Notes: generated by a model not told the origin, from the letters alone. Positions 1 to 50,939 are shown, counted from the first letter of the stretch. The stretch: 50,939 nucleotides of DNA from a bacterium (GCA_030615855.1 JAUWYL010000007.1:1-50939), one strand, 5' to 3'. Made by a program: numbers and translations.

Positions 1-159
1 AGATAAACCGGCTCTTAAAAGATTATTGCCTATGGAATATTTAAATTCTTTTGGTAGTTTTCTATACACCTCAAAGATTTTATCTATAAACTTTAGGGCA
101 AATTGGTAGACCTTTAGCCTTTCAAAATCAAACTGAAAATCGTCCTCTTTTTCTTTCAT
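1..159 (-). CDS. Four-helix-bundle (S23/IVP-type) protein, partial
   Basis: Only the first 53 codons are present; the rest lies beyond the left edge. The ATG at 159 begins an acidic stretch followed by 'DFERLKVYQFALKF', then 'YSIGNNLLRAGLS'. That pattern is typical of the four-helix-bundle proteins first described from 23S rRNA intervening sequences (TIGR02436-like). The molecular role of this family is unknown; members are small helical proteins often scattered singly through genomes. It follows pilO on the same strand after a 48-base spacer. A second member lies inside the pseudopilin operon at 9206-9589, so two occur within 10 kb. It was too short for certain assignment, but the opening motif matches the other copy in layout. 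Confidence 0.6.
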   Translation of the reverse strand, partial: MKEKEDDFQFDFERLKVYQFALKFIDKIFEVYRKLPKEFKYSIGNNLLRAGLS

Positions 160-165
160 AATCCT

Positions 166-206
166 TTATCTTAACTGGTTACTGTTCGCTGGTTACTGGT
201 TACTTC
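166..206. repeat. TTACTGG word array in spacer
   Basis: The spacer between pilO and the left-edge gene is mostly copies of a 7-base word, TTACTGG or its near variants, in one orientation. It belongs to the same class of word arrays seen in almost every spacer of this window; a similar word recurs at 24135-24320 and 40570-40597. Confidence 0.6.
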
Positions 207-207
207 A

Positions 208-747
208 CTACTCCATATAGACAAAGGTAGCCAGTTTAAGGCTGACGCTCAGGTTCCCCTTAGCATCAGAGGTGATGGTCATACTTTGAACATCGAGTAG
301 CCGCTCTGATTTTTCAATCTTATAAAGAAATTTAGCTAGGGAGGGGAGATCGCACTTCAGACTCAAGGATATGGGCTTGACCTTATAATATTCCTTTGGC
401 TGGAGAGCTCCCGGGCCGAAGGAGAGAATGGTTGCTCCAGAATCCCTTCCCATCCTGTAGACATCCTTTAGTAGCTTAGGTAGTCCTTCCTCCTTGGGCA
501 GCCTCCCCTTGGCAAATTTCAGCCTCGTCTGGGCCTCGAAGTAGTCCCTCTCCAACTTCTCCTCCATCCTGGCTGCTGCCTGGGCCTCCTTGAACTGGGC
601 CTCCTTCTTGGCCAGTTTCTCATTGGCCTCTTTCCACCTACTGGCCGGGGACCGAGGAGTTATATATAGAAAATAGTAGCCCGCTGCTAAGATAATAATT
701 ACTCCCATGAAGATGAGCAATTTCCTATCCCGGGGATTGAGCTTCAT
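208..747 (-). CDS. pilO: Type IV pilus inner-membrane assembly protein PilO
   Basis: PilO pairs with PilN to form the inner-membrane alignment complex of type IV pili. The protein has the expected layout: a short cytoplasmic N-terminus, one membrane helix (about residues 11-28, 'LLIFMGVIIILAAGYYF'), a charged coiled coil (about 36-75) and a C-terminal ferredoxin-like domain. Its 179 residues are at the small end for the family. I chose the ATG at 747 because a GGAGG lies about seven bases upstream; an upstream in-frame start at 771 has none. It follows the pilM-pilN fusion after 101 bases, the usual M-N-O order. PilP and the secretin PilQ, normally next, are not in the window and may lie beyond the left edge, past the S23-type gene. 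Confidence 0.82.
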   Translation of the reverse strand: MKLNPRDRKLLIFMGVIIILAAGYYFLYITPRSPASRWKEANEKLAKKEAQFKEAQAAARMEEKLERDYFEAQTRLKFAKGRLPKEEGLPKLLKDVYRMGRDSGATILSFGPGALQPKEYYKVKPISLSLKCDLPSLAKFLYKIEKSERLLDVQSMTITSDAKGNLSVSLKLATFVYME

Positions 748-848
748 CCCGCCCCTCCTTCTGTGATACAATTTGTTATCTTAAATAGTGTAAGATTATT
801 TTTACTGTATCGATTTCTCAACGAATTACAAAGAGGGGCGGGATTCAT

Positions 849-2831
849 TTACTCCTCCAATTCCTCTTTTTTCTCCTTAAGCTTCTCCCTTAGACCGACT
901 TTCTTCTTTTCCTCTGCGGACTCTGCGGTCTCTTTTGCGGTCTCTGCGGTTGCAGGTTCCTCTTCCATCCTCTTTATTACCTTTTTGATCTTCCATTTCA
1001 TGGGGAAGCTCACCGTTTCACCCTCCTTTGGTGTGGATACGCTCCCCAGATTTATCTCTTCAAAATAGGGTGAGCTCTTGAGCCTTACCATGAGGTTGGA
1101 GACCGCCTCTACAGAACCTGCCTGAGCAGAGATGCTGGCACTCTCCTTTGTTGGCAAAGAGAGGCTCTTAAGCCAGATAGAGGAGGGAAAGACCCTGGTC
1201 ATCTCCAAGAGAACATCGAGCCATTTTGCTTTTTCAGTAAGTAATCCAGTAATGACTTTTTCTCTCTTCTCCACCGCTGCCTTCTCTCTTTTAAGCTTCT
1301 CCACCTTGGGAACGATGTCCTTTATCTTCTCCAGTTCTGCCTCAACCTGGCGTAGCCTGGCCTCTCTCTGCTGAAGCCTCTGTAAAAATAGAAGGCCACT
1401 GAAGATAATAATCGCCACTCCCAGACCAGCAGCAATCATGAGGTTTCTCTTCCTGGCCTGGATGAGCACCCTCTCCTTCACGATCTGGGGAAGGAGGCTT
1501 ATTCTTACCTCGCCCAATTCAATGGCCCTCAAGGCCAATCCCACTGCCACGCTAAAGGAGGGCAGTATCTCCTTCAATTTGAAGATAGCGGGATCATATT
1601 TAATTTGAGATAGGGGATCGGCGATCTCAACCGGAACCCCGAGCCTCTGAGATAAGAACCTCTCTAAGTTCTTGAGTCGGGCACTCCCTCCAGAGAGGAT
1701 GACCTTGGTGATATCCGCCCCACCTGGCTGGGAGCGATAGTAGTTCAAAGAGCGCCGGATCTCAGCGAATAGGTTCTCTAATACGGGAGAGAGAGCACTG
1801 GCTACCTGGGAGGTGGGATTGGGAGCGGGAGGAACTTCTGGTGGTTTCTCGGGTGCAGGAGGTATCTCGGGTGGTTTTTCAGGTGGTTTCTCTGGAGCAG
1901 GTGGAACTTCAGGCGGCTTCTCTGGTGAAGGAGGAACTTCTGGTGGTTTCTCGGGTGCAGGAGGTATTTCGGGCGGTTTTTCAGGTGGTTTTTCTGGTGT
2001 GGGTGGAATCTCTGGGGGCGCAGCCTCTGGTGGTCTTTCCGGAACGGAAGGAATTTCAGGAGGTCTCTCAGGTGCCTGGAAAAGGGCATCCCCCTCTTCC
2101 CTCTTCAACTTCTCCGCCTCGCTAAAGGATACTCCGAGCTTATACTGAATGGCCCCTGTCAAATCATTCCCAGCTACCGGTGCGCTCCTGGTGAACTCCA
2201 GCACCCCATCCCGATGGATGCTGATGTCTGTGGTCGTGGCCCCGATGTCTATCAAGGCTACCACCTCCGCCTCTTTAGGGGGCTTCCTGAACCTCAGGGC
2301 ATTATAGAGGGTGAGGGAGGAGATGTCCATCGCCACACAGCTAAGTTCTGCCCCCTCAACCAGAGCCAGACGGTCATCGATGAGTTCCTGCTTCATGGCA
2401 GCTAAGATGACCTTTACCTCTTCCCCCTCCTTCCCGGGCAGAGCCTGGTAGTCCATACCCACCTTATCTAAGGGGAAGGGGATCTGGTTCTGGGCCTCGA
2501 ACTTAATTACCTGATCTAATCTCTCCCTTGCTCCAGAAGGGAGTCTCAGGTGCCTTATGATCACTGACTGGCCAGGGACAGCGATGACCGCATTCTTGAC
2601 CTTTATCTCATTCTCTTCTAATAATCTCTTTATTCCCTCAATAACCCTGGCCCTCTTCTCCTTATTCTCTAGGGCAGGGTCTAAGTGAAGCTCCACCATC
2701 CCGGCATTAGCCAGTTCCACCTCCTCCTTGGTCACCTTCAATAGAATGGCCTTTATGGAACTGGTTCCAATGTCCAGGCCAAGGACCGCTTTTGCCTTGA
2801 GTAATGGCTTGAATAAAGAAATCTTCTTCAA
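849..2831 (-). CDS. pilM: PilM-PilN fusion with proline-rich insert
   Basis: A 660-residue fusion of two normally separate pilus assembly proteins. Residues 1-252 and 341-445 form a PilM actin-like ATPase: 'LGLDIGTSSIKAILL' at 17-31, 'ALIDIGATTTDISIHRDG' near 192-209, 'VILSGGSARLKNLERFL' near 377-393. Residues 253-340 are a proline/glutamate repeat inserted inside the PilM fold. A membrane helix (463-483), coiled coil (486-530) and PilN domain (to about 620) follow. The tail (623-660) is low complexity. PilM is cytosolic and binds the PilN N-terminus, so fusion fixes that contact. The start is TTG at 2831 with AGGTGA just upstream. PilM is usually about 350 residues and PilN about 180-200, so the fusion plus insert accounts for the length. 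It is followed by pilO. Confidence 0.85.
   Translation of the reverse strand: MKKISLFKPLLKAKAVLGLDIGTSSIKAILLKVTKEEVELANAGMVELHLDPALENKEKRARVIEGIKRLLEENEIKVKNAVIAVPGQSVIIRHLRLPSGARERLDQVIKFEAQNQIPFPLDKVGMDYQALPGKEGEEVKVILAAMKQELIDDRLALVEGAELSCVAMDISSLTLYNALRFRKPPKEAEVVALIDIGATTTDISIHRDGVLEFTRSAPVAGNDLTGAIQYKLGVSFSEAEKLKREEGDALFQAPERPPEIPSVPERPPEAAPPEIPPTPEKPPEKPPEIPPAPEKPPEVPPSPEKPPEVPPAPEKPPEKPPEIPPAPEKPPEVPPAPNPTSQVASALSPVLENLFAEIRRSLNYYRSQPGGADITKVILSGGSARLKNLERFLSQRLGVPVEIADPLSQIKYDPAIFKLKEILPSFSVAVGLALRAIELGEVRISLLPQIVKERVLIQARKRNLMIAAGLGVAIIIFSGLLFLQRLQQREARLRQVEAELEKIKDIVPKVEKLKREKAAVEKREKVITGLLTEKAKWLDVLLEMTRVFPSSIWLKSLSLPTKESASISAQAGSVEAVSNLMVRLKSSPYFEEINLGSVSTPKEGETVSFPMKWKIKKVIKRMEEEPATAETAKETAESAEEKKKVGLREKLKEKKEELEE
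911..955 (-). repeat. 9-base coding array giving (TAE)n tail of PilMN
   Basis: On the minus strand the unit ACCGCAGAG and variants repeat in frame and encode Thr-Ala-Glu-like triplets in the PilMN tail. The same word occurs in the tail of PilB (13756-13799) and, outside any gene, at 3283-3298. Confidence 0.7.
1828..2075 (-). repeat. Proline-rich coding tandem repeat in PilM
   Basis: Degenerate tandem units encode PEKPPE(I/V)PPAP-type peptides. There is a higher-order period of 102 bases (34 residues): the stretches starting at 1828 and 1930 are nearly identical over most of a unit, with mainly third-position changes. This suggests recent unit duplication. The array stays in frame across the whole insert. 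Confidence 0.85.
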
Positions 2832-2875
2832 ATCTTCACCTTATAAATCATTACCAGTTGCTACTCTCAGTTTGG

Positions 2876-3103
2876 TCACAAAGTGACCTCTAATTGTTGG
2901 ATCCCAACAAATCTATTTCGGGGAACCTTCTCCTTATCCAACCTTTTCACTTCCAGACAGAGCTCTATCGCCTCTTTAATCCGAGACAATAGCCTACCCA
3001 TGGTCTTAGCCTGGGTATGACATCCTGGAAGATCGGGAACTTGAGCAATTAGAAAACCATCCTCATCTTCCTCAATCAAGACCGGAAAAGTATACTTTCT
3101 CAT
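2876..3103 (-). CDS. HicB-like antitoxin-family protein, orphan
   Basis: A 75-residue protein with the HicB N-terminal signature: 'FPVLIEEDEDGFLIAQVPDLPGCHTQA' split across residues 6-32, followed by 'A(I)ELCLE'. HicB proteins are antitoxins to the HicA mRNA interferase, but small stand-alone relatives of unknown role are common. The start ATG at 3103 has AGGAGG about eight bases upstream. No HicA-like gene was found in the 214 bases upstream or the 44 bases downstream. It lies between gspK and pilM-pilN. The C-terminal DNA-binding domain of full-length HicB is absent, so a regulatory role is doubtful. Family call likely, function unknown. Confidence 0.72.
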   Translation of the reverse strand: MRKYTFPVLIEEDEDGFLIAQVPDLPGCHTQAKTMGRLLSRIKEAIELCLEVKRLDKEKVPRNRFVGIQQLEVTL

Positions 3104-3317
3104 CCCTCATGCCTCCTTACTTTTCAAGCGCTAAGATTAAAATTCTACTCATAATTCTTGGACCTTCTCTCTCCATTATTCGTGTTAATTTCCGCCAAAC
3201 TAACGACGGCCAAGCGCGTCTTTCCTCCTTTGCATCTTCCAGTTTCAGCCAGAGGCTGATCCGCCTTGGGCGGAAAATTTAGCGTCTCTGCGGTTGCAAT
3301 CTTCTTCATCTAATTTC
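3104..3317. repeat. Spacer with hairpin and a stray coding word
   Basis: A 214-base spacer without a gene. A perfect 6-base hairpin with a 3-base loop lies at 3260-3274 (TCCGCC/GGCGGA); it is not followed by a T-run on the minus strand, so I do not call it a terminator. The word seen in the PilMN and PilB tails recurs at 3283-3298. Confidence 0.55.
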
Positions 3318-4655
3318 CTAATCGTATTCCAGGACAGCCTCTGACCAGTAGAGGATTTTTATGGGTCCCATGGTGCCATCATCATGATAGTCCCTATCTA
3401 CTGTGGCCTCAATCCTTCTCTCTGCTAAGGTCTCTGTGTCCCTCATTACCTTTCCTGTAGAGACAATTCTAAAGCGATCTGACCTTACGGTAACAAAATC
3501 CGAGTAATCATCGAAACTGCTTTCACCTATTTCGTCAGTATTCATTATCTCTCCCCGTCCGTGCCCCCCCGTCCTTCCAGTCGAAGAAGCCTCCTTCCCA
3601 TAGGTATAGTCACTCTTCTGGACGCCTTCCTTATCTGCAATCTCTCCCATCCGGGTCTTTATAATATTGGTGGCCTTAACATCACCGATCTTATAGTAAG
3701 ACCTCAGGCTCCAGTAGGTGGCGGTATTGATATTGATTACTCCCTCTATCTCATCATCGTCACTGACCTTAATGACGTCTGCCAGCCTCTCCAGCATGGT
3801 ATCAGCGACGCCATCGGCGCCGCCCACCTCGCCCACCTGGCTATAGGGACGTTCATTAATAATATTCTGAGCTGTTATAGGTCCCAAGAGAGCGACCGGC
3901 AGGGCATCGATCTCGTCAACGGTAGCGGTATTGATATTTAACCTTTCACCATCGCTAACTCCAGTGCCGGTCATATCGACATCGCGGTCCATGCAGTGAT
4001 TTTTATTCTTGGAATAGATGCTGAGATCACAGGCATGGTTTTCCAGGGGATTCTCTCCGACATTGATGTCCTTTACCTTCTGAATCTCCCTTATGGTATC
4101 AAAATCGTAATCCTTAACATCCGTTTCATTTCCACTCCTTGTCCTATAGGTGGTAGAAGCGCTACCTGAATCCCGATAGTCCTTGATATTGACCGCTTTC
4201 TGTTCAGCAGCCACATTACCTCCCAATAGGTAGTATAAGGATTCTAAGGAGTAGTCGGCCGACTCTCCATAATCCACGTTGATATTCATCATAGAGGACT
4301 CATCCACTAAATGGACGCTATAACCCCCTTTTCCAAAAGAGAACCATTTATCATCCCAGGACATGGGACACTCCGCTACTGAAGTATCACAGGAGAAGTT
4401 CTCACTGAAGGTGGTGAACCAGTCTTCGTGAAGACTGTCTGTCTCATTCGTATCTGCCCTGAGTTTTGCGATGGCGGCATCTATCCCGGCAGAAGCAAGG
4501 TAGCGGGCCTGAACGGCATGGTAGCTATTGTTGGCCAGTCTCAACTCCATACGCATCATAAAGGTAAAGGAGGCCGCCATCATTACTAAGATGGTCATTA
4601 TCCAGAGGGCCATAATGAGCGCAATCCCTCTTTTATCTTGGATTTCTTTCTTCAT
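3318..4655 (-). CDS. gspK: Type II secretion minor pseudopilin GspK (set B)
   Basis: GspK caps the pseudopilus tip. The short leader ends 'KRG' before 'IALIMALWIMTILVMMAA', a prepilin-type helix lacking the Glu at position 5, a hallmark of GspK. A large alpha-helical domain follows, with two helix-hairpin segments starting 'LNINTATVDEIDALP' and 'ININTATYWSL'. Length 445 is somewhat above typical (about 320-350). The ATG at 4655 has GGAGGTGA upstream. It ends the second H-I-J-K set. Its paralogue at 6564-7982 shares the N-terminal helix, 'AGID' and a 'DSLxEDW' motif. An acidic Asp/Ser-rich surface is visible around the middle. It would act with GspH, I and J in the periplasm. Confidence 0.88.
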   Translation of the reverse strand: MKKEIQDKRGIALIMALWIMTILVMMAASFTFMMRMELRLANNSYHAVQARYLASAGIDAAIAKLRADTNETDSLHEDWFTTFSENFSCDTSVAECPMSWDDKWFSFGKGGYSVHLVDESSMMNINVDYGESADYSLESLYYLLGGNVAAEQKAVNIKDYRDSGSASTTYRTRSGNETDVKDYDFDTIREIQKVKDINVGENPLENHACDLSIYSKNKNHCMDRDVDMTGTGVSDGERLNINTATVDEIDALPVALLGPITAQNIINERPYSQVGEVGGADGVADTMLERLADVIKVSDDDEIEGVININTATYWSLRSYYKIGDVKATNIIKTRMGEIADKEGVQKSDYTYGKEASSTGRTGGHGRGEIMNTDEIGESSFDDYSDFVTVRSDRFRIVSTGKVMRDTETLAERRIEATVDRDYHDDGTMGPIKILYWSEAVLEYD

Positions 4656-4669
4656 CCTTTCACCTCCTC

Positions 4670-5335
4670 TTATGGATGTGCCAGATAGACAATGGTTTTT
4701 ATCTCACTCTCCTCAGTGAATTTGGAACTGGGGGCTTGGGCAGTCAGGGTAATCTCCACAGCATCGGGTAGTTCTCCCTCTCCACCAGAGGGATCAGCAT
4801 CCCAGCTTTCCTTCCAAGTATCCGCATCATCATCCTTATCATGATACCTGAAGTTCAATCCCGTAATATGGGAGGCTAACTCTTCTGCTGGGTCTCCTCC
4901 AGAGGTAATATCATCATCCGGGACATTGGGTATCTGCTTTCTGCGCATGAGCATATTCCCTGATAGATAGAAACCTAGTTCAACGCAGTCAAACTTTAAC
5001 TCGAGAGGAGTATAGGTGCTCCCATAATTATAACCATCCGGGGGATGGGCGATGGAGATGAAGTTCAGAGTATCGGGATTTGTATCGACCCCAACAAGAT
5101 AGATATCCTTTCCTGGGTTATAGTTTATATTGAGGGTGATTGCTCCCCGGATCTCCTCACTCATTCTGTCTAAAGCGATGCGTATATTCTGGTATCTCTT
5201 GGTCCTGGCCTCCCCCTTCTGCCAGGCATCCATGGCCATCTTAGAGACATTATAGATGGCCATGCCCAAAAGGGCGGTAATGACCAAAGCCACCATAAGT
5301 TCCAGTAGGGTTACCCCCTTTTGCTCCTTAATCAT
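4670..5335 (-). CDS. gspJ: Pseudopilin GspJ-like (set B)
   Basis: A 221-residue protein with a type IV prepilin N-terminus: leader 'MIKEQKG' cleaved before 'VTLLELMVALVITALLGMAIY', with Glu at position 5. The globular part has the GspJ-like 'QNIRIALDRMSEEIRGAI' helix and a beta-rich C-terminus. GspJ is a minor pseudopilin of the tip complex with I and K. I chose the ATG at 5335, which has GAGGGG seven bases upstream; an open frame continues to 5404 but overlaps gspI. It lies 10 bases after gspI and 14 before gspK. It resembles the set A GspJ (7982-8728), especially in the helix after the membrane segment. Confidence 0.85.
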   Translation of the reverse strand: MIKEQKGVTLLELMVALVITALLGMAIYNVSKMAMDAWQKGEARTKRYQNIRIALDRMSEEIRGAITLNINYNPGKDIYLVGVDTNPDTLNFISIAHPPDGYNYGSTYTPLELKFDCVELGFYLSGNMLMRRKQIPNVPDDDITSGGDPAEELASHITGLNFRYHDKDDDADTWKESWDADPSGGEGELPDAVEITLTAQAPSSKFTEESEIKTIVYLAHP

Positions 5336-5345
5336 AATAATCCCC

Positions 5346-5864
5346 TCAGTTATAGTTGGCCATGAGGGTAGTGAGATACACGCATCTCTGGCCGCTATGG
5401 CCACTCCCTGCCTTGTATGGCCACCAGACAGAGACCGTCACTTCCTTTGGATCGCTTCCCGAGGATATAGCCTGCCACTCGTATCTTGAGTAATAGCCAG
5501 GGGCAATGCTCTCGCTTGTCTCATTGGGAATGTTGGCATACCCTCCCCTCTTTATCTCCTCCATCCTCCTCTGGGCAAGGAGGGTGGCAGTGGTCAGGTC
5601 CTCCCCCAACTTGCTCGCCTTCAGTCCCATAGGCATAACACGCAAGAGGGCTAAGAGGGCTACGGCAAGAATGATAAGGGCGATCATGACCTCCAGAACC
5701 GTAAACCCCGCTTTCCTTGAATCGGGGAATCGGGGAATCGGGGTATCGGTAATTTTTCCCTTGTTTCCGCTTCTCCCATCTGCCCCGTAGGCTTGTCCTT
5801 CGGGGTTCCCCTTTTCTCCCTTTCCCTGATAACCTGATAACCTGATTACCTGATTACCGATCAC
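5346..5864 (-). CDS. gspI: Pseudopilin GspI/PilV-like (set B), long leader
   Basis: The mature part starts after 'SRKAG' at 'FTVLEVMIALIILAVALLALL', a classic methylated prepilin helix with Glu5, then 'GLKASKLGEDLTTATLLAQRRMEE', split here by my reading into two helical blocks. That matches GspI. The leader as read from the GTG at 5864 is about 50 residues, far longer than the usual 6-10. It is a translation of word arrays (ATCAGGTT-type, then GATTCCCC-type). I found no ATG, GTG or TTG closer to the cleavage site, so the long leader may be real, or initiation may use a rare codon. AGGTGA lies just before the GTG. It is paralogous to 8757-9209. Confidence 0.82.
   Translation of the reverse strand: MIGNQVIRLSGYQGKGEKGNPEGQAYGADGRSGNKGKITDTPIPRFPDSRKAGFTVLEVMIALIILAVALLALLRVMPMGLKASKLGEDLTTATLLAQRRMEEIKRGGYANIPNETSESIAPGYYSRYEWQAISSGSDPKEVTVSVWWPYKAGSGHSGQRCVYLTTLMANYN
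5720..5750 (-). repeat. GATWCCCC 8-base array in gspI leader
   Basis: Three to four head-to-tail copies of an 8-base unit, GATTCCCC or GATACCCC on the minus strand, immediately before the codons for the prepilin cleavage site. Because 8 is not a multiple of 3, the peptide period is 8 residues (DTPIPRFP). Confidence 0.8.
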
Positions 5865-5913
5865 TGTTTCACCTGCACGCTTTCTCCCCGTTTCTCTGTT
5901 TCATTACTTAAAC

Positions 5914-6564
5914 CTACCAGCTACTATATATTTTAACCCGAGCAGTAGCTTTGGCATTTTCTACCCGATACTTAACTTTCCCAGCTGTATCCTGCAGTTT
6001 TACGATTCCCTCATTGGCTGAGTCTGTAAGAGTGACTGTGCCTTTAAAGGTAAAGGTATGATGATAGGGGTCACTCGCTCCTCCTCCAATCACCTCATCT
6101 ATGACCACCACTTTGGGCAATTTTCTCTCGGAGCCCGGTTCTGGGTTCTTTGGAGGATAGGATAATGCGGGCTGAATCCAGACTACTTTATTGGTCTTAT
6201 CATAGACCGCATAGTACTCTTCTCTTAAAGTCATGGCCTTACTGTGGGCCATCCTCATGGTTGAGGCCACATCCCGGGCAGCATTCTTGACGCTCGTCCT
6301 GCGATAGGTCCCCTGGCCGTAGAAGAGTACCCCCCCAATGACAATGGCAATGATGACCACCACCACCATCATTTCTATAAGACTGAACCCGGCTTTCTTT
6401 GAATCGGAGAATCGGTGTGTTTCTGTATCGGTGTAACGGCGTATCGGTGTATCGGTGTAATTCTCTTTTATTACCTTACTCCGACACTCCCTCACTCCAT
6501 TACTCCGTTTCACCTGCCCACTTTCCCATTTTGCATTTTTAATTTTGCATTTTTCATTTTTCAT
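5914..6564 (-). CDS. gspH: Pseudopilin GspH/FimT-like (set B), long leader
   Basis: The mature protein starts after 'SKKAG' at 'FSLIEMMVVVVIIAIVIGGVL', Glu5 present, then the GspH helix 'NAARDVASTMRMAHSKAM'. The C-terminus is beta-rich and ends 'ARVKIYSSW', matching the end of its paralogue at 9658-10194 ('ARARIYDSW'). GspH is the minor pseudopilin linking tip and shaft. The ATG at 6564 overlaps the gspK stop by one base (TGATG), which argues for translational coupling, but it gives a leader of about 58 residues. That leader is built from three word arrays: GCATTTT-type, TTACTCC-type and GATACACC-type. Initiation might therefore occur elsewhere. Confidence 0.82.
   Translation of the reverse strand: MKNEKCKIKNAKWESGQVKRSNGVRECRSKVIKENYTDTPIRRYTDTETHRFSDSKKAGFSLIEMMVVVVIIAIVIGGVLFYGQGTYRRTSVKNAARDVASTMRMAHSKAMTLREEYYAVYDKTNKVVWIQPALSYPPKNPEPGSERKLPKVVVIDEVIGGGASDPYHHTFTFKGTVTLTDSANEGIVKLQDTAGKVKYRVENAKATARVKIYSSW
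6402..6513 (-). repeat. Word arrays encoding the gspH leader
   Basis: 6402-6460 holds GATACACC/GATTCTCC-type 8-base units; 6477-6513 holds TTACTCC-type units, both on the coding frame of the GspH leader. The second type recurs in the spacer 9590-9657. Confidence 0.75.
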
Positions 6565-7982
6565 CAGTCCTCCGGGATTTCCCTATAGTACCAGATTTTG
6601 CCTTTAACCGCCGGGGTAGCCTTTCCCCTGTTTATAATGATTCTGATCCTCTTCAAAGTCTCCTGACCGGATGGGGAAACATACCTCCCGGTTGATATTA
6701 TCTCAAAGAACTGGTTATTATGGGACTGGGGAGGGCCAGTAGGGCTATTGTTGAAGGAGAAGTTTGTGGTATAGGTCTTATCCGCAGCAAGTATCTCAAA
6801 GTCGGCATCATCGTCATTAACATCGGGTGTAGTGGGATTATTTGAGTCCCAGTTATCATACTCTGTCTCTGCATCCGGGTCAAAGTTATCCTTGATATTG
6901 TCCCTTACATAGTCGTTAGTGATGCTTTTTTCCGCAATCCGCACCGCCGTTGTATTCGGGTAGCCCCACTTGCGGACGTAATTAATAAATTCGTTAAACT
7001 CATCTTGGGCGCTACCCATCTCGTCCTGATTGGTCCGATCCAAAGTCCCATCATCCCAAGTATCAAGAAAGTAGTACTTCGCTGGGGAGCCACTTGAGGG
7101 AGGATTGAGGTCTATGTCCTGGATATTGAAAGGTTTTGAGGAATCGGTTTCGCTTCCGCTGTTGTCATCGTCCCGGTTGGTGTCTATGCCATCGAAGGGG
7201 TTATCGTCTGCTGTCCTTTCTATTCCATCGGCTCCAGCACGATAGGCAAGGATTGCTGTCACTACCCGGTCGATATTCGTCTCAGTTACTTTCAGTATGG
7301 CATAGCCAGGAGTTCCACTCTGATTCCTGCCAAAGGCAGCCTTCAGGGCCTTCTCATTTGCCGTATTGACATTTATAGGAAGACGGGTATCAGGGTTTGT
7401 AGGAAACTCTTTATGATAGACCTTTGCCACCTGATGATAGACTGAGAGGCTCTCCTCGCTTATATCATAGACGCAGGCTAATTCGTCAAGGGTCTCAAAG
7501 GGCCCATAAGTCTCTTTCTGATAGTTGACGATATTATTGACTTTTATAGTGCCTATATTTGGCAGCCCATCCAGAAGGTTCTTCCAGGAACTGTTGTCTG
7601 CTAAGGGATTATTGAGGCTCACCTTCCCTCCCTCATCATTTATTATGACGGCATAGTAGCCGAAGGTATTTCCATCCTCATCCGTCAAAGTAATCCACTT
7701 GGAATCCGCTGTTCCATCTCCATCGTTATCAACATCCGAACCACTGAAATAGGTGGCCCAATCCTCCTTTAGGGAATCAATGGTAAGATCTGTATCCCTC
7801 CTCAGCCAATAGACCGCATGGTCTATCCCGGCCTGGGTGATATACATAGCCTTCATATCGTCCCGATGGGTACGGGCGATGATGGGCTCCAAGCGCATCA
7901 TGAAGATGAAGGTGGTGCCGATGATGGCTAAGACGGCCAAGAGCCACATAGCCATAATCACGGCAACGCCCTTTTCTCCCAT
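6564..7982 (-). CDS. gspK: Type II secretion minor pseudopilin GspK (set A)
   Basis: Second GspK, 472 residues. 'MGEKG' leads to 'VAVIMAMWLLAVLAIIGTTF', again without Glu5. It shares 'DSLKEDW', 'AGIDHAVYWLRRDTD' and 'INVNTANEKAL' with the family and with the set B copy. Two Asp-rich loops ('DVDNDGDGTAD' and 'DTNRDDDNSGSE') resemble Ca2+-binding loops; GspK is known to bind calcium, so this fits, though I infer it. The ATG at 7982 overlaps the gspJ stop by one base (TGATG); an in-frame TTG one codon earlier is less likely. The downstream gspH overlaps its stop the same way, so sets A and B are tightly joined. Confidence 0.88.
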   Translation of the reverse strand: MGEKGVAVIMAMWLLAVLAIIGTTFIFMMRLEPIIARTHRDDMKAMYITQAGIDHAVYWLRRDTDLTIDSLKEDWATYFSGSDVDNDGDGTADSKWITLTDEDGNTFGYYAVIINDEGGKVSLNNPLADNSSWKNLLDGLPNIGTIKVNNIVNYQKETYGPFETLDELACVYDISEESLSVYHQVAKVYHKEFPTNPDTRLPINVNTANEKALKAAFGRNQSGTPGYAILKVTETNIDRVVTAILAYRAGADGIERTADDNPFDGIDTNRDDDNSGSETDSSKPFNIQDIDLNPPSSGSPAKYYFLDTWDDGTLDRTNQDEMGSAQDEFNEFINYVRKWGYPNTTAVRIAEKSITNDYVRDNIKDNFDPDAETEYDNWDSNNPTTPDVNDDDADFEILAADKTYTTNFSFNNSPTGPPQSHNNQFFEIISTGRYVSPSGQETLKRIRIIINRGKATPAVKGKIWYYREIPED

Positions 7983-8728
7983 CAAAAGCCCCCAGTTAAA
8001 TCCTCTCCATAGCGGATGCCCGCCTTGACCATGGCGTGCAAGGTGGTCCCGGGATCGCTCTCATCTGTAGGATCGGCTTTGACCGTCAAAGTAATTTTTA
8101 GCATCCCGACACGGGATGCCGGTGGTCGATCATTAAAGTAGAGATAGGAAACAACACCTTCTGTACCGGGCATGGCGGCAGTTATTGGTTGGGAACCAGC
8201 ACTATGAAAACTATAACTTCCCTCACTTGTTTGGTAAGGAGGATTGAGCACTCTCTTATAAAGGGTATAGGTCTCGCTCCCCACCCCCGGCTCGCCAGAG
8301 TACCTGGAAAACTGAATCTTCTCCACTCCTTCTGTTCCATCTATAGGGACATAGAGGGTAATCCAGCGGCCCTCCCTCGCTGATCCTCCTTCCCCGAGTT
8401 CGAAGACAACATCTGGGGTATCTCCACCTACATCGGGTAGGGCCTGCCTGATCTCATTTACCATTCTCTCAAAGGCTATTCGGACATTCTGAATCAGTTC
8501 TACCCTCTCCTCTCCTGTCTTATAGGCCTTGGTTCCCATCTTAAAGACAGTATAGAAAGCAACCATTAACAGAGAGAGTAAGGCAACAGCGACCAGAAGC
8601 TCAACAAGGGTAATTCCCATTCTTTTTGAATCGGGGAATCGGAGAACCGGGGTATCGGGGTATCGGGGAATCGGGGTATCGGGGTTCCCTTTTTCTTCCT
8701 TTTCCTGATTACCTAATAACCTGATCAC
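7982..8728 (-). CDS. gspJ: Pseudopilin GspJ-like (set A), long leader
   Basis: Mature part after 'SKRMG' is 'ITLVELLVAVALLSLLMVAF', Glu5 present, followed by 'QNVRIAFERMVNEIRQAL', the GspJ-type helix also seen in set B. The C-terminal half is beta-rich. Read from the GTG at 8728 the leader is about 36 residues. It starts with an ATCAGGTTATTAGG-type stretch and then translates GATWCCCC units (DTPIPRYP, DTPVLRFP). An ATG two codons before the cleavage site is the only closer start and would leave almost no leader. The gene overlaps gspK by one base. It probably forms the tip complex with GspI and GspK of set A. Confidence 0.84.
   Translation of the reverse strand: MIRLLGNQEKEEKGNPDTPIPRYPDTPVLRFPDSKRMGITLVELLVAVALLSLLMVAFYTVFKMGTKAYKTGEERVELIQNVRIAFERMVNEIRQALPDVGGDTPDVVFELGEGGSAREGRWITLYVPIDGTEGVEKIQFSRYSGEPGVGSETYTLYKRVLNPPYQTSEGSYSFHSAGSQPITAAMPGTEGVVSYLYFNDRPPASRVGMLKITLTVKADPTDESDPGTTLHAMVKAGIRYGEDLTGGF
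8629..8685 (-). repeat. GATWCCCC 8-base array in gspJ leader
   Basis: About seven copies of the 8-base unit GATTCCCC/GATACCCC on the minus strand, ending directly at the prepilin cleavage codons. Longest such array in the window. Confidence 0.82.
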
Positions 8729-8756
8729 TGGTCACTTTCCCACTTTCTATATTTTA

Positions 8757-9209
8757 TTACATCTTTTTCTCATAATCAGTAAAGAGGGTAACCAGTTTTA
8801 CGCTTCGCTCCCCACCATAGGGCTTATAGAAGACCTCAACCACAACTTTCTTAAGCTTGGGGTTGTTTACCGCATCCACATCACTAATTGTGGTCACCCG
8901 CTTGAACTGGAGATAATCAGTTATATCCCCATAATTCTCTGTGGTAGTGCCGCTGGATAGTTGGGCCCATCCCGTATTCCTTAATTCCTCTATCTTCGCC
9001 TGGGCCAGAAAGGAGGCCACCGTGGTATCTTGGGATATCTTACTTGCCCTGAGGCCAATAGGGAAGAGGTGCATGATGGCCAGTAGGCCAAAACCCAGGA
9101 CAATCACAGCAACCATGACCTCCAGAAGGGTGAATCCCGCTTGACGGGGAATCGGGGTATCGGGGAATCGGGGTATCGGGGTATCGGCGTAACAGAGTAT
9201 GGGGGTCAT
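8757..9209 (-). CDS. gspI: Pseudopilin GspI/PilV-like (set A)
   Basis: Mature N-terminus 'FTLLEVMVAVIVLGFGLLAIM' follows 'RQAG'; then 'GLRASKISQDTTVASFLAQ' parallels the set B GspI. I chose the ATG at 9209, which overlaps the S23-gene stop as ATGA. An ATG at 9224 is also in frame; neither has a good Shine-Dalgarno. The leader of about 23 residues consists almost wholly of DTPIPRFP-type repeats from the GATWCCCC array. Usual mature length for GspI is about 120-130, which fits. It sits between an S23-type gene and gspJ, so the ordinary H-I junction is interrupted. Confidence 0.84.
   Translation of the reverse strand: MTPILCYADTPIPRFPDTPIPRQAGFTLLEVMVAVIVLGFGLLAIMHLFPIGLRASKISQDTTVASFLAQAKIEELRNTGWAQLSSGTTTENYGDITDYLQFKRVTTISDVDAVNNPKLKKVVVEVFYKPYGGERSVKLVTLFTDYEKKM
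9146..9189 (-). repeat. GATWCCCC 8-base array in gspI leader
   Basis: Five copies of the 8-base unit on the minus strand within the leader of GspI, same type as 5720-5750 and 8629-8685. Confidence 0.82.
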
Positions 9210-9589
9210 TTGGAGATAGACCATTTGTCAGCAGTGTTAATCATTTTGACTAACTGACCAAGAATTTGTTCATATCGATTATCTAATTTCTGCCAGACGT
9301 CCTTTTTTATGTATTCCATGTGGAGTGCAAAGTCAAGCCAGCATTGTGTTTCGGCCGCCTCTCCTTCACTATCGCTGAGTTTGGAAATAAAGGCTGCTTT
9401 ATAGCGACGTTTTCTCCAGGCCTCCGCAATATTCGAACAGACAGAACGAGATGACCGACGCATCTGTTCACAAAGCGAATATCTCTCCTCTGGTGGAAAA
9501 GTTTTGCACAATTCGTGGATTTCCAATGCACATTCCATTGCCAACAGATATACCTCCAAATCCCTAAATGTCTCTGCATATCTACTCAT
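9206..9589 (-). CDS. Four-helix-bundle (S23/IVP-type) protein
   Basis: A complete 127-residue member of the 23S rRNA intervening-sequence protein family: 'FRDLEVYLLAMECALEIHEL' then 'YSLCEQMRRSSRSVCSNIAEAW', the family core with conserved 'QMRRSSxSVxxNIAE', then 'AETQCWLDFAL'. It forms a homo-oligomeric helical bundle in known structures; the function is not established. It is unusual that it stands between gspH and gspI of set A and overlaps gspI by four bases, so it is probably co-translated with pseudopilins. The ATG is at 9589. A second member lies at the left edge of the window. It may be an insertion or may have a role tied to the operon; nothing in the sequence decides. Confidence 0.85.
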   Translation of the reverse strand: MSRYAETFRDLEVYLLAMECALEIHELCKTFPPEERYSLCEQMRRSSRSVCSNIAEAWRKRRYKAAFISKLSDSEGEAAETQCWLDFALHMEYIKKDVWQKLDNRYEQILGQLVKMINTADKWSISK

Positions 9590-9657
9590 CCCTTACTCCC
9601 ATACTCCGTTACTCCCTTACTCCACCACTCTGTTTCTCCCATTCTCCGTTTCATCCC
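9590..9657. repeat. TTACTCC word array in spacer
   Basis: The spacer between gspH and the S23-type gene is made of TTACTCC/CCGTTACTCC-type words in one orientation, ending with TCTGTTTCTCC and CCGTTTCA. The same word family is translated in the gspH leader at 6477-6513. Confidence 0.7.
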
Positions 9658-10194
9658 TTAATCTTCCCAGCTATCATAGATTCTCGCCCGGGCAGTCGGG
9701 GATTTAAGCGTTACTTTATAGAAGTTCTTGAGCCCTTTGTCTTTTAACCAAACACTTCCCGCGGTAACCGTGCTTTTGGGTGAGAATTTATGATAAGCCG
9801 TCCCGGTGTCTGTATCCGCTGGAACGGGATCCGGAGTGCCAGGGTTCGATGCTTGGCCTCCCGTGCCTGCTTTGACCCGGGCGATGATTGCCATATCGGG
9901 AAGGGCTTGCTCCGTGCCAAAGTCCGGATTCTTCCCTGAAGTAATATAGATGGAATAGGATTGGACCCAGATGGTTTCATTATTACAGTCATAGACTGCA
10001 AGATAATTTTCTCTCTCTGTGACCGCCTTCTGCCGGGCGAGGCGCATGACGTTCACCACATCCCTGGCCGCCACCTTGACGCTCGTCGTCTCCCTGAAAT
10101 TCTTGAATATAGCAAAGGCCGCCAGGGCCATAAGAGCAATAATAAATATTACGGTCATTAGCTCTATAATAGAGAAGCCATTTCTTTTATTCAT
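9658..10194 (-). CDS. gspH: Pseudopilin GspH/FimT-like (set A)
   Basis: A 178-residue pseudopilin with a normal short leader 'MNKRNG' and mature start 'FSIIELMTVIFIIALMALAAF' with Glu5. The following 'VAARDVVNVMRLARQKAV' is the GspH helix. The C-terminal beta domain ends 'ARARIYDSWED'. Start ATG at 10194. Compared with its set B copy (5914-6564) the globular parts align end to end, but here the leader carries no repeat words. It is the first minor pseudopilin after gspG. A Cys in the middle ('YDCNNE') is absent from the set B protein. Confidence 0.86.
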   Translation of the reverse strand: MNKRNGFSIIELMTVIFIIALMALAAFAIFKNFRETTSVKVAARDVVNVMRLARQKAVTERENYLAVYDCNNETIWVQSYSIYITSGKNPDFGTEQALPDMAIIARVKAGTGGQASNPGTPDPVPADTDTGTAYHKFSPKSTVTAGSVWLKDKGLKNFYKVTLKSPTARARIYDSWED

Positions 10195-10450
10195 TATAAT
10201 ACTTCACGGATGAGCACGGATTGACTAAACGGATTAGCACTGATTCAATCACCAACGGGGATGTTCTGATAATCTAGGAAATCGAGCTGCGCCCGTCTGG
10301 CCGTCGGACAGACAACCCTTCAACGTATAACGAAAAACGAAACTGGTTAACTGTTATGTATGATTGCCCCCCCACCACTTTTAAGCAAATCTAATTTTGG
10401 AAATCTTGAAAAGTGGTGGAGGGTTATATACTAAAGTGGGTCATCCACTC
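10195..10450. repeat. Spacer after gspG with hairpins and CACGGATT words
   Basis: A 256-base spacer. Next to gspH lie CACGGATT-type words (10201-10250). A near-palindrome lies at 10295-10313 (GTCTG...CAGAC around CCGTCGG). A perfect 11-base inverted repeat (10372-10382 with 10409-10419) follows the gspG stop. A 5-base inverted repeat sits at 10435-10449, right after the stop. No gene seen. Confidence 0.6.
10372..10419 (-). promoter_or_regulatory. Hairpin downstream of gspG (possible attenuator)
   Basis: CCACCACTTTT and AAAAGTGGTGG form a perfect 11-base stem with a 26-base loop, about 32 bases after the gspG stop on the coding strand. It is followed by G residues rather than a T-run, so it is not a standard intrinsic terminator. 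In pilin-like operons a stem here can stabilise the major pilin message relative to downstream genes; that is inference. Confidence 0.5.
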
Positions 10451-10930
10451 TTAGGGACTCTTGAACTCACCAGGGTTGACGTAGACTACAGAGTAGGTAG
10501 GCGCACCTTCATACTCTCCACCCCTGCACCAGATGGTGTATCTCGAAGGCCTGCCAGAGGTAACAGCTTGGTATCCGTAGGGGTTACCCCAGGGATCATC
10601 CGGCCAATTGCTGGTGTGTTTTCTGAACTTCATATAGGGGCCGGACCAGTTATCACCGATTGATTCAGCATCTGTTACCAGTGATTTTAGCCCGTAGCTG
10701 CCAGATGTTGACCCGGGCTTAGTGTCGCTACCACTCAAGGGATACTGGTCGCAGTCCAGGTAGTACATCTCGCAGGCAGTAGTCATGCTATCCAGGTCTG
10801 CCCAGCCACCGCCCTCCTTGGCCTTCCTCTGCTGCATCATGAACCTTGGTAGGGCAACGGCAGCTAAGATCCCGATGATGACTACTACCACCATCAACTC
10901 AATCAGCGTAAAACCCTTCTCTCTCTTCAT
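10451..10930 (-). CDS. gspG: Major pseudopilin GspG
   Basis: A 159-residue major pseudopilin. Leader 'MKREKG' is cleaved before 'FTLIELMVVVVIIGILAAVAL', then 'PRFMMQQRKAKE'. The C-terminal half carries 'WPDDPWGNPYGYQ', the GspG calcium-site and 'DPWGNPY' signature that distinguishes it from type IV pilins. The ATG at 10930 has GGAGGTGA upstream; an open frame continues eight codons further but lacks a site. It is preceded by a good sigma-70-like promoter at 11101-11130 and followed by a hairpin, both consistent with separate, higher expression of the shaft subunit. Confidence 0.93.
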   Translation of the reverse strand: MKREKGFTLIELMVVVVIIGILAAVALPRFMMQQRKAKEGGGWADLDSMTTACEMYYLDCDQYPLSGSDTKPGSTSGSYGLKSLVTDAESIGDNWSGPYMKFRKHTSNWPDDPWGNPYGYQAVTSGRPSRYTIWCRGGEYEGAPTYSVVYVNPGEFKSP

Positions 10931-10984
10931 TCTTCTCACCTCCTCTCTATACACGGATTTCTTTGTTTTGCTTACTGTTTGGGA

Positions 10985-11197
10985 TTAAACACACGGATAA
11001 TCACGGATAAAATCTTAGACACGGATTTTCACAGATTGGAAACGAATTAGCACGGATTTATCTGTGACCATCCGTAAAGAATCTGTGATTATCTGTGTAT
11101 ATAATATCATAGTAAATTTCTATTTGTCAAGGATTTTCTAGTATTTGCTGATTCTTACTTTTTAATTTTACATTTTGCATTTTGCATTTTGCATTTT
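10985..11197. repeat. CACGGATT words and GCATTTT array upstream of gspG
   Basis: 10985-11095 has CACGGATAATC/CACGGATT words, then the reverse-complement form (ATCTGTGATTATCTGTG), making an imperfect palindrome that would lie in the gspG 5' leader RNA. 11160-11197 has GCATTTT 7-base units. The promoter lies between the two. Confidence 0.7.
11101..11130 (-). promoter_or_regulatory. Sigma-70-type promoter upstream of gspG
   Basis: On the minus strand TTGACA (11130-11125) is followed by an 18-base spacer and TATTAT (11106-11101). Both boxes match consensus well. The transcript would start about 160 bases before the gspG ATG, with the palindromic word array inside its leader. Prediction by eye. 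Confidence 0.55.
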
Positions 11198-12136
11198 TCA
11201 ATGTTCCTCAAGGAGCCTCTCCATCTCCCTTACTACATCATAATCAGAATCTTTTGCTTCTGCATATCCTTCAAGTCCCGTTCCAGGATAGAGGGCCTCC
11301 AGGATCTCTCTTCCTTCTGGCGACTGGCCTAACTTTAAGAAGGCTTTAGATATCTTCTTCACTAACTTCTTATCCAAGTCAGGTCTTACGGCAAAGGGCT
11401 CATTCGATATGGGTGGAGTGCGGGCAATGACTTTCAATTCCTCTATCTTCTCCGGCTCTTCCCGGAAGGTGCTCTTCCGGGCATCATCGAAGCAGGCCCC
11501 GGCAGCAAAGTTTTTATGATAGACATTCAAGACCACCCCATCGTGGGTCCCGGTAAAGAATACTCTTTTAAAGTCCTTATCCGGGTCAATCCCTTTCTTT
11601 AGGAGAAGAACCTTAGGATAGAGGTAGCCAGAGGCCGACTCCCTATCCGTGAAGCAGAAACTCTTACCTCTCAAATCATTTAAGGTATTGATTCCAGAAT
11701 CCTTCCTCACAATGATTAAGGAACGGTAGGTAGCTGAGCCATGACGGATGGGCTTCAGGATGGCGTAATAGCCTGCTCGCTCATTCCCCTCAACATAAGA
11801 CTTGGGTCCCAGATGAACCAGATCATAGATCTTCTTCTCCATCCCTTTAATCATGGCCTCATAGTCCCTTGCGAACTGGAACCTCACCCTCATACCCAGT
11901 TCCTTCTCTAAGTATCTGATCAAGGGCTGTGACCTTTTCAGGAGTCTTACCACGTTCTCTGCGGGCACCCTTCCGATGACCAGGACCTCTTTCTCTTCTT
12001 TGGCCCTTGCCCTCTCTATCACTTGAGAAGGAAGAGGAGCCCTTATAAAATTGTAGTAGTAATAGCCCCCCAGGATTAGGGCCAGAAAAAGAACCAGGAT
12101 TATCGGAGTTATCCACTTTATTTTCTTAGCCATCAT
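11198..12136 (-). CDS. PhnD-like periplasmic binding protein, membrane-anchored
   Basis: About 312 residues from the ATG at 12136: 'MMAKKIKWITPIILVLFLALILGGYYYY' (a single uncleaved-looking membrane helix, here split by my reading at residues 8-26), then a type 2 periplasmic binding fold. Motifs such as 'LIRYLEKELGM', 'YDLVHLGP', 'LNDLRGKSFCFTDRESASGY' (in part) and 'HDGVVLNV' are those of the phosphonate/phosphite-binding PhnD family (PF12974). No permease or ATPase gene is near, so a role in import is uncertain; sensory or signalling use is possible. It lies inside the pilus operon between gspF and gspG, flanked by word arrays on both sides. Confidence 0.78.
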   Translation of the reverse strand: MMAKKIKWITPIILVLFLALILGGYYYYNFIRAPLPSQVIERARAKEEKEVLVIGRVPAENVVRLLKRSQPLIRYLEKELGMRVRFQFARDYEAMIKGMEKKIYDLVHLGPKSYVEGNERAGYYAILKPIRHGSATYRSLIIVRKDSGINTLNDLRGKSFCFTDRESASGYLYPKVLLLKKGIDPDKDFKRVFFTGTHDGVVLNVYHKNFAAGACFDDARKSTFREEPEKIEELKVIARTPPISNEPFAVRPDLDKKLVKKISKAFLKLGQSPEGREILEALYPGTGLEGYAEAKDSDYDVVREMERLLEEH

Positions 12137-12148
12137 TACCCCCATAAT

Positions 12149-12390
12149 TAAGTTGATACGTTGATAAGTCAACAAGTTAATACGAGAATACGAAAATAAG
12201 TGAATAAGTCATTGGGTCTCGGGTTACGGGTCTCGGGTTACGAGTTAAAACCCGTTTATTGTAATTTGTAACTCGCAACCCGTCACTCGCAACTCGTTAT
12301 TTCTTCTCCTCTGCCCCTTTTTCTTATCTACGTATTTTCTTATTTTCTTGTTTTCTTATTTTCCCTTGTTAACTTGTATTCTCGTCAACT
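12149..12390. repeat. Nested palindromic word array
   Basis: Clearest nested case. Outer left arm (12149-12200) repeats AAGTTGATA/AACAAGTTAATACGAGAATACG; outer right arm (12323-12390) carries the reverse complement (TTGTTAACTTGTATTCTCGTCAACT, in pieces). Inside, 12214-12252 repeats CGGGTCTCGGGTTACG and 12265-12296 carries its reverse complement ACTCGCAACCCGTCACTCG. No gene is present in these 263 bases. Confidence 0.8.
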
Positions 12391-12399
12391 CCGTTGCCG

Positions 12400-13623
12400 T
12401 TAGCCCGACATGGCGCTCATCTGGAAGATGGGAAGGTACATGGCGATTACGATGAAGCCCACCACCAGTCCCATACCCAGTATTAGGATAGGCTCTAAGA
12501 CGCTGGTTAGGGCGGCCACCGTAGTATCTACCTCCCGGTCGTAGGCATCGGAGACCTTTATGAGCATGTTATCCAGGGCGCCCGTCTCCTCACCCACGGC
12601 GATCATATGGACTACCATGGGAGGGAAGACCGGGCTCTTCCCTAAAGGACCAGCAATGGACTCCCCTTCCCTTATGCTATTATGGACCGCCACCATGGCC
12701 CGGGCTATCACCTCATTCCCTGCGGTATCTCTTACAATTAAGAGGGCCTGTAAGATGGGGACCCCACTGGTAATCAGGGTTCCTAAGGTGCGGGCGAACC
12801 GGGAGAGGGCGCTCTTCTTCACCAGTTCTCCCAAGATGGGTATCCTGAGTTTGATCTTATCTGCCTGATACCTCCCCTCCTCCTTCCTCACCCACATTCT
12901 GTAGACAGCAATCAGGACCAGGATGGCCAAGAGGTTCACCCACCAGAAGCCCCTCAAGAAGTCGCTTATCACCATCATTATCTTCGTGGGAAGGGGAAGG
13001 GTAAGAGCAACCTCCTCAAACATGCCGACGAAGGTGGGGATGATGGCGATGGTCAAAAAGAGGACCACTCCTATTCCCACCATAATGACCAGGGCGGGAT
13101 AGACCATGGCCCCCTTCACCTTGGCCCTCACTGCTTGGTCCTTCTCGCTGAACTCCGCCAACCGGGCCAGGACGACCTCTAAGACCCCGCCTGCCTCACC
13201 AGCCTTTATCATGTTGACATAGAGTTTGTTAAATGTCCTGGGGTGCTTGGCTAAGGCATCGGAGAAGGTGCCTCCTCCCTGAACGCTGGCGGCGATATCC
13301 TTTATCTGGACCTTAAGATTGGGGTTCTCTGTCTGTTCGCCTAAAACAGTGAGGCTACGCAGCAGGGGAAGTCCAGAGTCGATGAGGGTGGAGAGCTGCC
13401 TGGTGAAGGTTACGATATCTTTTCCTTTTACTCTCTTGCCCGCAAACATTCCTAAGAAGGTATCTAATATTCCACCCTTGGCTGCCTTCTCCTCCCTGAC
13501 CTCCAGGGGAAGATAGCCCATATCCCTTAAACGTCCTAAGGCGAGCCTCTCATTATCCGCATCCAGGGTTCCTGCTACCTCTGTCCCTGCCTTATCCAGG
13601 GCCTTGTAAGCAAAAGTGGCCAT
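12400..13623 (-). CDS. gspF: Inner-membrane platform protein GspF/PilC
   Basis: A 407-residue polytopic platform protein. It has two GspF domains: the first begins 'FTRQLSTLIDSGLPLLRSL', the second 'FARTLGTLITSGVPILQAL', each with the 'F(T/A)R.L.TLI.SG.P(L/I)L' signature. Three membrane segments lie near residues 172-195, 222-241 and 375-400. Its cytoplasmic N-terminus ('FAYKALDKAGTEVAGTLDADN') is standard. Length is normal for the family. The ATG at 13623 is preceded by GAGTGAGGTGAGAA, which comes from a recurrent word CCGAACGGAGTGAGG. It works with PilB/PilT in pseudopilin or pilin polymerisation. Confidence 0.94.
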   Translation of the reverse strand: MATFAYKALDKAGTEVAGTLDADNERLALGRLRDMGYLPLEVREEKAAKGGILDTFLGMFAGKRVKGKDIVTFTRQLSTLIDSGLPLLRSLTVLGEQTENPNLKVQIKDIAASVQGGGTFSDALAKHPRTFNKLYVNMIKAGEAGGVLEVVLARLAEFSEKDQAVRAKVKGAMVYPALVIMVGIGVVLFLTIAIIPTFVGMFEEVALTLPLPTKIMMVISDFLRGFWWVNLLAILVLIAVYRMWVRKEEGRYQADKIKLRIPILGELVKKSALSRFARTLGTLITSGVPILQALLIVRDTAGNEVIARAMVAVHNSIREGESIAGPLGKSPVFPPMVVHMIAVGEETGALDNMLIKVSDAYDREVDTTVAALTSVLEPILILGMGLVVGFIVIAMYLPIFQMSAMSG

Positions 13624-13727
13624 TTCTCACCTCACTCCGTTCGGTACACTGATTATTACAGATATTAACACTGATTAGCACTGATTATCCGTGCCCATCC
13701 GTTCTTACATCCGTGCTAATCCGTGCT
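13624..13727. repeat. Palindromic CACTGATT/CCGTG word spacer
   Basis: Left part repeats AACACTGATTAGCACTGATT, right part repeats ATCCGTGCTAATCCGTGC, its near reverse complement. The first 15 bases carry the GAACGGAGTGAGG word that supplies the gspF ribosome-binding site. Confidence 0.7.
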
Positions 13728-15578
13728 TTAAGATTGTTCTGGCTTACTCTTCTCTTCGGCGGGCTTTGCGGTCTCTTCTGCGGCCTCTGCGGTTGCAGGC
13801 TTTTCTTCCTCGGGTGGCTTCTCCTCTGGGAGGGTTTCTTCCTCTGCAGTAGTTGCCCGGGCAAGTTCCTCTATGGTCATCTCTCCCGCTATTATCTTCC
13901 TCCAGCCATCCTCAAATAGGCTGCCCATCCCGGTCTCTCTGGCCTTGGCAGTTATTGCTGATGTCGAGGCCCGGGTCAGAATTAGTTCCCTCAGAGGATC
14001 ATTCATAATTAGTAACTCTGCGATGGCGCTACGACCATGATAGCCGGTATGGGCGCATTCCGGGCATCCCTTCCCTCTATAGAATTTGACCCCCTTAATA
14101 TCCTCTTCAGTCAATCCAATATCCCTCACTACCCTGGGATCCGGAGTATAGGGTTCCTTGCATTTCTTGCATATAGTCCTCACCAGTCTCTGGGCAAGGA
14201 TGGCCTCTAAGGTGGAGGTCATTAAGAAGGGCTCGATCCCCATATCGATTAGCCTGGTGATGGCTCCCGGGGCATCGTTGGTATGTAATGTGGAGAAGAC
14301 CAGGTGACCGGTGAGAGAGGCCTGAACCGCAAGCTGGGCGGTCTCCAAGTCCCTAATCTCACCCACCAGAATGACATCCGGGTCCTGACGAAGGATGTGC
14401 CTTAGACCCCGAGTAAAGGTGAGGCCTATCTTGGGGTTGATGGGCTCCTGGATGATCCCGTGGAGTTGATACTCCACCGGATCCTCTAAAGTTATGATCT
14501 TCAGATCCGGTCTATTTATCCTGGCCAAGGAGGCATAGAGGGTGGTGGTCTTCCCGCAGCCCGTGGGCCCGGTAACCAATATGATCCCGTTTGGACGATG
14601 AATGAGTTCCTTTAGCTGCTCCTCTATTCCTTTCGAGAAGCCGAGTTGCTCAAGTTCTACCATGATGGCTGATTTATCCAGGACCCTCATGACCACGCTC
14701 TCCCCGAAGATGGTGGGGAGACAGGAGACCCTCAGGTCGATCTCCCTCCCCCCCATGACGATCCTTATCCTCCCATCCTGGGGGAGCCTCCTCTCTGCGA
14801 TATTGAGATCGGCCATAATCTTAAACCTTGAGATAATCGCTGTCTGGAGGTGCTTGGGAGGGGGGGCGATCTCATGTAATACCCCATCCACCCGATACCT
14901 CACTTTGAGACTGTCCTCAAAGGGCTCGATGTGAATATCAGAGGCCCGATCCTTTATGGCCTGCATCAGGATGAGGTTGACCAGCTTTATGATGGGGGCC
15001 TCAGAGGCCATCCTCTTGAGGTCCGCGATATCCTCCTCTGCTGCCTCCTCCACCACTTCTGCCACCCCTCCGCTCATGGACTCTATCATCTGCTCCACCG
15101 TCTCCTCCCCTACCCCATAGTACTTCTCTATGGCCTTCATCACCTCATCCTCGGAAGCGATGACCGGCTTCACCTGACCATCGATAATGAGGCGCAGGTC
15201 ATCTAAGGCATGGACGTTCAGGGGATCAGCGAGGGCCACGGTCAAAACATCCCCCTTCCTCTCAATGGGGATTACCTTATAGAGGTGGGCGAAGGGGGGA
15301 GAGATGGTATCCAAGAGATCCTCATCTATCTTATGATCCTTAAGGCTTATCACCTCCATGCCGAACTGCTTTCCTAAGGCATCTAATATCTCTTCCTCTG
15401 TGGCATAGTTATTCTTAATCAATATCTTGCCCAGCCTCTCATGGGTGCTCTTCTGCTCCTGCAGGGCACGATTCAACTCCTCCTCTGTAATGACCCCGGC
15501 ATTCTTCAATATCTGACCTAAGGGCCGCTGCTGAAAGGCAGGGGCAGGAGGAATTCTCCTTGGTCTTCTCTCTGCCAT
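13728..15578 (-). CDS. pilB: PilB/GspE-type assembly ATPase (copy 1)
   Basis: A 616-residue hexameric secretion ATPase. The N-terminal MshEN domain covers residues 20-150 ('LGQILKNAGVITEEELNRAL', split here). The catalytic core has Walker A 'GPTGCGKTT' at 337-345, an Asp box 'ITLEDPVEY', Walker B 'RQDPDVILVGEIRD' and a His box 'TGHLVFSTLHTND'. Zinc Cys pairs lie at 470/473 and 505/508. Walker A has Cys where Ser is usual, a common variant. The C-terminal 40 residues are low-complexity ATAEAAEETA, encoded by the same word array as the PilMN tail. The ATG overlaps the pilT stop by one base. It powers assembly with GspF. Confidence 0.93.
   Translation of the reverse strand: MAERRPRRIPPAPAFQQRPLGQILKNAGVITEEELNRALQEQKSTHERLGKILIKNNYATEEEILDALGKQFGMEVISLKDHKIDEDLLDTISPPFAHLYKVIPIERKGDVLTVALADPLNVHALDDLRLIIDGQVKPVIASEDEVMKAIEKYYGVGEETVEQMIESMSGGVAEVVEEAAEEDIADLKRMASEAPIIKLVNLILMQAIKDRASDIHIEPFEDSLKVRYRVDGVLHEIAPPPKHLQTAIISRFKIMADLNIAERRLPQDGRIRIVMGGREIDLRVSCLPTIFGESVVMRVLDKSAIMVELEQLGFSKGIEEQLKELIHRPNGIILVTGPTGCGKTTTLYASLARINRPDLKIITLEDPVEYQLHGIIQEPINPKIGLTFTRGLRHILRQDPDVILVGEIRDLETAQLAVQASLTGHLVFSTLHTNDAPGAITRLIDMGIEPFLMTSTLEAILAQRLVRTICKKCKEPYTPDPRVVRDIGLTEEDIKGVKFYRGKGCPECAHTGYHGRSAIAELLIMNDPLRELILTRASTSAITAKARETGMGSLFEDGWRKIIAGEMTIEELARATTAEEETLPEEKPPEEEKPATAEAAEETAKPAEEKSKPEQS
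13756..13799 (-). repeat. ACCGCAGAG-type array in PilB tail
   Basis: Nine-base units of the ACCGCAGAG family encode the Ala/Thr/Glu tail of PilB. Same word as 911-955 in pilMN. Confidence 0.7.
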
Positions 15579-16642
15579 TATCTCTTCTCCTGAATGATCT
15601 TCTGCATCTCGTCCTTATCGTGACACCTGGTCATCGTGTCCTGATAGGTTATCAGTCCCCTCTGATAGAGCTCGAAGAGGGACTGATCCATGGTCTTCAT
15701 CCCGTATCTGGTTCCGGTCTGGATGGCAGAGAGGATCCGATGGGTCTTCATATCCCTTATCATATTGGCAATGGCCGGAGTAACCATCATGATCTCAAAG
15801 GCTGCCGCCCTTCCCTTACCGCTTGCCTTGGGTAAGAGTTGCTGGCAGAAGACCGCTACCAGAGAGACGGAGAGCATCATCCTGATCTGCTCCTGCTGGT
15901 CAGGAGGAAAGACATCTATGATCCGATCCACGGTCTGAGAAGCAGAGTTGGTATGCAATGTAGCGAAGACCAGGTGGCCGGTCTCTGCGGCAGTGATGGC
16001 GGCCTCAATGGTTGCCAAGTCCCTCATCTCTCCCACCAGAATGACATCCGGGTCCTGACGAAGGCCACGAACCAGGGCCTCGGCAAAGGAGGGGGTATCT
16101 ATACCTATCTCCCTCTGGGTGACGATACTCATCTTATGGGGATGGTAGTATTCTATAGGGTCCTCGACAGTGATGATGTGGCGATCCTGCTCAGAATTTA
16201 TGATATCGACCATAGTGGCCAAGGTGGTCGTCTTTCCGCTTCCCGTGGGCCCGGTAACCAAGATGAGCCCCCGCGGCCGATACAAGAGGTCCTTAACAGA
16301 AGCGGGAAGGCCCAGTTCTTCTAAGGTAAGGAGTTTGGTGGGGATGAGTCTCATAGAGATGGCTACCGACCCCGTCTGGCGATAGATGCAGACCCGGAAC
16401 CTTCCCTGATCCTTGAAGGTATGGCCGAAGTCGGCCGATCCCATCTCCTTTATCTGCTCCTGGTATCTCTGGGGGGAGAGGGCCTCCATAAACGATTGAG
16501 TATCCTCTGGCTTCAGGGGCTTCGTATCCAGAGGATGTAATTTCCCATCGATGCGCAGTACTGGTGGCCGACCGACGTGAATATGTAGATCAGAGGCATT
16601 CCTATCAACGACCATCTGTAAGAGCTTCTCCACTTCCAACAT
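15578..16642 (-). CDS. pilT: Pilus retraction ATPase PilT
   Basis: A 354-residue retraction ATPase, the usual PilT length. Walker A 'GPTGSGKTT' at 131-139, Asp box 'ITVEDPIEY', Walker B 'RQDPDVILVGEMRD', His box 'TGHLVFATLHTN'. The PilT-specific C-terminus 'AIANMIRD' and 'TGTRYGMKTMDQSL' separates it from PilB. It lacks the N-terminal MshEN domain and zinc Cys. The ATG at 16642 has AGGAG nine bases upstream. It is sandwiched between two PilB genes. Presence of a retraction motor beside pseudopilin genes points to a dynamic pilus rather than plain type II secretion. Confidence 0.94.
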   Translation of the reverse strand: MLEVEKLLQMVVDRNASDLHIHVGRPPVLRIDGKLHPLDTKPLKPEDTQSFMEALSPQRYQEQIKEMGSADFGHTFKDQGRFRVCIYRQTGSVAISMRLIPTKLLTLEELGLPASVKDLLYRPRGLILVTGPTGSGKTTTLATMVDIINSEQDRHIITVEDPIEYYHPHKMSIVTQREIGIDTPSFAEALVRGLRQDPDVILVGEMRDLATIEAAITAAETGHLVFATLHTNSASQTVDRIIDVFPPDQQEQIRMMLSVSLVAVFCQQLLPKASGKGRAAAFEIMMVTPAIANMIRDMKTHRILSAIQTGTRYGMKTMDQSLFELYQRGLITYQDTMTRCHDKDEMQKIIQEKR

Positions 16643-16654
16643 CTCACACTCCTC

Positions 16655-16810
16655 TTAAACAAAATTAAATATCAAAAATTAAATATTAAAATTACATATC
16701 AAAATGTAAAATTATTCTCATCATAAAATAATATCGAGGCAGAAAAGTTTCTTCTATAGAATATTTCTTTTTGATTTTTAATTTGTCATTTTGCATTTTG
16801 CATTTTGAAT
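16655..16810. repeat. AAATATCAAATATTAAA / GCATTTT palindromic spacer
   Basis: Left part repeats AAATATCAAAAATTAAATATT; right part TTTGATTTTTAATTTGTCATTTTGCATTTTGCATTTTG is largely its reverse complement plus a GCATTTT array. Resembles the spacers at 30790-30935, 35228-35354 and 44280-44412. Confidence 0.7.
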
Positions 16811-16814
16811 TGCT

Positions 16815-18515
16815 CTATTCTATGTCTGCCTGGGTTACCCTCAATACCTCATCAATGGTGGTCTGGCCCATGGCTACCTTCAGGAAGCCATCCTCCCTCA
16901 TGGTCCTCATCCCTTCCTCCCTGGCTCTTGCCTTGACCACAGTGGACGGGGCCTTCTCCAGGATAAGGTCCCTTATCCTATCAGTGATGGGCATGACCTC
17001 GAAGATTCCGTTCCTTCCCCGATAGCCGGTACGGGCGCAGGCCATACATCCCTTCCCTCTATATAACTTTCCTTCCTTCAAATCTTCCTTCTTCTTATTT
17101 AAGAGAAGTAGGTCTTTGGTGCTCGGCTCATAGGCCTCCCGACACTCAGGACAGATGGTCCTCACCAATCTCTGGGCCATGACCCCGGCCACACTGGAGG
17201 CGACCAGGAAGGGCTTTACCCCCATATCTACCAGCCTGGTGACGGCAGAAGGGGCATCGTTGGTATGTAAAGTAGAGAAGACCAGGTGTCCGGTTAGAGA
17301 GGCCCGGATGGCGATCTCTGCCGTCTCCACATCCCTTATCTCACCGATCATGATGATGTTCGGTGCCTGGCGCAGGATGGAGCGCAGGCATCTGGCGAAG
17401 GTGAGACCGATCTTGGGCCTCACCTGGGTCTGGTTTATCCCAGAGACGTGGTACTCTACTGGATCCTCTACAGTAATGAGCTTGACGTCTGCGGTATTGA
17501 TCTTATTGAGTGCCGCATATAGGGTGGTTGTCTTTCCACTCCCCGTAGGGCCGGTAACAAGTATGATTCCATTGGGCCTCCTGATCAGGGAATCAAAGAG
17601 CTCCTCATAGTCGGATAAGAAGCCCACCTCCCTCAGGCCAAGCATGACGGAGGACTTATCCAGGATCCTCATGACGATGCTCTCCCCGAAGAGAGAGGGA
17701 AAGGAAGAGACCCTCAGGTCAATGTCTCGGCCCAGCATCTTAAGCATGATTCTTCCATCCTGGGGAAGCCTTCTCTCGGCGATATTCATTCCGGCCATGA
17801 TCTTTATCCTGGAGAGCATGGGGGCCTGGAAGCGCTTTGGGGGAGGGGTCTTCTCGTGCAATACCCCATCTATCCTATATCTTATTTTGAATGTTTTCTC
17901 GAAGGGCTCTAAGTGGATGTCGCTTGCCCTTTCCTTCAGGGCCTGTAGAATAATGAGACTGACCAGTTTTATGATGGGGGCTTCATCCGCGATCTCTTCT
18001 AATTCTTCTGCTCCTTCCTCCTCGTGTATTACCTCTAACTCTTCCATGCCAGCCACCATCTCTTCTACAGACTCCTCAACCAGGCCATAATTCCTCTCAA
18101 TGGCCTTCATCACCTCATCCTCAGAAGCAACCATCCCCTTCACCTTACAGTCCAATAGAAGAGAGAGGTCATCCAAAGAACGGATATCGAAGGGATTGGC
18201 CATGGCCACGGTGAGGGTCTTCTTGGTCTTCTTTAGAGGGAGCACTCTATAGAGGTGGGCGGTCCTTGCTGAGATGGCCTTCAGGGCCTCCTCAGTGAAC
18301 TTATAATCCTCCAATTTCACCCTCTTCATCCCCATCTGAGCAGCGATGAGATCCAGGATCTGGTCCATGGTAGCTAATTTCAGGCGCACAATGACCTTCT
18401 CCAGTCTCCCCTTCTCCTTACGCTGCTCTTCTAAGGCGGTATTTAGTTGATCTTGGGTGAGGAGCCTGCTTGAGGTCAATATCCTTTCCAGGGTTCTCTG
18501 TCTCGCCTCTACCAA
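16815..18515 (-). CDS. pilB: PilB/GspE-type assembly ATPase (copy 2), altered Walker B flank
   Basis: A 566-residue paralogue of copy 1 with an MshEN domain (about 8-145), Walker A 'GPTGSGKTT' (322-330), Asp box 'ITVEDPVEY', His box 'TGHLVFSTLHTND' and zinc Cys pairs ('CPEC', 'CMAC'). The stretch before Walker B reads 'RQAPNIIMIGEIRD' where copy 1 and the family have 'RQDPD'; both acidic residues (384 and 386) are replaced, and a nearby Gly is Cys376. The core Walker B Glu remains. The TTG start at 18515 has AAGGAG seven bases upstream, the only suitable site. It is the first gene of the pilus operon, with a consensus promoter at 18697-18725. Confidence 0.92.
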   Translation of the reverse strand: MVEARQRTLERILTSSRLLTQDQLNTALEEQRKEKGRLEKVIVRLKLATMDQILDLIAAQMGMKRVKLEDYKFTEEALKAISARTAHLYRVLPLKKTKKTLTVAMANPFDIRSLDDLSLLLDCKVKGMVASEDEVMKAIERNYGLVEESVEEMVAGMEELEVIHEEEGAEELEEIADEAPIIKLVSLIILQALKERASDIHLEPFEKTFKIRYRIDGVLHEKTPPPKRFQAPMLSRIKIMAGMNIAERRLPQDGRIMLKMLGRDIDLRVSSFPSLFGESIVMRILDKSSVMLGLREVGFLSDYEELFDSLIRRPNGIILVTGPTGSGKTTTLYAALNKINTADVKLITVEDPVEYHVSGINQTQVRPKIGLTFARCLRSILRQAPNIIMIGEIRDVETAEIAIRASLTGHLVFSTLHTNDAPSAVTRLVDMGVKPFLVASSVAGVMAQRLVRTICPECREAYEPSTKDLLLLNKKKEDLKEGKLYRGKGCMACARTGYRGRNGIFEVMPITDRIRDLILEKAPSTVVKARAREEGMRTMREDGFLKVAMGQTTIDEVLRVTQADIE

Positions 18516-18530
18516 CTGACCACTCCTTAA

Positions 18531-18690
18531 AATTTGAATCAGTTAACAAGTTGACTAGTTAATAAGTTAATAAGGAAAATAGTTGGATTACACCCCTATT
18601 CCAACTAATTCACCAATTTCCTAATATACTAAACCAGTCCAACCAATCTACCTATTTCACTAACTTGTATCCTTGTACCTTGCCAACTTT
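18531..18690. repeat. Palindromic AAGTTAAT word array in pilB leader
   Basis: Left arm repeats GTTAACAAGTTGACTAGTTAATAAG; right arm has ACTAACTTGTATCCTTGTACC and TGCCAAC, its near reverse complement. It would lie in the 5' leader RNA between the promoter and the TTG start. Confidence 0.7.
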
Positions 18691-18696
18691 CCTTTT

Positions 18697-18725
18697 ATAT
18701 TATCATATTTATTTAGATTTGTCAA
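18697..18725 (-). promoter_or_regulatory. Sigma-70-type promoter for the pilus operon
   Basis: Minus strand: TTGACA (18725-18720), a 17-base spacer, TAATAT (18702-18697). Near-consensus boxes at ideal spacing, about 175 bases before pilB copy 2. Best promoter seen in the window. Confidence 0.62.
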
Positions 18726-18869
18726 ATGTGAACGTAGCGATGCTATTAGCTGCGGGATCTTTTTAGTAGTCTCTCCTGGAGCCTTTTGATCTTCTCTTTC
18801 TGGTGGAACCTGCGATTAGCGACCAGCCCGCCGAAGGCGAGGTCTCGCCCCTTTGGGGCGGACGATATG
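18726..18869. other. Spacer with GC hairpin, no gene called
   Basis: Between the promoter and the P-loop gene stop. A perfect 6-base stem with 3-base loop (CGCCCC/GGGGCG, 18846-18860) sits 10 bases after the stop but has no T-run. An open run of about 30 codons (minus strand, ending near 18765) has no start and no recognisable domain. Confidence 0.45.
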
Positions 18870-19520
18870 CTATCCCCTGCTTTCTTTATTTATGGCCTCT
18901 AAGGCCTCGGCTGCCTTCTCCACCTCTGGCTCCAGTTTCGCCCTTCCTGTCTCTCGGCTATCGATGACTATTAGGGGAAGGGGAGAGGCCCCCTTAAGCC
19001 TCTCTTCAGACTCCAAGAGGAGTTCTTCGAAGTCGTCCTCTTTATAATAGGATTCCATGAGATCGGGAGGGACGATATGACTGTCCAGGTCCTCTCCCCC
19101 CTTCTCCTGAAACCTCTTGACATTCCTCTGATAACAGACCTGATAGGGAGCGAAGATATAGAAGATGAGGGATTTTTCCAAAACCTCTGGAGTGAAATTA
19201 TTTAAGGCCTGAAGGTAGTTATTCCGGGCAAACTCAACGAAGATCATCCTATTCTCTTTCTCTAATCTCTTCATCCTTTCATTCACTACCTTCAATACCT
19301 CATCCACAATGCTCCAGTCAGTGACCTCAAAGCCTCCGGCCTTCCTCCTGTGTCTCTTGAAATGGACATCCTTATCAAAGAGTTCTTTTAAGATAGGAAA
19401 GTCATCTATCCTCATAAACTCCTTGGCCAGCTCTCGTTCTTTTAACTTCTCAGTGAGCATCTCATAGATGACGCTCTTCCCGCATCCTGGACGGCCTAAG
19501 AGAAAGATGAATGAATACAA
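18870..19520 (-). CDS. P-loop kinase-like protein of unknown substrate
   Basis: About 216 residues. Walker A 'GRPGCGKS' lies at the very N-terminus ('YSFIFLLGRPGCGKSVIYEML'), as in small kinases of the nucleoside/adenylylsulfate type. Later motifs are 'RIDDFPIL' (possible DxD), 'FVEFARNNY' and 'YQRNVKRF', the last like a lid Arg cluster. I do not recognise a named family; an uncharacterised nucleotide kinase is the best guess. I chose the TTG at 19520, with GAGG six bases upstream inside the recurrent word GCCGAACGAAGTGAGGC; reading from 19544 would translate that word. It lies alone between the exonuclease and the pilus operon. Confidence 0.6.
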   Translation of the reverse strand: MYSFIFLLGRPGCGKSVIYEMLTEKLKERELAKEFMRIDDFPILKELFDKDVHFKRHRRKAGGFEVTDWSIVDEVLKVVNERMKRLEKENRMIFVEFARNNYLQALNNFTPEVLEKSLIFYIFAPYQVCYQRNVKRFQEKGGEDLDSHIVPPDLMESYYKEDDFEELLLESEERLKGASPLPLIVIDSRETGRAKLEPEVEKAAEALEAINKESRG

Positions 19521-19548
19521 AATAAGCCTCACTTCGTTCGGCAATTTC

Positions 19549-19643
19549 CACAGATTAGCACGGATTGACCAAACTGATTAGCACGGATTTAGTGATGAGA
19601 ATCAGTGCTAATCCGTATCTTTTAATCTGTGCCCATCCGTGTA
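19549..19643. repeat. 95-base dispersed palindromic element, copy A
   Basis: CACAGATTAGCACGGATT words on the left and TGCTAATCCGTATC/AATCTGTGCCCATCCGTG on the right form a large imperfect hairpin. It matches 49358-49452 at 92 of 95 positions with no gaps. Confidence 0.9.
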
Positions 19644-19665
19644 ATTACTCAAGTTTTAATACAAT

Positions 19666-20265
19666 TTAGTAGTCATACTTCTTCCTGAACTTTACTTCTT
19701 TGAATCTCTCTGCCCCCAGTTCCGAGAGTTTATAACCCCGGGCCATCTTGAAGAAGAGTTTCCCGGTGCAGATACAATCGATCCAGGACTTATGCCTTCC
19801 AAAGGGCCTCTTTATTCTGAATTCTCTCATCATATCCTCTAAATGAAGATTTCTCTTCTTGAAGAGCATGCCCCCCATCTTTGCCGTATCGCAGACCCAG
19901 TTATTGGGCACGGGAAGTTTACACTCTCTTATCACCGCTCGTATGAAATCGATATCAAATCCCGCCCGATGGACGACCAGGATGCTCCCCTTTATAAAAT
20001 TTAAAAATTCGGGGAGGACCTCTTCTATGGGAGGCTTATTCTTCAGGGTCTCAGGATTTATCTTATTCACGGCCAAGGCCTGGGGATCGAAATAATCTGT
20101 CTTGGGCCTGATGCGCTTAAAGAACCTTTCCAGGATTTTAGCCTTTCCATTCTTATAGGAATACTTTACTGCTCCCAGCTCGATGATCTCTCCTCCATCC
20201 TTCCTTCTTCCTGTGGTCTCAGTATCGATGACACAGACGATCTTCTCTTTCGTTTTCTTAGTCAT
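19666..20265 (-). CDS. DEDDh 3'-5' exonuclease (DnaQ/epsilon-like)
   Basis: A 200-residue exonuclease. ExoI motif 'CVIDTETTG' supplies Asp and Glu, ExoII 'VVHRAGFDIDF' the third Asp, ExoIII 'HKSWIDC' the His and final Asp. It could be a proofreading subunit relative or a free DNase/RNase. 'PxxLKNKPPIEEVLPEFLNF' is the usual DnaQ connector. The ATG at 20265 is chosen because the open frame further upstream translates a spacer word (AATTTGGTGCTTGG). Next to it are no polymerase genes. It ends 22 bases before the word array at 19549-19643. Confidence 0.8.
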   Translation of the reverse strand: MTKKTKEKIVCVIDTETTGRRKDGGEIIELGAVKYSYKNGKAKILERFFKRIRPKTDYFDPQALAVNKINPETLKNKPPIEEVLPEFLNFIKGSILVVHRAGFDIDFIRAVIRECKLPVPNNWVCDTAKMGGMLFKKRNLHLEDMMREFRIKRPFGRHKSWIDCICTGKLFFKMARGYKLSELGAERFKEVKFRKKYDY

Positions 20266-20623
20266 AGCCGCCCCTGTCGGGGAAATCCCAAATTCCAAGC
20301 ACCAAATTCCAAACAAATTTCAATTATCAGACACCAAGATACAAGAGACAATAACCCAAAAAGCATATCAGGATACCAATAGGAAGGGGATCAGGGCATC
20401 AGGATATCAGGTGGAAAATTCACCTGATCTGATAACCTGGTACTCTGATATTCTGCCTACTGATCTTCTGGTACTCTGATATTCTATCCACTGATTTACT
20501 TATTTTTGGTGATTTGGTCATTGTATATTGTTTGCCCTGCGAAATTCGGAGAATTTCCAGGATTAAGTCCCCGCAATCTTTTTAGATTGCAGGGGATGAT
20601 TTGTTATTTGTAATTTGGATAAT
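20266..20623. repeat. 358-base spacer of nested word arrays
   Basis: No gene seen. It holds CAAATTCCAAGCACC-type words (20280-20320), ATCAGGAT words with a perfect 8-base palindrome at its centre (ATCAGGTG/CACCTGAT, 20406-20428), then TACTCTGATATTCT and ACTGATCTTC words (20440-20500). A hairpin lies at 20569-20594 (CCCCGCAATCT with AGATTGC-GGGG) 30 bases after the next gene's stop; no T-run follows on the coding strand. Confidence 0.65.
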
Positions 20624-21607
20624 TTAGCCCACTTCTTTAATTATGCTTCTGACGTAGGCCGTTTCCTCTTCCAGAATCTTTCTCTTATCCTTCACCTGAT
20701 CCAGATACTTATAGGCCGTCTCCAGAACAATGAGTTCTGGCTCCAATTTCTTTACGATCTCAAAATAATTCTTAAGGTTCTTTCTTTTTAAGGGACCAGT
20801 CTCCAGATGGAGAGGAGGATGAAAGGTCTTCTCCCCGGGAACATAGTCATTGAGATGGAGCTCTTTTACCAGATCTTTAGGGATTCTTTCCATTATTCTT
20901 TCCGGTTCATCAGGGATATCTTTTCCGCAGTCTGCCCTGGTAAACCAGTGGCCAATGTCGAAGTTGAAGTAGACCTCTGTCCCCATCCTCCTTGCCTCTT
21001 CAACTACCTCAATGCAATCCTCTGGTTCAACGAAGATGTTATCAAAGGCGACATTATTCTCTAAATGGAGAAGCAAGCCCCTCTCTTGGGCATAACCTCC
21101 CAATTCTACTAAAGTCTTGACCAAGGCCTCTTTCAACTTTCTGAGGTAGAGTTTAGAGACCATATAGAAGGGAGCACTCCCCGGATGCATGATGAGATAC
21201 CTTGCTCCGATATCAGAAGCAAAATCAATGTATACCTTCTGTAGTTCCACCGCTTTTCTTCTATCCAGCTCCTGGAGACTGCAGACGCTCGAGCCAACAT
21301 TAGAATAGGAGAGATGCAAGGATAGAGAGACGCCCTCTTTTTCTGCCTTCTCTCTTACTCTCTTTCTCTCCTCTTTGCTAAAATCTGGATAGGGGTTAGG
21401 GACATCGCCATCGAGTTCCACATGACCCAGACCAAACTCCTTGGCCAATTTAATCTGGAAGAGGATATCCTTCTTAAACTTAACCAACCCCAAGGCATTC
21501 ATACTAAAGAGGTCATACTCTCCGCTCAGGACCTTCTTCTTTTCCTCTTTACTCAGTTTATCCAAGACAAAGGTGTTGGTAAAATTTCGACCTAACTTAA
21601 TCATCAT
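20624..21607 (-). CDS. Xylose-isomerase-like TIM-barrel protein (sugar phosphate isomerase/epimerase)
   Basis: A 327-residue AP-endonuclease-2-like TIM barrel. Metal-site motifs are visible: 'LHLSYSN', 'YLIMHPGSAPF', 'LHLENN', 'YFNFDIGHWF', 'ELHLND' and 'VLETAY'. This pattern fits isomerase/epimerase family PF01261, not a specific enzyme. It is last in the nucleoside salvage cluster after the pyrimidine phosphorylase, so a role on ribose or deoxyribose phosphates is plausible (inference). Two in-frame ATGs (21607, 21604) follow GGAGGAG. It is not a deoxyribose-phosphate aldolase; no deoC was found. Confidence 0.75.
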   Translation of the reverse strand: MMIKLGRNFTNTFVLDKLSKEEKKKVLSGEYDLFSMNALGLVKFKKDILFQIKLAKEFGLGHVELDGDVPNPYPDFSKEERKRVREKAEKEGVSLSLHLSYSNVGSSVCSLQELDRRKAVELQKVYIDFASDIGARYLIMHPGSAPFYMVSKLYLRKLKEALVKTLVELGGYAQERGLLLHLENNVAFDNIFVEPEDCIEVVEEARRMGTEVYFNFDIGHWFTRADCGKDIPDEPERIMERIPKDLVKELHLNDYVPGEKTFHPPLHLETGPLKRKNLKNYFEIVKKLEPELIVLETAYKYLDQVKDKRKILEEETAYVRSIIKEVG

Positions 21608-21751
21608 TACTCCTCCCTCTAAGAGTGGTTTACGGTTAACAGTGTACGGTTTACGGTAAACTGTAAACAGCCCGAAGGGCGGGCAAATTGATTAGTAGTT
21701 ATTCATCAGCGGGGCAAGTAAAACGCACCGCTCAACCGTAAACGATGTTTT
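21608..21751. repeat. GTTTACGGT word array with GC hairpin
   Basis: GTTTACGGTTAACAGTGTACGG is followed by its reverse-complement form GTAAACTGTAAAC. A small GCCC-GGGC hairpin sits at 21670-21680. Words like CTCAACCGTAAACG close the spacer. Same family as 38665-38705. Confidence 0.65.
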
Positions 21752-23080
21752 TTAGAGTTCTTCCACTCCTTTCTTCGTCACCCGGGCATAGAAGAACTTG
21801 GGCTTCTCAACCTTCTCTTTTCCTATCGTATAACTTGTTAAGAACTTCTCCTTTGCGTTCTCTATCTTTTTCCTATCGCCATCGGTATGGAAGATGGCTA
21901 AGGGTTCGCCCTCCTTTACCTCATCGCCTATCTTCTTCTTCAAGAGGACCCCTACACTGGAATCGATGACATCCTCCTTCTTCTGCCTTCCGGCACCCAA
22001 GACCTGGGAACTTACTCCCACGGAGAAGGCATCTATCTTCTGGACATATCCTTCTCCTAGACTCTCTACCTCTATCCTTTCTTTGCACTGGGGAAGGAGA
22101 GAAGGATCATCGATTGCCTTTGGATCCCCTCCCTGAGCCTTGACCATCTCCTTCAGTTTCTCCAGGCCCTTTCTATTCTCGATTACTTCCCTCAACCTTT
22201 CCCTGGCTTCCTTCAGATTCCTCACCACCTCAGAGATTAGGAGCATGTTCGCTCCCAATTCAATACATAACTCTTCTAAATCCTTAGGGCCTTCTCCTTT
22301 CAGAGTATCTATGGCTTCTTTGACTTCAATGGCATTCCCTATAGCATAACCCAAGGGCTCCTCCATACTGGTAATGAGAGCCACCATCCTCTTTCCCGCT
22401 CCCTTACCAATGGCGACCATGGCCTTTGCTAAGGCTAAGGCATCCTCATACTTCACCATGAAGGCCCCGGAACCGGTCTTGACATCCAGGACAATCCCAT
22501 CTGACCCGGCAGCCAGCTTCTTGCTCAGGATGCTTCCTGCAATTAGAGGGATGGAGTCCACAGTCGCCGTAACATCCCTCAGGGCATAGATCCTCTTATC
22601 TGCGGGTGCCAATTCCTTTGTCTGACCCATTAAAGCCAGACCAATCCTATTCACACTCTCGGTAAACTCTTCCATGGTAAGGGAAGTCTTGAATCCTGGG
22701 ATGGATTCCAACTTATCTATTGTTCCTCCGGTATGGCCCAGACCCCTTCCGGTCATCTTGGCTACCTTTCCTCCGGCAGCAGCAACTATAGGACCAAGCA
22801 CCAGGGTCGTGGTATCCCCTACTCCCCCTGTGGAGTGCTTATCGACCTTGAATCCCTTTATCCCTGAGAGGTCTACCCTATCGCCAGAGTTTACCATGGC
22901 CATGGTGAGATCCGTTGCCTCCTCTGGAGACATCCCCTGGAAGTAGACCGCCATCAGGAAGGCTGCCATCTGGTAATCGGGGATCTGATCTTTACAGTAA
23001 CCCTCGATCATGAAATTAATCTCTTCTCTACTTAATCTCTCTCCATTCCTCTTCTTTAAAATAAGATCATAGACCCTCAT
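21752..23080 (-). CDS. deoA: Pyrimidine-nucleoside/thymidine phosphorylase
   Basis: A 442-residue phosphorylase that splits uridine, thymidine or deoxyuridine to base and pentose-1-phosphate. Signatures: 'DKHSTGGVGDTTTLVL' phosphate loop, 'KMTGRGLGHTGGTIDKLESIPG' (family PROSITE pattern, spanning about 22 residues), 'SGAFMV' and a C-terminal domain of the pyrimidine phosphorylase type. Length is normal for DeoA/Pdp (430-445). ATG at 23080 with AGGAG six bases upstream; an open frame to 23149 translates spacer words. It fits the salvage block with punA, add and deoB: its bases feed the dihydropyrimidine pathway and its sugar phosphates feed DeoB. Whether it prefers uridine or thymidine cannot be read from sequence alone. 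Confidence 0.92.
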   Translation of the reverse strand: MRVYDLILKKRNGERLSREEINFMIEGYCKDQIPDYQMAAFLMAVYFQGMSPEEATDLTMAMVNSGDRVDLSGIKGFKVDKHSTGGVGDTTTLVLGPIVAAAGGKVAKMTGRGLGHTGGTIDKLESIPGFKTSLTMEEFTESVNRIGLALMGQTKELAPADKRIYALRDVTATVDSIPLIAGSILSKKLAAGSDGIVLDVKTGSGAFMVKYEDALALAKAMVAIGKGAGKRMVALITSMEEPLGYAIGNAIEVKEAIDTLKGEGPKDLEELCIELGANMLLISEVVRNLKEARERLREVIENRKGLEKLKEMVKAQGGDPKAIDDPSLLPQCKERIEVESLGEGYVQKIDAFSVGVSSQVLGAGRQKKEDVIDSSVGVLLKKKIGDEVKEGEPLAIFHTDGDRKKIENAKEKFLTSYTIGKEKVEKPKFFYARVTKKGVEEL

Positions 23081-23089
23081 TTTATCTCC

Positions 23090-23335
23090 TAATAAACATA
23101 GTTGACAAGTTAATAAGTCAATAAGTTGATAAGTGAATAAAAAAAACATTTGATTAGGGTTAAGGTTAGGTTGTTAGTTTGATTGTTAGGTTAGGTAGTT
23201 GGTCTTTAAACACCTAACTCTTACCTAACTATCAAACCCCTGTCTGCCGACAGGCAGGCACTACTTTGCCCTAACCCAACTACCAACGACTTTGGACAAT
23301 CTTGTCAACTTGTTCCCTTGTCAACTTGTTAACTG
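23090..23335. repeat. Nested palindromic word array with GACAGG hairpin
   Basis: Outer arms: GTTGACAAGTTAATAAGTC at 23100-23140 and CTTGTCAACTTGTTCCC at 23297-23335. Inner arms: GGTTAGGTTGTTAGTTTGATTG and CCTAACTCTTACCTAACTATC. A perfect CCTGTC/GACAGG stem lies at 23239-23254. The right outer arm runs into the punA 3' end and supplies its stop codon. Confidence 0.75.
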
Positions 23336-24121
23336 TATTTTAGTGATGATTTCTCTCACTAACTTCTTAAATTTGGTTTCTACTTTCTTGGTGGTCTCAA
23401 TCACTTCTTTATGAGAGAGGGGTTTCTTTAGGATTCCGGCGGCCATATTGGTGATGCAGGAGATGCCCAGGACCCTCATCCCCAGACTTTTGGCAACGAT
23501 GACCTCAGGAACGGTGGACATCCCTACGGCATCTGCCCCCAATTTCTCAAAGGCCTTGATCTCTGAGGGGGTCTCATAGTTCGGACCAGGGACCGCGATA
23601 TAGACTCCCTTCTTAATCTCGATTCCTTGATCCTTGGCTATCCGCTCTGTTAGTTCTATCAGGTTCTTATCATAGGTGAAGGTCATATCAATGAATTTTC
23701 TTCTTCCTCTCAAGGGATTCCCTCCCATAAAATTAATATGATCAGTAATAAGCATTAAATCTCCGGGTTTGAAGTCTTTATTTATTCCTCCGCCAGCATT
23801 GGTTACCATCAAGATTGCTGCTCCCAGTTCCTTCATCACCCTAACGGGATAGGTAATCTCCTCCAGAGAATAGCCTTCATAATAATGGCATCTCCCCTGC
23901 ATGGCCACCACCTTCTTCCCTTCCAGTTCTCCCATGACCAGATTCCCCTTATGCCCGGGAACCTTCGGTACTGGAAAGTGAGGAATCTCCTCATAGGGTA
24001 TGCTAACCCCTTCTATCTCATCCGCCAATGAGCCCAGGCCAGAACCCAAAATCAATGCAACTCTCGGTTTTAGATCCGTCTTCCCCCGAATAAATTCTAC
24101 ACTCTCCTCTATCTTTCCCAT
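23321..24121 (-). CDS. punA: Purine nucleoside phosphorylase
   Basis: A 266-residue trimeric-type purine nucleoside phosphorylase (inosine/guanosine specific). Signatures: 'LILGSGLGSLAD', 'VPGHKGNLVMG', 'QGRCHYYEGYS', 'VTNAGGGIN', 'YIAVPGPNYETPSEI' and the base-site 'AVGMSTVPEVIVA' then 'CITNMAAGI'. It converts purine nucleosides plus phosphate to base plus ribose-1-phosphate. The ATG at 24121 has AAGGAGAG upstream. Its last four or five residues (IQLTS) and stop fall in the spacer array, so the word array trims its end. It works with Add (adenosine to inosine) and DeoB. Confidence 0.94.
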   Translation of the reverse strand: MGKIEESVEFIRGKTDLKPRVALILGSGLGSLADEIEGVSIPYEEIPHFPVPKVPGHKGNLVMGELEGKKVVAMQGRCHYYEGYSLEEITYPVRVMKELGAAILMVTNAGGGINKDFKPGDLMLITDHINFMGGNPLRGRRKFIDMTFTYDKNLIELTERIAKDQGIEIKKGVYIAVPGPNYETPSEIKAFEKLGADAVGMSTVPEVIVAKSLGMRVLGISCITNMAAGILKKPLSHKEVIETTKKVETKFKKLVREIITKIQLTS

Positions 24122-24335
24122 ACTTTCTCTCCTTCATTCAAGGGTTAGCAATAAAAAGTTACTAACGGTTACTAATCCCGCCTGCCGGGCAGGATAGAGG
24201 TTACTAACAGTTACTAATGGTTACCGACACAATTACTAAAATTACTAAAAAGCAACTGATAGTAACCTATAGTAACAGCGAAGCGTAGTAACTGATAGTA
24301 ACTGTTTTACGCCTTACTTCACCCTTGTCTTTCAG
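24122..24335. repeat. GTTACTAA palindromic word array
   Basis: Left arm repeats AGTTACTAACGGTTACTAA, right arm repeats ACTGATAGTAACCTATAGTAAC, the reverse complement. A CCTGCC-G-GGCAGG palindrome lies at 24181-24193. The word CAGCGAAGCGTAG appears at 24279-24291. No gene seen in 214 bases. Confidence 0.75.
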
Positions 24336-25376
24336 TTAGTCTATCCCTAACTCCTGGAACTCCTTCTCAAATTCCCTCTTCAGGTCCGCTCTCTCTTTTT
24401 CAGTAGTAAAGGCGTGCTCTATGCCATTCAAGGTTATTTTTTTGATATCCTCCAAAGAGAGCTGATAGTACTCGATGGCCCTTATTATCTCGCTGGTCAG
24501 GGTGATATTGGATACGCTTCGATCGTCAGTATTTATAGTAACCGGGATTCCCAGATCATAGTATTCTCGGAAAGGATGGAGGTCGTACTCCTTGACTACC
24601 TGGGTCTGAACATTAGAGGTAAGACACATCTCTAAGGGAATCCTCTCTCTCTTTACTTTCTCTAATAGATCAGGGTCTTCTCTCAGGCGAACCCCGTGGC
24701 CGATGCGCCTGGCACCCAGGACCTCCAGGGCAAACCTTATATTCTCTGCACCTCCCGCCTCTCCCGCATGGACCGTGGCCGGGAGGTTATTTTTCTTGGC
24801 GATGAGGAAGGCCTCCTTCCTCTCTCCCACTGGGAAGTGGGCCTCATCCCCTGCCAAGTCAATCCCTGCTACTCCATTCTCTCTATATTTCAAGGCGAGA
24901 TTAACGGTCTGGATGGAGGTGATAGGAGGCTCTGAGCGATAGCAGCATAATAGAAGCAGAGTCCTTATCTTAAAATCCCTCCCTCCTCTCTTGAGCCCCT
25001 TCAGGACGCTTTTTACCACTTCTTCCATGGGGAAGCCTTCCCTCGCCTGAAGCACGGGAGCGAACCTCACCTCCATATACCTTATATTCTCTTTACTAGC
25101 ATCCTCACATAACTCATAGGAGATCCTCTCCAAGATCTCCGGGTCCTTCAGGACAGGATAGAATACCTCAAAGGCTTTAAGGAAGTCGGAGAGGCTTCGG
25201 CAATCAGGCGGGACCTGGACATATTTTGTCAATTCCTTCAAATCCTGAGTAGGGAGCCTGACCCCCATCTTATTCGCAGCGTCCCTTATGGTCCCCACCC
25301 GTACCGAGCCATCGAGATGGACGTGGAGGTCACACTTGGGAAGGCTATGGACCAGAGCGGGCGAGATTCTTCTCAT
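24336..25376 (-). CDS. add: Adenosine deaminase
   Basis: A 346-residue zinc deaminase converting adenosine or deoxyadenosine to inosine. Metal ligands and catalysis: '[11 protein letters not shown]' (two His), 'TVHAGEAGG' (His, Glu), 'RRIGHGVRL' (His) and '[10 protein letters not shown]' (Asp-Asp). '[11 protein letters not shown]' is the signature Ser-Asn motif. Length matches the family. The ATG overlaps the deoB stop (ATGA), so the two are translationally coupled. It channels adenosine to PunA. Confidence 0.94.
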
Positions 25377-26551
25377 CCCAGAATCTCCTTCTTGAAGCTC
25401 TTCCCTATTTTAAAGAGTTCAAAAGCGAATAGCTCAGCGATGGTCTGGGCGATATCGGTAAAGGTTTTTCTAATCCCTAAGTTTATGCCCCCCTTTGCCC
25501 TCTGGCCATAAACCAAGAGGGGAACATACTCCCTGGTATGGTCTGTCCCTGGGAAGGTAGGATCACAGCCATGGTCTGCGGTCAAAATTAAGAGATCATC
25601 CTCCCTGAGGTTGGCCACGATCTGAGGTAAGCGGGCATCGAAGGCCTCTAAGGCATCGGCATAACCTTCGGGATTATTCCGATGACCATACAAAGAATCG
25701 AAATCCACAAGATTAATAAAGATAAGGCCTCTGCTCTTCTCCTTCATAGCCAAAATAGTCTTATCCACCCCATCCATATTTCCTTTGGTGTGGATCTCTT
25801 CTGTCAATCCCTTACCAGCGAAGATATCTCCGATCTTTCCGATCCCGATTACCTGATAGCCCTTTTTTTTGAAACGATCGAGAAGGGTGTCCTCTGGAGG
25901 GGGAACGGACAAGTCCCTCCTCCTATCCGTTCTCACTAAGTAACCCGGTTCACCAACAAATGGCCGGGCGATGACTCTTTCCACACTATACTTCCCAGTT
26001 AACATCTTTCTTGCGATGCGGCACATCTTATATAATTCTTCTATCGGGATGACCTCTTCATGAGCGGCGATCTGAAAAACGCTATCCGCGCTAGTATAAA
26101 CAATTGGTTTCCCAGTTTCAAGATGCTCTGAGATATACTCCTCAATGATCACCGTTCCCGAGGCCTTCTTATTCCCCAGGATTCTCCTACCGATCGCCTT
26201 GGAGAAGGTCTTGATGACCTCTTCCGGAAAACCCTTAGGATAGGTGGGAAATCTCTTCCTCAGGATGAGACCCGCGATCTCCCAGTGACCAGAGGTAGTG
26301 GCCTTCTCATGGTTCAGCTCAGCCATCTTCCCGTAGGCCCCCCAAGGTTTATCTATGGGAGGAACCCCTTTGATATCTATGATGTTCCCTATCCCTAGCC
26401 ACCTCAGGTTAGGAAGGGACAATCCCCCTACCGCCTGGGCGATATGGCCCAAGGTATTGGAGCCCCGATCCCCGAACTTATGGGCATCGGGAAGTTCACC
26501 CACTCCTACGCTATCTAAGACAATCAAGACAACCCTATTAATCTTACCCAC
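25373..26551 (-). CDS. deoB: Phosphopentomutase
   Basis: A 392-residue alkaline-phosphatase-fold enzyme moving phosphate between C1 and C5 of (deoxy)ribose phosphates. '[17 protein letters not shown]' carries the first metal Asp; '[10 protein letters not shown]', '[14 protein letters not shown]' with the phospho-accepting Thr region, '[11 protein letters not shown]' and '[10 protein letters not shown]...TDHTRE' complete the two-Mn site. I chose the GTG at 26551, with GAGGAG six bases upstream, over the open frame to 26614, which translates a spacer and a recurrent CGAACGGTAGTGAG word. It begins the salvage block and overlaps add. Confidence 0.94.
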
Positions 26552-26589
26552 GCTTGTCTCCTCAATGGTTAAGATAAGTCTCACTACCG

Positions 26590-26682
26590 TTCGACAATCT
26601 TCACAGATTAGCACAGATTAAAAGAAACAGATGATCACAGATGGAATACATAGATAACCGCAGATATCTATCTCCATCTTTT
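26590..26682. repeat. CACAGATT word spacer
   Basis: ACAGATTAGCACAGATTAAAAG-type words, in one orientation, followed by ATCACAGATGG and a short AGATATCT palindrome near 26662. It separates the pyrimidine and nucleoside blocks. Confidence 0.6.
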
Positions 26683-29301
26683 TTATTTTGATACAGGGGG
26701 AATGACCGGTTTTTTATTTTTAACTTCTTTATAAGTTATCATAGGTGGATTATCTACCGGGCATATAAAAGAACAGATCATACAGCTTAAACATTTTTCT
26801 TCATCCTGAACCGGTCTTCGTTTTTCACTATCCCATTCAAGAGATTGTCCCCCGGCATCCTGACAGACAATATAACACTGGCCGCATCCGATGCAACGGT
26901 CAAGGTCAAATTCTGCAATTCCCTGACGTGTTAAATCAAAGGCATCCGTGGGGTGAAGATGAGGCAACGCCTTTCCCACAATATCCTTCACTCCCTTATA
27001 CCCCTTTTCCTCCATAAAATCAGAAAGGCCCTCGCACATATCCTCAACAATCCTGTGGCCATAATGGATAACACCGGTTGTCATCTGAACAACTGAGGCC
27101 CCGCATAACAGGTATTCAACCGCGTCAATCCAGGTCTCTATCCCCCCGCATCCTACAAGAGGTAAATTTAATTCAGAAGACTGGGCCATTTCGGCAATAA
27201 ACCTCAAACCAATTGGTTTAACTGCCGGACCTGAATATCCGCTTATTGCGCCCTTCCCAGCAACATTGGGCTTGGGGACATAATCGTCCAGTCCAATCTC
27301 AGTAAGGGCACGAACAGTGTTAATAGCGGTAATACCATCTGCACCACCTTTTTTGGCAAATAATGCCGGTTCAGTCATGTCGGTAATGTTGGGAGTCATT
27401 TTTGCCAGTATCGGTATTTTAACCACATTTCTTACTGCAGCAGTAAACCTTTCTATAAGATCGAATGCCTGCCCTACTTTCATACCTGAACCTTCCACCG
27501 TCATGTGGGGGCAGGAAAAATTCAGCTCAAGCATATCTGACCCAATCCCTTCAGCCATCTTTGCCAGTTCAACCCATTCATACTCTGAAAAGCCCATAAG
27601 ACTTGCTATAACAACATGTTTGGGCCAATGTTTCTTCAGGTATTTAATATCCCGAAGATTATCTTTAAGCGGTCTATCCGTTATCTGTTCAACGTTTTGA
27701 AGACCGACTAATTTTTTGTCTTCATAATTGTACTTTGCCATTCTGGGAGCTGGATGTATTATTTTTATTTTATCAAAGCCAAGGGTTTTATAGGCGACAC
27801 CGCCGAATCCATGGTCAAACGCCCTGCCAATCATCTCCCCGGTATTGGATACCGGTGAAGAAGATAATAAAAATGGTGTGGGAAACCTGATCCCGCACAT
27901 CTCAATACTTAGATCTTTCGTTCTATCCATTTTTATCCTTCTGGTAAGCTGAATATTTTCTTTACCCAAACTCCTGATTATCTTCTTTGCCGCTTCCTTT
28001 CCATCCGCTAAGGCCTCTACGGCAAGTGCCGATCCCCTGACTATATCTCCACCGGCAAAAATCTTTTTATCCGCAGTGGATATGCCATCCCTTTTCGTGG
28101 TTATCAGGTTATTCCTTTTATACTTGATTTTTGAAGATAAATCCCTGATTCCCGCCTCCGGACCGGAACCAATAGCCATAACAACCGTATTGACTTCGAG
28201 ATCGAATTCCGTACCTGATACTGGCCGGGCATTTGATGGGATAAATAAATTTGGTTTGACCCATTCCGTTTCGTTCCCTTTTACTCCCGCAACTCGGCCT
28301 CTCTCCCCAATGATTTCCGTTACCTGGCATTGTGGTTTAATAATAACGAAATTATCTCTTGCCATTTCGAGGTCATCTTTAGCAGCAGGTATCTCTGCTA
28401 AACTTTCCAGACATATACAATATACCTTTTTTGCGCCAAGTCCTTTACAGGTATTGGCAACATCCATTGCTACCGAACCGCCTCCAATAATAGCCACGTT
28501 CTTATTTTTAACCATTCGGGTAATCTTACCTTTGTTTCCATTACGGACGAATTCTAAAAACTCGGTAGCCGTGGTAACGTTTTTTAAATCAGAACCCGGT
28601 ATCTTAATTTTATAAGGGTTCCATAAACCGGTAGCTATAAATACCGCCTTAAATCCTTTCTTAATAAGATTATCAACACCCTTAGCTCCTATTCGAGATT
28701 TACATTTAATTTTAACGCCAAGCTTTTTGACATCTTCTAACTCTCTATCAAGAAATTCACTGTTCAACCTGAACTCAGGAACACCATATCTAAGAACACC
28801 GCCTGGTTTCTCTTTTGATTCAAACACAGTGACATTAAAGCCTGCTTTGGCAAGTTCGGCAGCACAGGATAATCCTGCAGGCCCGGAACCCACAATGGCA
28901 ACTTTCTGTTTTCTCTTGGCACCTTTTCTTAGGGGATTAAAACCTGTCTCCCAGGCGTATTCCACCAGGAATCTCTGCAATTTTCCTATCTCAATGGGTC
29001 GGTCAATTTCAGTTGCACTGCAGGCCTTTTGACACAGTTTTTCATTGGGACAGACAATCCCGCATATACCTCCTAAAATATTATTTTCTTTAATAGTCCT
29101 TACCGCCCCCTTAATATCTCTTAATCGCAATTTTCTGATAAAAGTCCCCGGGTCAGTATCAGCAGGACATTCTTGACTACAGGGAGCATCATAACATAAC
29201 AAACATCTTGAAGCTTCAATAATAGCCTGACTAAGGTCAAAACCCTTCTTCATATCTAAAATGTTTTCTACCCGGTTACTTTTTCTTTTGGCAGATTTCA
29301 T
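26683..29301 (-). CDS. preA: Dihydropyrimidine dehydrogenase, PreT-PreA fusion
   Basis: An 872-residue fusion with the domain order of eukaryotic DPD. An N-terminal [4Fe-4S] region (C33-C90, 'CLLCYDAPCSQECP', 'CGIVCPNEKLCQKAC') precedes the FAD site 'VAIVGSGPAGLSCAAEL' and NAD(P) site 'VAIIGGGSVAMDVANTC'. From about 455 a FMN TIM barrel ('LNFSCPH', 'ILAKMTPNITD', 'GGIETW') leads to two C-terminal [4Fe-4S] motifs ('CIGCGQCYIVC', 'CLSCMICSFICP'). It reduces uracil or thymine to the dihydro form. Like E. coli PreA, the position of the eukaryotic catalytic Cys is Val ('GMKVGQ'). The ATG has AAAGGAGG. The DNA looks visibly more A+T-rich than its neighbours. Confidence 0.93.
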   Translation of the reverse strand: MKSAKRKSNRVENILDMKKGFDLSQAIIEASRCLLCYDAPCSQECPADTDPGTFIRKLRLRDIKGAVRTIKENNILGGICGIVCPNEKLCQKACSATEIDRPIEIGKLQRFLVEYAWETGFNPLRKGAKRKQKVAIVGSGPAGLSCAAELAKAGFNVTVFESKEKPGGVLRYGVPEFRLNSEFLDRELEDVKKLGVKIKCKSRIGAKGVDNLIKKGFKAVFIATGLWNPYKIKIPGSDLKNVTTATEFLEFVRNGNKGKITRMVKNKNVAIIGGGSVAMDVANTCKGLGAKKVYCICLESLAEIPAAKDDLEMARDNFVIIKPQCQVTEIIGERGRVAGVKGNETEWVKPNLFIPSNARPVSGTEFDLEVNTVVMAIGSGPEAGIRDLSSKIKYKRNNLITTKRDGISTADKKIFAGGDIVRGSALAVEALADGKEAAKKIIRSLGKENIQLTRRIKMDRTKDLSIEMCGIRFPTPFLLSSSPVSNTGEMIGRAFDHGFGGVAYKTLGFDKIKIIHPAPRMAKYNYEDKKLVGLQNVEQITDRPLKDNLRDIKYLKKHWPKHVVIASLMGFSEYEWVELAKMAEGIGSDMLELNFSCPHMTVEGSGMKVGQAFDLIERFTAAVRNVVKIPILAKMTPNITDMTEPALFAKKGGADGITAINTVRALTEIGLDDYVPKPNVAGKGAISGYSGPAVKPIGLRFIAEMAQSSELNLPLVGCGGIETWIDAVEYLLCGASVVQMTTGVIHYGHRIVEDMCEGLSDFMEEKGYKGVKDIVGKALPHLHPTDAFDLTRQGIAEFDLDRCIGCGQCYIVCQDAGGQSLEWDSEKRRPVQDEEKCLSCMICSFICPVDNPPMITYKEVKNKKPVIPPVSK

Positions 29302-29309
29302 TTTATACC

Positions 29310-29389
29310 TCCTTTGAATCTGGATATCAGGGTATCAGAGTATCAGGGAATCAGGGAATTCCCGATCACCCGATGACCCGATAACCCAA
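29310..29389. repeat. ATCAGGG palindromic word spacer
   Basis: Left words GGATATCAGGGTATCAG, a central palindrome GGGAATTCCC (29354-29363), then CCGATCACCCGATGACCCGAT. Same family as the gspI leader and 20340-20480 words. Confidence 0.65.
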
Positions 29390-30733
29390 TCACTCTACTT
29401 CCTGATCTGCGATCTTCAATACCTCATCAAGGACTGCTATTCCTTCGTCTACTTGTTCTTCGGTAATAATCAAGGGAGGGGCAACACAGAGGTGGTCATA
29501 CCAACTAACGATGTATACCCCCTTTTTTAATGCTTCCCCTGCTATCTTGTCCGTCATAATGGGCTTGGTAGTAAACTTATCGGCTTTCACATTAAAGGGT
29601 TCTTTCGTTTTTCTATTCTCTACTAGTTCCAATGCCCAAAAATGGCCGATTCCTCTTACGTCGCCGATGCATTGGTGATGCTCTTTCAATTCAGATAACT
29701 TCTCCTCTAAGTGCCTGCTGACCCTCTTGGGAAGCCCAGTCGCCATGAGTCTCTTGTACTCTGCTACTGCTGCCGGGATGGCGGCTAAGACCAAAGGATG
29801 CATGGCATAGGTATGGCCATGACACATAACTTTATCTTCAAAATGATCCTTAATCTTCTTGGTAGTTACCGTAATTCCCACCGGAGCATAGGCCGCTGAA
29901 CATCCCTTTGCGCTAGTCAATATATCAGGCTTAACATTCCAATTATCTAAAGCCCAGGCCGGGCCTGTTCTATACCAGCCACTCATTACTTCATCGGCAA
30001 TGAGCAATATCCCATTCTCATCGCAGATCTCTCTTAATCGAGGAAGATATTCTTTGGGAGGAACTAATTTACCATTGGTACCCACTACCGGCTCTATAAA
30101 GACCGCTGCTACATTCCCCTCTTCCTTAATCATATAGTCCAGATATTCTACACACTGGATATTACAATCAGGATATTTCAATCCAAAGGGACAGCGATAA
30201 CAGTAGACATCCGGAGCAAAGACGATGCCCGGTACAGTACATCTTGCTCTTTCGGCATAGAATCGTCTGGTATCTCCGGTCAAGGAGGCACCTACCGCGG
30301 TAGCCCCATGATAAGAATGATATCTGGAGATGACCTTAAAGTTAGGGAACATATATTGCCTGGTTATCTTCATTGCCGCTTCATTGGCCTCTGTCCCAGA
30401 TGTAGAATAGAAAATCTGATCTAAACCCTTGGGCAATACAGTGAGTAAGGCCGCGGTTGCTTTTGCCCTTATTTCACAGGCAAAGCCGGGACTTATATAA
30501 GGCATCTTCTCTGCTTGTTTGATGATGGCCTCAATGATTGCCTTATTTTTATGGCCCAGATTGGAACACATTAACTGAGACGAAAAATCAAGGATGGGCC
30601 GATCCTTCTCATCATAGATATAAACCCCTTCTGCATCCTTGATAAATAAGGGTGTCTTCCATCCTTCCTGTCGTCTCCAGGTACCATAGGTATGCTCTGT
30701 TAATGCCTTAACCATCTCCTCTGTTTTGGTCAT
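29390..30733 (-). CDS. Class III omega-aminotransferase (likely beta-alanine transaminase)
   Basis: A 447-residue PLP enzyme. 'FYSTSGTEANEAAMKI' binds the PLP phosphate; 'LIADEVMSGWYRTG' has the pyridine-N Asp; 'LTSAKGCSAAYAPVG' has the Schiff-base Lys. A Cys cluster 'YCYRCPFGLKYPDCNIQC' is a marker of a subgroup of aspartate-aminotransferase-family class III enzymes. By context it should transaminate beta-alanine, or beta-aminoisobutyrate from thymine, to malonate or methylmalonate semialdehyde. The acceptor may be pyruvate or 2-oxoglutarate; glutamate dehydrogenase at 44411 could recycle the latter. ATG with GGAGGAG upstream. Confidence 0.88.
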   Translation of the reverse strand: MTKTEEMVKALTEHTYGTWRRQEGWKTPLFIKDAEGVYIYDEKDRPILDFSSQLMCSNLGHKNKAIIEAIIKQAEKMPYISPGFACEIRAKATAALLTVLPKGLDQIFYSTSGTEANEAAMKITRQYMFPNFKVISRYHSYHGATAVGASLTGDTRRFYAERARCTVPGIVFAPDVYCYRCPFGLKYPDCNIQCVEYLDYMIKEEGNVAAVFIEPVVGTNGKLVPPKEYLPRLREICDENGILLIADEVMSGWYRTGPAWALDNWNVKPDILTSAKGCSAAYAPVGITVTTKKIKDHFEDKVMCHGHTYAMHPLVLAAIPAAVAEYKRLMATGLPKRVSRHLEEKLSELKEHHQCIGDVRGIGHFWALELVENRKTKEPFNVKADKFTTKPIMTDKIAGEALKKGVYIVSWYDHLCVAPPLIITEEQVDEGIAVLDEVLKIADQEVE

Positions 30734-30789
30734 CTTGAGTCTCCTCCCTCCTCATAACCTGATTTTGCAAATTTGCCGTTTATCGTCTA

Positions 30790-30935
30790 TCGGTTGCGGT
30801 TAGATTGATGCGTTAAAATATGAAATATGAAATATCAAATATTAAAATGACATATTAAAATCCAAAAATGTTTTAAATTTCACATTTTGCATTGTCATTT
30901 TAATTTTTACACTTTGATTTTTGATATAGCACTAT
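30790..30935. repeat. AAATATCAAATATT palindromic spacer
   Basis: ATGAAATATCAAATATTAAAATGACATATTAAAATCC on the left (in pieces) and TGCATTGTCATTTTAATTTTTACACTTTGATTTTTGATAT on the right, a near reverse complement. A third relative of the 35 kb/44 kb element. Confidence 0.7.
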
Positions 30936-30960
30936 CCTTCAACGTATACCGAAATCCCTG

Positions 30961-32337
30961 TTATATTCTGCCGTAAGCCTTTCTGGGAACAAATTGACCC
31001 CAGCCTTTTTCTCCCACGAACTTGCCATTCTTAGCGATAATCCTTCCTCGGGAGATGGTCATTGCTGGATAGCCAGTTAACTTCCATCCAGTATAGGGGT
31101 TCCAGTCGCAGGTGGACTGTAACCTCTTTGGCGATATAGTCACCCTCTTCTTAGGGTCGAAGACCACCAGATCGGCATCGGAACCGATGGCAATGGTCCC
31201 CTTCCTAGGGTAGAGACCGAAGATCTTGGCACTATTGGTAGAGGTAACTGCTACTAGATTATTGACGCTCCATCCTCGCTTCACACAAGCGGTATACATC
31301 ATGGGCAGAAAGGTCTCCAGTCCCGGCATGCCGAAGGGGATCTTGGCGAAGACCCCTTTCCAGAGGGCCTTCTGCTTGATATTGAAGGTGCAAGTATCGG
31401 TCCCCATATTGAGTATCGTCCCTTCCTCCATCCCCTTCCAGAGGGCCAGGCAATCGGATCTCTTCCTTATGGGTGGGCAGGTGGCATACCAATGGCCATT
31501 CTTCTTCTTGAATAGATCATCGGTTAAGAAGAGGTACTGGGGGCAGGTCTCGGCATAGACGTCTACTCCTCTCTTCTTTCCTTCCCTTACTGCTTCTAAG
31601 CCCTCCTTAGTTGTCATATGGACGATGTAGAGAGAACCATCTGCTGCTTCTGCCAAGGTGATGGCCCTCTGGATCGCTTCTCCTTCAGTGAAGTTCGGCC
31701 TGGTAAGGGCGTGGTTATAGGTAGCGAATTTCTTCTCTTTTAAATATTTTGCCGTCAGGGTTTCGGTGACATAGACATTCTCTGCGTGAACCCCGATCCT
31801 TCCTCCGTATCTCTTGGCCATAACTAAGGCCTCATAGAGGTCGGCATCGTCGCTCATCCATCCCTCTCCCCGATAGATCATGAACATTTTAAAAGAAGGA
31901 ATGCCGCTCTTGATGACTTCTGGTAACTCTCTCTGGGTCCTCTTATTCTTCCAGTCAGTAATTCCCACATGGAGGGAATAATCAATGGCCACCTTAGAAT
32001 CTGCTAATTTCCTCCTGGCCCTGATAGTCTCCTTCATGCTCGTTCCCTTTGCCTGGATGGCGAAGTCAATGATGGTGGTGATCCCACCTGCGGCAGCAGA
32101 GGCCGTTTCCTCAAAGAAGTCGGCACTTACCGTTCCGCAGAAAGGAAGCTCGCAGTGGACATGGGGGTCAATGGTCCCGGGCAGGACATACTTCCCCCGG
32201 GCATCGATGACCTGGGTTCCCCTCTTTGCTCTCAGGTTCTTACCAATAGCTACGATCTTCCCTCCTCTGATACCAACATCCGCCCGATAGGTCTCGGAGG
32301 CTGTTATCACCTTCCCATTCTTAATTACAAGATCCAT
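30961..32337 (-). CDS. hydA: Dihydropyrimidinase
   Basis: A 458-residue cyclic amidohydrolase opening dihydrouracil or dihydrothymine to the N-carbamoyl amino acid. Metal motif 'GTIDPHVHCE', the carboxylated Lys in 'PSFKMFMIY', 'GVHAEN' and 'VHMTT' His ligands, and 'MGTDTCTF' with the metal Asp. The last has Thr where many hydantoinases have His (TDHC). Family length fits. ATG with AGAGGAGG. It sits between the transaminase and the amidohydrolase. Hydantoinase or allantoinase activity is possible on family grounds, but the operon makes dihydropyrimidinase much more likely. Confidence 0.92.
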   Translation of the reverse strand: MDLVIKNGKVITASETYRADVGIRGGKIVAIGKNLRAKRGTQVIDARGKYVLPGTIDPHVHCELPFCGTVSADFFEETASAAAGGITTIIDFAIQAKGTSMKETIRARRKLADSKVAIDYSLHVGITDWKNKRTQRELPEVIKSGIPSFKMFMIYRGEGWMSDDADLYEALVMAKRYGGRIGVHAENVYVTETLTAKYLKEKKFATYNHALTRPNFTEGEAIQRAITLAEAADGSLYIVHMTTKEGLEAVREGKKRGVDVYAETCPQYLFLTDDLFKKKNGHWYATCPPIRKRSDCLALWKGMEEGTILNMGTDTCTFNIKQKALWKGVFAKIPFGMPGLETFLPMMYTACVKRGWSVNNLVAVTSTNSAKIFGLYPRKGTIAIGSDADLVVFDPKKRVTISPKRLQSTCDWNPYTGWKLTGYPAMTISRGRIIAKNGKFVGEKGWGQFVPRKAYGRI

Positions 32338-32434
32338 CTACTTACCTCCTCTTACACACGAATTTTGGAATTCGGATGCCACAAATTATCTGTGATCTGT
32401 GAGAATCTGTCTTAGATCTGTGGAAATCTGTGTT
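32338..32434. repeat. ATCTGTG word spacer
   Basis: Words GATCTGTGAGAATCTGTCTTAG and GATCTGTGG in one orientation after a short CACACGAATT stretch; the opposite arm is poorly preserved. Confidence 0.55.
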
Positions 32435-33343
32435 CTAGGGAAGGAGCTTTGTCAGGTCTCCATAGGTCTCTGGTCTCCGGTCTCTATAGAACTGCCAGGC
32501 CTGTCTTATCTCCTCGATCTCATCCAGGTCGAGGTCCGCCACTACTATCTCGTCTTTATACTCACCTGCCTGGGCAATAATCTTTCCCTTGGGACTGCAG
32601 AAGTAACTGGAGCCATAGAACCTCCCCGTATTCCAGGGCTTCTCTGTCCCTACCCTATTTATTGCTCCTACAAAGTAGCCATTAGCCACCGCATGGGCCG
32701 GCTGCTCTAACTCCCAGAGATATTTGGATACTCCGGCAGTAGTGGCTGAAGGATTGAACATAATCTGGCATCCATGCAATCCCAGGATCCTGGCTCCATC
32801 CGGGAAGTGCCTATCGTAACAGATGTAGGGAGCAACCTTAGCATAGGCGGTCTGGAAGACAGGATAGTCTGTATTCCCGGGCTTGAAGTAATACTTCTCG
32901 TAGAACCCGGGATGGACGTAGGGAATATGCATCTTTCGGGTAGTCCCCAGTAGTTTTCCATCGGCATCGATGACCGCTGCCGAGTTGTAATAGACCCCGG
33001 CCATGGCCCTTTCATAGATAGGAACCACGATGACCATGGAGTACTTCTTGGCCACTTTTGCGATCTCTCTTGTGGTTGGCCCGGGGATGGGCTCTGCGCT
33101 ATAGTACCATCTCATATGATGCTCGGCACAAAAGTAGGGACCGTTGAAGAGTTCCTGATAGCATAAGACCTGGACTCCTTTTTTGGCCGCCTTTTCCGTC
33201 ATCTTGATATGCTTCTTTAGCATGGCCTCTTTAATCTTATCGACCTCTTTCTTGATCGCCTTCTCGCTCATCTTGGAAGTATCCTTGGTAGGTGGAATGA
33301 CATTCTTCGCCTGAATCAGTCCTCCTCTTACTACTTTTGCCAT
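32435..33343 (-). CDS. N-carbamoyl-beta-alanine amidohydrolase (beta-ureidopropionase)
   Basis: A 302-residue nitrilase-superfamily enzyme. The Glu-Lys-Cys triad is seen in 'CYQELFNGPYF', 'TRKMHIP' and 'PYICYDRHFPDGARI'. 'AEPIPGPTT' and 'FNPSATTAG' are typical of beta-ureidopropionase and N-carbamylputrescine amidohydrolase. It releases CO2 and NH3 from N-carbamoyl-beta-alanine, giving beta-alanine. Substrate is inferred from the operon. ATG with AAAAGGAGG; the upstream oxidoreductase gene ends 12 bases away. Confidence 0.9.
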   Translation of the reverse strand: MAKVVRGGLIQAKNVIPPTKDTSKMSEKAIKKEVDKIKEAMLKKHIKMTEKAAKKGVQVLCYQELFNGPYFCAEHHMRWYYSAEPIPGPTTREIAKVAKKYSMVIVVPIYERAMAGVYYNSAAVIDADGKLLGTTRKMHIPYVHPGFYEKYYFKPGNTDYPVFQTAYAKVAPYICYDRHFPDGARILGLHGCQIMFNPSATTAGVSKYLWELEQPAHAVANGYFVGAINRVGTEKPWNTGRFYGSSYFCSPKGKIIAQAGEYKDEIVVADLDLDEIEEIRQAWQFYRDRRPETYGDLTKLLP

Positions 33344-33355
33344 AATTACCTCCTT

Positions 33356-35188
33356 TTATACTAAATCTAGTTCTTTTAGTCTCTCCTTGGTAGGAATTCC
33401 CTTCTCGTCCCAGCCGCGGAGTCTATAGTATTCTGGGAGCATCTTGTTGAGATCAGGAACTTTTCCCTTCGCCTTGCCATCTGGCTTGGCGGTCAAGAGG
33501 CGTTTGGGTAGGATATCGTCCTTGCCAGAGATTCCCAGTTTTATGTCATAGAGTCTCTTAAGATTGAATAACCTCTCTCCAACTTTTAAGAGTTCCTCCT
33601 TATTCATCTCAAAACCAGTAACCCTATTCACCCACCTAGCGATCTGGGAGGGCTCTGCCCTTCCCATCAAAAACTTACAGAGCCCCAAGGGATTATAGAC
33701 GCTTAAGAAGTTCTGCAGGTTATAGACGATCTCCGGCTTATCCTCTTCTCTGAACTGATCTGGTGGCTCTATATATCCCAAGTCTTTTATTTTCAATCCT
33801 CTATCGAGGAAATAGGTCAAACCTTCCAAGTGGCAGGCGCCTCTTACTGCCGTAGCATAGGAGAGGGCCATGGAGAAATGTCCCCTTGGATCGTGAGCCG
33901 GATAGTCAAGACCCTTTGTCTGGGAAACGAAATCCTCTGTTCTTTTGCCAATCTTCTCTGCTGCTTTTACTGGTCCATCTGCTAAGTACTCTCCACCAAA
34001 CCCCTCCTTCTTGGCAATCTGATTTATGAGAGCAATCATGGCCTTAGAATCTCCCCACTTTATCTCTAAGCCTCCAATATCATCTTTCGTTATTTTTCCT
34101 TTTTCATAGCACTCCATGGCAAAAGCCAAAGTATTTCCGGTAGAGATGGTATCCAATCCGAATCTATTGCACAATTCATTTACATAGGCCAGGAGTTCCA
34201 GGTCATCATTGAGACAGTTTGCTCCCAGCATTCCCACTGTTTCATACTCTGGATAGTGGCCATAGAATTTTCCATACTTGCCGTCACCTTTGACAATTTT
34301 AGCACAGCCTATGGGACAAGCATAACAATGATAATGTCTTACCCAGATTGTCTCCCTCATCCTCTGCCCAGATATTCCCTTGATCCCTTCCGCCCAGGAG
34401 CCGAGTTGCCAGTTCTTTATCGGCAGGTCGGCGAAGGCCTCCACTGCTACTGCGCCACCGGAGGTACCGAATTCGCTCAATCCCTCTGCCTTCTCTTTTA
34501 TTACTGGAATCTCTTTCTTCAATAGTTCTCTTAAGGCCTCCCGATCCTTAACCTCTGGTCTTTGTTTCCCCCTCACCACGATGGCCTTCAGGTTCTTGGA
34601 ACCCATTACCGCTCCCGGTCCACCCCGGGCAGCATTCCGGGCATTTATTCCATCAAAGACAATACCTGCTATTCTGGATAGGTTCTCTCCTGCCTGACCG
34701 ATTGCAGCCACAAGCGTTCTCTCATCCGTCTCTTTCTTTAATAGTTCACTAGTTATAAAGGTGTCTTTTCCCCAAACATTTCCCGCATCTTTAATCTTAC
34801 AGGCCCCATCATCAATCCAGAGATAGACCGGTTTACTTGATTTCCCTTTAATCATTATTCCATCATATCCCGTGCACTTGAACTGGGCGGGCCAGTGGCC
34901 TCCTACTGTGGACTCATTCCATATTCCAGTTAGAGGACTTTTGCTACAGACGCTTAACTTGCAGGCCGTAGGAACCATAGTCCCGGTTAAGAGGCCGGCC
35001 ATAAAGATCAAGGGATTAGCAGGATCAAAAGGATCAAGACTCAGATCTGCCTCTTCAGATAATATCTTGGCTGCTAAGCCGCTTCCCATGAAGTATTTCT
35101 TAACATCCTCCTCACTTACTTCCTTTTCAGATATCTTCTGAGCGGTGAGATCGACTTCCAGTATCTTTCCCTGATAACCATAGCTCAT
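33356..35188 (-). CDS. Tungsten aldehyde:ferredoxin oxidoreductase family protein
   Basis: A 610-residue AOR-family enzyme. N-terminal 'GYQGKILEVDLT' and 'GSGLAAKIL' are classic. The tungstopterin region has 'AARGGPGAVMGSKNLKAI'. The [4Fe-4S] cluster Cys are in 'HCYACPIGC' with the fourth in 'NPLGLCKFL'. AORs oxidise aldehydes to acids and reduce ferredoxin. In this operon malonate or methylmalonate semialdehyde is the obvious substrate, but AOR-family enzymes also reduce acids and act on other substrates. ATG at 35188 with AGAGG nine bases upstream; the upstream extension translates spacer words. No dedicated ferredoxin gene is nearby. Confidence 0.9.
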   Translation of the reverse strand: MSYGYQGKILEVDLTAQKISEKEVSEEDVKKYFMGSGLAAKILSEEADLSLDPFDPANPLIFMAGLLTGTMVPTACKLSVCSKSPLTGIWNESTVGGHWPAQFKCTGYDGIMIKGKSSKPVYLWIDDGACKIKDAGNVWGKDTFITSELLKKETDERTLVAAIGQAGENLSRIAGIVFDGINARNAARGGPGAVMGSKNLKAIVVRGKQRPEVKDREALRELLKKEIPVIKEKAEGLSEFGTSGGAVAVEAFADLPIKNWQLGSWAEGIKGISGQRMRETIWVRHYHCYACPIGCAKIVKGDGKYGKFYGHYPEYETVGMLGANCLNDDLELLAYVNELCNRFGLDTISTGNTLAFAMECYEKGKITKDDIGGLEIKWGDSKAMIALINQIAKKEGFGGEYLADGPVKAAEKIGKRTEDFVSQTKGLDYPAHDPRGHFSMALSYATAVRGACHLEGLTYFLDRGLKIKDLGYIEPPDQFREEDKPEIVYNLQNFLSVYNPLGLCKFLMGRAEPSQIARWVNRVTGFEMNKEELLKVGERLFNLKRLYDIKLGISGKDDILPKRLLTAKPDGKAKGKVPDLNKMLPEYYRLRGWDEKGIPTKERLKELDLV

Positions 35189-35227
35189 CTTTATCAACCT
35201 CTTTATGCACAGATTAGCACTGATTGC

Positions 35228-35354
35228 AACACGGATAGACACAGATGACTAAATGCAAAAATTAAAGTGCAAAATGACAAATCAAAATTTAAAATTTTGG
35301 ATTTCAATACGTAGTCTTGATTTTTGATATTTGATTTTTAAATTTAAACTAATC
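35228..35354. repeat. Dispersed AT-rich element, copy 1 (inverted relative to 44 kb)
   Basis: Near-identical, in reverse complement, to 44280-44412. It runs from AACACGGATAGACAC through TGCAAAATGACAAATC to AATTTAAACTAATCC. Length differs chiefly by one GCATTTT-type unit. Outer arms are CACGGAT/ATCCGTG words. Confidence 0.85.
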
Positions 35355-35390
35355 CGTGTGAATCCGCAATCAATCCGTATGAATCCGTGT

Positions 35391-36578
35391 TTAGATGACT
35401 CTTTCTTTCCTCAACTCCTTAATCTTTTTCGGGCTATACCTGAGATACTTCTTCAGAATCTCCTTTGTATGCTCTCCCAGCAATGGCGGACGGCCAGGAA
35501 TTTCGTCTGAGAATCCAGCCATCTTCAGAGGAGTTCCAGCCATCTTGATCCTTCCCGCTACAGGGTGTTTGATCTCCTGGATCATGTTGCGAAATAGAAT
35601 CTGGGGGTGACGCACCATCCTCTCCATATTATTCACCGGGCCACAGGGAATACCCCGTTCATTGAAGATAGTTAAAAGTTCCTTAACTGTTCTCTTCTTC
35701 GTCCATCTCTCAATCAGGGATTTAAGAATCCTTTCATTCTTCACTCTCTTTTTATTATTCGTAAACCTGGGATCTTTGAGGAAGTTCTTTCTTCCCATTG
35801 CCTGGCAGAAATTATGCCAGAGTTTCTCATTGCCGATGGCGATTACCATATAGCCATCCTTGGCTCTAAACATATCAAAGGGTGTTAGAGAAGGGTGTCG
35901 CGATCCAATGGGCGTGGGTGATTTTCCGGTAGCAAAGTACCTTATGATGGCATTCTCTAAAACAGAGGCTACGGAGTCCACCATGGCAACATCGATCCGG
36001 GAACCCTTCCCTGTCTGTTCTCGATTATAGAGAGCGATCATTATTCCATAAGCGGTGAACATCCCGGCTAAGATATCAGCGATGGAGGTTCCCACCCTGG
36101 TAGGAGGGCCATCGGGAAAGCCGGTGATGGACATTATTCCTCCTACTGCCTGGGCAACGATGTCGTATCCCGCCATGCGGGATATGGGCCCGGTCTGGCC
36201 ATAGCCAGAGGTTGAGGCATAGATTACCCTGGGGTTTATCTTCTTTATATCTTGATAGCCAAAGCCCAGTTTATCCATGGTCCCTGGACGAAAGTTCTCC
36301 AAGATAACATCCACCTTCTCTATTAATCTTCTTACAATTTCCTTTCCTTCCTCATGCTTCAGGTTTAAAGTGATGGATTTCTTCCCCCGATTGAGGCTCA
36401 TATAGTAGCCGCTTTCTCCTTTAATGAAGGGGCCAAAGAAGCGGGCATCGTCACCAGTTCTGGGTCTCTCAACCTTTATCACCTCTGCTCCCATATCACA
36501 GAGCATCATGGCGCAGTAGGGTCCGGCTAACACCCTGGTAAAGTCTAAGACCCTAATCCCTTTTAATGGCTTCTTCAT
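35391..36578 (-). CDS. CaiB/BaiF class III CoA-transferase
   Basis: A 395-residue family III CoA-transferase. 'GIRVLDFTRVLAGPYCAMMLCDMGAEVIKVE' is the family opening (seen in parts), then 'NRGKKSI', 'ENFRPG', 'GYGQTGP' and 'GTSIADILAGMFTAYGIM' with the catalytic Asp. It moves CoA between carboxylic acids. Here it could form malonyl-CoA or methylmalonyl-CoA from acetyl- or propionyl-CoA, linking the oxidoreductase to the decarboxylase (inference). ATG at 36578 with GGGGGAAGG upstream. Confidence 0.9.
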   Translation of the reverse strand: MKKPLKGIRVLDFTRVLAGPYCAMMLCDMGAEVIKVERPRTGDDARFFGPFIKGESGYYMSLNRGKKSITLNLKHEEGKEIVRRLIEKVDVILENFRPGTMDKLGFGYQDIKKINPRVIYASTSGYGQTGPISRMAGYDIVAQAVGGIMSITGFPDGPPTRVGTSIADILAGMFTAYGIMIALYNREQTGKGSRIDVAMVDSVASVLENAIIRYFATGKSPTPIGSRHPSLTPFDMFRAKDGYMVIAIGNEKLWHNFCQAMGRKNFLKDPRFTNNKKRVKNERILKSLIERWTKKRTVKELLTIFNERGIPCGPVNNMERMVRHPQILFRNMIQEIKHPVAGRIKMAGTPLKMAGFSDEIPGRPPLLGEHTKEILKKYLRYSPKKIKELRKERVI

Positions 36579-36655
36579 CCTTCCCCCTTTTATATTCGTG
36601 TTGATTCGTGTTTCCATCTCTCCCGTTTTCGCTTTACAGTTCGCGTTGATTCGCG
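36579..36655. repeat. TTCGTGTTGATTCG word spacer
   Basis: ATTCGTGTTGATTCGTG, then TTCGCGTTGATTCGCG words; one orientation only. It makes a false ATG extension for the CoA-transferase. Confidence 0.5.
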
Positions 36656-37138
36656 TTATTCTATGATTGCCAAGACATCTCCAGTATTGACCATATCTCC
36701 CTTGGCCACCCGGATCTCCTTTATTCTTCCCTCCTTGGGACTAAAGACCTCACTCTCCATTTTCATGGCCTCTAAGATAAGAATGACCTCATCCTTGTTC
36801 ACTCTTTCTCCCTCACTGGCCTCAACGCTTATTATCTGGCCACTCATGGGTGAGATAATGGTTCCCTCTTCTTTTTCTTCTAATCTCTCTATCTTTCGTC
36901 GGACGGCAAGCTTCTCTGCCTCCTCTATCTCTAAACGATAGAGCTCCTGATTGACAGAGATTAGGGTAGGAAGGCCATTCTCCTCCTCCAAAGAGGATAT
37001 CTCATAGGAGCGATTATTGACCAGAAGGGAGTCCTTGTTCAAATCGACATGATATGGTCTGCCGTTCACGACGATCATCCCCGGTTCCTTTACCTCTACC
37101 CGATAGTGATCGTTACCAACAGCGACCCGGAATCTCAT
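36656..37138 (-). CDS. Biotin carboxyl carrier protein (paired with biotin carboxylase)
   Basis: A 160-residue protein. Residues 1-85 are a beta-rich domain, then a biotinyl domain starting 'ISPMSGQIISVEASEG' with biotinylation motif 'EAMKMES'. The ATG at 37138 overlaps the biotin carboxylase stop (ATGA). This layout, with a beta domain before the biotinyl domain, matches carriers that pair with a free biotin carboxylase of the acyl-CoA carboxylase type. It is the second biotin carrier in the block; the other lies at 39848-40231. Confidence 0.85.
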   Translation of the reverse strand: MRFRVAVGNDHYRVEVKEPGMIVVNGRPYHVDLNKDSLLVNNRSYEISSLEEENGLPTLISVNQELYRLEIEEAEKLAVRRKIERLEEKEEGTIISPMSGQIISVEASEGERVNKDEVILILEAMKMESEVFSPKEGRIKEIRVAKGDMVNTGDVLAIIE

Positions 37139-38649
37139 ATCTTCTTCAATCCTCTCCGCCACTTGCTTTCGGCGAACCCTCTTCTCCAGAGATTTTCTCT
37201 CTTTTTCTCCCTCTTTAGAGGGGTTCCCTTACGGTTCTGATAGGCGAGGAGACAGCCGGTAATGACCGCTATCTTCTCTGAGGCCCGATTATTCACCTTT
37301 AACCTCTTAAGTAACCTATGCCTCTCAATGAAGGAAAGGCTTATCTTTCCCCTTTGAAAATCCCTTTCACAGAGAATGGCCTTATGTAAGGGAACGGTAG
37401 TCTTCACCCCTTCGATAATGAATTCATTCAAGGCCGCTCCCATCCTTCTTATCACCTCTTCCCTATCTTTCCCCCAGACAGTGAGTTTGGCAATCAGGGT
37501 ATCGTAGTATAAAGGAATGGTATACCCGGAATAGATAGAGCTATCCACCCTCACTCCCAGTCCTCCTGGGAATCTCAGGTTTCTGATCGTTCCTGGAGAG
37601 GGAGCAAAGTCATTCAAGGGATCTTCAACATTTATTCGGCACTCCATAGCACATCCATCTAAGGAAATATCTTTCTGCCTGAAACGTAACCTCTCACCAG
37701 TGGCAAGCCTTATCTGGGCTTTAACCAGATCAATCCCGGTTACTCTCTCAGTTACCGAATGCTCCACCTGAATCCGAGCATTTATCTCAATGAAGTAGAA
37801 GTTCTTTCTCTCATCTAAGATAAATTCTACCGTCCCAGCATTAGTATATTCCACGGCTTTTGCGACCTTTACCGCTGCCTCTCCCAATCTATTTCTCAAT
37901 TTCTCATCGACTACTGGAGAGGGCGTCTCCTCTAAAAGTTTCTGATACCTTCTCTGTATCGTGCAGTCCCTCTCCCCAAGATGAATCATATTATTATGCT
38001 CATCGGCCAATATCTGGACCTCGATATGCCTGGGATTCCTGATATACTTCTCAATGTAAAGGGCGGGGTCATCGAAGGAGACTCGAGCCTCTAACCTGGC
38101 CACCTTCAAGAGAGAAGGAAGTTCTTTTAATCTATTAACCCGGCGTAGTCCTCGTCCTCCCCCACCATAGGCGGCCTTGATTATTATCGGAAGCCCTAAT
38201 CTTCGGGCCAAATCCCGGGCCTCCTTATTACTCTTTATCGGTTCTTTTGAACCCGGTATTATAGGAACTCCAGCCTCCTCCACAATCTTTCTGGCCAAGA
38301 GCTTATTACCCACTCTTTCCATAGTGCGGGAATCTGGGCCGACGAATTTTATTCTATTCTTCTCACATAATTTAACAAACTTTGGATTCTCTGCCAAGAA
38401 GCCATATCCCGGATGAACGGCCTGGGCCCCACTTGACTTAGCGATCTCGATGATCTTTCTCATATTGAGGTAGCTCTCCTTGGGCTGAGGTCCACCCAAA
38501 AAATAGGCCTCGTGCGCCAGCTTGACGTAAAGGCTCGCTCTATCAACTGAGGAGTAGACAGCAACCGTCTGGATGCCCAGTTCCCGGCAGGCACGAATGA
38601 TCCTTACCGCAATCTCTCCCCGATTGGCGATCAGTATCTTCTTGAACAT
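37135..38649 (-). CDS. accC: Biotin carboxylase with C-terminal tail
   Basis: A 504-residue ATP-grasp biotin carboxylase. 'FKKILIANRGEIAVRI', 'GGGGRGLRRV' (ATP loop), 'LGERDCTIQRRYQK' and 'FIEINARIQVEHSVTE' mark the active site. It carboxylates biotin with ATP and bicarbonate. It is about 50 residues longer than AccC: the tail has 'SEKIAVITGCLLAY' and a basic WRR-rich end, resembling the end of the OadG-like protein at 40228. It overlaps the biotin carrier downstream and follows the Na+-pump beta subunit. ATG with TAGGTGAGA. Confidence 0.92.
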   Translation of the reverse strand: MFKKILIANRGEIAVRIIRACRELGIQTVAVYSSVDRASLYVKLAHEAYFLGGPQPKESYLNMRKIIEIAKSSGAQAVHPGYGFLAENPKFVKLCEKNRIKFVGPDSRTMERVGNKLLARKIVEEAGVPIIPGSKEPIKSNKEARDLARRLGLPIIIKAAYGGGGRGLRRVNRLKELPSLLKVARLEARVSFDDPALYIEKYIRNPRHIEVQILADEHNNMIHLGERDCTIQRRYQKLLEETPSPVVDEKLRNRLGEAAVKVAKAVEYTNAGTVEFILDERKNFYFIEINARIQVEHSVTERVTGIDLVKAQIRLATGERLRFRQKDISLDGCAMECRINVEDPLNDFAPSPGTIRNLRFPGGLGVRVDSSIYSGYTIPLYYDTLIAKLTVWGKDREEVIRRMGAALNEFIIEGVKTTVPLHKAILCERDFQRGKISLSFIERHRLLKRLKVNNRASEKIAVITGCLLAYQNRKGTPLKREKKRENLWRRGFAESKWRRGLKKI

Positions 38650-38664
38650 TTTTCTCTCACCTAG

Positions 38665-38705
38665 AGGTTTACGGTGTACGGTTAACGGTAAACGGTAAAC
38701 GATCC
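38665..38705. repeat. GTTTACGGT / GGTAAACG palindromic words
   Basis: GGTTTACGGTGTACGGTTAACGG is followed by TAAACGGTAAACG, its reverse complement, with GTTAAC at the centre. Confidence 0.65.
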
Positions 38706-38711
38706 TTCTTG

Positions 38712-39848
38712 TTATCCAAGAATAGCAAGTAGGATTCCAGCGGCGATAGCAGAACCGATCACTCCCGCCACATTGGGGCCCATAGCATGCATTAATAAGA
38801 AGTTACTGGGATCCTCCCTCTGTCCCTCCTTCTGTACCACCCGGGCCGCCATGGGGACGGCAGAAACTCCTGCCGCACCGATCAGAGGATTGATAGGTTC
38901 TTTGGAGAAGAAGGACATAAGCTTACCAAAAAGCACCCCGCTTGCCGTGGCAATGGAGAAGGCGATCACTCCTAAGACCAGTATCTTCAGGGTAACCAAA
39001 GTGAGGAAGGTCTCTCCCCTCATAGTGGCTCCGATGCATATCCCTAAGAATATAGTGGTGATATTTATGATCTCGTTCTCTGCCGTACGGGCCAGCCTCT
39101 TCACCACCCCGCTCTCCCTCATCAAGTTTCCCAGCATGAACATCCCGATTAAAGGAGAGGCCTTGGGGACTAATAGGATACATAGGATGGCAACGATTAA
39201 GGGAAAGAGTATTTTCTCCCTTCTTGAGACCGGACGCAGTTGCTTCATAATAATCTTTCTCTCCTCTTTAGTAGTAAGAAGCCTCATGATAGGGGGCTGG
39301 ATGAGGGGGACCAGGGCCATATAGGAGTAGGCAGCAATAGCGACCGGTCCCATCAAATGGGGAGCGAGGATAGAGGTAGTGAAGATGGCGGTTGGACCAT
39401 CTGCACCACCAATGATTCCTATGGAGCCTGCTTCAGGGAGGGTAAAGCCTAATCCAATGGCGCCCAAGAGAGTGGCGAAGATCCCGAACTGGGCCGCAGC
39501 CCCCAAGAGAAAGGTCTTGGGATGAGCCAGAAGGGGGCCGAAATCGGTCATGGCTCCGATACCCAAGAAGATTAAAGGAGGGAAAATGCCATATTTTATT
39601 CCGAAGTAGAGGTAGTAGAGCATCCCTCCTTCCTCCATTATTCCGGATAGAGGGATATTGGCCAATATGCTCCCGAAACCGATAGGAATGAGAAGTAATG
39701 GTTCATACTTCTTGGCGATGGCTAAGTAGATTAATAGGCATCCAACCCCAATCATGATTATATTCTGATAAGTGAGGTTGGTATATCCAATATTTTCTAA
39801 GAGGCTAGCAAATGCCCTTCCCAGATTCTGGATTTGAGAGAAAAACAT
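38712..39848 (-). CDS. Na+-translocating decarboxylase beta subunit
   Basis: A 378-residue polytopic membrane protein of the OadB/GcdB/MmdB family. Signatures: '[10 protein letters not shown]', '[14 protein letters not shown]' with the Na+-site Asp, '[11 protein letters not shown]', '[11 protein letters not shown]' and '[15 protein letters not shown]'. It uses carboxybiotin decarboxylation to move Na+ outward. Length fits the family. The ATG overlaps the biotin carrier stop by one base (TAATG). Whether the whole enzyme is a methylmalonyl-CoA, malonyl-CoA or glutaconyl-CoA decarboxylase depends on the carboxyltransferase at 40598. Confidence 0.93.
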
Positions 39849-40231
39849 TACTTTCTTCCTAAAGGAGTAAGGATCATGAGAAGGTTCCCAATATCCACCT
39901 TCTCTCCCTTCTTCACCTTGATCTCCTTAACCACCCCTTTAGCAGGGGTAATGATGGCGTTCTCCATCTTCATGGCCTCCAAGATGATGACCGTCTCTCC
40001 TGCCTTTACCTTATCCCCTACCTGCTTCTTTATCTCTATGATGAGCCCCGGGATGGGAGAGGTGATATCAATTTCCTTCTTAGTAACGCGGGGGGCTTGA
40101 GGAATGAGGAGCTTCTTAATGCTTACCTCTACCCCAGGCCTCTTGGAAGGAATAGGAGCCTGAGCAGAGGTCTCTTCCTCTATCTCCACCTCAAATACCT
40201 TTCCATTTACCTTAATCCTAAACTTCCTCAT
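39848..40231 (-). CDS. Biotin carrier subunit of Na+-pumping decarboxylase
   Basis: A 127-residue GcdC/MmdC-like biotin carrier. Short N-terminal beta segment ('[17 protein letters not shown]'), a Pro/Ser linker, then biotinyl domain '[17 protein letters not shown]' with 'EAMKMENAI'. The linker is much shorter than in typical GcdC. The ATG overlaps the OadG-like stop (ATGA) and the stop overlaps the beta subunit start. Carboxybiotin shuttles from the carboxyltransferase to the beta subunit. Confidence 0.88.
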
Positions 40232-40515
40232 CTAAGAACCCTTCTTCTAATGAGGGAGGTTCTCATCTGCTCTTCCCTCTTCCTCCTCGCCCATCTGGAT
40301 GGCTTATAGTGAACCTCGCTCTCTGGTGATTCTAAGGCGACTAAGGCAGCGGATAAGGCGGCAATGGTCTCCTTCTCCCTTCCTGGATAGCGGGTAACCT
40401 TCTTCTTAGAAAGCCGGGCTAACAGTCGCATAATAATGACCAGGAGAAACAAGGAAGCGAAGACGATGAGCATCCCAACGATGACAATGGATATCCCGCT
40501 CAGCCACTTCTCCAT
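40228..40515 (-). CDS. OadG-like gamma/delta subunit
   Basis: A 95-residue protein with one membrane helix (about residues 8-32, 'IVIVGMLIVFASLFLLVIIM') and a cytoplasmic tail with 'ETIAALSAALVAL' and a basic Trp-containing end ('SRWARRKREEQM'). OadG-type subunits anchor the carboxyltransferase to the membrane. The tail motif recurs at the end of the biotin carboxylase at 37135. ATG preceded by GCGAGGGTG from the word CCGAGCGAAGCGAGG. Confidence 0.82.
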   Translation of the reverse strand: MEKWLSGISIVIVGMLIVFASLFLLVIIMRLLARLSKKKVTRYPGREKETIAALSAALVALESPESEVHYKPSRWARRKREEQMRTSLIRRRVLR

Positions 40516-40597
40516 ATCACCCTCGCTTCGCTCGGAATTAGTTAATAAGTTGACAAGTTGATAAGTTTACTTGTTAACTTCTGGTTACTGGTTACTT
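40516..40597. repeat. AAGTTAAT and TTACTGG word spacer
   Basis: GCGAAGCGAGG word (40519-40533), then GTTAATAAGTTGACAAGTTGATAAG words and CTGGTTACTGGTTAC words. Confidence 0.6.
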
Positions 40598-42241
40598 CTA
40601 TAGTGGTATATTCCCATGCTTCTTCTGGGGTCTCGATTCTCCCTTTGAGGAAAACATCTCTAAGGCCTTGATGAGTTGGGGTCTGGTCTCATAGGGTTCG
40701 ATGACCTTATCCACATATCCCCGGCGGGCAGCAACATAGGGATTGGCGAACTTCTTTGTATACTCCGCTATCTTCTTTGCCAGGACCTCTTGAGGCTTCT
40801 TGCTTGAGGCGATTTCCTTTTTATATACGATCTCTGCTGCTCCCTGGGGACCCATGACCGCGATCTCTGCAGTGGGCCAAGCATAGACGGCATCCGCCCC
40901 TAAGTGCCGGGAGCACATCCCGATATATGCCCCTCCATATGCCTTTCTGAGGATGATAGTTAATTTGGGTACTGTGGCCTCAGAGTAGGCATATAAGAGC
41001 TTTGCCCCATGCCTAATCACTCCCCCATGCTCCTGGTCTGTTCCTGGCAAGTATCCCGGGACATCGACAAAGGTAACCAGAGGGATATTAAAAGAGTCAC
41101 AGAATCTGACAAACCTGGCTGCTTTATCAGAACTATTGACATCCAAGACCCCTGCTAAGACCTTGGGCTGATTGGCAATAATGCCTACGGAGTAACCGTT
41201 CAATCTTCCAAAGCCGATGACCATATTGGGGGCGAAATAGGACTGTATCTCAAAGAACTCGGAAGCATCGACCACCTTCTCAATGACATCCCGCACATCA
41301 TAGGGCTTCTTGGGGATGGTGGGGACCAGATTGGCTAAGGTCTCATCCATCCGGTTAGGATCATCACCCAAGTCAATGATGGCCGGCTCCTCCAGGTTAT
41401 TGGAGGGGATGTAACTTAAGAGTTTCTTCAGAAGATTAAAGGCTTCCTCCTCAGATTCGCAGGCAAAGTGGGCCACCCCGGATAATTGGTTATGGGCCAT
41501 GGCCCCTCCTAATTCCTCCTGACTAACATCCTCTCCCGTGACGGTCTTTACCACATCCGGGCCAGTGATGAACATCCTGCTAATTCCCTTCACCATGAAG
41601 GTGAAGTCGGTGATGGCGGGGGAATAGACCGCTCCTCCCGCACAGGGACCCAAGATGACTGAGATCTGAGGGATTACCCCAGAGGCAAGAGTATTCCTAT
41701 AGAATATATCTCCATAACCTTTCAGGGAATCCACCCCTTCCTGAATCCGAGCCCCTCCAGAGTCATTTATCCCAATTAGAGGAACGCCCATCTTCATGGC
41801 CAGATCCATGACCTTGCATATCTTCTGGGCATGCATCTCACCCAGACTTCCCCCAGCAATGGTGAAGTCCTGGGCAAAGAGACAGACCCTCCTTCCATCC
41901 ATGCGACCATAACCCGTGACCACTCCCTCACCAGGAAGGGCTTTCTTATCCATCCCTAAATCTGTTGCCCGGTGTCTAACGAAGATATCCGTCTCCTCAA
42001 AGCTTCCGTCATCCAACAAAAGGTCGATCCTCTCTCTTGCCATAAGCTTTCCTTTCTTATGCTGGGCTTCGATCCTCTCCTTCCCACCCCCTAAGAAGAT
42101 CTTCTCTCTCTTCTCCTTTAGTTCGGCCATCTTCTGGGCTATGGTAGCCTTGGGTATCACCTCTACCCCAGGAGGCCTCTTCACCACTTCTTTCTTCAAC
42201 TTCTTCTTCAGAATCCCTTTGATCTTTTTAAAGATTGGCAT
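40598..42241 (-). CDS. mmdA: Acyl-CoA carboxyltransferase / decarboxylase alpha subunit
   Basis: A 547-residue carboxyltransferase of the MmdA/PccB type. Signatures: '[16 protein letters not shown]', '[16 protein letters not shown]', '[14 protein letters not shown]', '[20 protein letters not shown]' and '[11 protein letters not shown]' for the CoA and carboxybiotin pockets. It moves the carboxyl of malonyl-CoA or methylmalonyl-CoA to biotin, or back. An extra N-terminal segment of about 30 Lys-rich residues precedes the usual start ('[16 protein letters not shown]'). ATG at 42241 with AGGAGG six bases upstream. First gene of the decarboxylase set. Not the oxaloacetate type. Confidence 0.92.
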
Positions 42242-42257
42242 CTCTTTCCTCCTTTTT

Positions 42258-42341
42258 GACACGGATTTTTTTGCATTGCTTACTGCTTAGGCAAAAACAC
42301 CGCGGATTGTCACGGATTCATCCGTTTCTTTAAATCCGTGC
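42258..42341. repeat. CACGGATT palindromic spacer
   Basis: GACACGGATTTTTTTGC and GCGGATTGTCACGGATTC on the left, AATCCGTGCTCATCCGTGC on the right. The right arm enters the 3' end of the transketolase gene. Confidence 0.65.
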
Positions 42342-43286
42342 TCATCCGTGCTTATGTTCCAGGACTTCTTCTGCTGCCTTTACGATATCGTTGGAATCGA
42401 GGTTAAACTCTTTGATTAGTTCCTCTGGTGTTCCCGACTCTCCAAACCTATCCTGAATGCCAATGAACCTCATGGGAACGGGATAGTTCTCCACCACTAC
42501 CTCTGCCACAGCACTCCCAAACCCTCCCATGATCTGATGTTCCTCACAGGCGATGATGGCTCCGGTCTCTTTAGCTGCCTTTATAATTGCCTCCTTATCA
42601 ATGGGCTTTACCGTATGAAGGTTAATTACTCTGGCACTTACTCCCTTCTTCTCTAACTTCTCTGCCGCCTTTAATGATTCACAGACCATGTAGCCACAGG
42701 CGATTAGAGAGACATCCTTTCCTTCTCTAAATGTTGCTGCTTTTCCGAGCTTGAAAGGGGTATCCTTTTTAGTAATTACTGGTATCTTCTCCCTTCCAAA
42801 TCGGATATAGGCCGGACCCTTAATCTCTGCGGCTAGCATAGTCGCCTTATAGGTCTCAATGGCATCGCAGGGAACGATGACCTTCATGTTGGGTAAAACT
42901 CTCATGAGAGTAATCTCCTCTAAGGCCTGGTGGGTAGCACCATCCGGGCCAACAGAAACCCCACCATGAGCCCCTCCGATCTTGACATTGAGGTTAGCAT
43001 AGCAGATGGTAGTCCTTATCTGATCCCAGGCCCTTCCAGCAACAAAGACTCCATAGGTTGAGACAAATGGTATCTTTCCTGTCAAGGATAGACCAGCAGC
43101 GGTATTGAGCATATCCTGCTCAGCAATCCCGATCTCGAAGAATCGATCGGGGAACTTCTCAGCAAACCATAATGTTCGGGTAGAATCGGTTAAGTCCGCA
43201 CCTAAGACAACCACTTTGGGATTGGTCTTTCCTAACTCAACTAATGCCTCTCCATAACCATCCCTCGTCGCTTTCATCTCTGTCAT
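42342..43286 (-). CDS. tkt: Transketolase C-terminal subunit
   Basis: A 315-residue chain equivalent to the pyrimidine-binding and C-terminal domains of transketolase. 'FEIGIAEQDMLNTAAGLS' has the cofactor Glu; 'GGAHGGVSVGPDGATHQALEEI' (in part) and 'RFGRE' are also family motifs. It pairs with the N-terminal chain just upstream; split transketolases are common in archaea and anaerobes. ATG at 43286 with AGGAGG nine bases upstream. It would move C2 units between pentose phosphates released from nucleosides. Confidence 0.93.
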   Translation of the reverse strand: MTEMKATRDGYGEALVELGKTNPKVVVLGADLTDSTRTLWFAEKFPDRFFEIGIAEQDMLNTAAGLSLTGKIPFVSTYGVFVAGRAWDQIRTTICYANLNVKIGGAHGGVSVGPDGATHQALEEITLMRVLPNMKVIVPCDAIETYKATMLAAEIKGPAYIRFGREKIPVITKKDTPFKLGKAATFREGKDVSLIACGYMVCESLKAAEKLEKKGVSARVINLHTVKPIDKEAIIKAAKETGAIIACEEHQIMGGFGSAVAEVVVENYPVPMRFIGIQDRFGESGTPEELIKEFNLDSNDIVKAAEEVLEHKHG

Positions 43287-43299
43287 CTTTCTAAACCTC

Positions 43300-43391
43300 C
43301 TTATAATCACAGATTAGCACAGATTAAAGGATACAGATTATCACAGATAAATCCGTGTGTATCAGTGTTGTTATCCGTGTCTATCCGTGTT
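43300..43391. repeat. CACAGATT / TCCGTG palindromic spacer
   Basis: ATCACAGATTAGCACAGATT and ATCACAGATAA on the left; ATCCGTGTGTATCAGTG and TATCCGTGTCTATCCGTG on the right. Confidence 0.65.
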
Positions 43392-44258
43392 CTAGGCTTC
43401 CGCTTCTTCCAACTGCTCTTTGGTCGGTTTCATATTTAGTTCCTTTAAGGCCAGTTCTATCTGCTCTCCCTTGGGTGCCACACCATGCCACTCTGCCTTA
43501 TCTTCCATGAAGGAGACCCCTTTCCCTTTTATGGTGTGGGCAATAATCATGGTGGGCTTCCCCTTTGTCCTCTCCGCCTCATCATAGGCATCCATCACTT
43601 CCTTTATACTATGGCCATCGATCTCGATGACATGCCAGCCGAAGGACGCCCACCTCTCCTTTACTGATTCTAATTTCATGACATCCTCAGTGAAGCCGTC
43701 TATCTGTAATCTATTCCGATCGATAATGGCGCAGAGGTTATCTAACTTATAATGGGACGCGGTCATGGCTGCCTCCCAGACCTGGCCCTCATCCGTCTCC
43801 CCATCTCCTAAGAGGCAGTAGACCCGATAATCCTTTCTATCCAACCTAGCACCTAAAGCGATGCCATTGGCGATGGATAGCCCCTGGCCTAAAGAGCCGC
43901 AGGAGGTCTCTAAGCCGGGAAGGTAGAGCATATGGGGATGTCCCTGCAACCGGGAATGTAACTTCCTCAAGGTCATTAATTCCTCTTTCGGGAAATAGCC
44001 ACATCTGGCCATAACGGTATATAGAGCGGGGCAGATATGCCCTTTGGAAAGGATGAACCTGTCCCTATCCGGCCAATCTGGCTTCTTGGGTTCGTGTCGC
44101 ATCTTATAATAATAAAGTCCGGTCAGTATCTCAACAGATGATAATGAGCCACCTGGATGGCCGCTCCCTGCTTCACCCAGCATCTTGATGATATCCTTTC
44201 TGATCTCCGTTGCCTCCTTCTCTAGTTTCTTAATATCCGGTCTCTTCTTTTCTTCCAT
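43392..44258 (-). CDS. tkt: Transketolase N-terminal subunit
   Basis: A 288-residue thiamine-diphosphate-binding chain. 'GSGHPGGSLSSVEIL', 'DRFILSKGHICPALY', 'CGSLGQGLS' and the ThDP motif 'GDGETDEGQVWEA' with closing 'DRNRLQIDG' are all present. Usual length for the split form. ATG at 44258 with AAGGAGG. The C-terminal chain follows after 105 bases. Confidence 0.94.
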   Translation of the reverse strand: MEEKKRPDIKKLEKEATEIRKDIIKMLGEAGSGHPGGSLSSVEILTGLYYYKMRHEPKKPDWPDRDRFILSKGHICPALYTVMARCGYFPKEELMTLRKLHSRLQGHPHMLYLPGLETSCGSLGQGLSIANGIALGARLDRKDYRVYCLLGDGETDEGQVWEAAMTASHYKLDNLCAIIDRNRLQIDGFTEDVMKLESVKERWASFGWHVIEIDGHSIKEVMDAYDEAERTKGKPTMIIAHTIKGKGVSFMEDKAEWHGVAPKGEQIELALKELNMKPTKEQLEEAEA

Positions 44259-44279
44259 AATTTAACCTCCTTATGCACG

Positions 44280-44412
44280 GATTAGTTTAAATTTAAAAAT
44301 CAAATATTAAAAATTAAAATTACATATTAAAATCCAAAATTTTAAACTTTGATTTGTCATTTTGCACTTTGATTTTTGCATTTTGCATTTAGTCATCGTG
44401 TCTATCCGTGTT
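44280..44412. repeat. Dispersed AT-rich element, copy 2 (inverted relative to 35 kb)
   Basis: Reverse-complement match to 35228-35354. AAATCAAATATTAAA words, ATTAAAATCCAAAATT, then TGCACTTTGATTTTTGC and GCATTTT units, ending TCTATCCGTGTT. The end overlaps the glutamate dehydrogenase stop. Confidence 0.85.
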
Positions 44413-45661
44413 ATGGATAGATTCCCCTTAACCTCGTGGCTTCTGCCACTCGAGAAACGGCTAACATATAAGCAGCAGTCCTCATATCCACCTTCTCCTG
44501 TTGATAAACCTTCAAGACATCCTGAAAACCCTTTACCATTACCTTCTCTAACTGAGCATTCACCTCTTCCTCTGTCCAGAAGTGGAACTGGAGGTCCTGC
44601 ATCCATTCAAAATAACTGACCGTCACTCCACCAGCATTGGCTAAAATATCGGGAATGACGAATATCTTATTCCTGGCCAGTATCTCATCCGCTCCAGGAG
44701 TAGTCGGCCCATTGGCCGCCTCAGCAATGATCTTAGCTTTGATTCTCTCTGCGTTCTCTTCTGTTATCTGATTCTCTAAAGCAGCGGGAACCAAAACATC
44801 ACATTTTAGTTCCAGAAGTTCGCTATTTGTGATTGCCTCTCCTTTCTCATACTCCTTCACCGAGCCGGTTCTACTCTTATATTCCGCGAGTTTAGCAGGA
44901 TCGAGGCCTTTCCTGTTATAGATTCCACCCCGGGAATCAGAAACAGCAATTATTTGGGCACCCTTTTCTCCTAAGATCCGGACTATTCCAGCACCGGCTG
45001 CACCATATCCCTGGACTGCTATGGTTGCCCCCTGGAGGTCCAGACCAAGGTATTGGAGAGCCTGTTGAACAGTGAATACCACTCCCCAGGAAGTAGCATC
45101 CTTCCTTCCTTTGGTACCGCCTAGGGCTAAAGGTTTCCCAGTCACTACCCCGGGAACAGTAAAGCCCTGAGCCATGGAATAGGTATCCATAATCCAGGAC
45201 ATAATCTGGGAATCGGTATAGACATCAGGAGCCGGAATGTCCTTCTCCGGGCCAATAATAACCGAAATCTCATAGGTAAATCTCCTGGTCAATCTTTCTA
45301 TCTCTCCCAAAGACATCTCTTTTGGGTTACACGTAACTCCACCTTTCGCGCCCCCGTAAGGAATACCCACCACGGCACACTTCCAGGTCATAGCCATGGC
45401 CAGGGCCTTTATCTCATCCAGGGTAACCGTGGGATGATACCTTATCCCCCCTTTTGACGGCCCCCTATCCACATTATGCTGTACCCGATAACCAGTGAAT
45501 ACCTCTAAGGAACCATCATCCATCTTTACTGGAATGGAGACGATGAGCTGCCTTTTGGGAAACTTAAGCTTCTTATGCAAACCAGGGTCGAGTTTGAGTT
45601 TTTCCGCTGCTCTATCCAGTAATTCCAGACCAATCTGAAAAGAACTGTGTTTCTCTGCCAT
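44411..45661 (-). CDS. gdhA: Glutamate dehydrogenase (Glu/Leu/Phe/Val family)
   Basis: A 416-residue dehydrogenase. Catalytic Lys lies in 'GIPYGGAKGGV', substrate residues in 'GPSKGGIRYHP', Rossmann loop 'VQGYGAAGAGIV'. 'DVYTDSQIMSWIMDTY' is typical of glutamate rather than leucine dehydrogenase. It could recycle 2-oxoglutarate for the beta-alanine transaminase and release NH3, producing NAD(P)H. Cofactor preference not decided. ATG with GGAGG upstream. It stands alone between word spacers. Confidence 0.93.
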   Translation of the reverse strand: MAEKHSSFQIGLELLDRAAEKLKLDPGLHKKLKFPKRQLIVSIPVKMDDGSLEVFTGYRVQHNVDRGPSKGGIRYHPTVTLDEIKALAMAMTWKCAVVGIPYGGAKGGVTCNPKEMSLGEIERLTRRFTYEISVIIGPEKDIPAPDVYTDSQIMSWIMDTYSMAQGFTVPGVVTGKPLALGGTKGRKDATSWGVVFTVQQALQYLGLDLQGATIAVQGYGAAGAGIVRILGEKGAQIIAVSDSRGGIYNRKGLDPAKLAEYKSRTGSVKEYEKGEAITNSELLELKCDVLVPAALENQITEENAERIKAKIIAEAANGPTTPGADEILARNKIFVIPDILANAGGVTVSYFEWMQDLQFHFWTEEEVNAQLEKVMVKGFQDVLKVYQQEKVDMRTAAYMLAVSRVAEATRLRGIYP

Positions 45662-45692
45662 TCCTATAAGCCTCCTCTCAAAACAATTCTGT

Positions 45693-45757
45693 AACCACGG
45701 ATTACACAGATTTTACGGATTATTTTTAAATCTGTCTAATCCGTCTAATCTGTGGTT
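45693..45757. repeat. Palindromic CACGGATT/AATCTGTG spacer
   Basis: AACCACGGATTACACAGATT on the left and TCTAATCCGTCTAATCTG then TGGTT on the right. The two 30-base arms match as reverse complements at about 24 of 30 positions. Confidence 0.75.
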
Positions 45758-46924
45758 TCATTGAAGTCTTAAATTCTTTATTCTTTTTACTGCTTCCTTT
45801 ATTCTTGATTTATCGACCGTTAAAGCCGCCCGGATATAGCCCTCACCAGATTTACCAAAACCGTTCCCCGGGGTCATGACGATTCCACACTTCTCCAGTA
45901 AGGTCTCGCAGAGCTTCGCTGAAGTATATTTCTCGGGTACCGGAATCCAAACATAGAAGGCCACCTTTGGCAGAGGAACATCCCAGCCCAGGCTATTCAA
46001 TCCATTTACTAAAATATCCCTTCTCTCCTTATAGGTAGCGACATTTTGAGCAATGCACTCCTGCGGGCCGGCCAAGGCCTCCATCCCGGCATACTGGATG
46101 GCCTGGAAAACCCCGGAATCGATATTGGTCTTTATACTCCCCAACCCGGCCAGGATATTACTATTACCCACCGCAAAGCCTATCCTCCAGCCGGTCATAT
46201 TATAGGTCTTGGACAAGGAGTGGAACTCTATTCCCACCTTTCTCGCTCCTGCTATTTCTAAGAAACTGGGCGGCTTATAACCTTCGTAGCCCAGCTCAGA
46301 GTAGGTGGCATCATGGCAGACGATAACATCATTCTCTTTAGCGAACTTGACCACTTTCTTGAAGAAGTCTTTATCTGCTACGGCAGAGATGGGATTATTG
46401 GGATAATTGATAAACATTAATTTTGCTTTTTTGGCAATCTTTCTATCAATGGCCCCCAAATCTGGTAGAAAATTATTCTCTCTCAATAAAGGCATGGAAT
46501 GAGGAATTCCACCAGCAAGAGTCACCCCTGCCCGATATACCGGATAGCCCGGATCGGGAATGAGGGTTAAGTCTCCCTCATTTATAAAAGCCAGAGGAAT
46601 GTGACCTATCCCCTCCTTGGCTCCAATGAGAGTAAGAACCTCTCTCTCTGGATCCAACTCGACATTAAATCTCTTTTTATACCAGGAGGCAACCGCTTTC
46701 CGGAATTTGAGCATTCCTTCATAAGTAGGGTATCTATGATTCTTAGGGTCCTTGGCTGCCCTATATAATGCCTCGATGATATGGTTTGGGGTAGGAAGGT
46801 CCGGATCCCCCACTCCAAAGTCAATGATATCCACACCTTTAGCAATTGCTTCCCTCTTCGCCCTATCGATCTGAGCAAAGAGATAAACGGGTAGTTTCTC
46901 TATTCTTTCTGCTCTTTTAATCAT
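45758..46924 (-). CDS. dapL: LL-diaminopimelate aminotransferase
   Basis: A 388-residue class I/II aminotransferase. 'DFGVGDPDLPTP', 'RYPTYEGMLKFRKAV', 'INYPNNPISAVA', 'HDATYSELGYEGYKPPSFLE' (about 20 residues) and the PLP Lys in 'HSLSKTYNMTGWRIGF' match DapL. It forms LL-diaminopimelate for lysine and cell wall synthesis. dapF lies about 2.5 kb upstream on the same strand, which supports the call over a generic aspartate aminotransferase. ATG preceded by GTGAGG seven bases away, within the word GCCGAACAAAGTGAGGC. Confidence 0.9.
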   Translation of the reverse strand: MIKRAERIEKLPVYLFAQIDRAKREAIAKGVDIIDFGVGDPDLPTPNHIIEALYRAAKDPKNHRYPTYEGMLKFRKAVASWYKKRFNVELDPEREVLTLIGAKEGIGHIPLAFINEGDLTLIPDPGYPVYRAGVTLAGGIPHSMPLLRENNFLPDLGAIDRKIAKKAKLMFINYPNNPISAVADKDFFKKVVKFAKENDVIVCHDATYSELGYEGYKPPSFLEIAGARKVGIEFHSLSKTYNMTGWRIGFAVGNSNILAGLGSIKTNIDSGVFQAIQYAGMEALAGPQECIAQNVATYKERRDILVNGLNSLGWDVPLPKVAFYVWIPVPEKYTSAKLCETLLEKCGIVMTPGNGFGKSGEGYIRAALTVDKSRIKEAVKRIKNLRLQ

Positions 46925-46944
46925 AGATAAGCCTCACTTTGTTC

Positions 46945-47035
46945 GGCAGAATAGGGATGCAGACAGATTTAAGCGGATTCAGACAGATAATTTATCCGTT
47001 TGCATCTGCGATAATCCGTTTGAATCCCTTCCTTT
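46945..47035. repeat. GGATTCAGACAG palindromic words
   Basis: CAGACAGATTTAAGCGGATTC and CAGACAGATAA on the left; TTATCCGTTTGCATCTGCG and TAATCCGTTTGAATCCC on the right. Confidence 0.65.
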
Positions 47036-47082
47036 ATGATTTATTCAAATTCTGATGTTGTAAAATGGCAGATAATGCTTTA

Positions 47083-47127
47083 GGTCAAGCGTAGTTGCCA
47101 GCCGTCGCGTGCAACGGCTTGTTAGAC
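47083..47127 (-). other. attC-like site, degenerate (end of cassette 3)
   Basis: On the minus strand GTCTAAC (RYYYAAC type, 47127-47121) overlaps the stop codon of the small membrane protein, as is common for cassettes. It is followed by AAGCCGTTGC and its partners GGCAAC and GCTT, an imperfect hairpin. The expected closing GTTRRRY is degenerate (CTTGACC, 47089-47083). Weaker than the other sites. Confidence 0.4.
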
Positions 47128-47358
47128 AACCAGAGTGAACCATGTAATCATAAGGATCCCAACGACCACGCCAAAAGCTCCTAGAAGGAGCCCGATCTTT
47201 CCGGCGCGAGTGGTTCTGGTCAAGAAGCCTGTGACGAGGGCAATCGCGCTGGCCGCGAGCGACCCCCAGAAAAGGCAGGCCGATTGGCCCCAACTCAAAA
47301 CGAACACAAAGTAACCTAATACTGCCAAGACCCCGAAGATAATCGAAACGGTGGACAT
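47122..47358 (-). CDS. Small membrane protein in cassette
   Basis: A 78-residue hydrophobic protein with three predicted membrane helices (about 4-23, 29-45, 51-76). Gly/Val-rich, ending 'ITWFTLVV', with the stop inside the attC-like GTCTAAC. I do not recognise a named family; it resembles short DUF-type inner-membrane proteins. ATG at 47358 has GGAGG nine bases upstream; a GTG one codon earlier is equally placed. It follows the lipoprotein after 63 bases and may share its transcript. Function unknown. Confidence 0.65.
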   Translation of the reverse strand: MSTVSIIFGVLAVLGYFVFVLSWGQSACLFWGSLAASAIALVTGFLTRTTRAGKIGLLLGAFGVVVGILMITWFTLVV

Positions 47359-47421
47359 CACATTACCTCCTCTCTAAACGAGTTCTTATTGAATTCCTTC
47401 GTCTTATTTTGTCACAAATTT

Positions 47422-47832
47422 TTACTTTTTCTTTTCAGTAATTGTCCATATTGCGCCCTCAGGTGGAATATCAGCAGTCCTGGTGACATAATTTTCAGGA
47501 TTTAATGTTTCCTCGGCCTTCAGGTTGTGCCATCCAGGGGTAACAAGATCGACGCATTGATCGCCTGGAGGCGCTGAACAGCTCTTCTCCCCATCAATAG
47601 ATAGCGTCAACCAGAATGAAGTTTTGTTTTTGAGAACAAATTCCGCGCTGGTCTTTGTCGTACACGCGGACTCACCAACTTCCTTTGCGCTTGTGGCTAG
47701 GGCTTCTTGTTTGCTCGTGCCAAGCTCCTCCTGAAGCAACACGGCTCCTTGTTCCCGCTTTGAACAGCCAAGGAATGATACTCCAACAGTCAGCATCATC
47801 AATACGGCAATAATCACTGTAGGTCTCTTCAT
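47422..47832 (-). CDS. Putative lipoprotein in cassette
   Basis: A 136-residue protein with a type II signal peptide: 'MKRPTVIIAVLMMLTVGVSFLGC', of which the lipobox is 'SFLGC' with the acylated Cys at residue 23. The mature part starts with a Lys/Gln-rich linker. A beta-like domain follows with three Cys ('ESACTTKTS', 'KSCSAPPGDQC') and 'FVLKNKTSFWLTLSIDG'. No family recognised. ATG has AAAGGAGGAGG upstream. It may be envelope anchored. Confidence 0.72.
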   Translation of the reverse strand: MKRPTVIIAVLMMLTVGVSFLGCSKREQGAVLLQEELGTSKQEALATSAKEVGESACTTKTSAEFVLKNKTSFWLTLSIDGEKSCSAPPGDQCVDLVTPGWHNLKAEETLNPENYVTRTADIPPEGAIWTITEKKK

Positions 47833-47872
47833 ACCTCCTCCTTTCCGTTGTGCTATTGTGCGTCGGTTGATT

Positions 47873-47976
47873 GCCCAACATAGGTTTATCTGTACTAATA
47901 AAATTACAATTACGGCTATTTCTACCCATTAAAATCCATACAAAAATAAGGGGTCAGGTGCAGCACGTTGTTATAT
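47873..47976 (-). other. Cassette junction, attC-like (end of cassette 2)
   Basis: Minus strand: ATATAAC (47976-47970) then AACGTGCTGCACC, an attC-like left half, and at the far end GTTGGGC (47879-47873), a perfect GTTRRRY. ATATAAC is the exact reverse complement of GTTATAT at the start of cassette 2 (48558-48552), as expected for one cassette. The right half is not complementary to the left, so the site looks rearranged. Confidence 0.45.
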
Positions 47977-48515
47977 ATTTAATTTTTTTCAATTGGTGCA
48001 ATTCGGTTTTTATAAATTCGGCGGCCTCAATATTAAACAAAACAACATTAAAACCAACTTGATTCAATGCGCTTTTGTACCGCAAACCATCATATTTTTG
48101 CTGCTTAAAAACCTCCGATAAATATTGTGTATGACAGTAATCCCATACAGGAAAATTTGGATCTGTAGGTTTGGCAAACGACTCATTAATTTTCTTCCAT
48201 ATATGGTTTTCAATCGAATGATCATCTATCTCCTTGGTCATATCAACTAATTTCACATGGTGGCCCCATTTCAGAAGCTTTATATGGAATTTTTTCCAAA
48301 ATATTGTCTTTGGAATAATCATTCCCTAATCTAGCTCTAAACAATGATATCCCTTTGCTTAAATTAATCTCCCTTTGCAAAGCAGATTTGATTAAAAAGG
48401 TTATGAAGTTATTTTCTTTTGCATTCAGTACGAATCTATTGGCCACTCGTCTTCGGATAACAAAACGTGCCCATGCATCTTTGTCATCAAAATTAAGTAG
48501 ATTGTTTTCAGACAT
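47954..48515 (-). pseudogene. RES-domain toxin, broken by internal deletion and frameshift
   Basis: Two frames together give a RES-family NAD+-degrading toxin. The first (48515 to 48243) has an N-terminal region and 'SLFRARLG' with 'ASEMGPP', the domain start. The second (from about 48285 to 47954) resumes with 'KLVDMTKEID', 'YLSEVFKQQKYDGLRY' and 'GFNVVLFN', the domain end. The central part, which normally carries 'GRxNPxGIPYLYL' and the catalytic Glu, is absent, perhaps 40-55 residues, and the frames are offset at about 48250. The gene cannot make an active toxin. No Xre/MbcA-type antitoxin is next to it. Confidence 0.7.
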
Positions 48516-48551
48516 TCGGTCTCTGCCCATTTTCATTGAACAATATTGTTG

Positions 48552-48606
48552 ATATAACATCCGAAATCAGTGGTGCCTTAGCGTTCGCTGGATTGAGTTG
48601 TTAGAC
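48552..48606 (-). other. attC-like site (end of cassette 1)
   Basis: A 55-base site on the minus strand. GTCTAAC (48606-48600) lies two bases after the stop of the HI0074-type gene, then AACTCAATCCAG, a loop, and CACTGATTTCGGAT before GTTATAT (48558-48552). The inner arms pair imperfectly, as attC sites do. GTCTAAC is the exact reverse complement of GTTAGAC at the start of cassette 1 (49318-49312). Confidence 0.6.
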
Positions 48607-48608
48607 AT

Positions 48609-49010
48609 TCATTTAGTAGAATATCGATTTATTAAAAAATCTAATGTTCTACGTAAAATAGGAAATGCCTTTTTTACGTCTTCATAGTTTCTCTCAGCAA
48701 GTTCTTCGTGAAGATAAAGATGAGATGTTGTATTACGCTGGTTGAGCATATCGAGCCAAACAGCTTCATCATGAAGCCAACCAATTCGAAATGATTCTTT
48801 CAGAGATTCTCGAGGCGTTTTAGTGTCAATGCCTTCATATTTAAGGGCGCGTTTTAGCGTTTTCCACATTAGTTCAATAACATATTCAAATCTGTGGATT
48901 GTTCCTTCAACTACAAGTTCTCGATCCTTAGGGATTTTTAAAGCATCTTCTAGTTTAATTATGGCTCTTTCAAGATTATTAAGGCTATCTTGCAATTTAC
49001 GAATGCTCAT
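48609..49010 (-). CDS. HI0074-type nucleotidyltransferase partner (HEPN-like)
   Basis: A 133-residue helical protein of the nucleotidyltransferase substrate-binding family (HI0074, TIGR01987). 'RFEYVIELMWKTLKRAL', 'TPRESLKESF', 'WLDMLNQRNTTSHLY' carry the family motifs, the last with an RNxxxH pattern like HEPN proteins. It pairs with the nucleotidyltransferase gene it overlaps. Such pairs are regarded as toxin-antitoxin modules. The ATG at 49010 has AAGGAG nine bases upstream; a TTG three codons earlier overlaps that site. Ends two bases before an attC-like site. Confidence 0.87.
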   Translation of the reverse strand: MSIRKLQDSLNNLERAIIKLEDALKIPKDRELVVEGTIHRFEYVIELMWKTLKRALKYEGIDTKTPRESLKESFRIGWLHDEAVWLDMLNQRNTTSHLYLHEELAERNYEDVKKAFPILRRTLDFLINRYSTK

Positions 49011-49335
49011 AAAGAACAACTCCTTGTTTTATAATACGATTTTTTAATGGTATTGGTGTAGAGTCCAGATGAACAAGACATATCCAATATAATGAACGTG
49101 CTCGATATGCTTTATCCCGCAGGTAAATTATATCACGTTTCGTAAGTCGTGAACCAGATATTGCTATATCGACATCTGCTCTATCGTCATTATCATTAAA
49201 TACTCGTGAACCAAATAATATTATTTTTGCTATTTTTTCATGATCGACGAGAATTTTTATAAATCGGTTGACTGACGAGGGCAACATAATTTTATTATTT
49301 TTTATTTTTATGTCTAACATAGGTTTATCTGTCAT
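48997..49335 (-). CDS. MNT-type minimal nucleotidyltransferase
   Basis: A 112-residue minimal nucleotidyltransferase. 'AKIILFGSRVFNDNDDRADVDIAISG' (in parts) carries GSR and the DxD metal pair. It usually acts with a HEPN/HI0074 partner, here the downstream overlapping gene. Two ATGs are possible: 49335 or 49320, the latter (ATGTTAGAC) spanning the proposed cassette crossover point. Conserved C-terminal 'YEHS' follows. Neither start has a strong ribosome-binding site. Confidence 0.85.
   Translation of the reverse strand: MTDKPMLDIKIKNNKIMLPSSVNRFIKILVDHEKIAKIILFGSRVFNDNDDRADVDIAISGSRLTKRDIIYLRDKAYRARSLYWICLVHLDSTPIPLKNRIIKQGVVLYEHS
49312..49332 (-). other. Cassette-array boundary, GTTRRRY core
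   Basis: GTTAGAC (49318-49312) opens cassette 1. The flank ACAGATAAACCTATGTT (49332-49316) is repeated exactly at 47893-47877, where it precedes the GTTGGGC that opens cassette 3. Confidence 0.5.
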
Positions 49336-49357
49336 CTTCGCTACGCTCAGCTAACTT

Positions 49358-49452
49358 CACAGATTAGCACGGATTGACTAAACTGATGAGCACGGATTTA
49401 GCGATGAGAATCAGTGCTAATCCGTATCTTTTAATCTGTGCCCATCCGTGTA
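49358..49452. repeat. 95-base dispersed palindromic element, copy B
   Basis: 92 of 95 bases match 19549-19643, no gaps. It lies between the cassette array and dapF. Differences are three point changes. Confidence 0.9.
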
Positions 49453-49464
49453 GTAATTCCTACG

Positions 49465-50277
49465 TTATAGCTCGCCTTGATAGATAATTTCTGCATCACC
49501 TTCTAAATAGAGATTGGTGATCTTGGAATCAGAGGAATCAAAGTATACGGTCAGAATAGAACCGCTTCTAGTATATATCTTAGTGGGAGATTTTGTTCTG
49601 CCCAATAGATGGGCGATGATGGCAGAGGCAGTCGCTCCGGTCCCGCAGGCTAAGGTCTCATCTTCTACTCCCCTTTCATAGGTTCTAATATCGAGTGAGT
49701 CTTCATCCCTTACTCTGATAAAATTAGCATTCGTTCCCTCTGGAGCAAATTCCTGGTGATATCTAATCTTCTTTCCCAGTTCTTTCACCTTTGCCTTCTC
49801 CAAATCCTCTGTAAAGAGAACAATATGGGGAACACCAGTGTTGATACTATGAACTTCATATTCGCCACCTTCGGCTGAAAGCTTAAAATTCAATCTTGGA
49901 TTAGTTGGATCACTCATCTTTACTTTTACCCTATCATCAGAAACAACTTCTGCTTCCAGAATTCCAGCCATAGTCTCAATTTTGCATTTTGCATTTTGCA
50001 TTTTGCATTTTGCATTTATGTATAACGCAACGCATCTCGCCCCATTACCACACATCTCAACCTCTCCCCCATCGGGATTGAAGACCCTCATCTTGAAATC
50101 CGCCTTTTCTGAGCCTTCAATAAGCAACAGGCCATCTGCACCTATATTTATTTTACGTTTACATATTTTTTTAACAAAATCCAGCATCCAGGATCCAGTA
50201 TCCAGGATTTGCTTTTCTCGATTATCTATCACAACGAAATCATTCCCGCTGGCACACATCTTAGTAAACTTAATCAT
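49465..50277 (-). CDS. dapF: Diaminopimelate epimerase with repeat insertions
   Basis: A 270-residue epimerase turning LL- into meso-diaminopimelate. Catalytic Cys lie in 'EMCGNGARCV' and 'LACGTGATAS'; 'SGNDFVVIDNR', 'FNPDGG' and 'YERGVEDETLACG' are standard. Two in-frame inserts stand out. 'QILDTGSWML' (about residues 23-32) translates a spacer word. 'NAKCKMQNAKCKI' (about 87-99) translates five GCATTTT units. Both lie at surface loops of the family fold, so activity may survive. The ATG overlaps the trpE stop (ATGA). Confidence 0.93.
   Translation of the reverse strand: MIKFTKMCASGNDFVVIDNREKQILDTGSWMLDFVKKICKRKINIGADGLLLIEGSEKADFKMRVFNPDGGEVEMCGNGARCVALYINAKCKMQNAKCKIETMAGILEAEVVSDDRVKVKMSDPTNPRLNFKLSAEGGEYEVHSINTGVPHIVLFTEDLEKAKVKELGKKIRYHQEFAPEGTNANFIRVRDEDSLDIRTYERGVEDETLACGTGATASAIIAHLLGRTKSPTKIYTRSGSILTVYFDSSDSKITNLYLEGDAEIIYQGEL
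49981..50018 (-). repeat. GCATTTT array inside dapF
   Basis: Five tandem copies of a 7-base unit (plus strand GCATTTT), in frame with dapF, giving a 7-residue peptide period NAKCKMQ. The same array is intergenic at 11160-11197 and 16780-16810. Confidence 0.9.
50180..50210 (-). repeat. GGATCCAG-type word array inside dapF
   Basis: CCAGCATCCAGGATCC followed by AGTATCCAGGATTT: three to four copies of an ATCCAG word on the plus strand, read through in dapF as ILDTGSWMLD. Confidence 0.8.
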
Positions 50278-50939
50278 TCCAAGCCTCTCTGGGCTATTTC
50301 AATCGCTTTTATCAGTGCTTTCGCCTTATTCATCGTTTCCTGATATTCTCTCTCTGGAATAGAGCCAGCAACGATTCCTGCTCCTGCCTGGATATAGGCC
50401 TGGTTTCCTTTGATAACTATGGTTCTAATGGTAATGCAGGTATCGAGATTCCCGGAAAAAGAAAAGTAGCCCACTGCTCCAGCATAGGGCCCCCTCTTTA
50501 CCGGTTCTAATTCTTCAATGATTTCCAGGGCCTTTTTTCTTGGGGAACCGACAACTGTCCCGGCAGGAAAGTTAGAGCGCAGAACATCGAAAGAGTCTTT
50601 ATCTTTTCGCAGTCTTCCGGTAATATCACTCACAATGTGCATCACATGGGAGTATTTTTCGATTGACATCAGTTCATTTACTCTCACGCTTCCTGGTCTT
50701 GACACTTTTCTTACGTCTCTCTTCCCTAAGTCAACAAGCATCATATGCTCTGCTCTGTCCTTAGGATGGGTAAGAAGTTCTTTTTCGAGAGTCTTATCCT
50801 CCTTTAAAGTCTTTCCTCGATGCCTGGTCCCAGCAATGGGTCTTACCTCAACAATTCCTTCTTCCAACCGCACTAAAATCTCTGGTGAGGAACCGATCAA
50901 TCTCAAGTCCTTACACTTTAGATAATACATATAAGGAGA
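50274..50939 (-). CDS. trpE: Anthranilate synthase component I, C-terminal part
   Basis: The C-terminal 221 codons of a chorismate-binding enzyme; the 5' end lies beyond the right edge. 'SSPEILVRLEEG', 'VRPIAGTRHRGKT', 'LVDLGKRDVRKV', 'HIVSDITGRL', 'FPAGTVVGSPRKKALEII' and 'GPYAGAVGYFSFSGNLDTCI' are TrpE-type motifs. PabB is less likely because of the 'PIAGTRHRG' and 'LGRNDxG'-like spacing, but close paralogues make this uncertain. Tryptophan synthesis assignment is by family. It overlaps dapF by four bases. Confidence 0.88.
   Translation of the reverse strand, partial: SPYMYYLKCKDLRLIGSSPEILVRLEEGIVEVRPIAGTRHRGKTLKEDKTLEKELLTHPKDRAEHMMLVDLGKRDVRKVSRPGSVRVNELMSIEKYSHVMHIVSDITGRLRKDKDSFDVLRSNFPAGTVVGSPRKKALEIIEELEPVKRGPYAGAVGYFSFSGNLDTCITIRTIVIKGNQAYIQAGAGIVAGSIPEREYQETMNKAKALIKAIEIAQRGLE

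Follow-up and report, generated by a model that had tools for sequence, protein, structure and literature searches.

The locus at positions 20624-46924 of the window (the whole stretch of DNA that was analysed, 50,939 nucleotides long) belongs to an uncultured sediment bacterium and carries, on the minus strand throughout, genes for nucleoside phosphorolysis together with those for the full reductive pyrimidine pathway. Its reading as a nucleoside-fermentation region is well supported, and the three- or four-carbon acid left over from uracil or thymine is probably consumed by enzymes of the same locus. A complete scheme is proposed in which the breakdown of nucleosides via (methyl)malonyl-CoA would yield reduced ferredoxin and Na+ export; its probability is put at roughly one half. 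Sediments offer nucleic acids as a plentiful food source, and a microcompartment for their sugars is widespread. The gain of energy from pyrimidine bases by anaerobes is, to our knowledge, poorly described. If true, the scheme would describe, in concrete steps open to test, how uracil and thymine yield reduced ferredoxin and a Na+ gradient, and the relatives of this bacterium would form a natural series in which one energy-conserving module is exchanged, with the rest of the region unmoved.

Gene content of the locus

Open reading frame calls and family searches recovered every gene named in a preliminary description of this DNA, each intact and on a single strand, which bears out both its inventory and its placing of nucleoside phosphorolysis alongside the complete reductive pyrimidine path. 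The features are as follows.

20624..21607 (-) PF01261 sugar-isomerase-like TIM barrel protein (family search); last gene of the island
21752..23149 (-) pyrimidine-nucleoside phosphorylase, deoA/pdp type (NCBIfam, above cut-off)
23321..24121 (-) purine-nucleoside phosphorylase, punA (NCBIfam, above cut-off)
24336..25376 (-) adenosine deaminase, add (TIGR01430, above cut-off)
25373..26614 (-) phosphopentomutase, deoB (NCBIfam, above cut-off)
26683..29301 (-) fused PreT-PreA, dihydropyrimidine dehydrogenase (PreA model, above cut-off)
29390..30733 (-) class III omega-aminotransferase, putative beta-alanine / beta-aminoisobutyrate transaminase (family searches)
30961..32337 (-) dihydropyrimidinase/D-hydantoinase (TIGR02033, 478 bits against a cut-off of 393)
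32435..33343 (-) CN-hydrolase, putative beta-ureidopropionase (family searches)
33356..35242 (-) AOR-family tungsten oxidoreductase, aldehyde:ferredoxin (PF01314, PF02730, solved AORs)
35391..36617 (-) class III CoA-transferase (PF02515)
36656..37162 (-) second biotin carrier, BCCP2 (motif EAMKMES); conserved in relatives
37135..38649 (-) biotin carboxylase, full-length (family searches)
38712..39848 (-) OadB, Na+-translocating decarboxylase beta subunit (TIGR01109, 536 bits against a cut-off of 190.6)
39848..40231 (-) biotin carrier, BCCP1 (motif EAMKMEN)
40228..40515 (-) OadG-like small membrane subunit (TIGR01195 and PF04277 scores, cassette position)
40598..42262 (-) MmdA-type carboxyltransferase (family searches)
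42342..43310 (-) transketolase, C-terminal half (family search)
43392..44258 (-) transketolase, N-terminal half (family search)
44411..45661 (-) glutamate dehydrogenase (family search)
45758..46924 (-) class I/II aminotransferase (PF00155); first gene of the island

The grouping of these genes is real and far beyond chance, given their consecutive run on one strand, the strong family matches and the retention of the order in two relatives. Transketolase is encoded by two half-genes. The preliminary description had not listed the PF01261 gene, which is conserved in relatives G002 and G003, or the biotin carboxylase and BCCP2 genes, which lie between the Na+-pump genes and the CoA-transferase gene.

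Dihydropyrimidine dehydrogenase is encoded as one PreT-PreA fusion (872 aa) with the domain order of animal DPYD. Pig DPD (1gt8) is its top match among solved structures, and alignment to 1gt8 revealed conservation of the pocket residues N609, E611, I613, N668, S670, C671, N736 and T737, which we take to be the uracil-binding set of DPD and its catalytic cysteine. Solved structures matching the dihydropyrimidinase are D-hydantoinases and dihydropyrimidinases. The top solved matches of the CN-hydrolase, with almost equal scores, are fly beta-ureidopropionase (2vhh) and N-carbamoylputrescine amidohydrolase, and the nearest solved structure to the class III aminotransferase is taurine:2-oxoglutarate aminotransferase.

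Gene order and module exchange among relatives

The family set comprised six genomes, namely that of this locus (G000) and relatives G001-G005. A search for the gene order in related genomes had been named in advance as a check, and G002 and G003 show the complete order. Taken alone, conserved order within the family is weak evidence because the neighbouring pilus genes are syntenic too. In G002, a sugar-phosphate (SPU-type) microcompartment locus lies on the island's own 64 kb contig, and it is this linkage, together with the order common to relatives, that supports a nucleoside-fermentation region. SPU-type genes are also present in G000, on contig C23, outside the locus's own stretch. In both genomes the set consists of DeoC, RpiB, an EutE-like aldehyde dehydrogenase, PduL, AckA and BMC-H, accompanied by small BMC-P/EutN-like open reading frames.

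The comparison was less kind to the Na+ pump, which had been described as part of the island. OadB was found in one of the six genomes and in none of the five relatives, making G000 its sole carrier within the family, and the Na+ step is therefore not required by the island. In all four relatives that span the site (G001, G002, G003 and G004), MmdA leads directly to BCCP and/or biotin carboxylase, with neither OadB nor OadG at the junction. Incompleteness of the genomes as a cause of this lack was ruled out, since contigs cover the MmdA-biotin carboxylase junction in these four. The idea of a fermentation island thus holds for the nucleoside and pyrimidine region and fails for the Na+ pump as a shared component. 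Reversal of the biotin carboxylase for ATP synthesis in the relatives was also considered and judged unlikely on energetic grounds.

Only in G000 does an OadG-BCCP-OadB cassette stand in place of the resident BCCP, which is shorter in the relatives. The BCCP1 of the cassette shows only ∼60% identity to the resident carrier over 85 aa, against ∼90% for the flanking genes, and the closest OadB found (72%) comes from an unrelated genome. Given these values, an ancestral set of pump genes that was subsequently lost is the less parsimonious history, and the cassette appears to have been acquired by this species, replacing the resident carrier gene. The acquired OadB carries all six residues reported essential in a solved pump (E40, D203, R304, N311, S382 and N412), and the OadG-like subunit scores slightly under the cut-offs (TIGR01195, 33.2 bits against 36; PF04277, 25.3 against 27). 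Also encoded in the genome are a subunit of Rnf type and an NtpK-like rotor of a Na+-type V-ATPase.

A different module is present in G001 and G005, in which genes for a mutase, a B12-binding domain, MeaB and an epimerase lie between the CoA-transferase and AOR genes. The family-genome search detected methylmalonyl-CoA mutase in these two genomes and not in G000, G002, G003 or G004. Occupation of this slot suggests that the neighbouring products handle methylmalonyl-CoA, and the exchange of Na+ pump, carboxylase and mutase in this part of the island points to (methyl)malonyl-CoA as the common intermediate. Swaps within a class were also observed: G001 and G003 have a second class III aminotransferase (33% identical), and G001 and G005 a second class III CoA-transferase (54%). 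PreT and PreA are split genes in G003.

Proposed fate of the pyrimidine carbon

In the proposed scheme, which takes the bacterium to be an anaerobe, nucleosides would be split and the sugar phosphates passed to transketolase and the separate SPU-type microcompartment. Uracil and thymine would be reduced and ring-opened to beta-alanine and beta-aminoisobutyrate, which the class III transaminase would convert to malonate or methylmalonate semialdehyde. AOR would then probably oxidize the semialdehyde to malonate or methylmalonate, generating reduced ferredoxin that Rnf or NfnAB could use, and the CoA-transferase would probably move CoA from acetyl- or propionyl-CoA onto the acid. The direction of flux being so taken, MmdA would transfer the carboxyl group of (methyl)malonyl-CoA to biotin and, in this species only, OadG-BCCP-OadB is predicted to free CO2 with export of Na+. 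The conserved biotin carboxylase and second carrier would let MmdA double as an acyl-CoA carboxylase that depends on ATP and could supply, for instance, fatty-acid synthesis. YfdE is the top solved match of the CoA-transferase, in which the D of the G-T-S-x-A-D motif, presumably the catalytic residue, is aligned and conserved. The top solved match of MmdA is the T. maritima protein 1vrg.

A purely anabolic role for the carboxylase genes is somewhat unlikely as a full account of the locus. According to this explanation, MmdA, the biotin carboxylase and the carriers form an acetyl-/propionyl-CoA carboxylase for fatty-acid synthesis, proximity to the pyrimidine genes reflects chance or common regulation, and OadB, gained late, decarboxylates excess acyl-CoA or drains the pathway. 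MmdA is the only PF01039 carboxyltransferase detected in the genome, and the biotin carboxylase holds its only Biotin_carb_C domain; a biotin carboxylase was found in five of the six family genomes and ketoacyl synthases in all six. The subunits of a biotin-dependent acyl-CoA carboxylase are together, with the biotin carboxylase and BCCP2 adjoining MmdA here and in the relatives, among which MmdA-biotin carboxylase-BCCP is the usual arrangement, and other lineages have similar clusters that include a mutase or epimerase. Since the genome with this single detected carboxylase set also has fatty-acid-synthesis genes, a source of malonyl-CoA is needed; an anabolic role of MmdA is thereby favoured, and the set may double as the acetyl-CoA carboxylase of the cell. 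Such a role leaves unexplained, however, the AOR and class III CoA-transferase genes between the carboxylase set and the beta-ureidopropionase gene, the intact Na+ pump, and the mutase/epimerase variants of G001 and G005.

The pyrimidine scheme and the anabolic role could be combined, although we regard the combination as tentative and rather doubtful. Here, a single carboxyltransferase would serve two engines, one being the biotin carboxylase, driven by ATP, and the other a Na+ pump gained by horizontal transfer. (Methyl)malonyl-CoA derived from pyrimidines could then feed either biosynthesis or the build-up of a sodium gradient, with carboxybiotin as the connection between the pools of ATP and Na+. 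Within the family, the pyrimidine-fed module would vary by exchange, as a sodium pump, a simple carboxylase or a route through the mutase.

The AOR, whose true start is probably an ATG 18 codons inside the called open reading frame, contains the AFOR N and C domains and has conserved its four cluster cysteines (CxxCxxxC and RGAC). It is from the neighbourhood alone that activity on malonate or methylmalonate semialdehyde is suggested. Distinctly unlikely is an alternative in which AOR acts on other aldehydes, such as the acetaldehyde formed by deoxyribose-phosphate aldolase (DeoC) of the linked compartment locus, the CoA-transferase acts on acetate or another acid, and the ring carbon exits as beta-alanine or 3-hydroxypropionate. 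General AORs are the nearest solved structures, and the AOR of P. furiosus is promiscuous, which would fit this alternative, but the compartment locus already encodes an EutE-like dehydrogenase for acetaldehyde, the AOR gene sits 12 bases upstream of the beta-ureidopropionase gene, and the island AOR and its family members form a clade of their own, apart from the other AORs of the genome. A search of G000 for a classical aldehyde dehydrogenase of the methylmalonate-semialdehyde type gave no strong match, only the EutE-like protein and a shorter ProA-sized one, which favours the proposed scheme. Counting against it, inspection of the nearest AOR loci (80, from named genomes) turned up no pyrimidine neighbours outside the family, and neither AOR nor MmdA was found near dihydropyrimidinase in 18 loci inspected in other lineages. 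The lineages examined outside the family likewise showed no link of AOR or CoA-transferase to dihydropyrimidinase. The nearest outside AOR (49%), on a Chloroflexi contig, has class I/II and class III aminotransferase genes nearby; no dihydropyrimidinase was found near it.

Operation of OadB in reverse, with the Na+ gradient driving biotin carboxylation and hence formation of malonyl-/methylmalonyl-CoA from acetyl-/propionyl-CoA without ATP, would suit an MmdA shared with an anabolic-type biotin carboxylase and a cassette that replaced the carrier gene only, but is highly improbable given that, in characterised OadB systems, decarboxylation is coupled to Na+ export (oxaloacetate, about -30 kJ/mol) and that an ATP-dependent route is already encoded.

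Comparison with known systems

A literature search of partial coverage found no paper joining AOR or a Na+ decarboxylase to pyrimidine breakdown. All four steps of known reductive pyrimidine catabolism (PreTA/DPD, dihydropyrimidinase, beta-ureidopropionase and transaminase) are encoded here with the pocket residues kept; PreT and PreA are fused, and AOR and CoA-transferase come next in the locus, where the known path has a CoA-acylating semialdehyde dehydrogenase or a reductase. SPU-type microcompartments have been proposed to process DNA breakdown products or DNA-derived sugars (PMC8217296). They have in common with the linked locus shell proteins, DeoC, RpiB, PduL, acetate kinase and an EutE-like aldehyde dehydrogenase; the difference here is that the contig of G002 also has nucleoside phosphorolysis and a base-degradation branch.

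With the Na+-translocating methylmalonyl-CoA decarboxylase of Veillonella and Propionigenium modestum, the locus shares MmdA, a biotin carrier, an OadB-type subunit with intact sodium-site residues and, less certainly, a small OadG-like subunit. Unlike in that system, the pump lies within a pyrimidine-degradation locus and adjoins a biotin carboxylase and second carrier; inspection of OadB loci in other lineages (the best 20) showed no such biotin carboxylase near OadB. The Na+-dependent malonate decarboxylase of Malonomonas rubra, in which an OadB-like subunit couples malonate decarboxylation to Na+ export, uses acyl-carrier-protein thioesters, whereas CoA thioesters would be used here and malonate would derive from uracil. 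The propionyl-/acetyl-CoA carboxylase operon (MmdA/PccB, biotin carboxylase and BCCP) matches G002, G003 and G004 in subunits and order, and its form with mutase and epimerase corresponds to G001 and G005, whereas in G000 OadG-BCCP-OadB takes the place of the carrier gene and the set is found in a nucleoside and pyrimidine locus with AOR. The locus is a new combination of known modules.

Nucleoside and pyrimidine genes of the island

Family searches confirmed every gene call of the preliminary description, in which the sequence alone had been read as a candidate nucleoside fermentation island linking pyrimidine breakdown to a Na+ pump, and placed all of the listed genes on the minus strand between 20624 and 46924. 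Two important genes absent from that description were also found:

37135-38649, minus strand, full-length biotin carboxylase
36656-37162, minus strand, second biotin carrier (BCCP2)

The fused PreT-PreA protein aligned over its length with pig dihydropyrimidine dehydrogenase and, counted along that alignment, kept all of N609, E611, I613, N668, S670, C671, N736 and T737, which form the substrate pocket of the pig enzyme. The dihydropyrimidinase score exceeded the curated cut-off. The CN-hydrolase was about equally near to fly beta-ureidopropionase and N-carbamoylputrescine amidohydrolase, and its function therefore rests on context. The solved structure nearest to the class III aminotransferase was taurine:2-oxoglutarate aminotransferase, a class that accepts beta-alanine too. 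This nucleoside and pyrimidine part of the reading is solid. PreT-PreA is fused, like animal DPYD, in one genus (G000, the genome of the window, with G001 and G002; window 26683-29301), and is split in G003 (L028 13988-16721), at 41-51% identity only.

The search of relatives for the gene order, as had been proposed, showed that deoA-punA-add-deoB-PreTA-aminotransferase-dihydropyrimidinase-CN hydrolase-AOR-CoA-transferase-BCCP2-biotin carboxylase-...-MmdA-transketolase recurs in G002 and G003 (with PreT and PreA split in the latter) and that parts of it are present in G001, G004 and G005. Conserved order by itself is weak evidence, since synteny also extends to the neighbouring pilus genes. 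Exchanges within one enzyme class are more telling: G001 and G003 carry a different class III aminotransferase (33%) at the aminotransferase position, G001 and G005 have a second class III CoA-transferase (54%), and in G003 PreT and PreA are split. The type II secretion/type IV pilus cluster (849-18515) comprises two GspE/PilB paralogues, PilT, GspF, PilM, GspK and GspJ, and a PhnD-like binding protein (11198-12175) sits within it.

A microcompartment locus with a proposed role on the sugar side

A locus on contig C23 of G000 (L200, L201) and contig C29 of G002 (L199, L022) encodes DeoC with an N-terminal extension, RpiB, an EutE-like acylating aldehyde dehydrogenase, PduL, acetate kinase (AckA) and a BMC-H shell protein. 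Also encoded there are an RnfC/PduS-like protein, an NfnAB-like pair, small EutN-like ORFs and an ORF resembling triosephosphate isomerase; the EutN-like and TpiA-like assignments come from visual inspection of the translations. The locus matches the published signature of SPU (sugar-phosphate type) microcompartments, for which DNA degradation products have been proposed as substrates (PMC8217296), and the nucleoside reading is therefore stronger than a description from sequence alone could know.

The physical link between locus and island is shown in G002, where both share one 64 kb contig. The G000 bin is metagenome-assembled (1.375 Mb, 45 contigs, 93.6% complete; the window is contig C6) and its lineage is isolated, with only five other family genomes in the comparison set and next relatives that share the domain alone. 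Because the right end of the window (50231-50939) and the left end of C23 (L200 1-709) are only 87% identical over their 709-base overlap, the bin is a mixture of contigs from two related populations. The microcompartment region (L201 5018-7788) contains, beside an MTA-phosphorylase gene, paralogues about 40-50% identical to a PF01261 protein and a nearby P-loop protein of the window (18870-21607); this is a duplicated neighbourhood.

The Na+ pump and the carboxyltransferase

Of 20 OadB residues compared with the solved pump, 19 are kept, among them all six that are reported to be essential (E40, D203, R304, N311, S382 and N412; PMC7274780). The pump genes are real but lineage-specific. OadB was not found in any of the five other family genomes searched; its best match outside the family, among 386 genomes, was 72%. 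In G002, G003 and G004 a short BCCP and then biotin carboxylase come after MmdA, and in G001 biotin carboxylase comes directly after it; OadG-BCCP-OadB occupies this place in the window only. The spacer that precedes this cassette is homologous to the G002 spacer. The cassette's carrier and the resident one share only ~60% identity, against ~90% for flanking genes. Most simply read, a three-gene cassette was gained and took the place of the carrier gene.

In G001 and G005, a mutase, a B12-binding domain, MeaB and an epimerase are encoded between the CoA-transferase and the AOR. The products of the variant modules are predicted to use methylmalonyl-CoA or its close analogues as substrates, so that the intermediate they share is likely (methyl)malonyl-CoA. 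At the 20 best OadB loci that were inspected, no biotin carboxylase of this kind lay within reach of OadB, and outside the family a clear biotin carboxylase together with OadB occurred at none of the 19 best MmdA loci. Clusters of MmdA, biotin carboxylase, BCCP and methylmalonyl-CoA mutase or epimerase recur in several unrelated lineages (L251-L267; e.g. G014, G063, G139, G135).

MmdA and the neighbouring biotin carboxylase are the only carboxyltransferase and biotin carboxylase found in G000, and ketoacyl synthases are present, so the set may be the acetyl-CoA carboxylase of the cell. In the decarboxylating direction, the pump can conserve energy; oxaloacetate decarboxylation yields about -30 kJ/mol and moves 2 Na+ (PMC8473912). 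G000 also encodes an Rnf/Nqr-type subunit and a V-ATPase rotor subunit scoring 130 bits against the Enterococcus Na+ type (2bl2) and 36 bits or less against proton types. The rotor keeps the LPGTQG, QG and VETYA segments, presumably Na+ binding. Sodium bioenergetics is therefore plausible in the family, with or without OadB.

AOR, CoA-transferase and the overall reading

The predicted substrates of the AOR and CoA-transferase are the weakest links of the pathway. The solved structure nearest to the CoA-transferase is YfdE, an acetyl-CoA:oxalate CoA-transferase, and malonate is one carbon longer than oxalate. Supporting context comes from the 12-base spacing of the AOR gene upstream of the beta-ureidopropionase gene, from the grouping of island AORs in their own well-supported clade, separate from the AORs that accompany a second PreT-PreA in these genomes, and from the search of G000, which gave no strong match to a classical semialdehyde dehydrogenase. 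Counting against the assignment, neither AOR nor MmdA occurred at any of 18 dihydropyrimidinase loci of other lineages, and the nearest AORs outside the family were not with pyrimidine genes.

The nearest outside AOR (49%), on a Chloroflexi contig (L042), adjoins a class I/II aminotransferase, with a class III aminotransferase 2.3 kb away, hinting at an AOR-transaminase association that reaches outside the family. The second PreT-PreA pair (about 40-46% identical; L030 on G000:C8, L032 on G001:C12, L027 on G003:C59) is accompanied by a small protein (ferredoxin-like in G000) and by one or two other oxidoreductases of the AOR family, with an amidohydrolase and TyrRS close by in G000 and G003.

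The original observation holds, and its interpretation is supported in part: the nucleoside and pyrimidine reading stands, and the Na+ pump is real but lineage-specific, sharing the carboxyltransferase with a biotin carboxylase that had been overlooked. No description of the combination of modules, or of their exchange at one point, was found in the literature searched. Each module by itself is already known.
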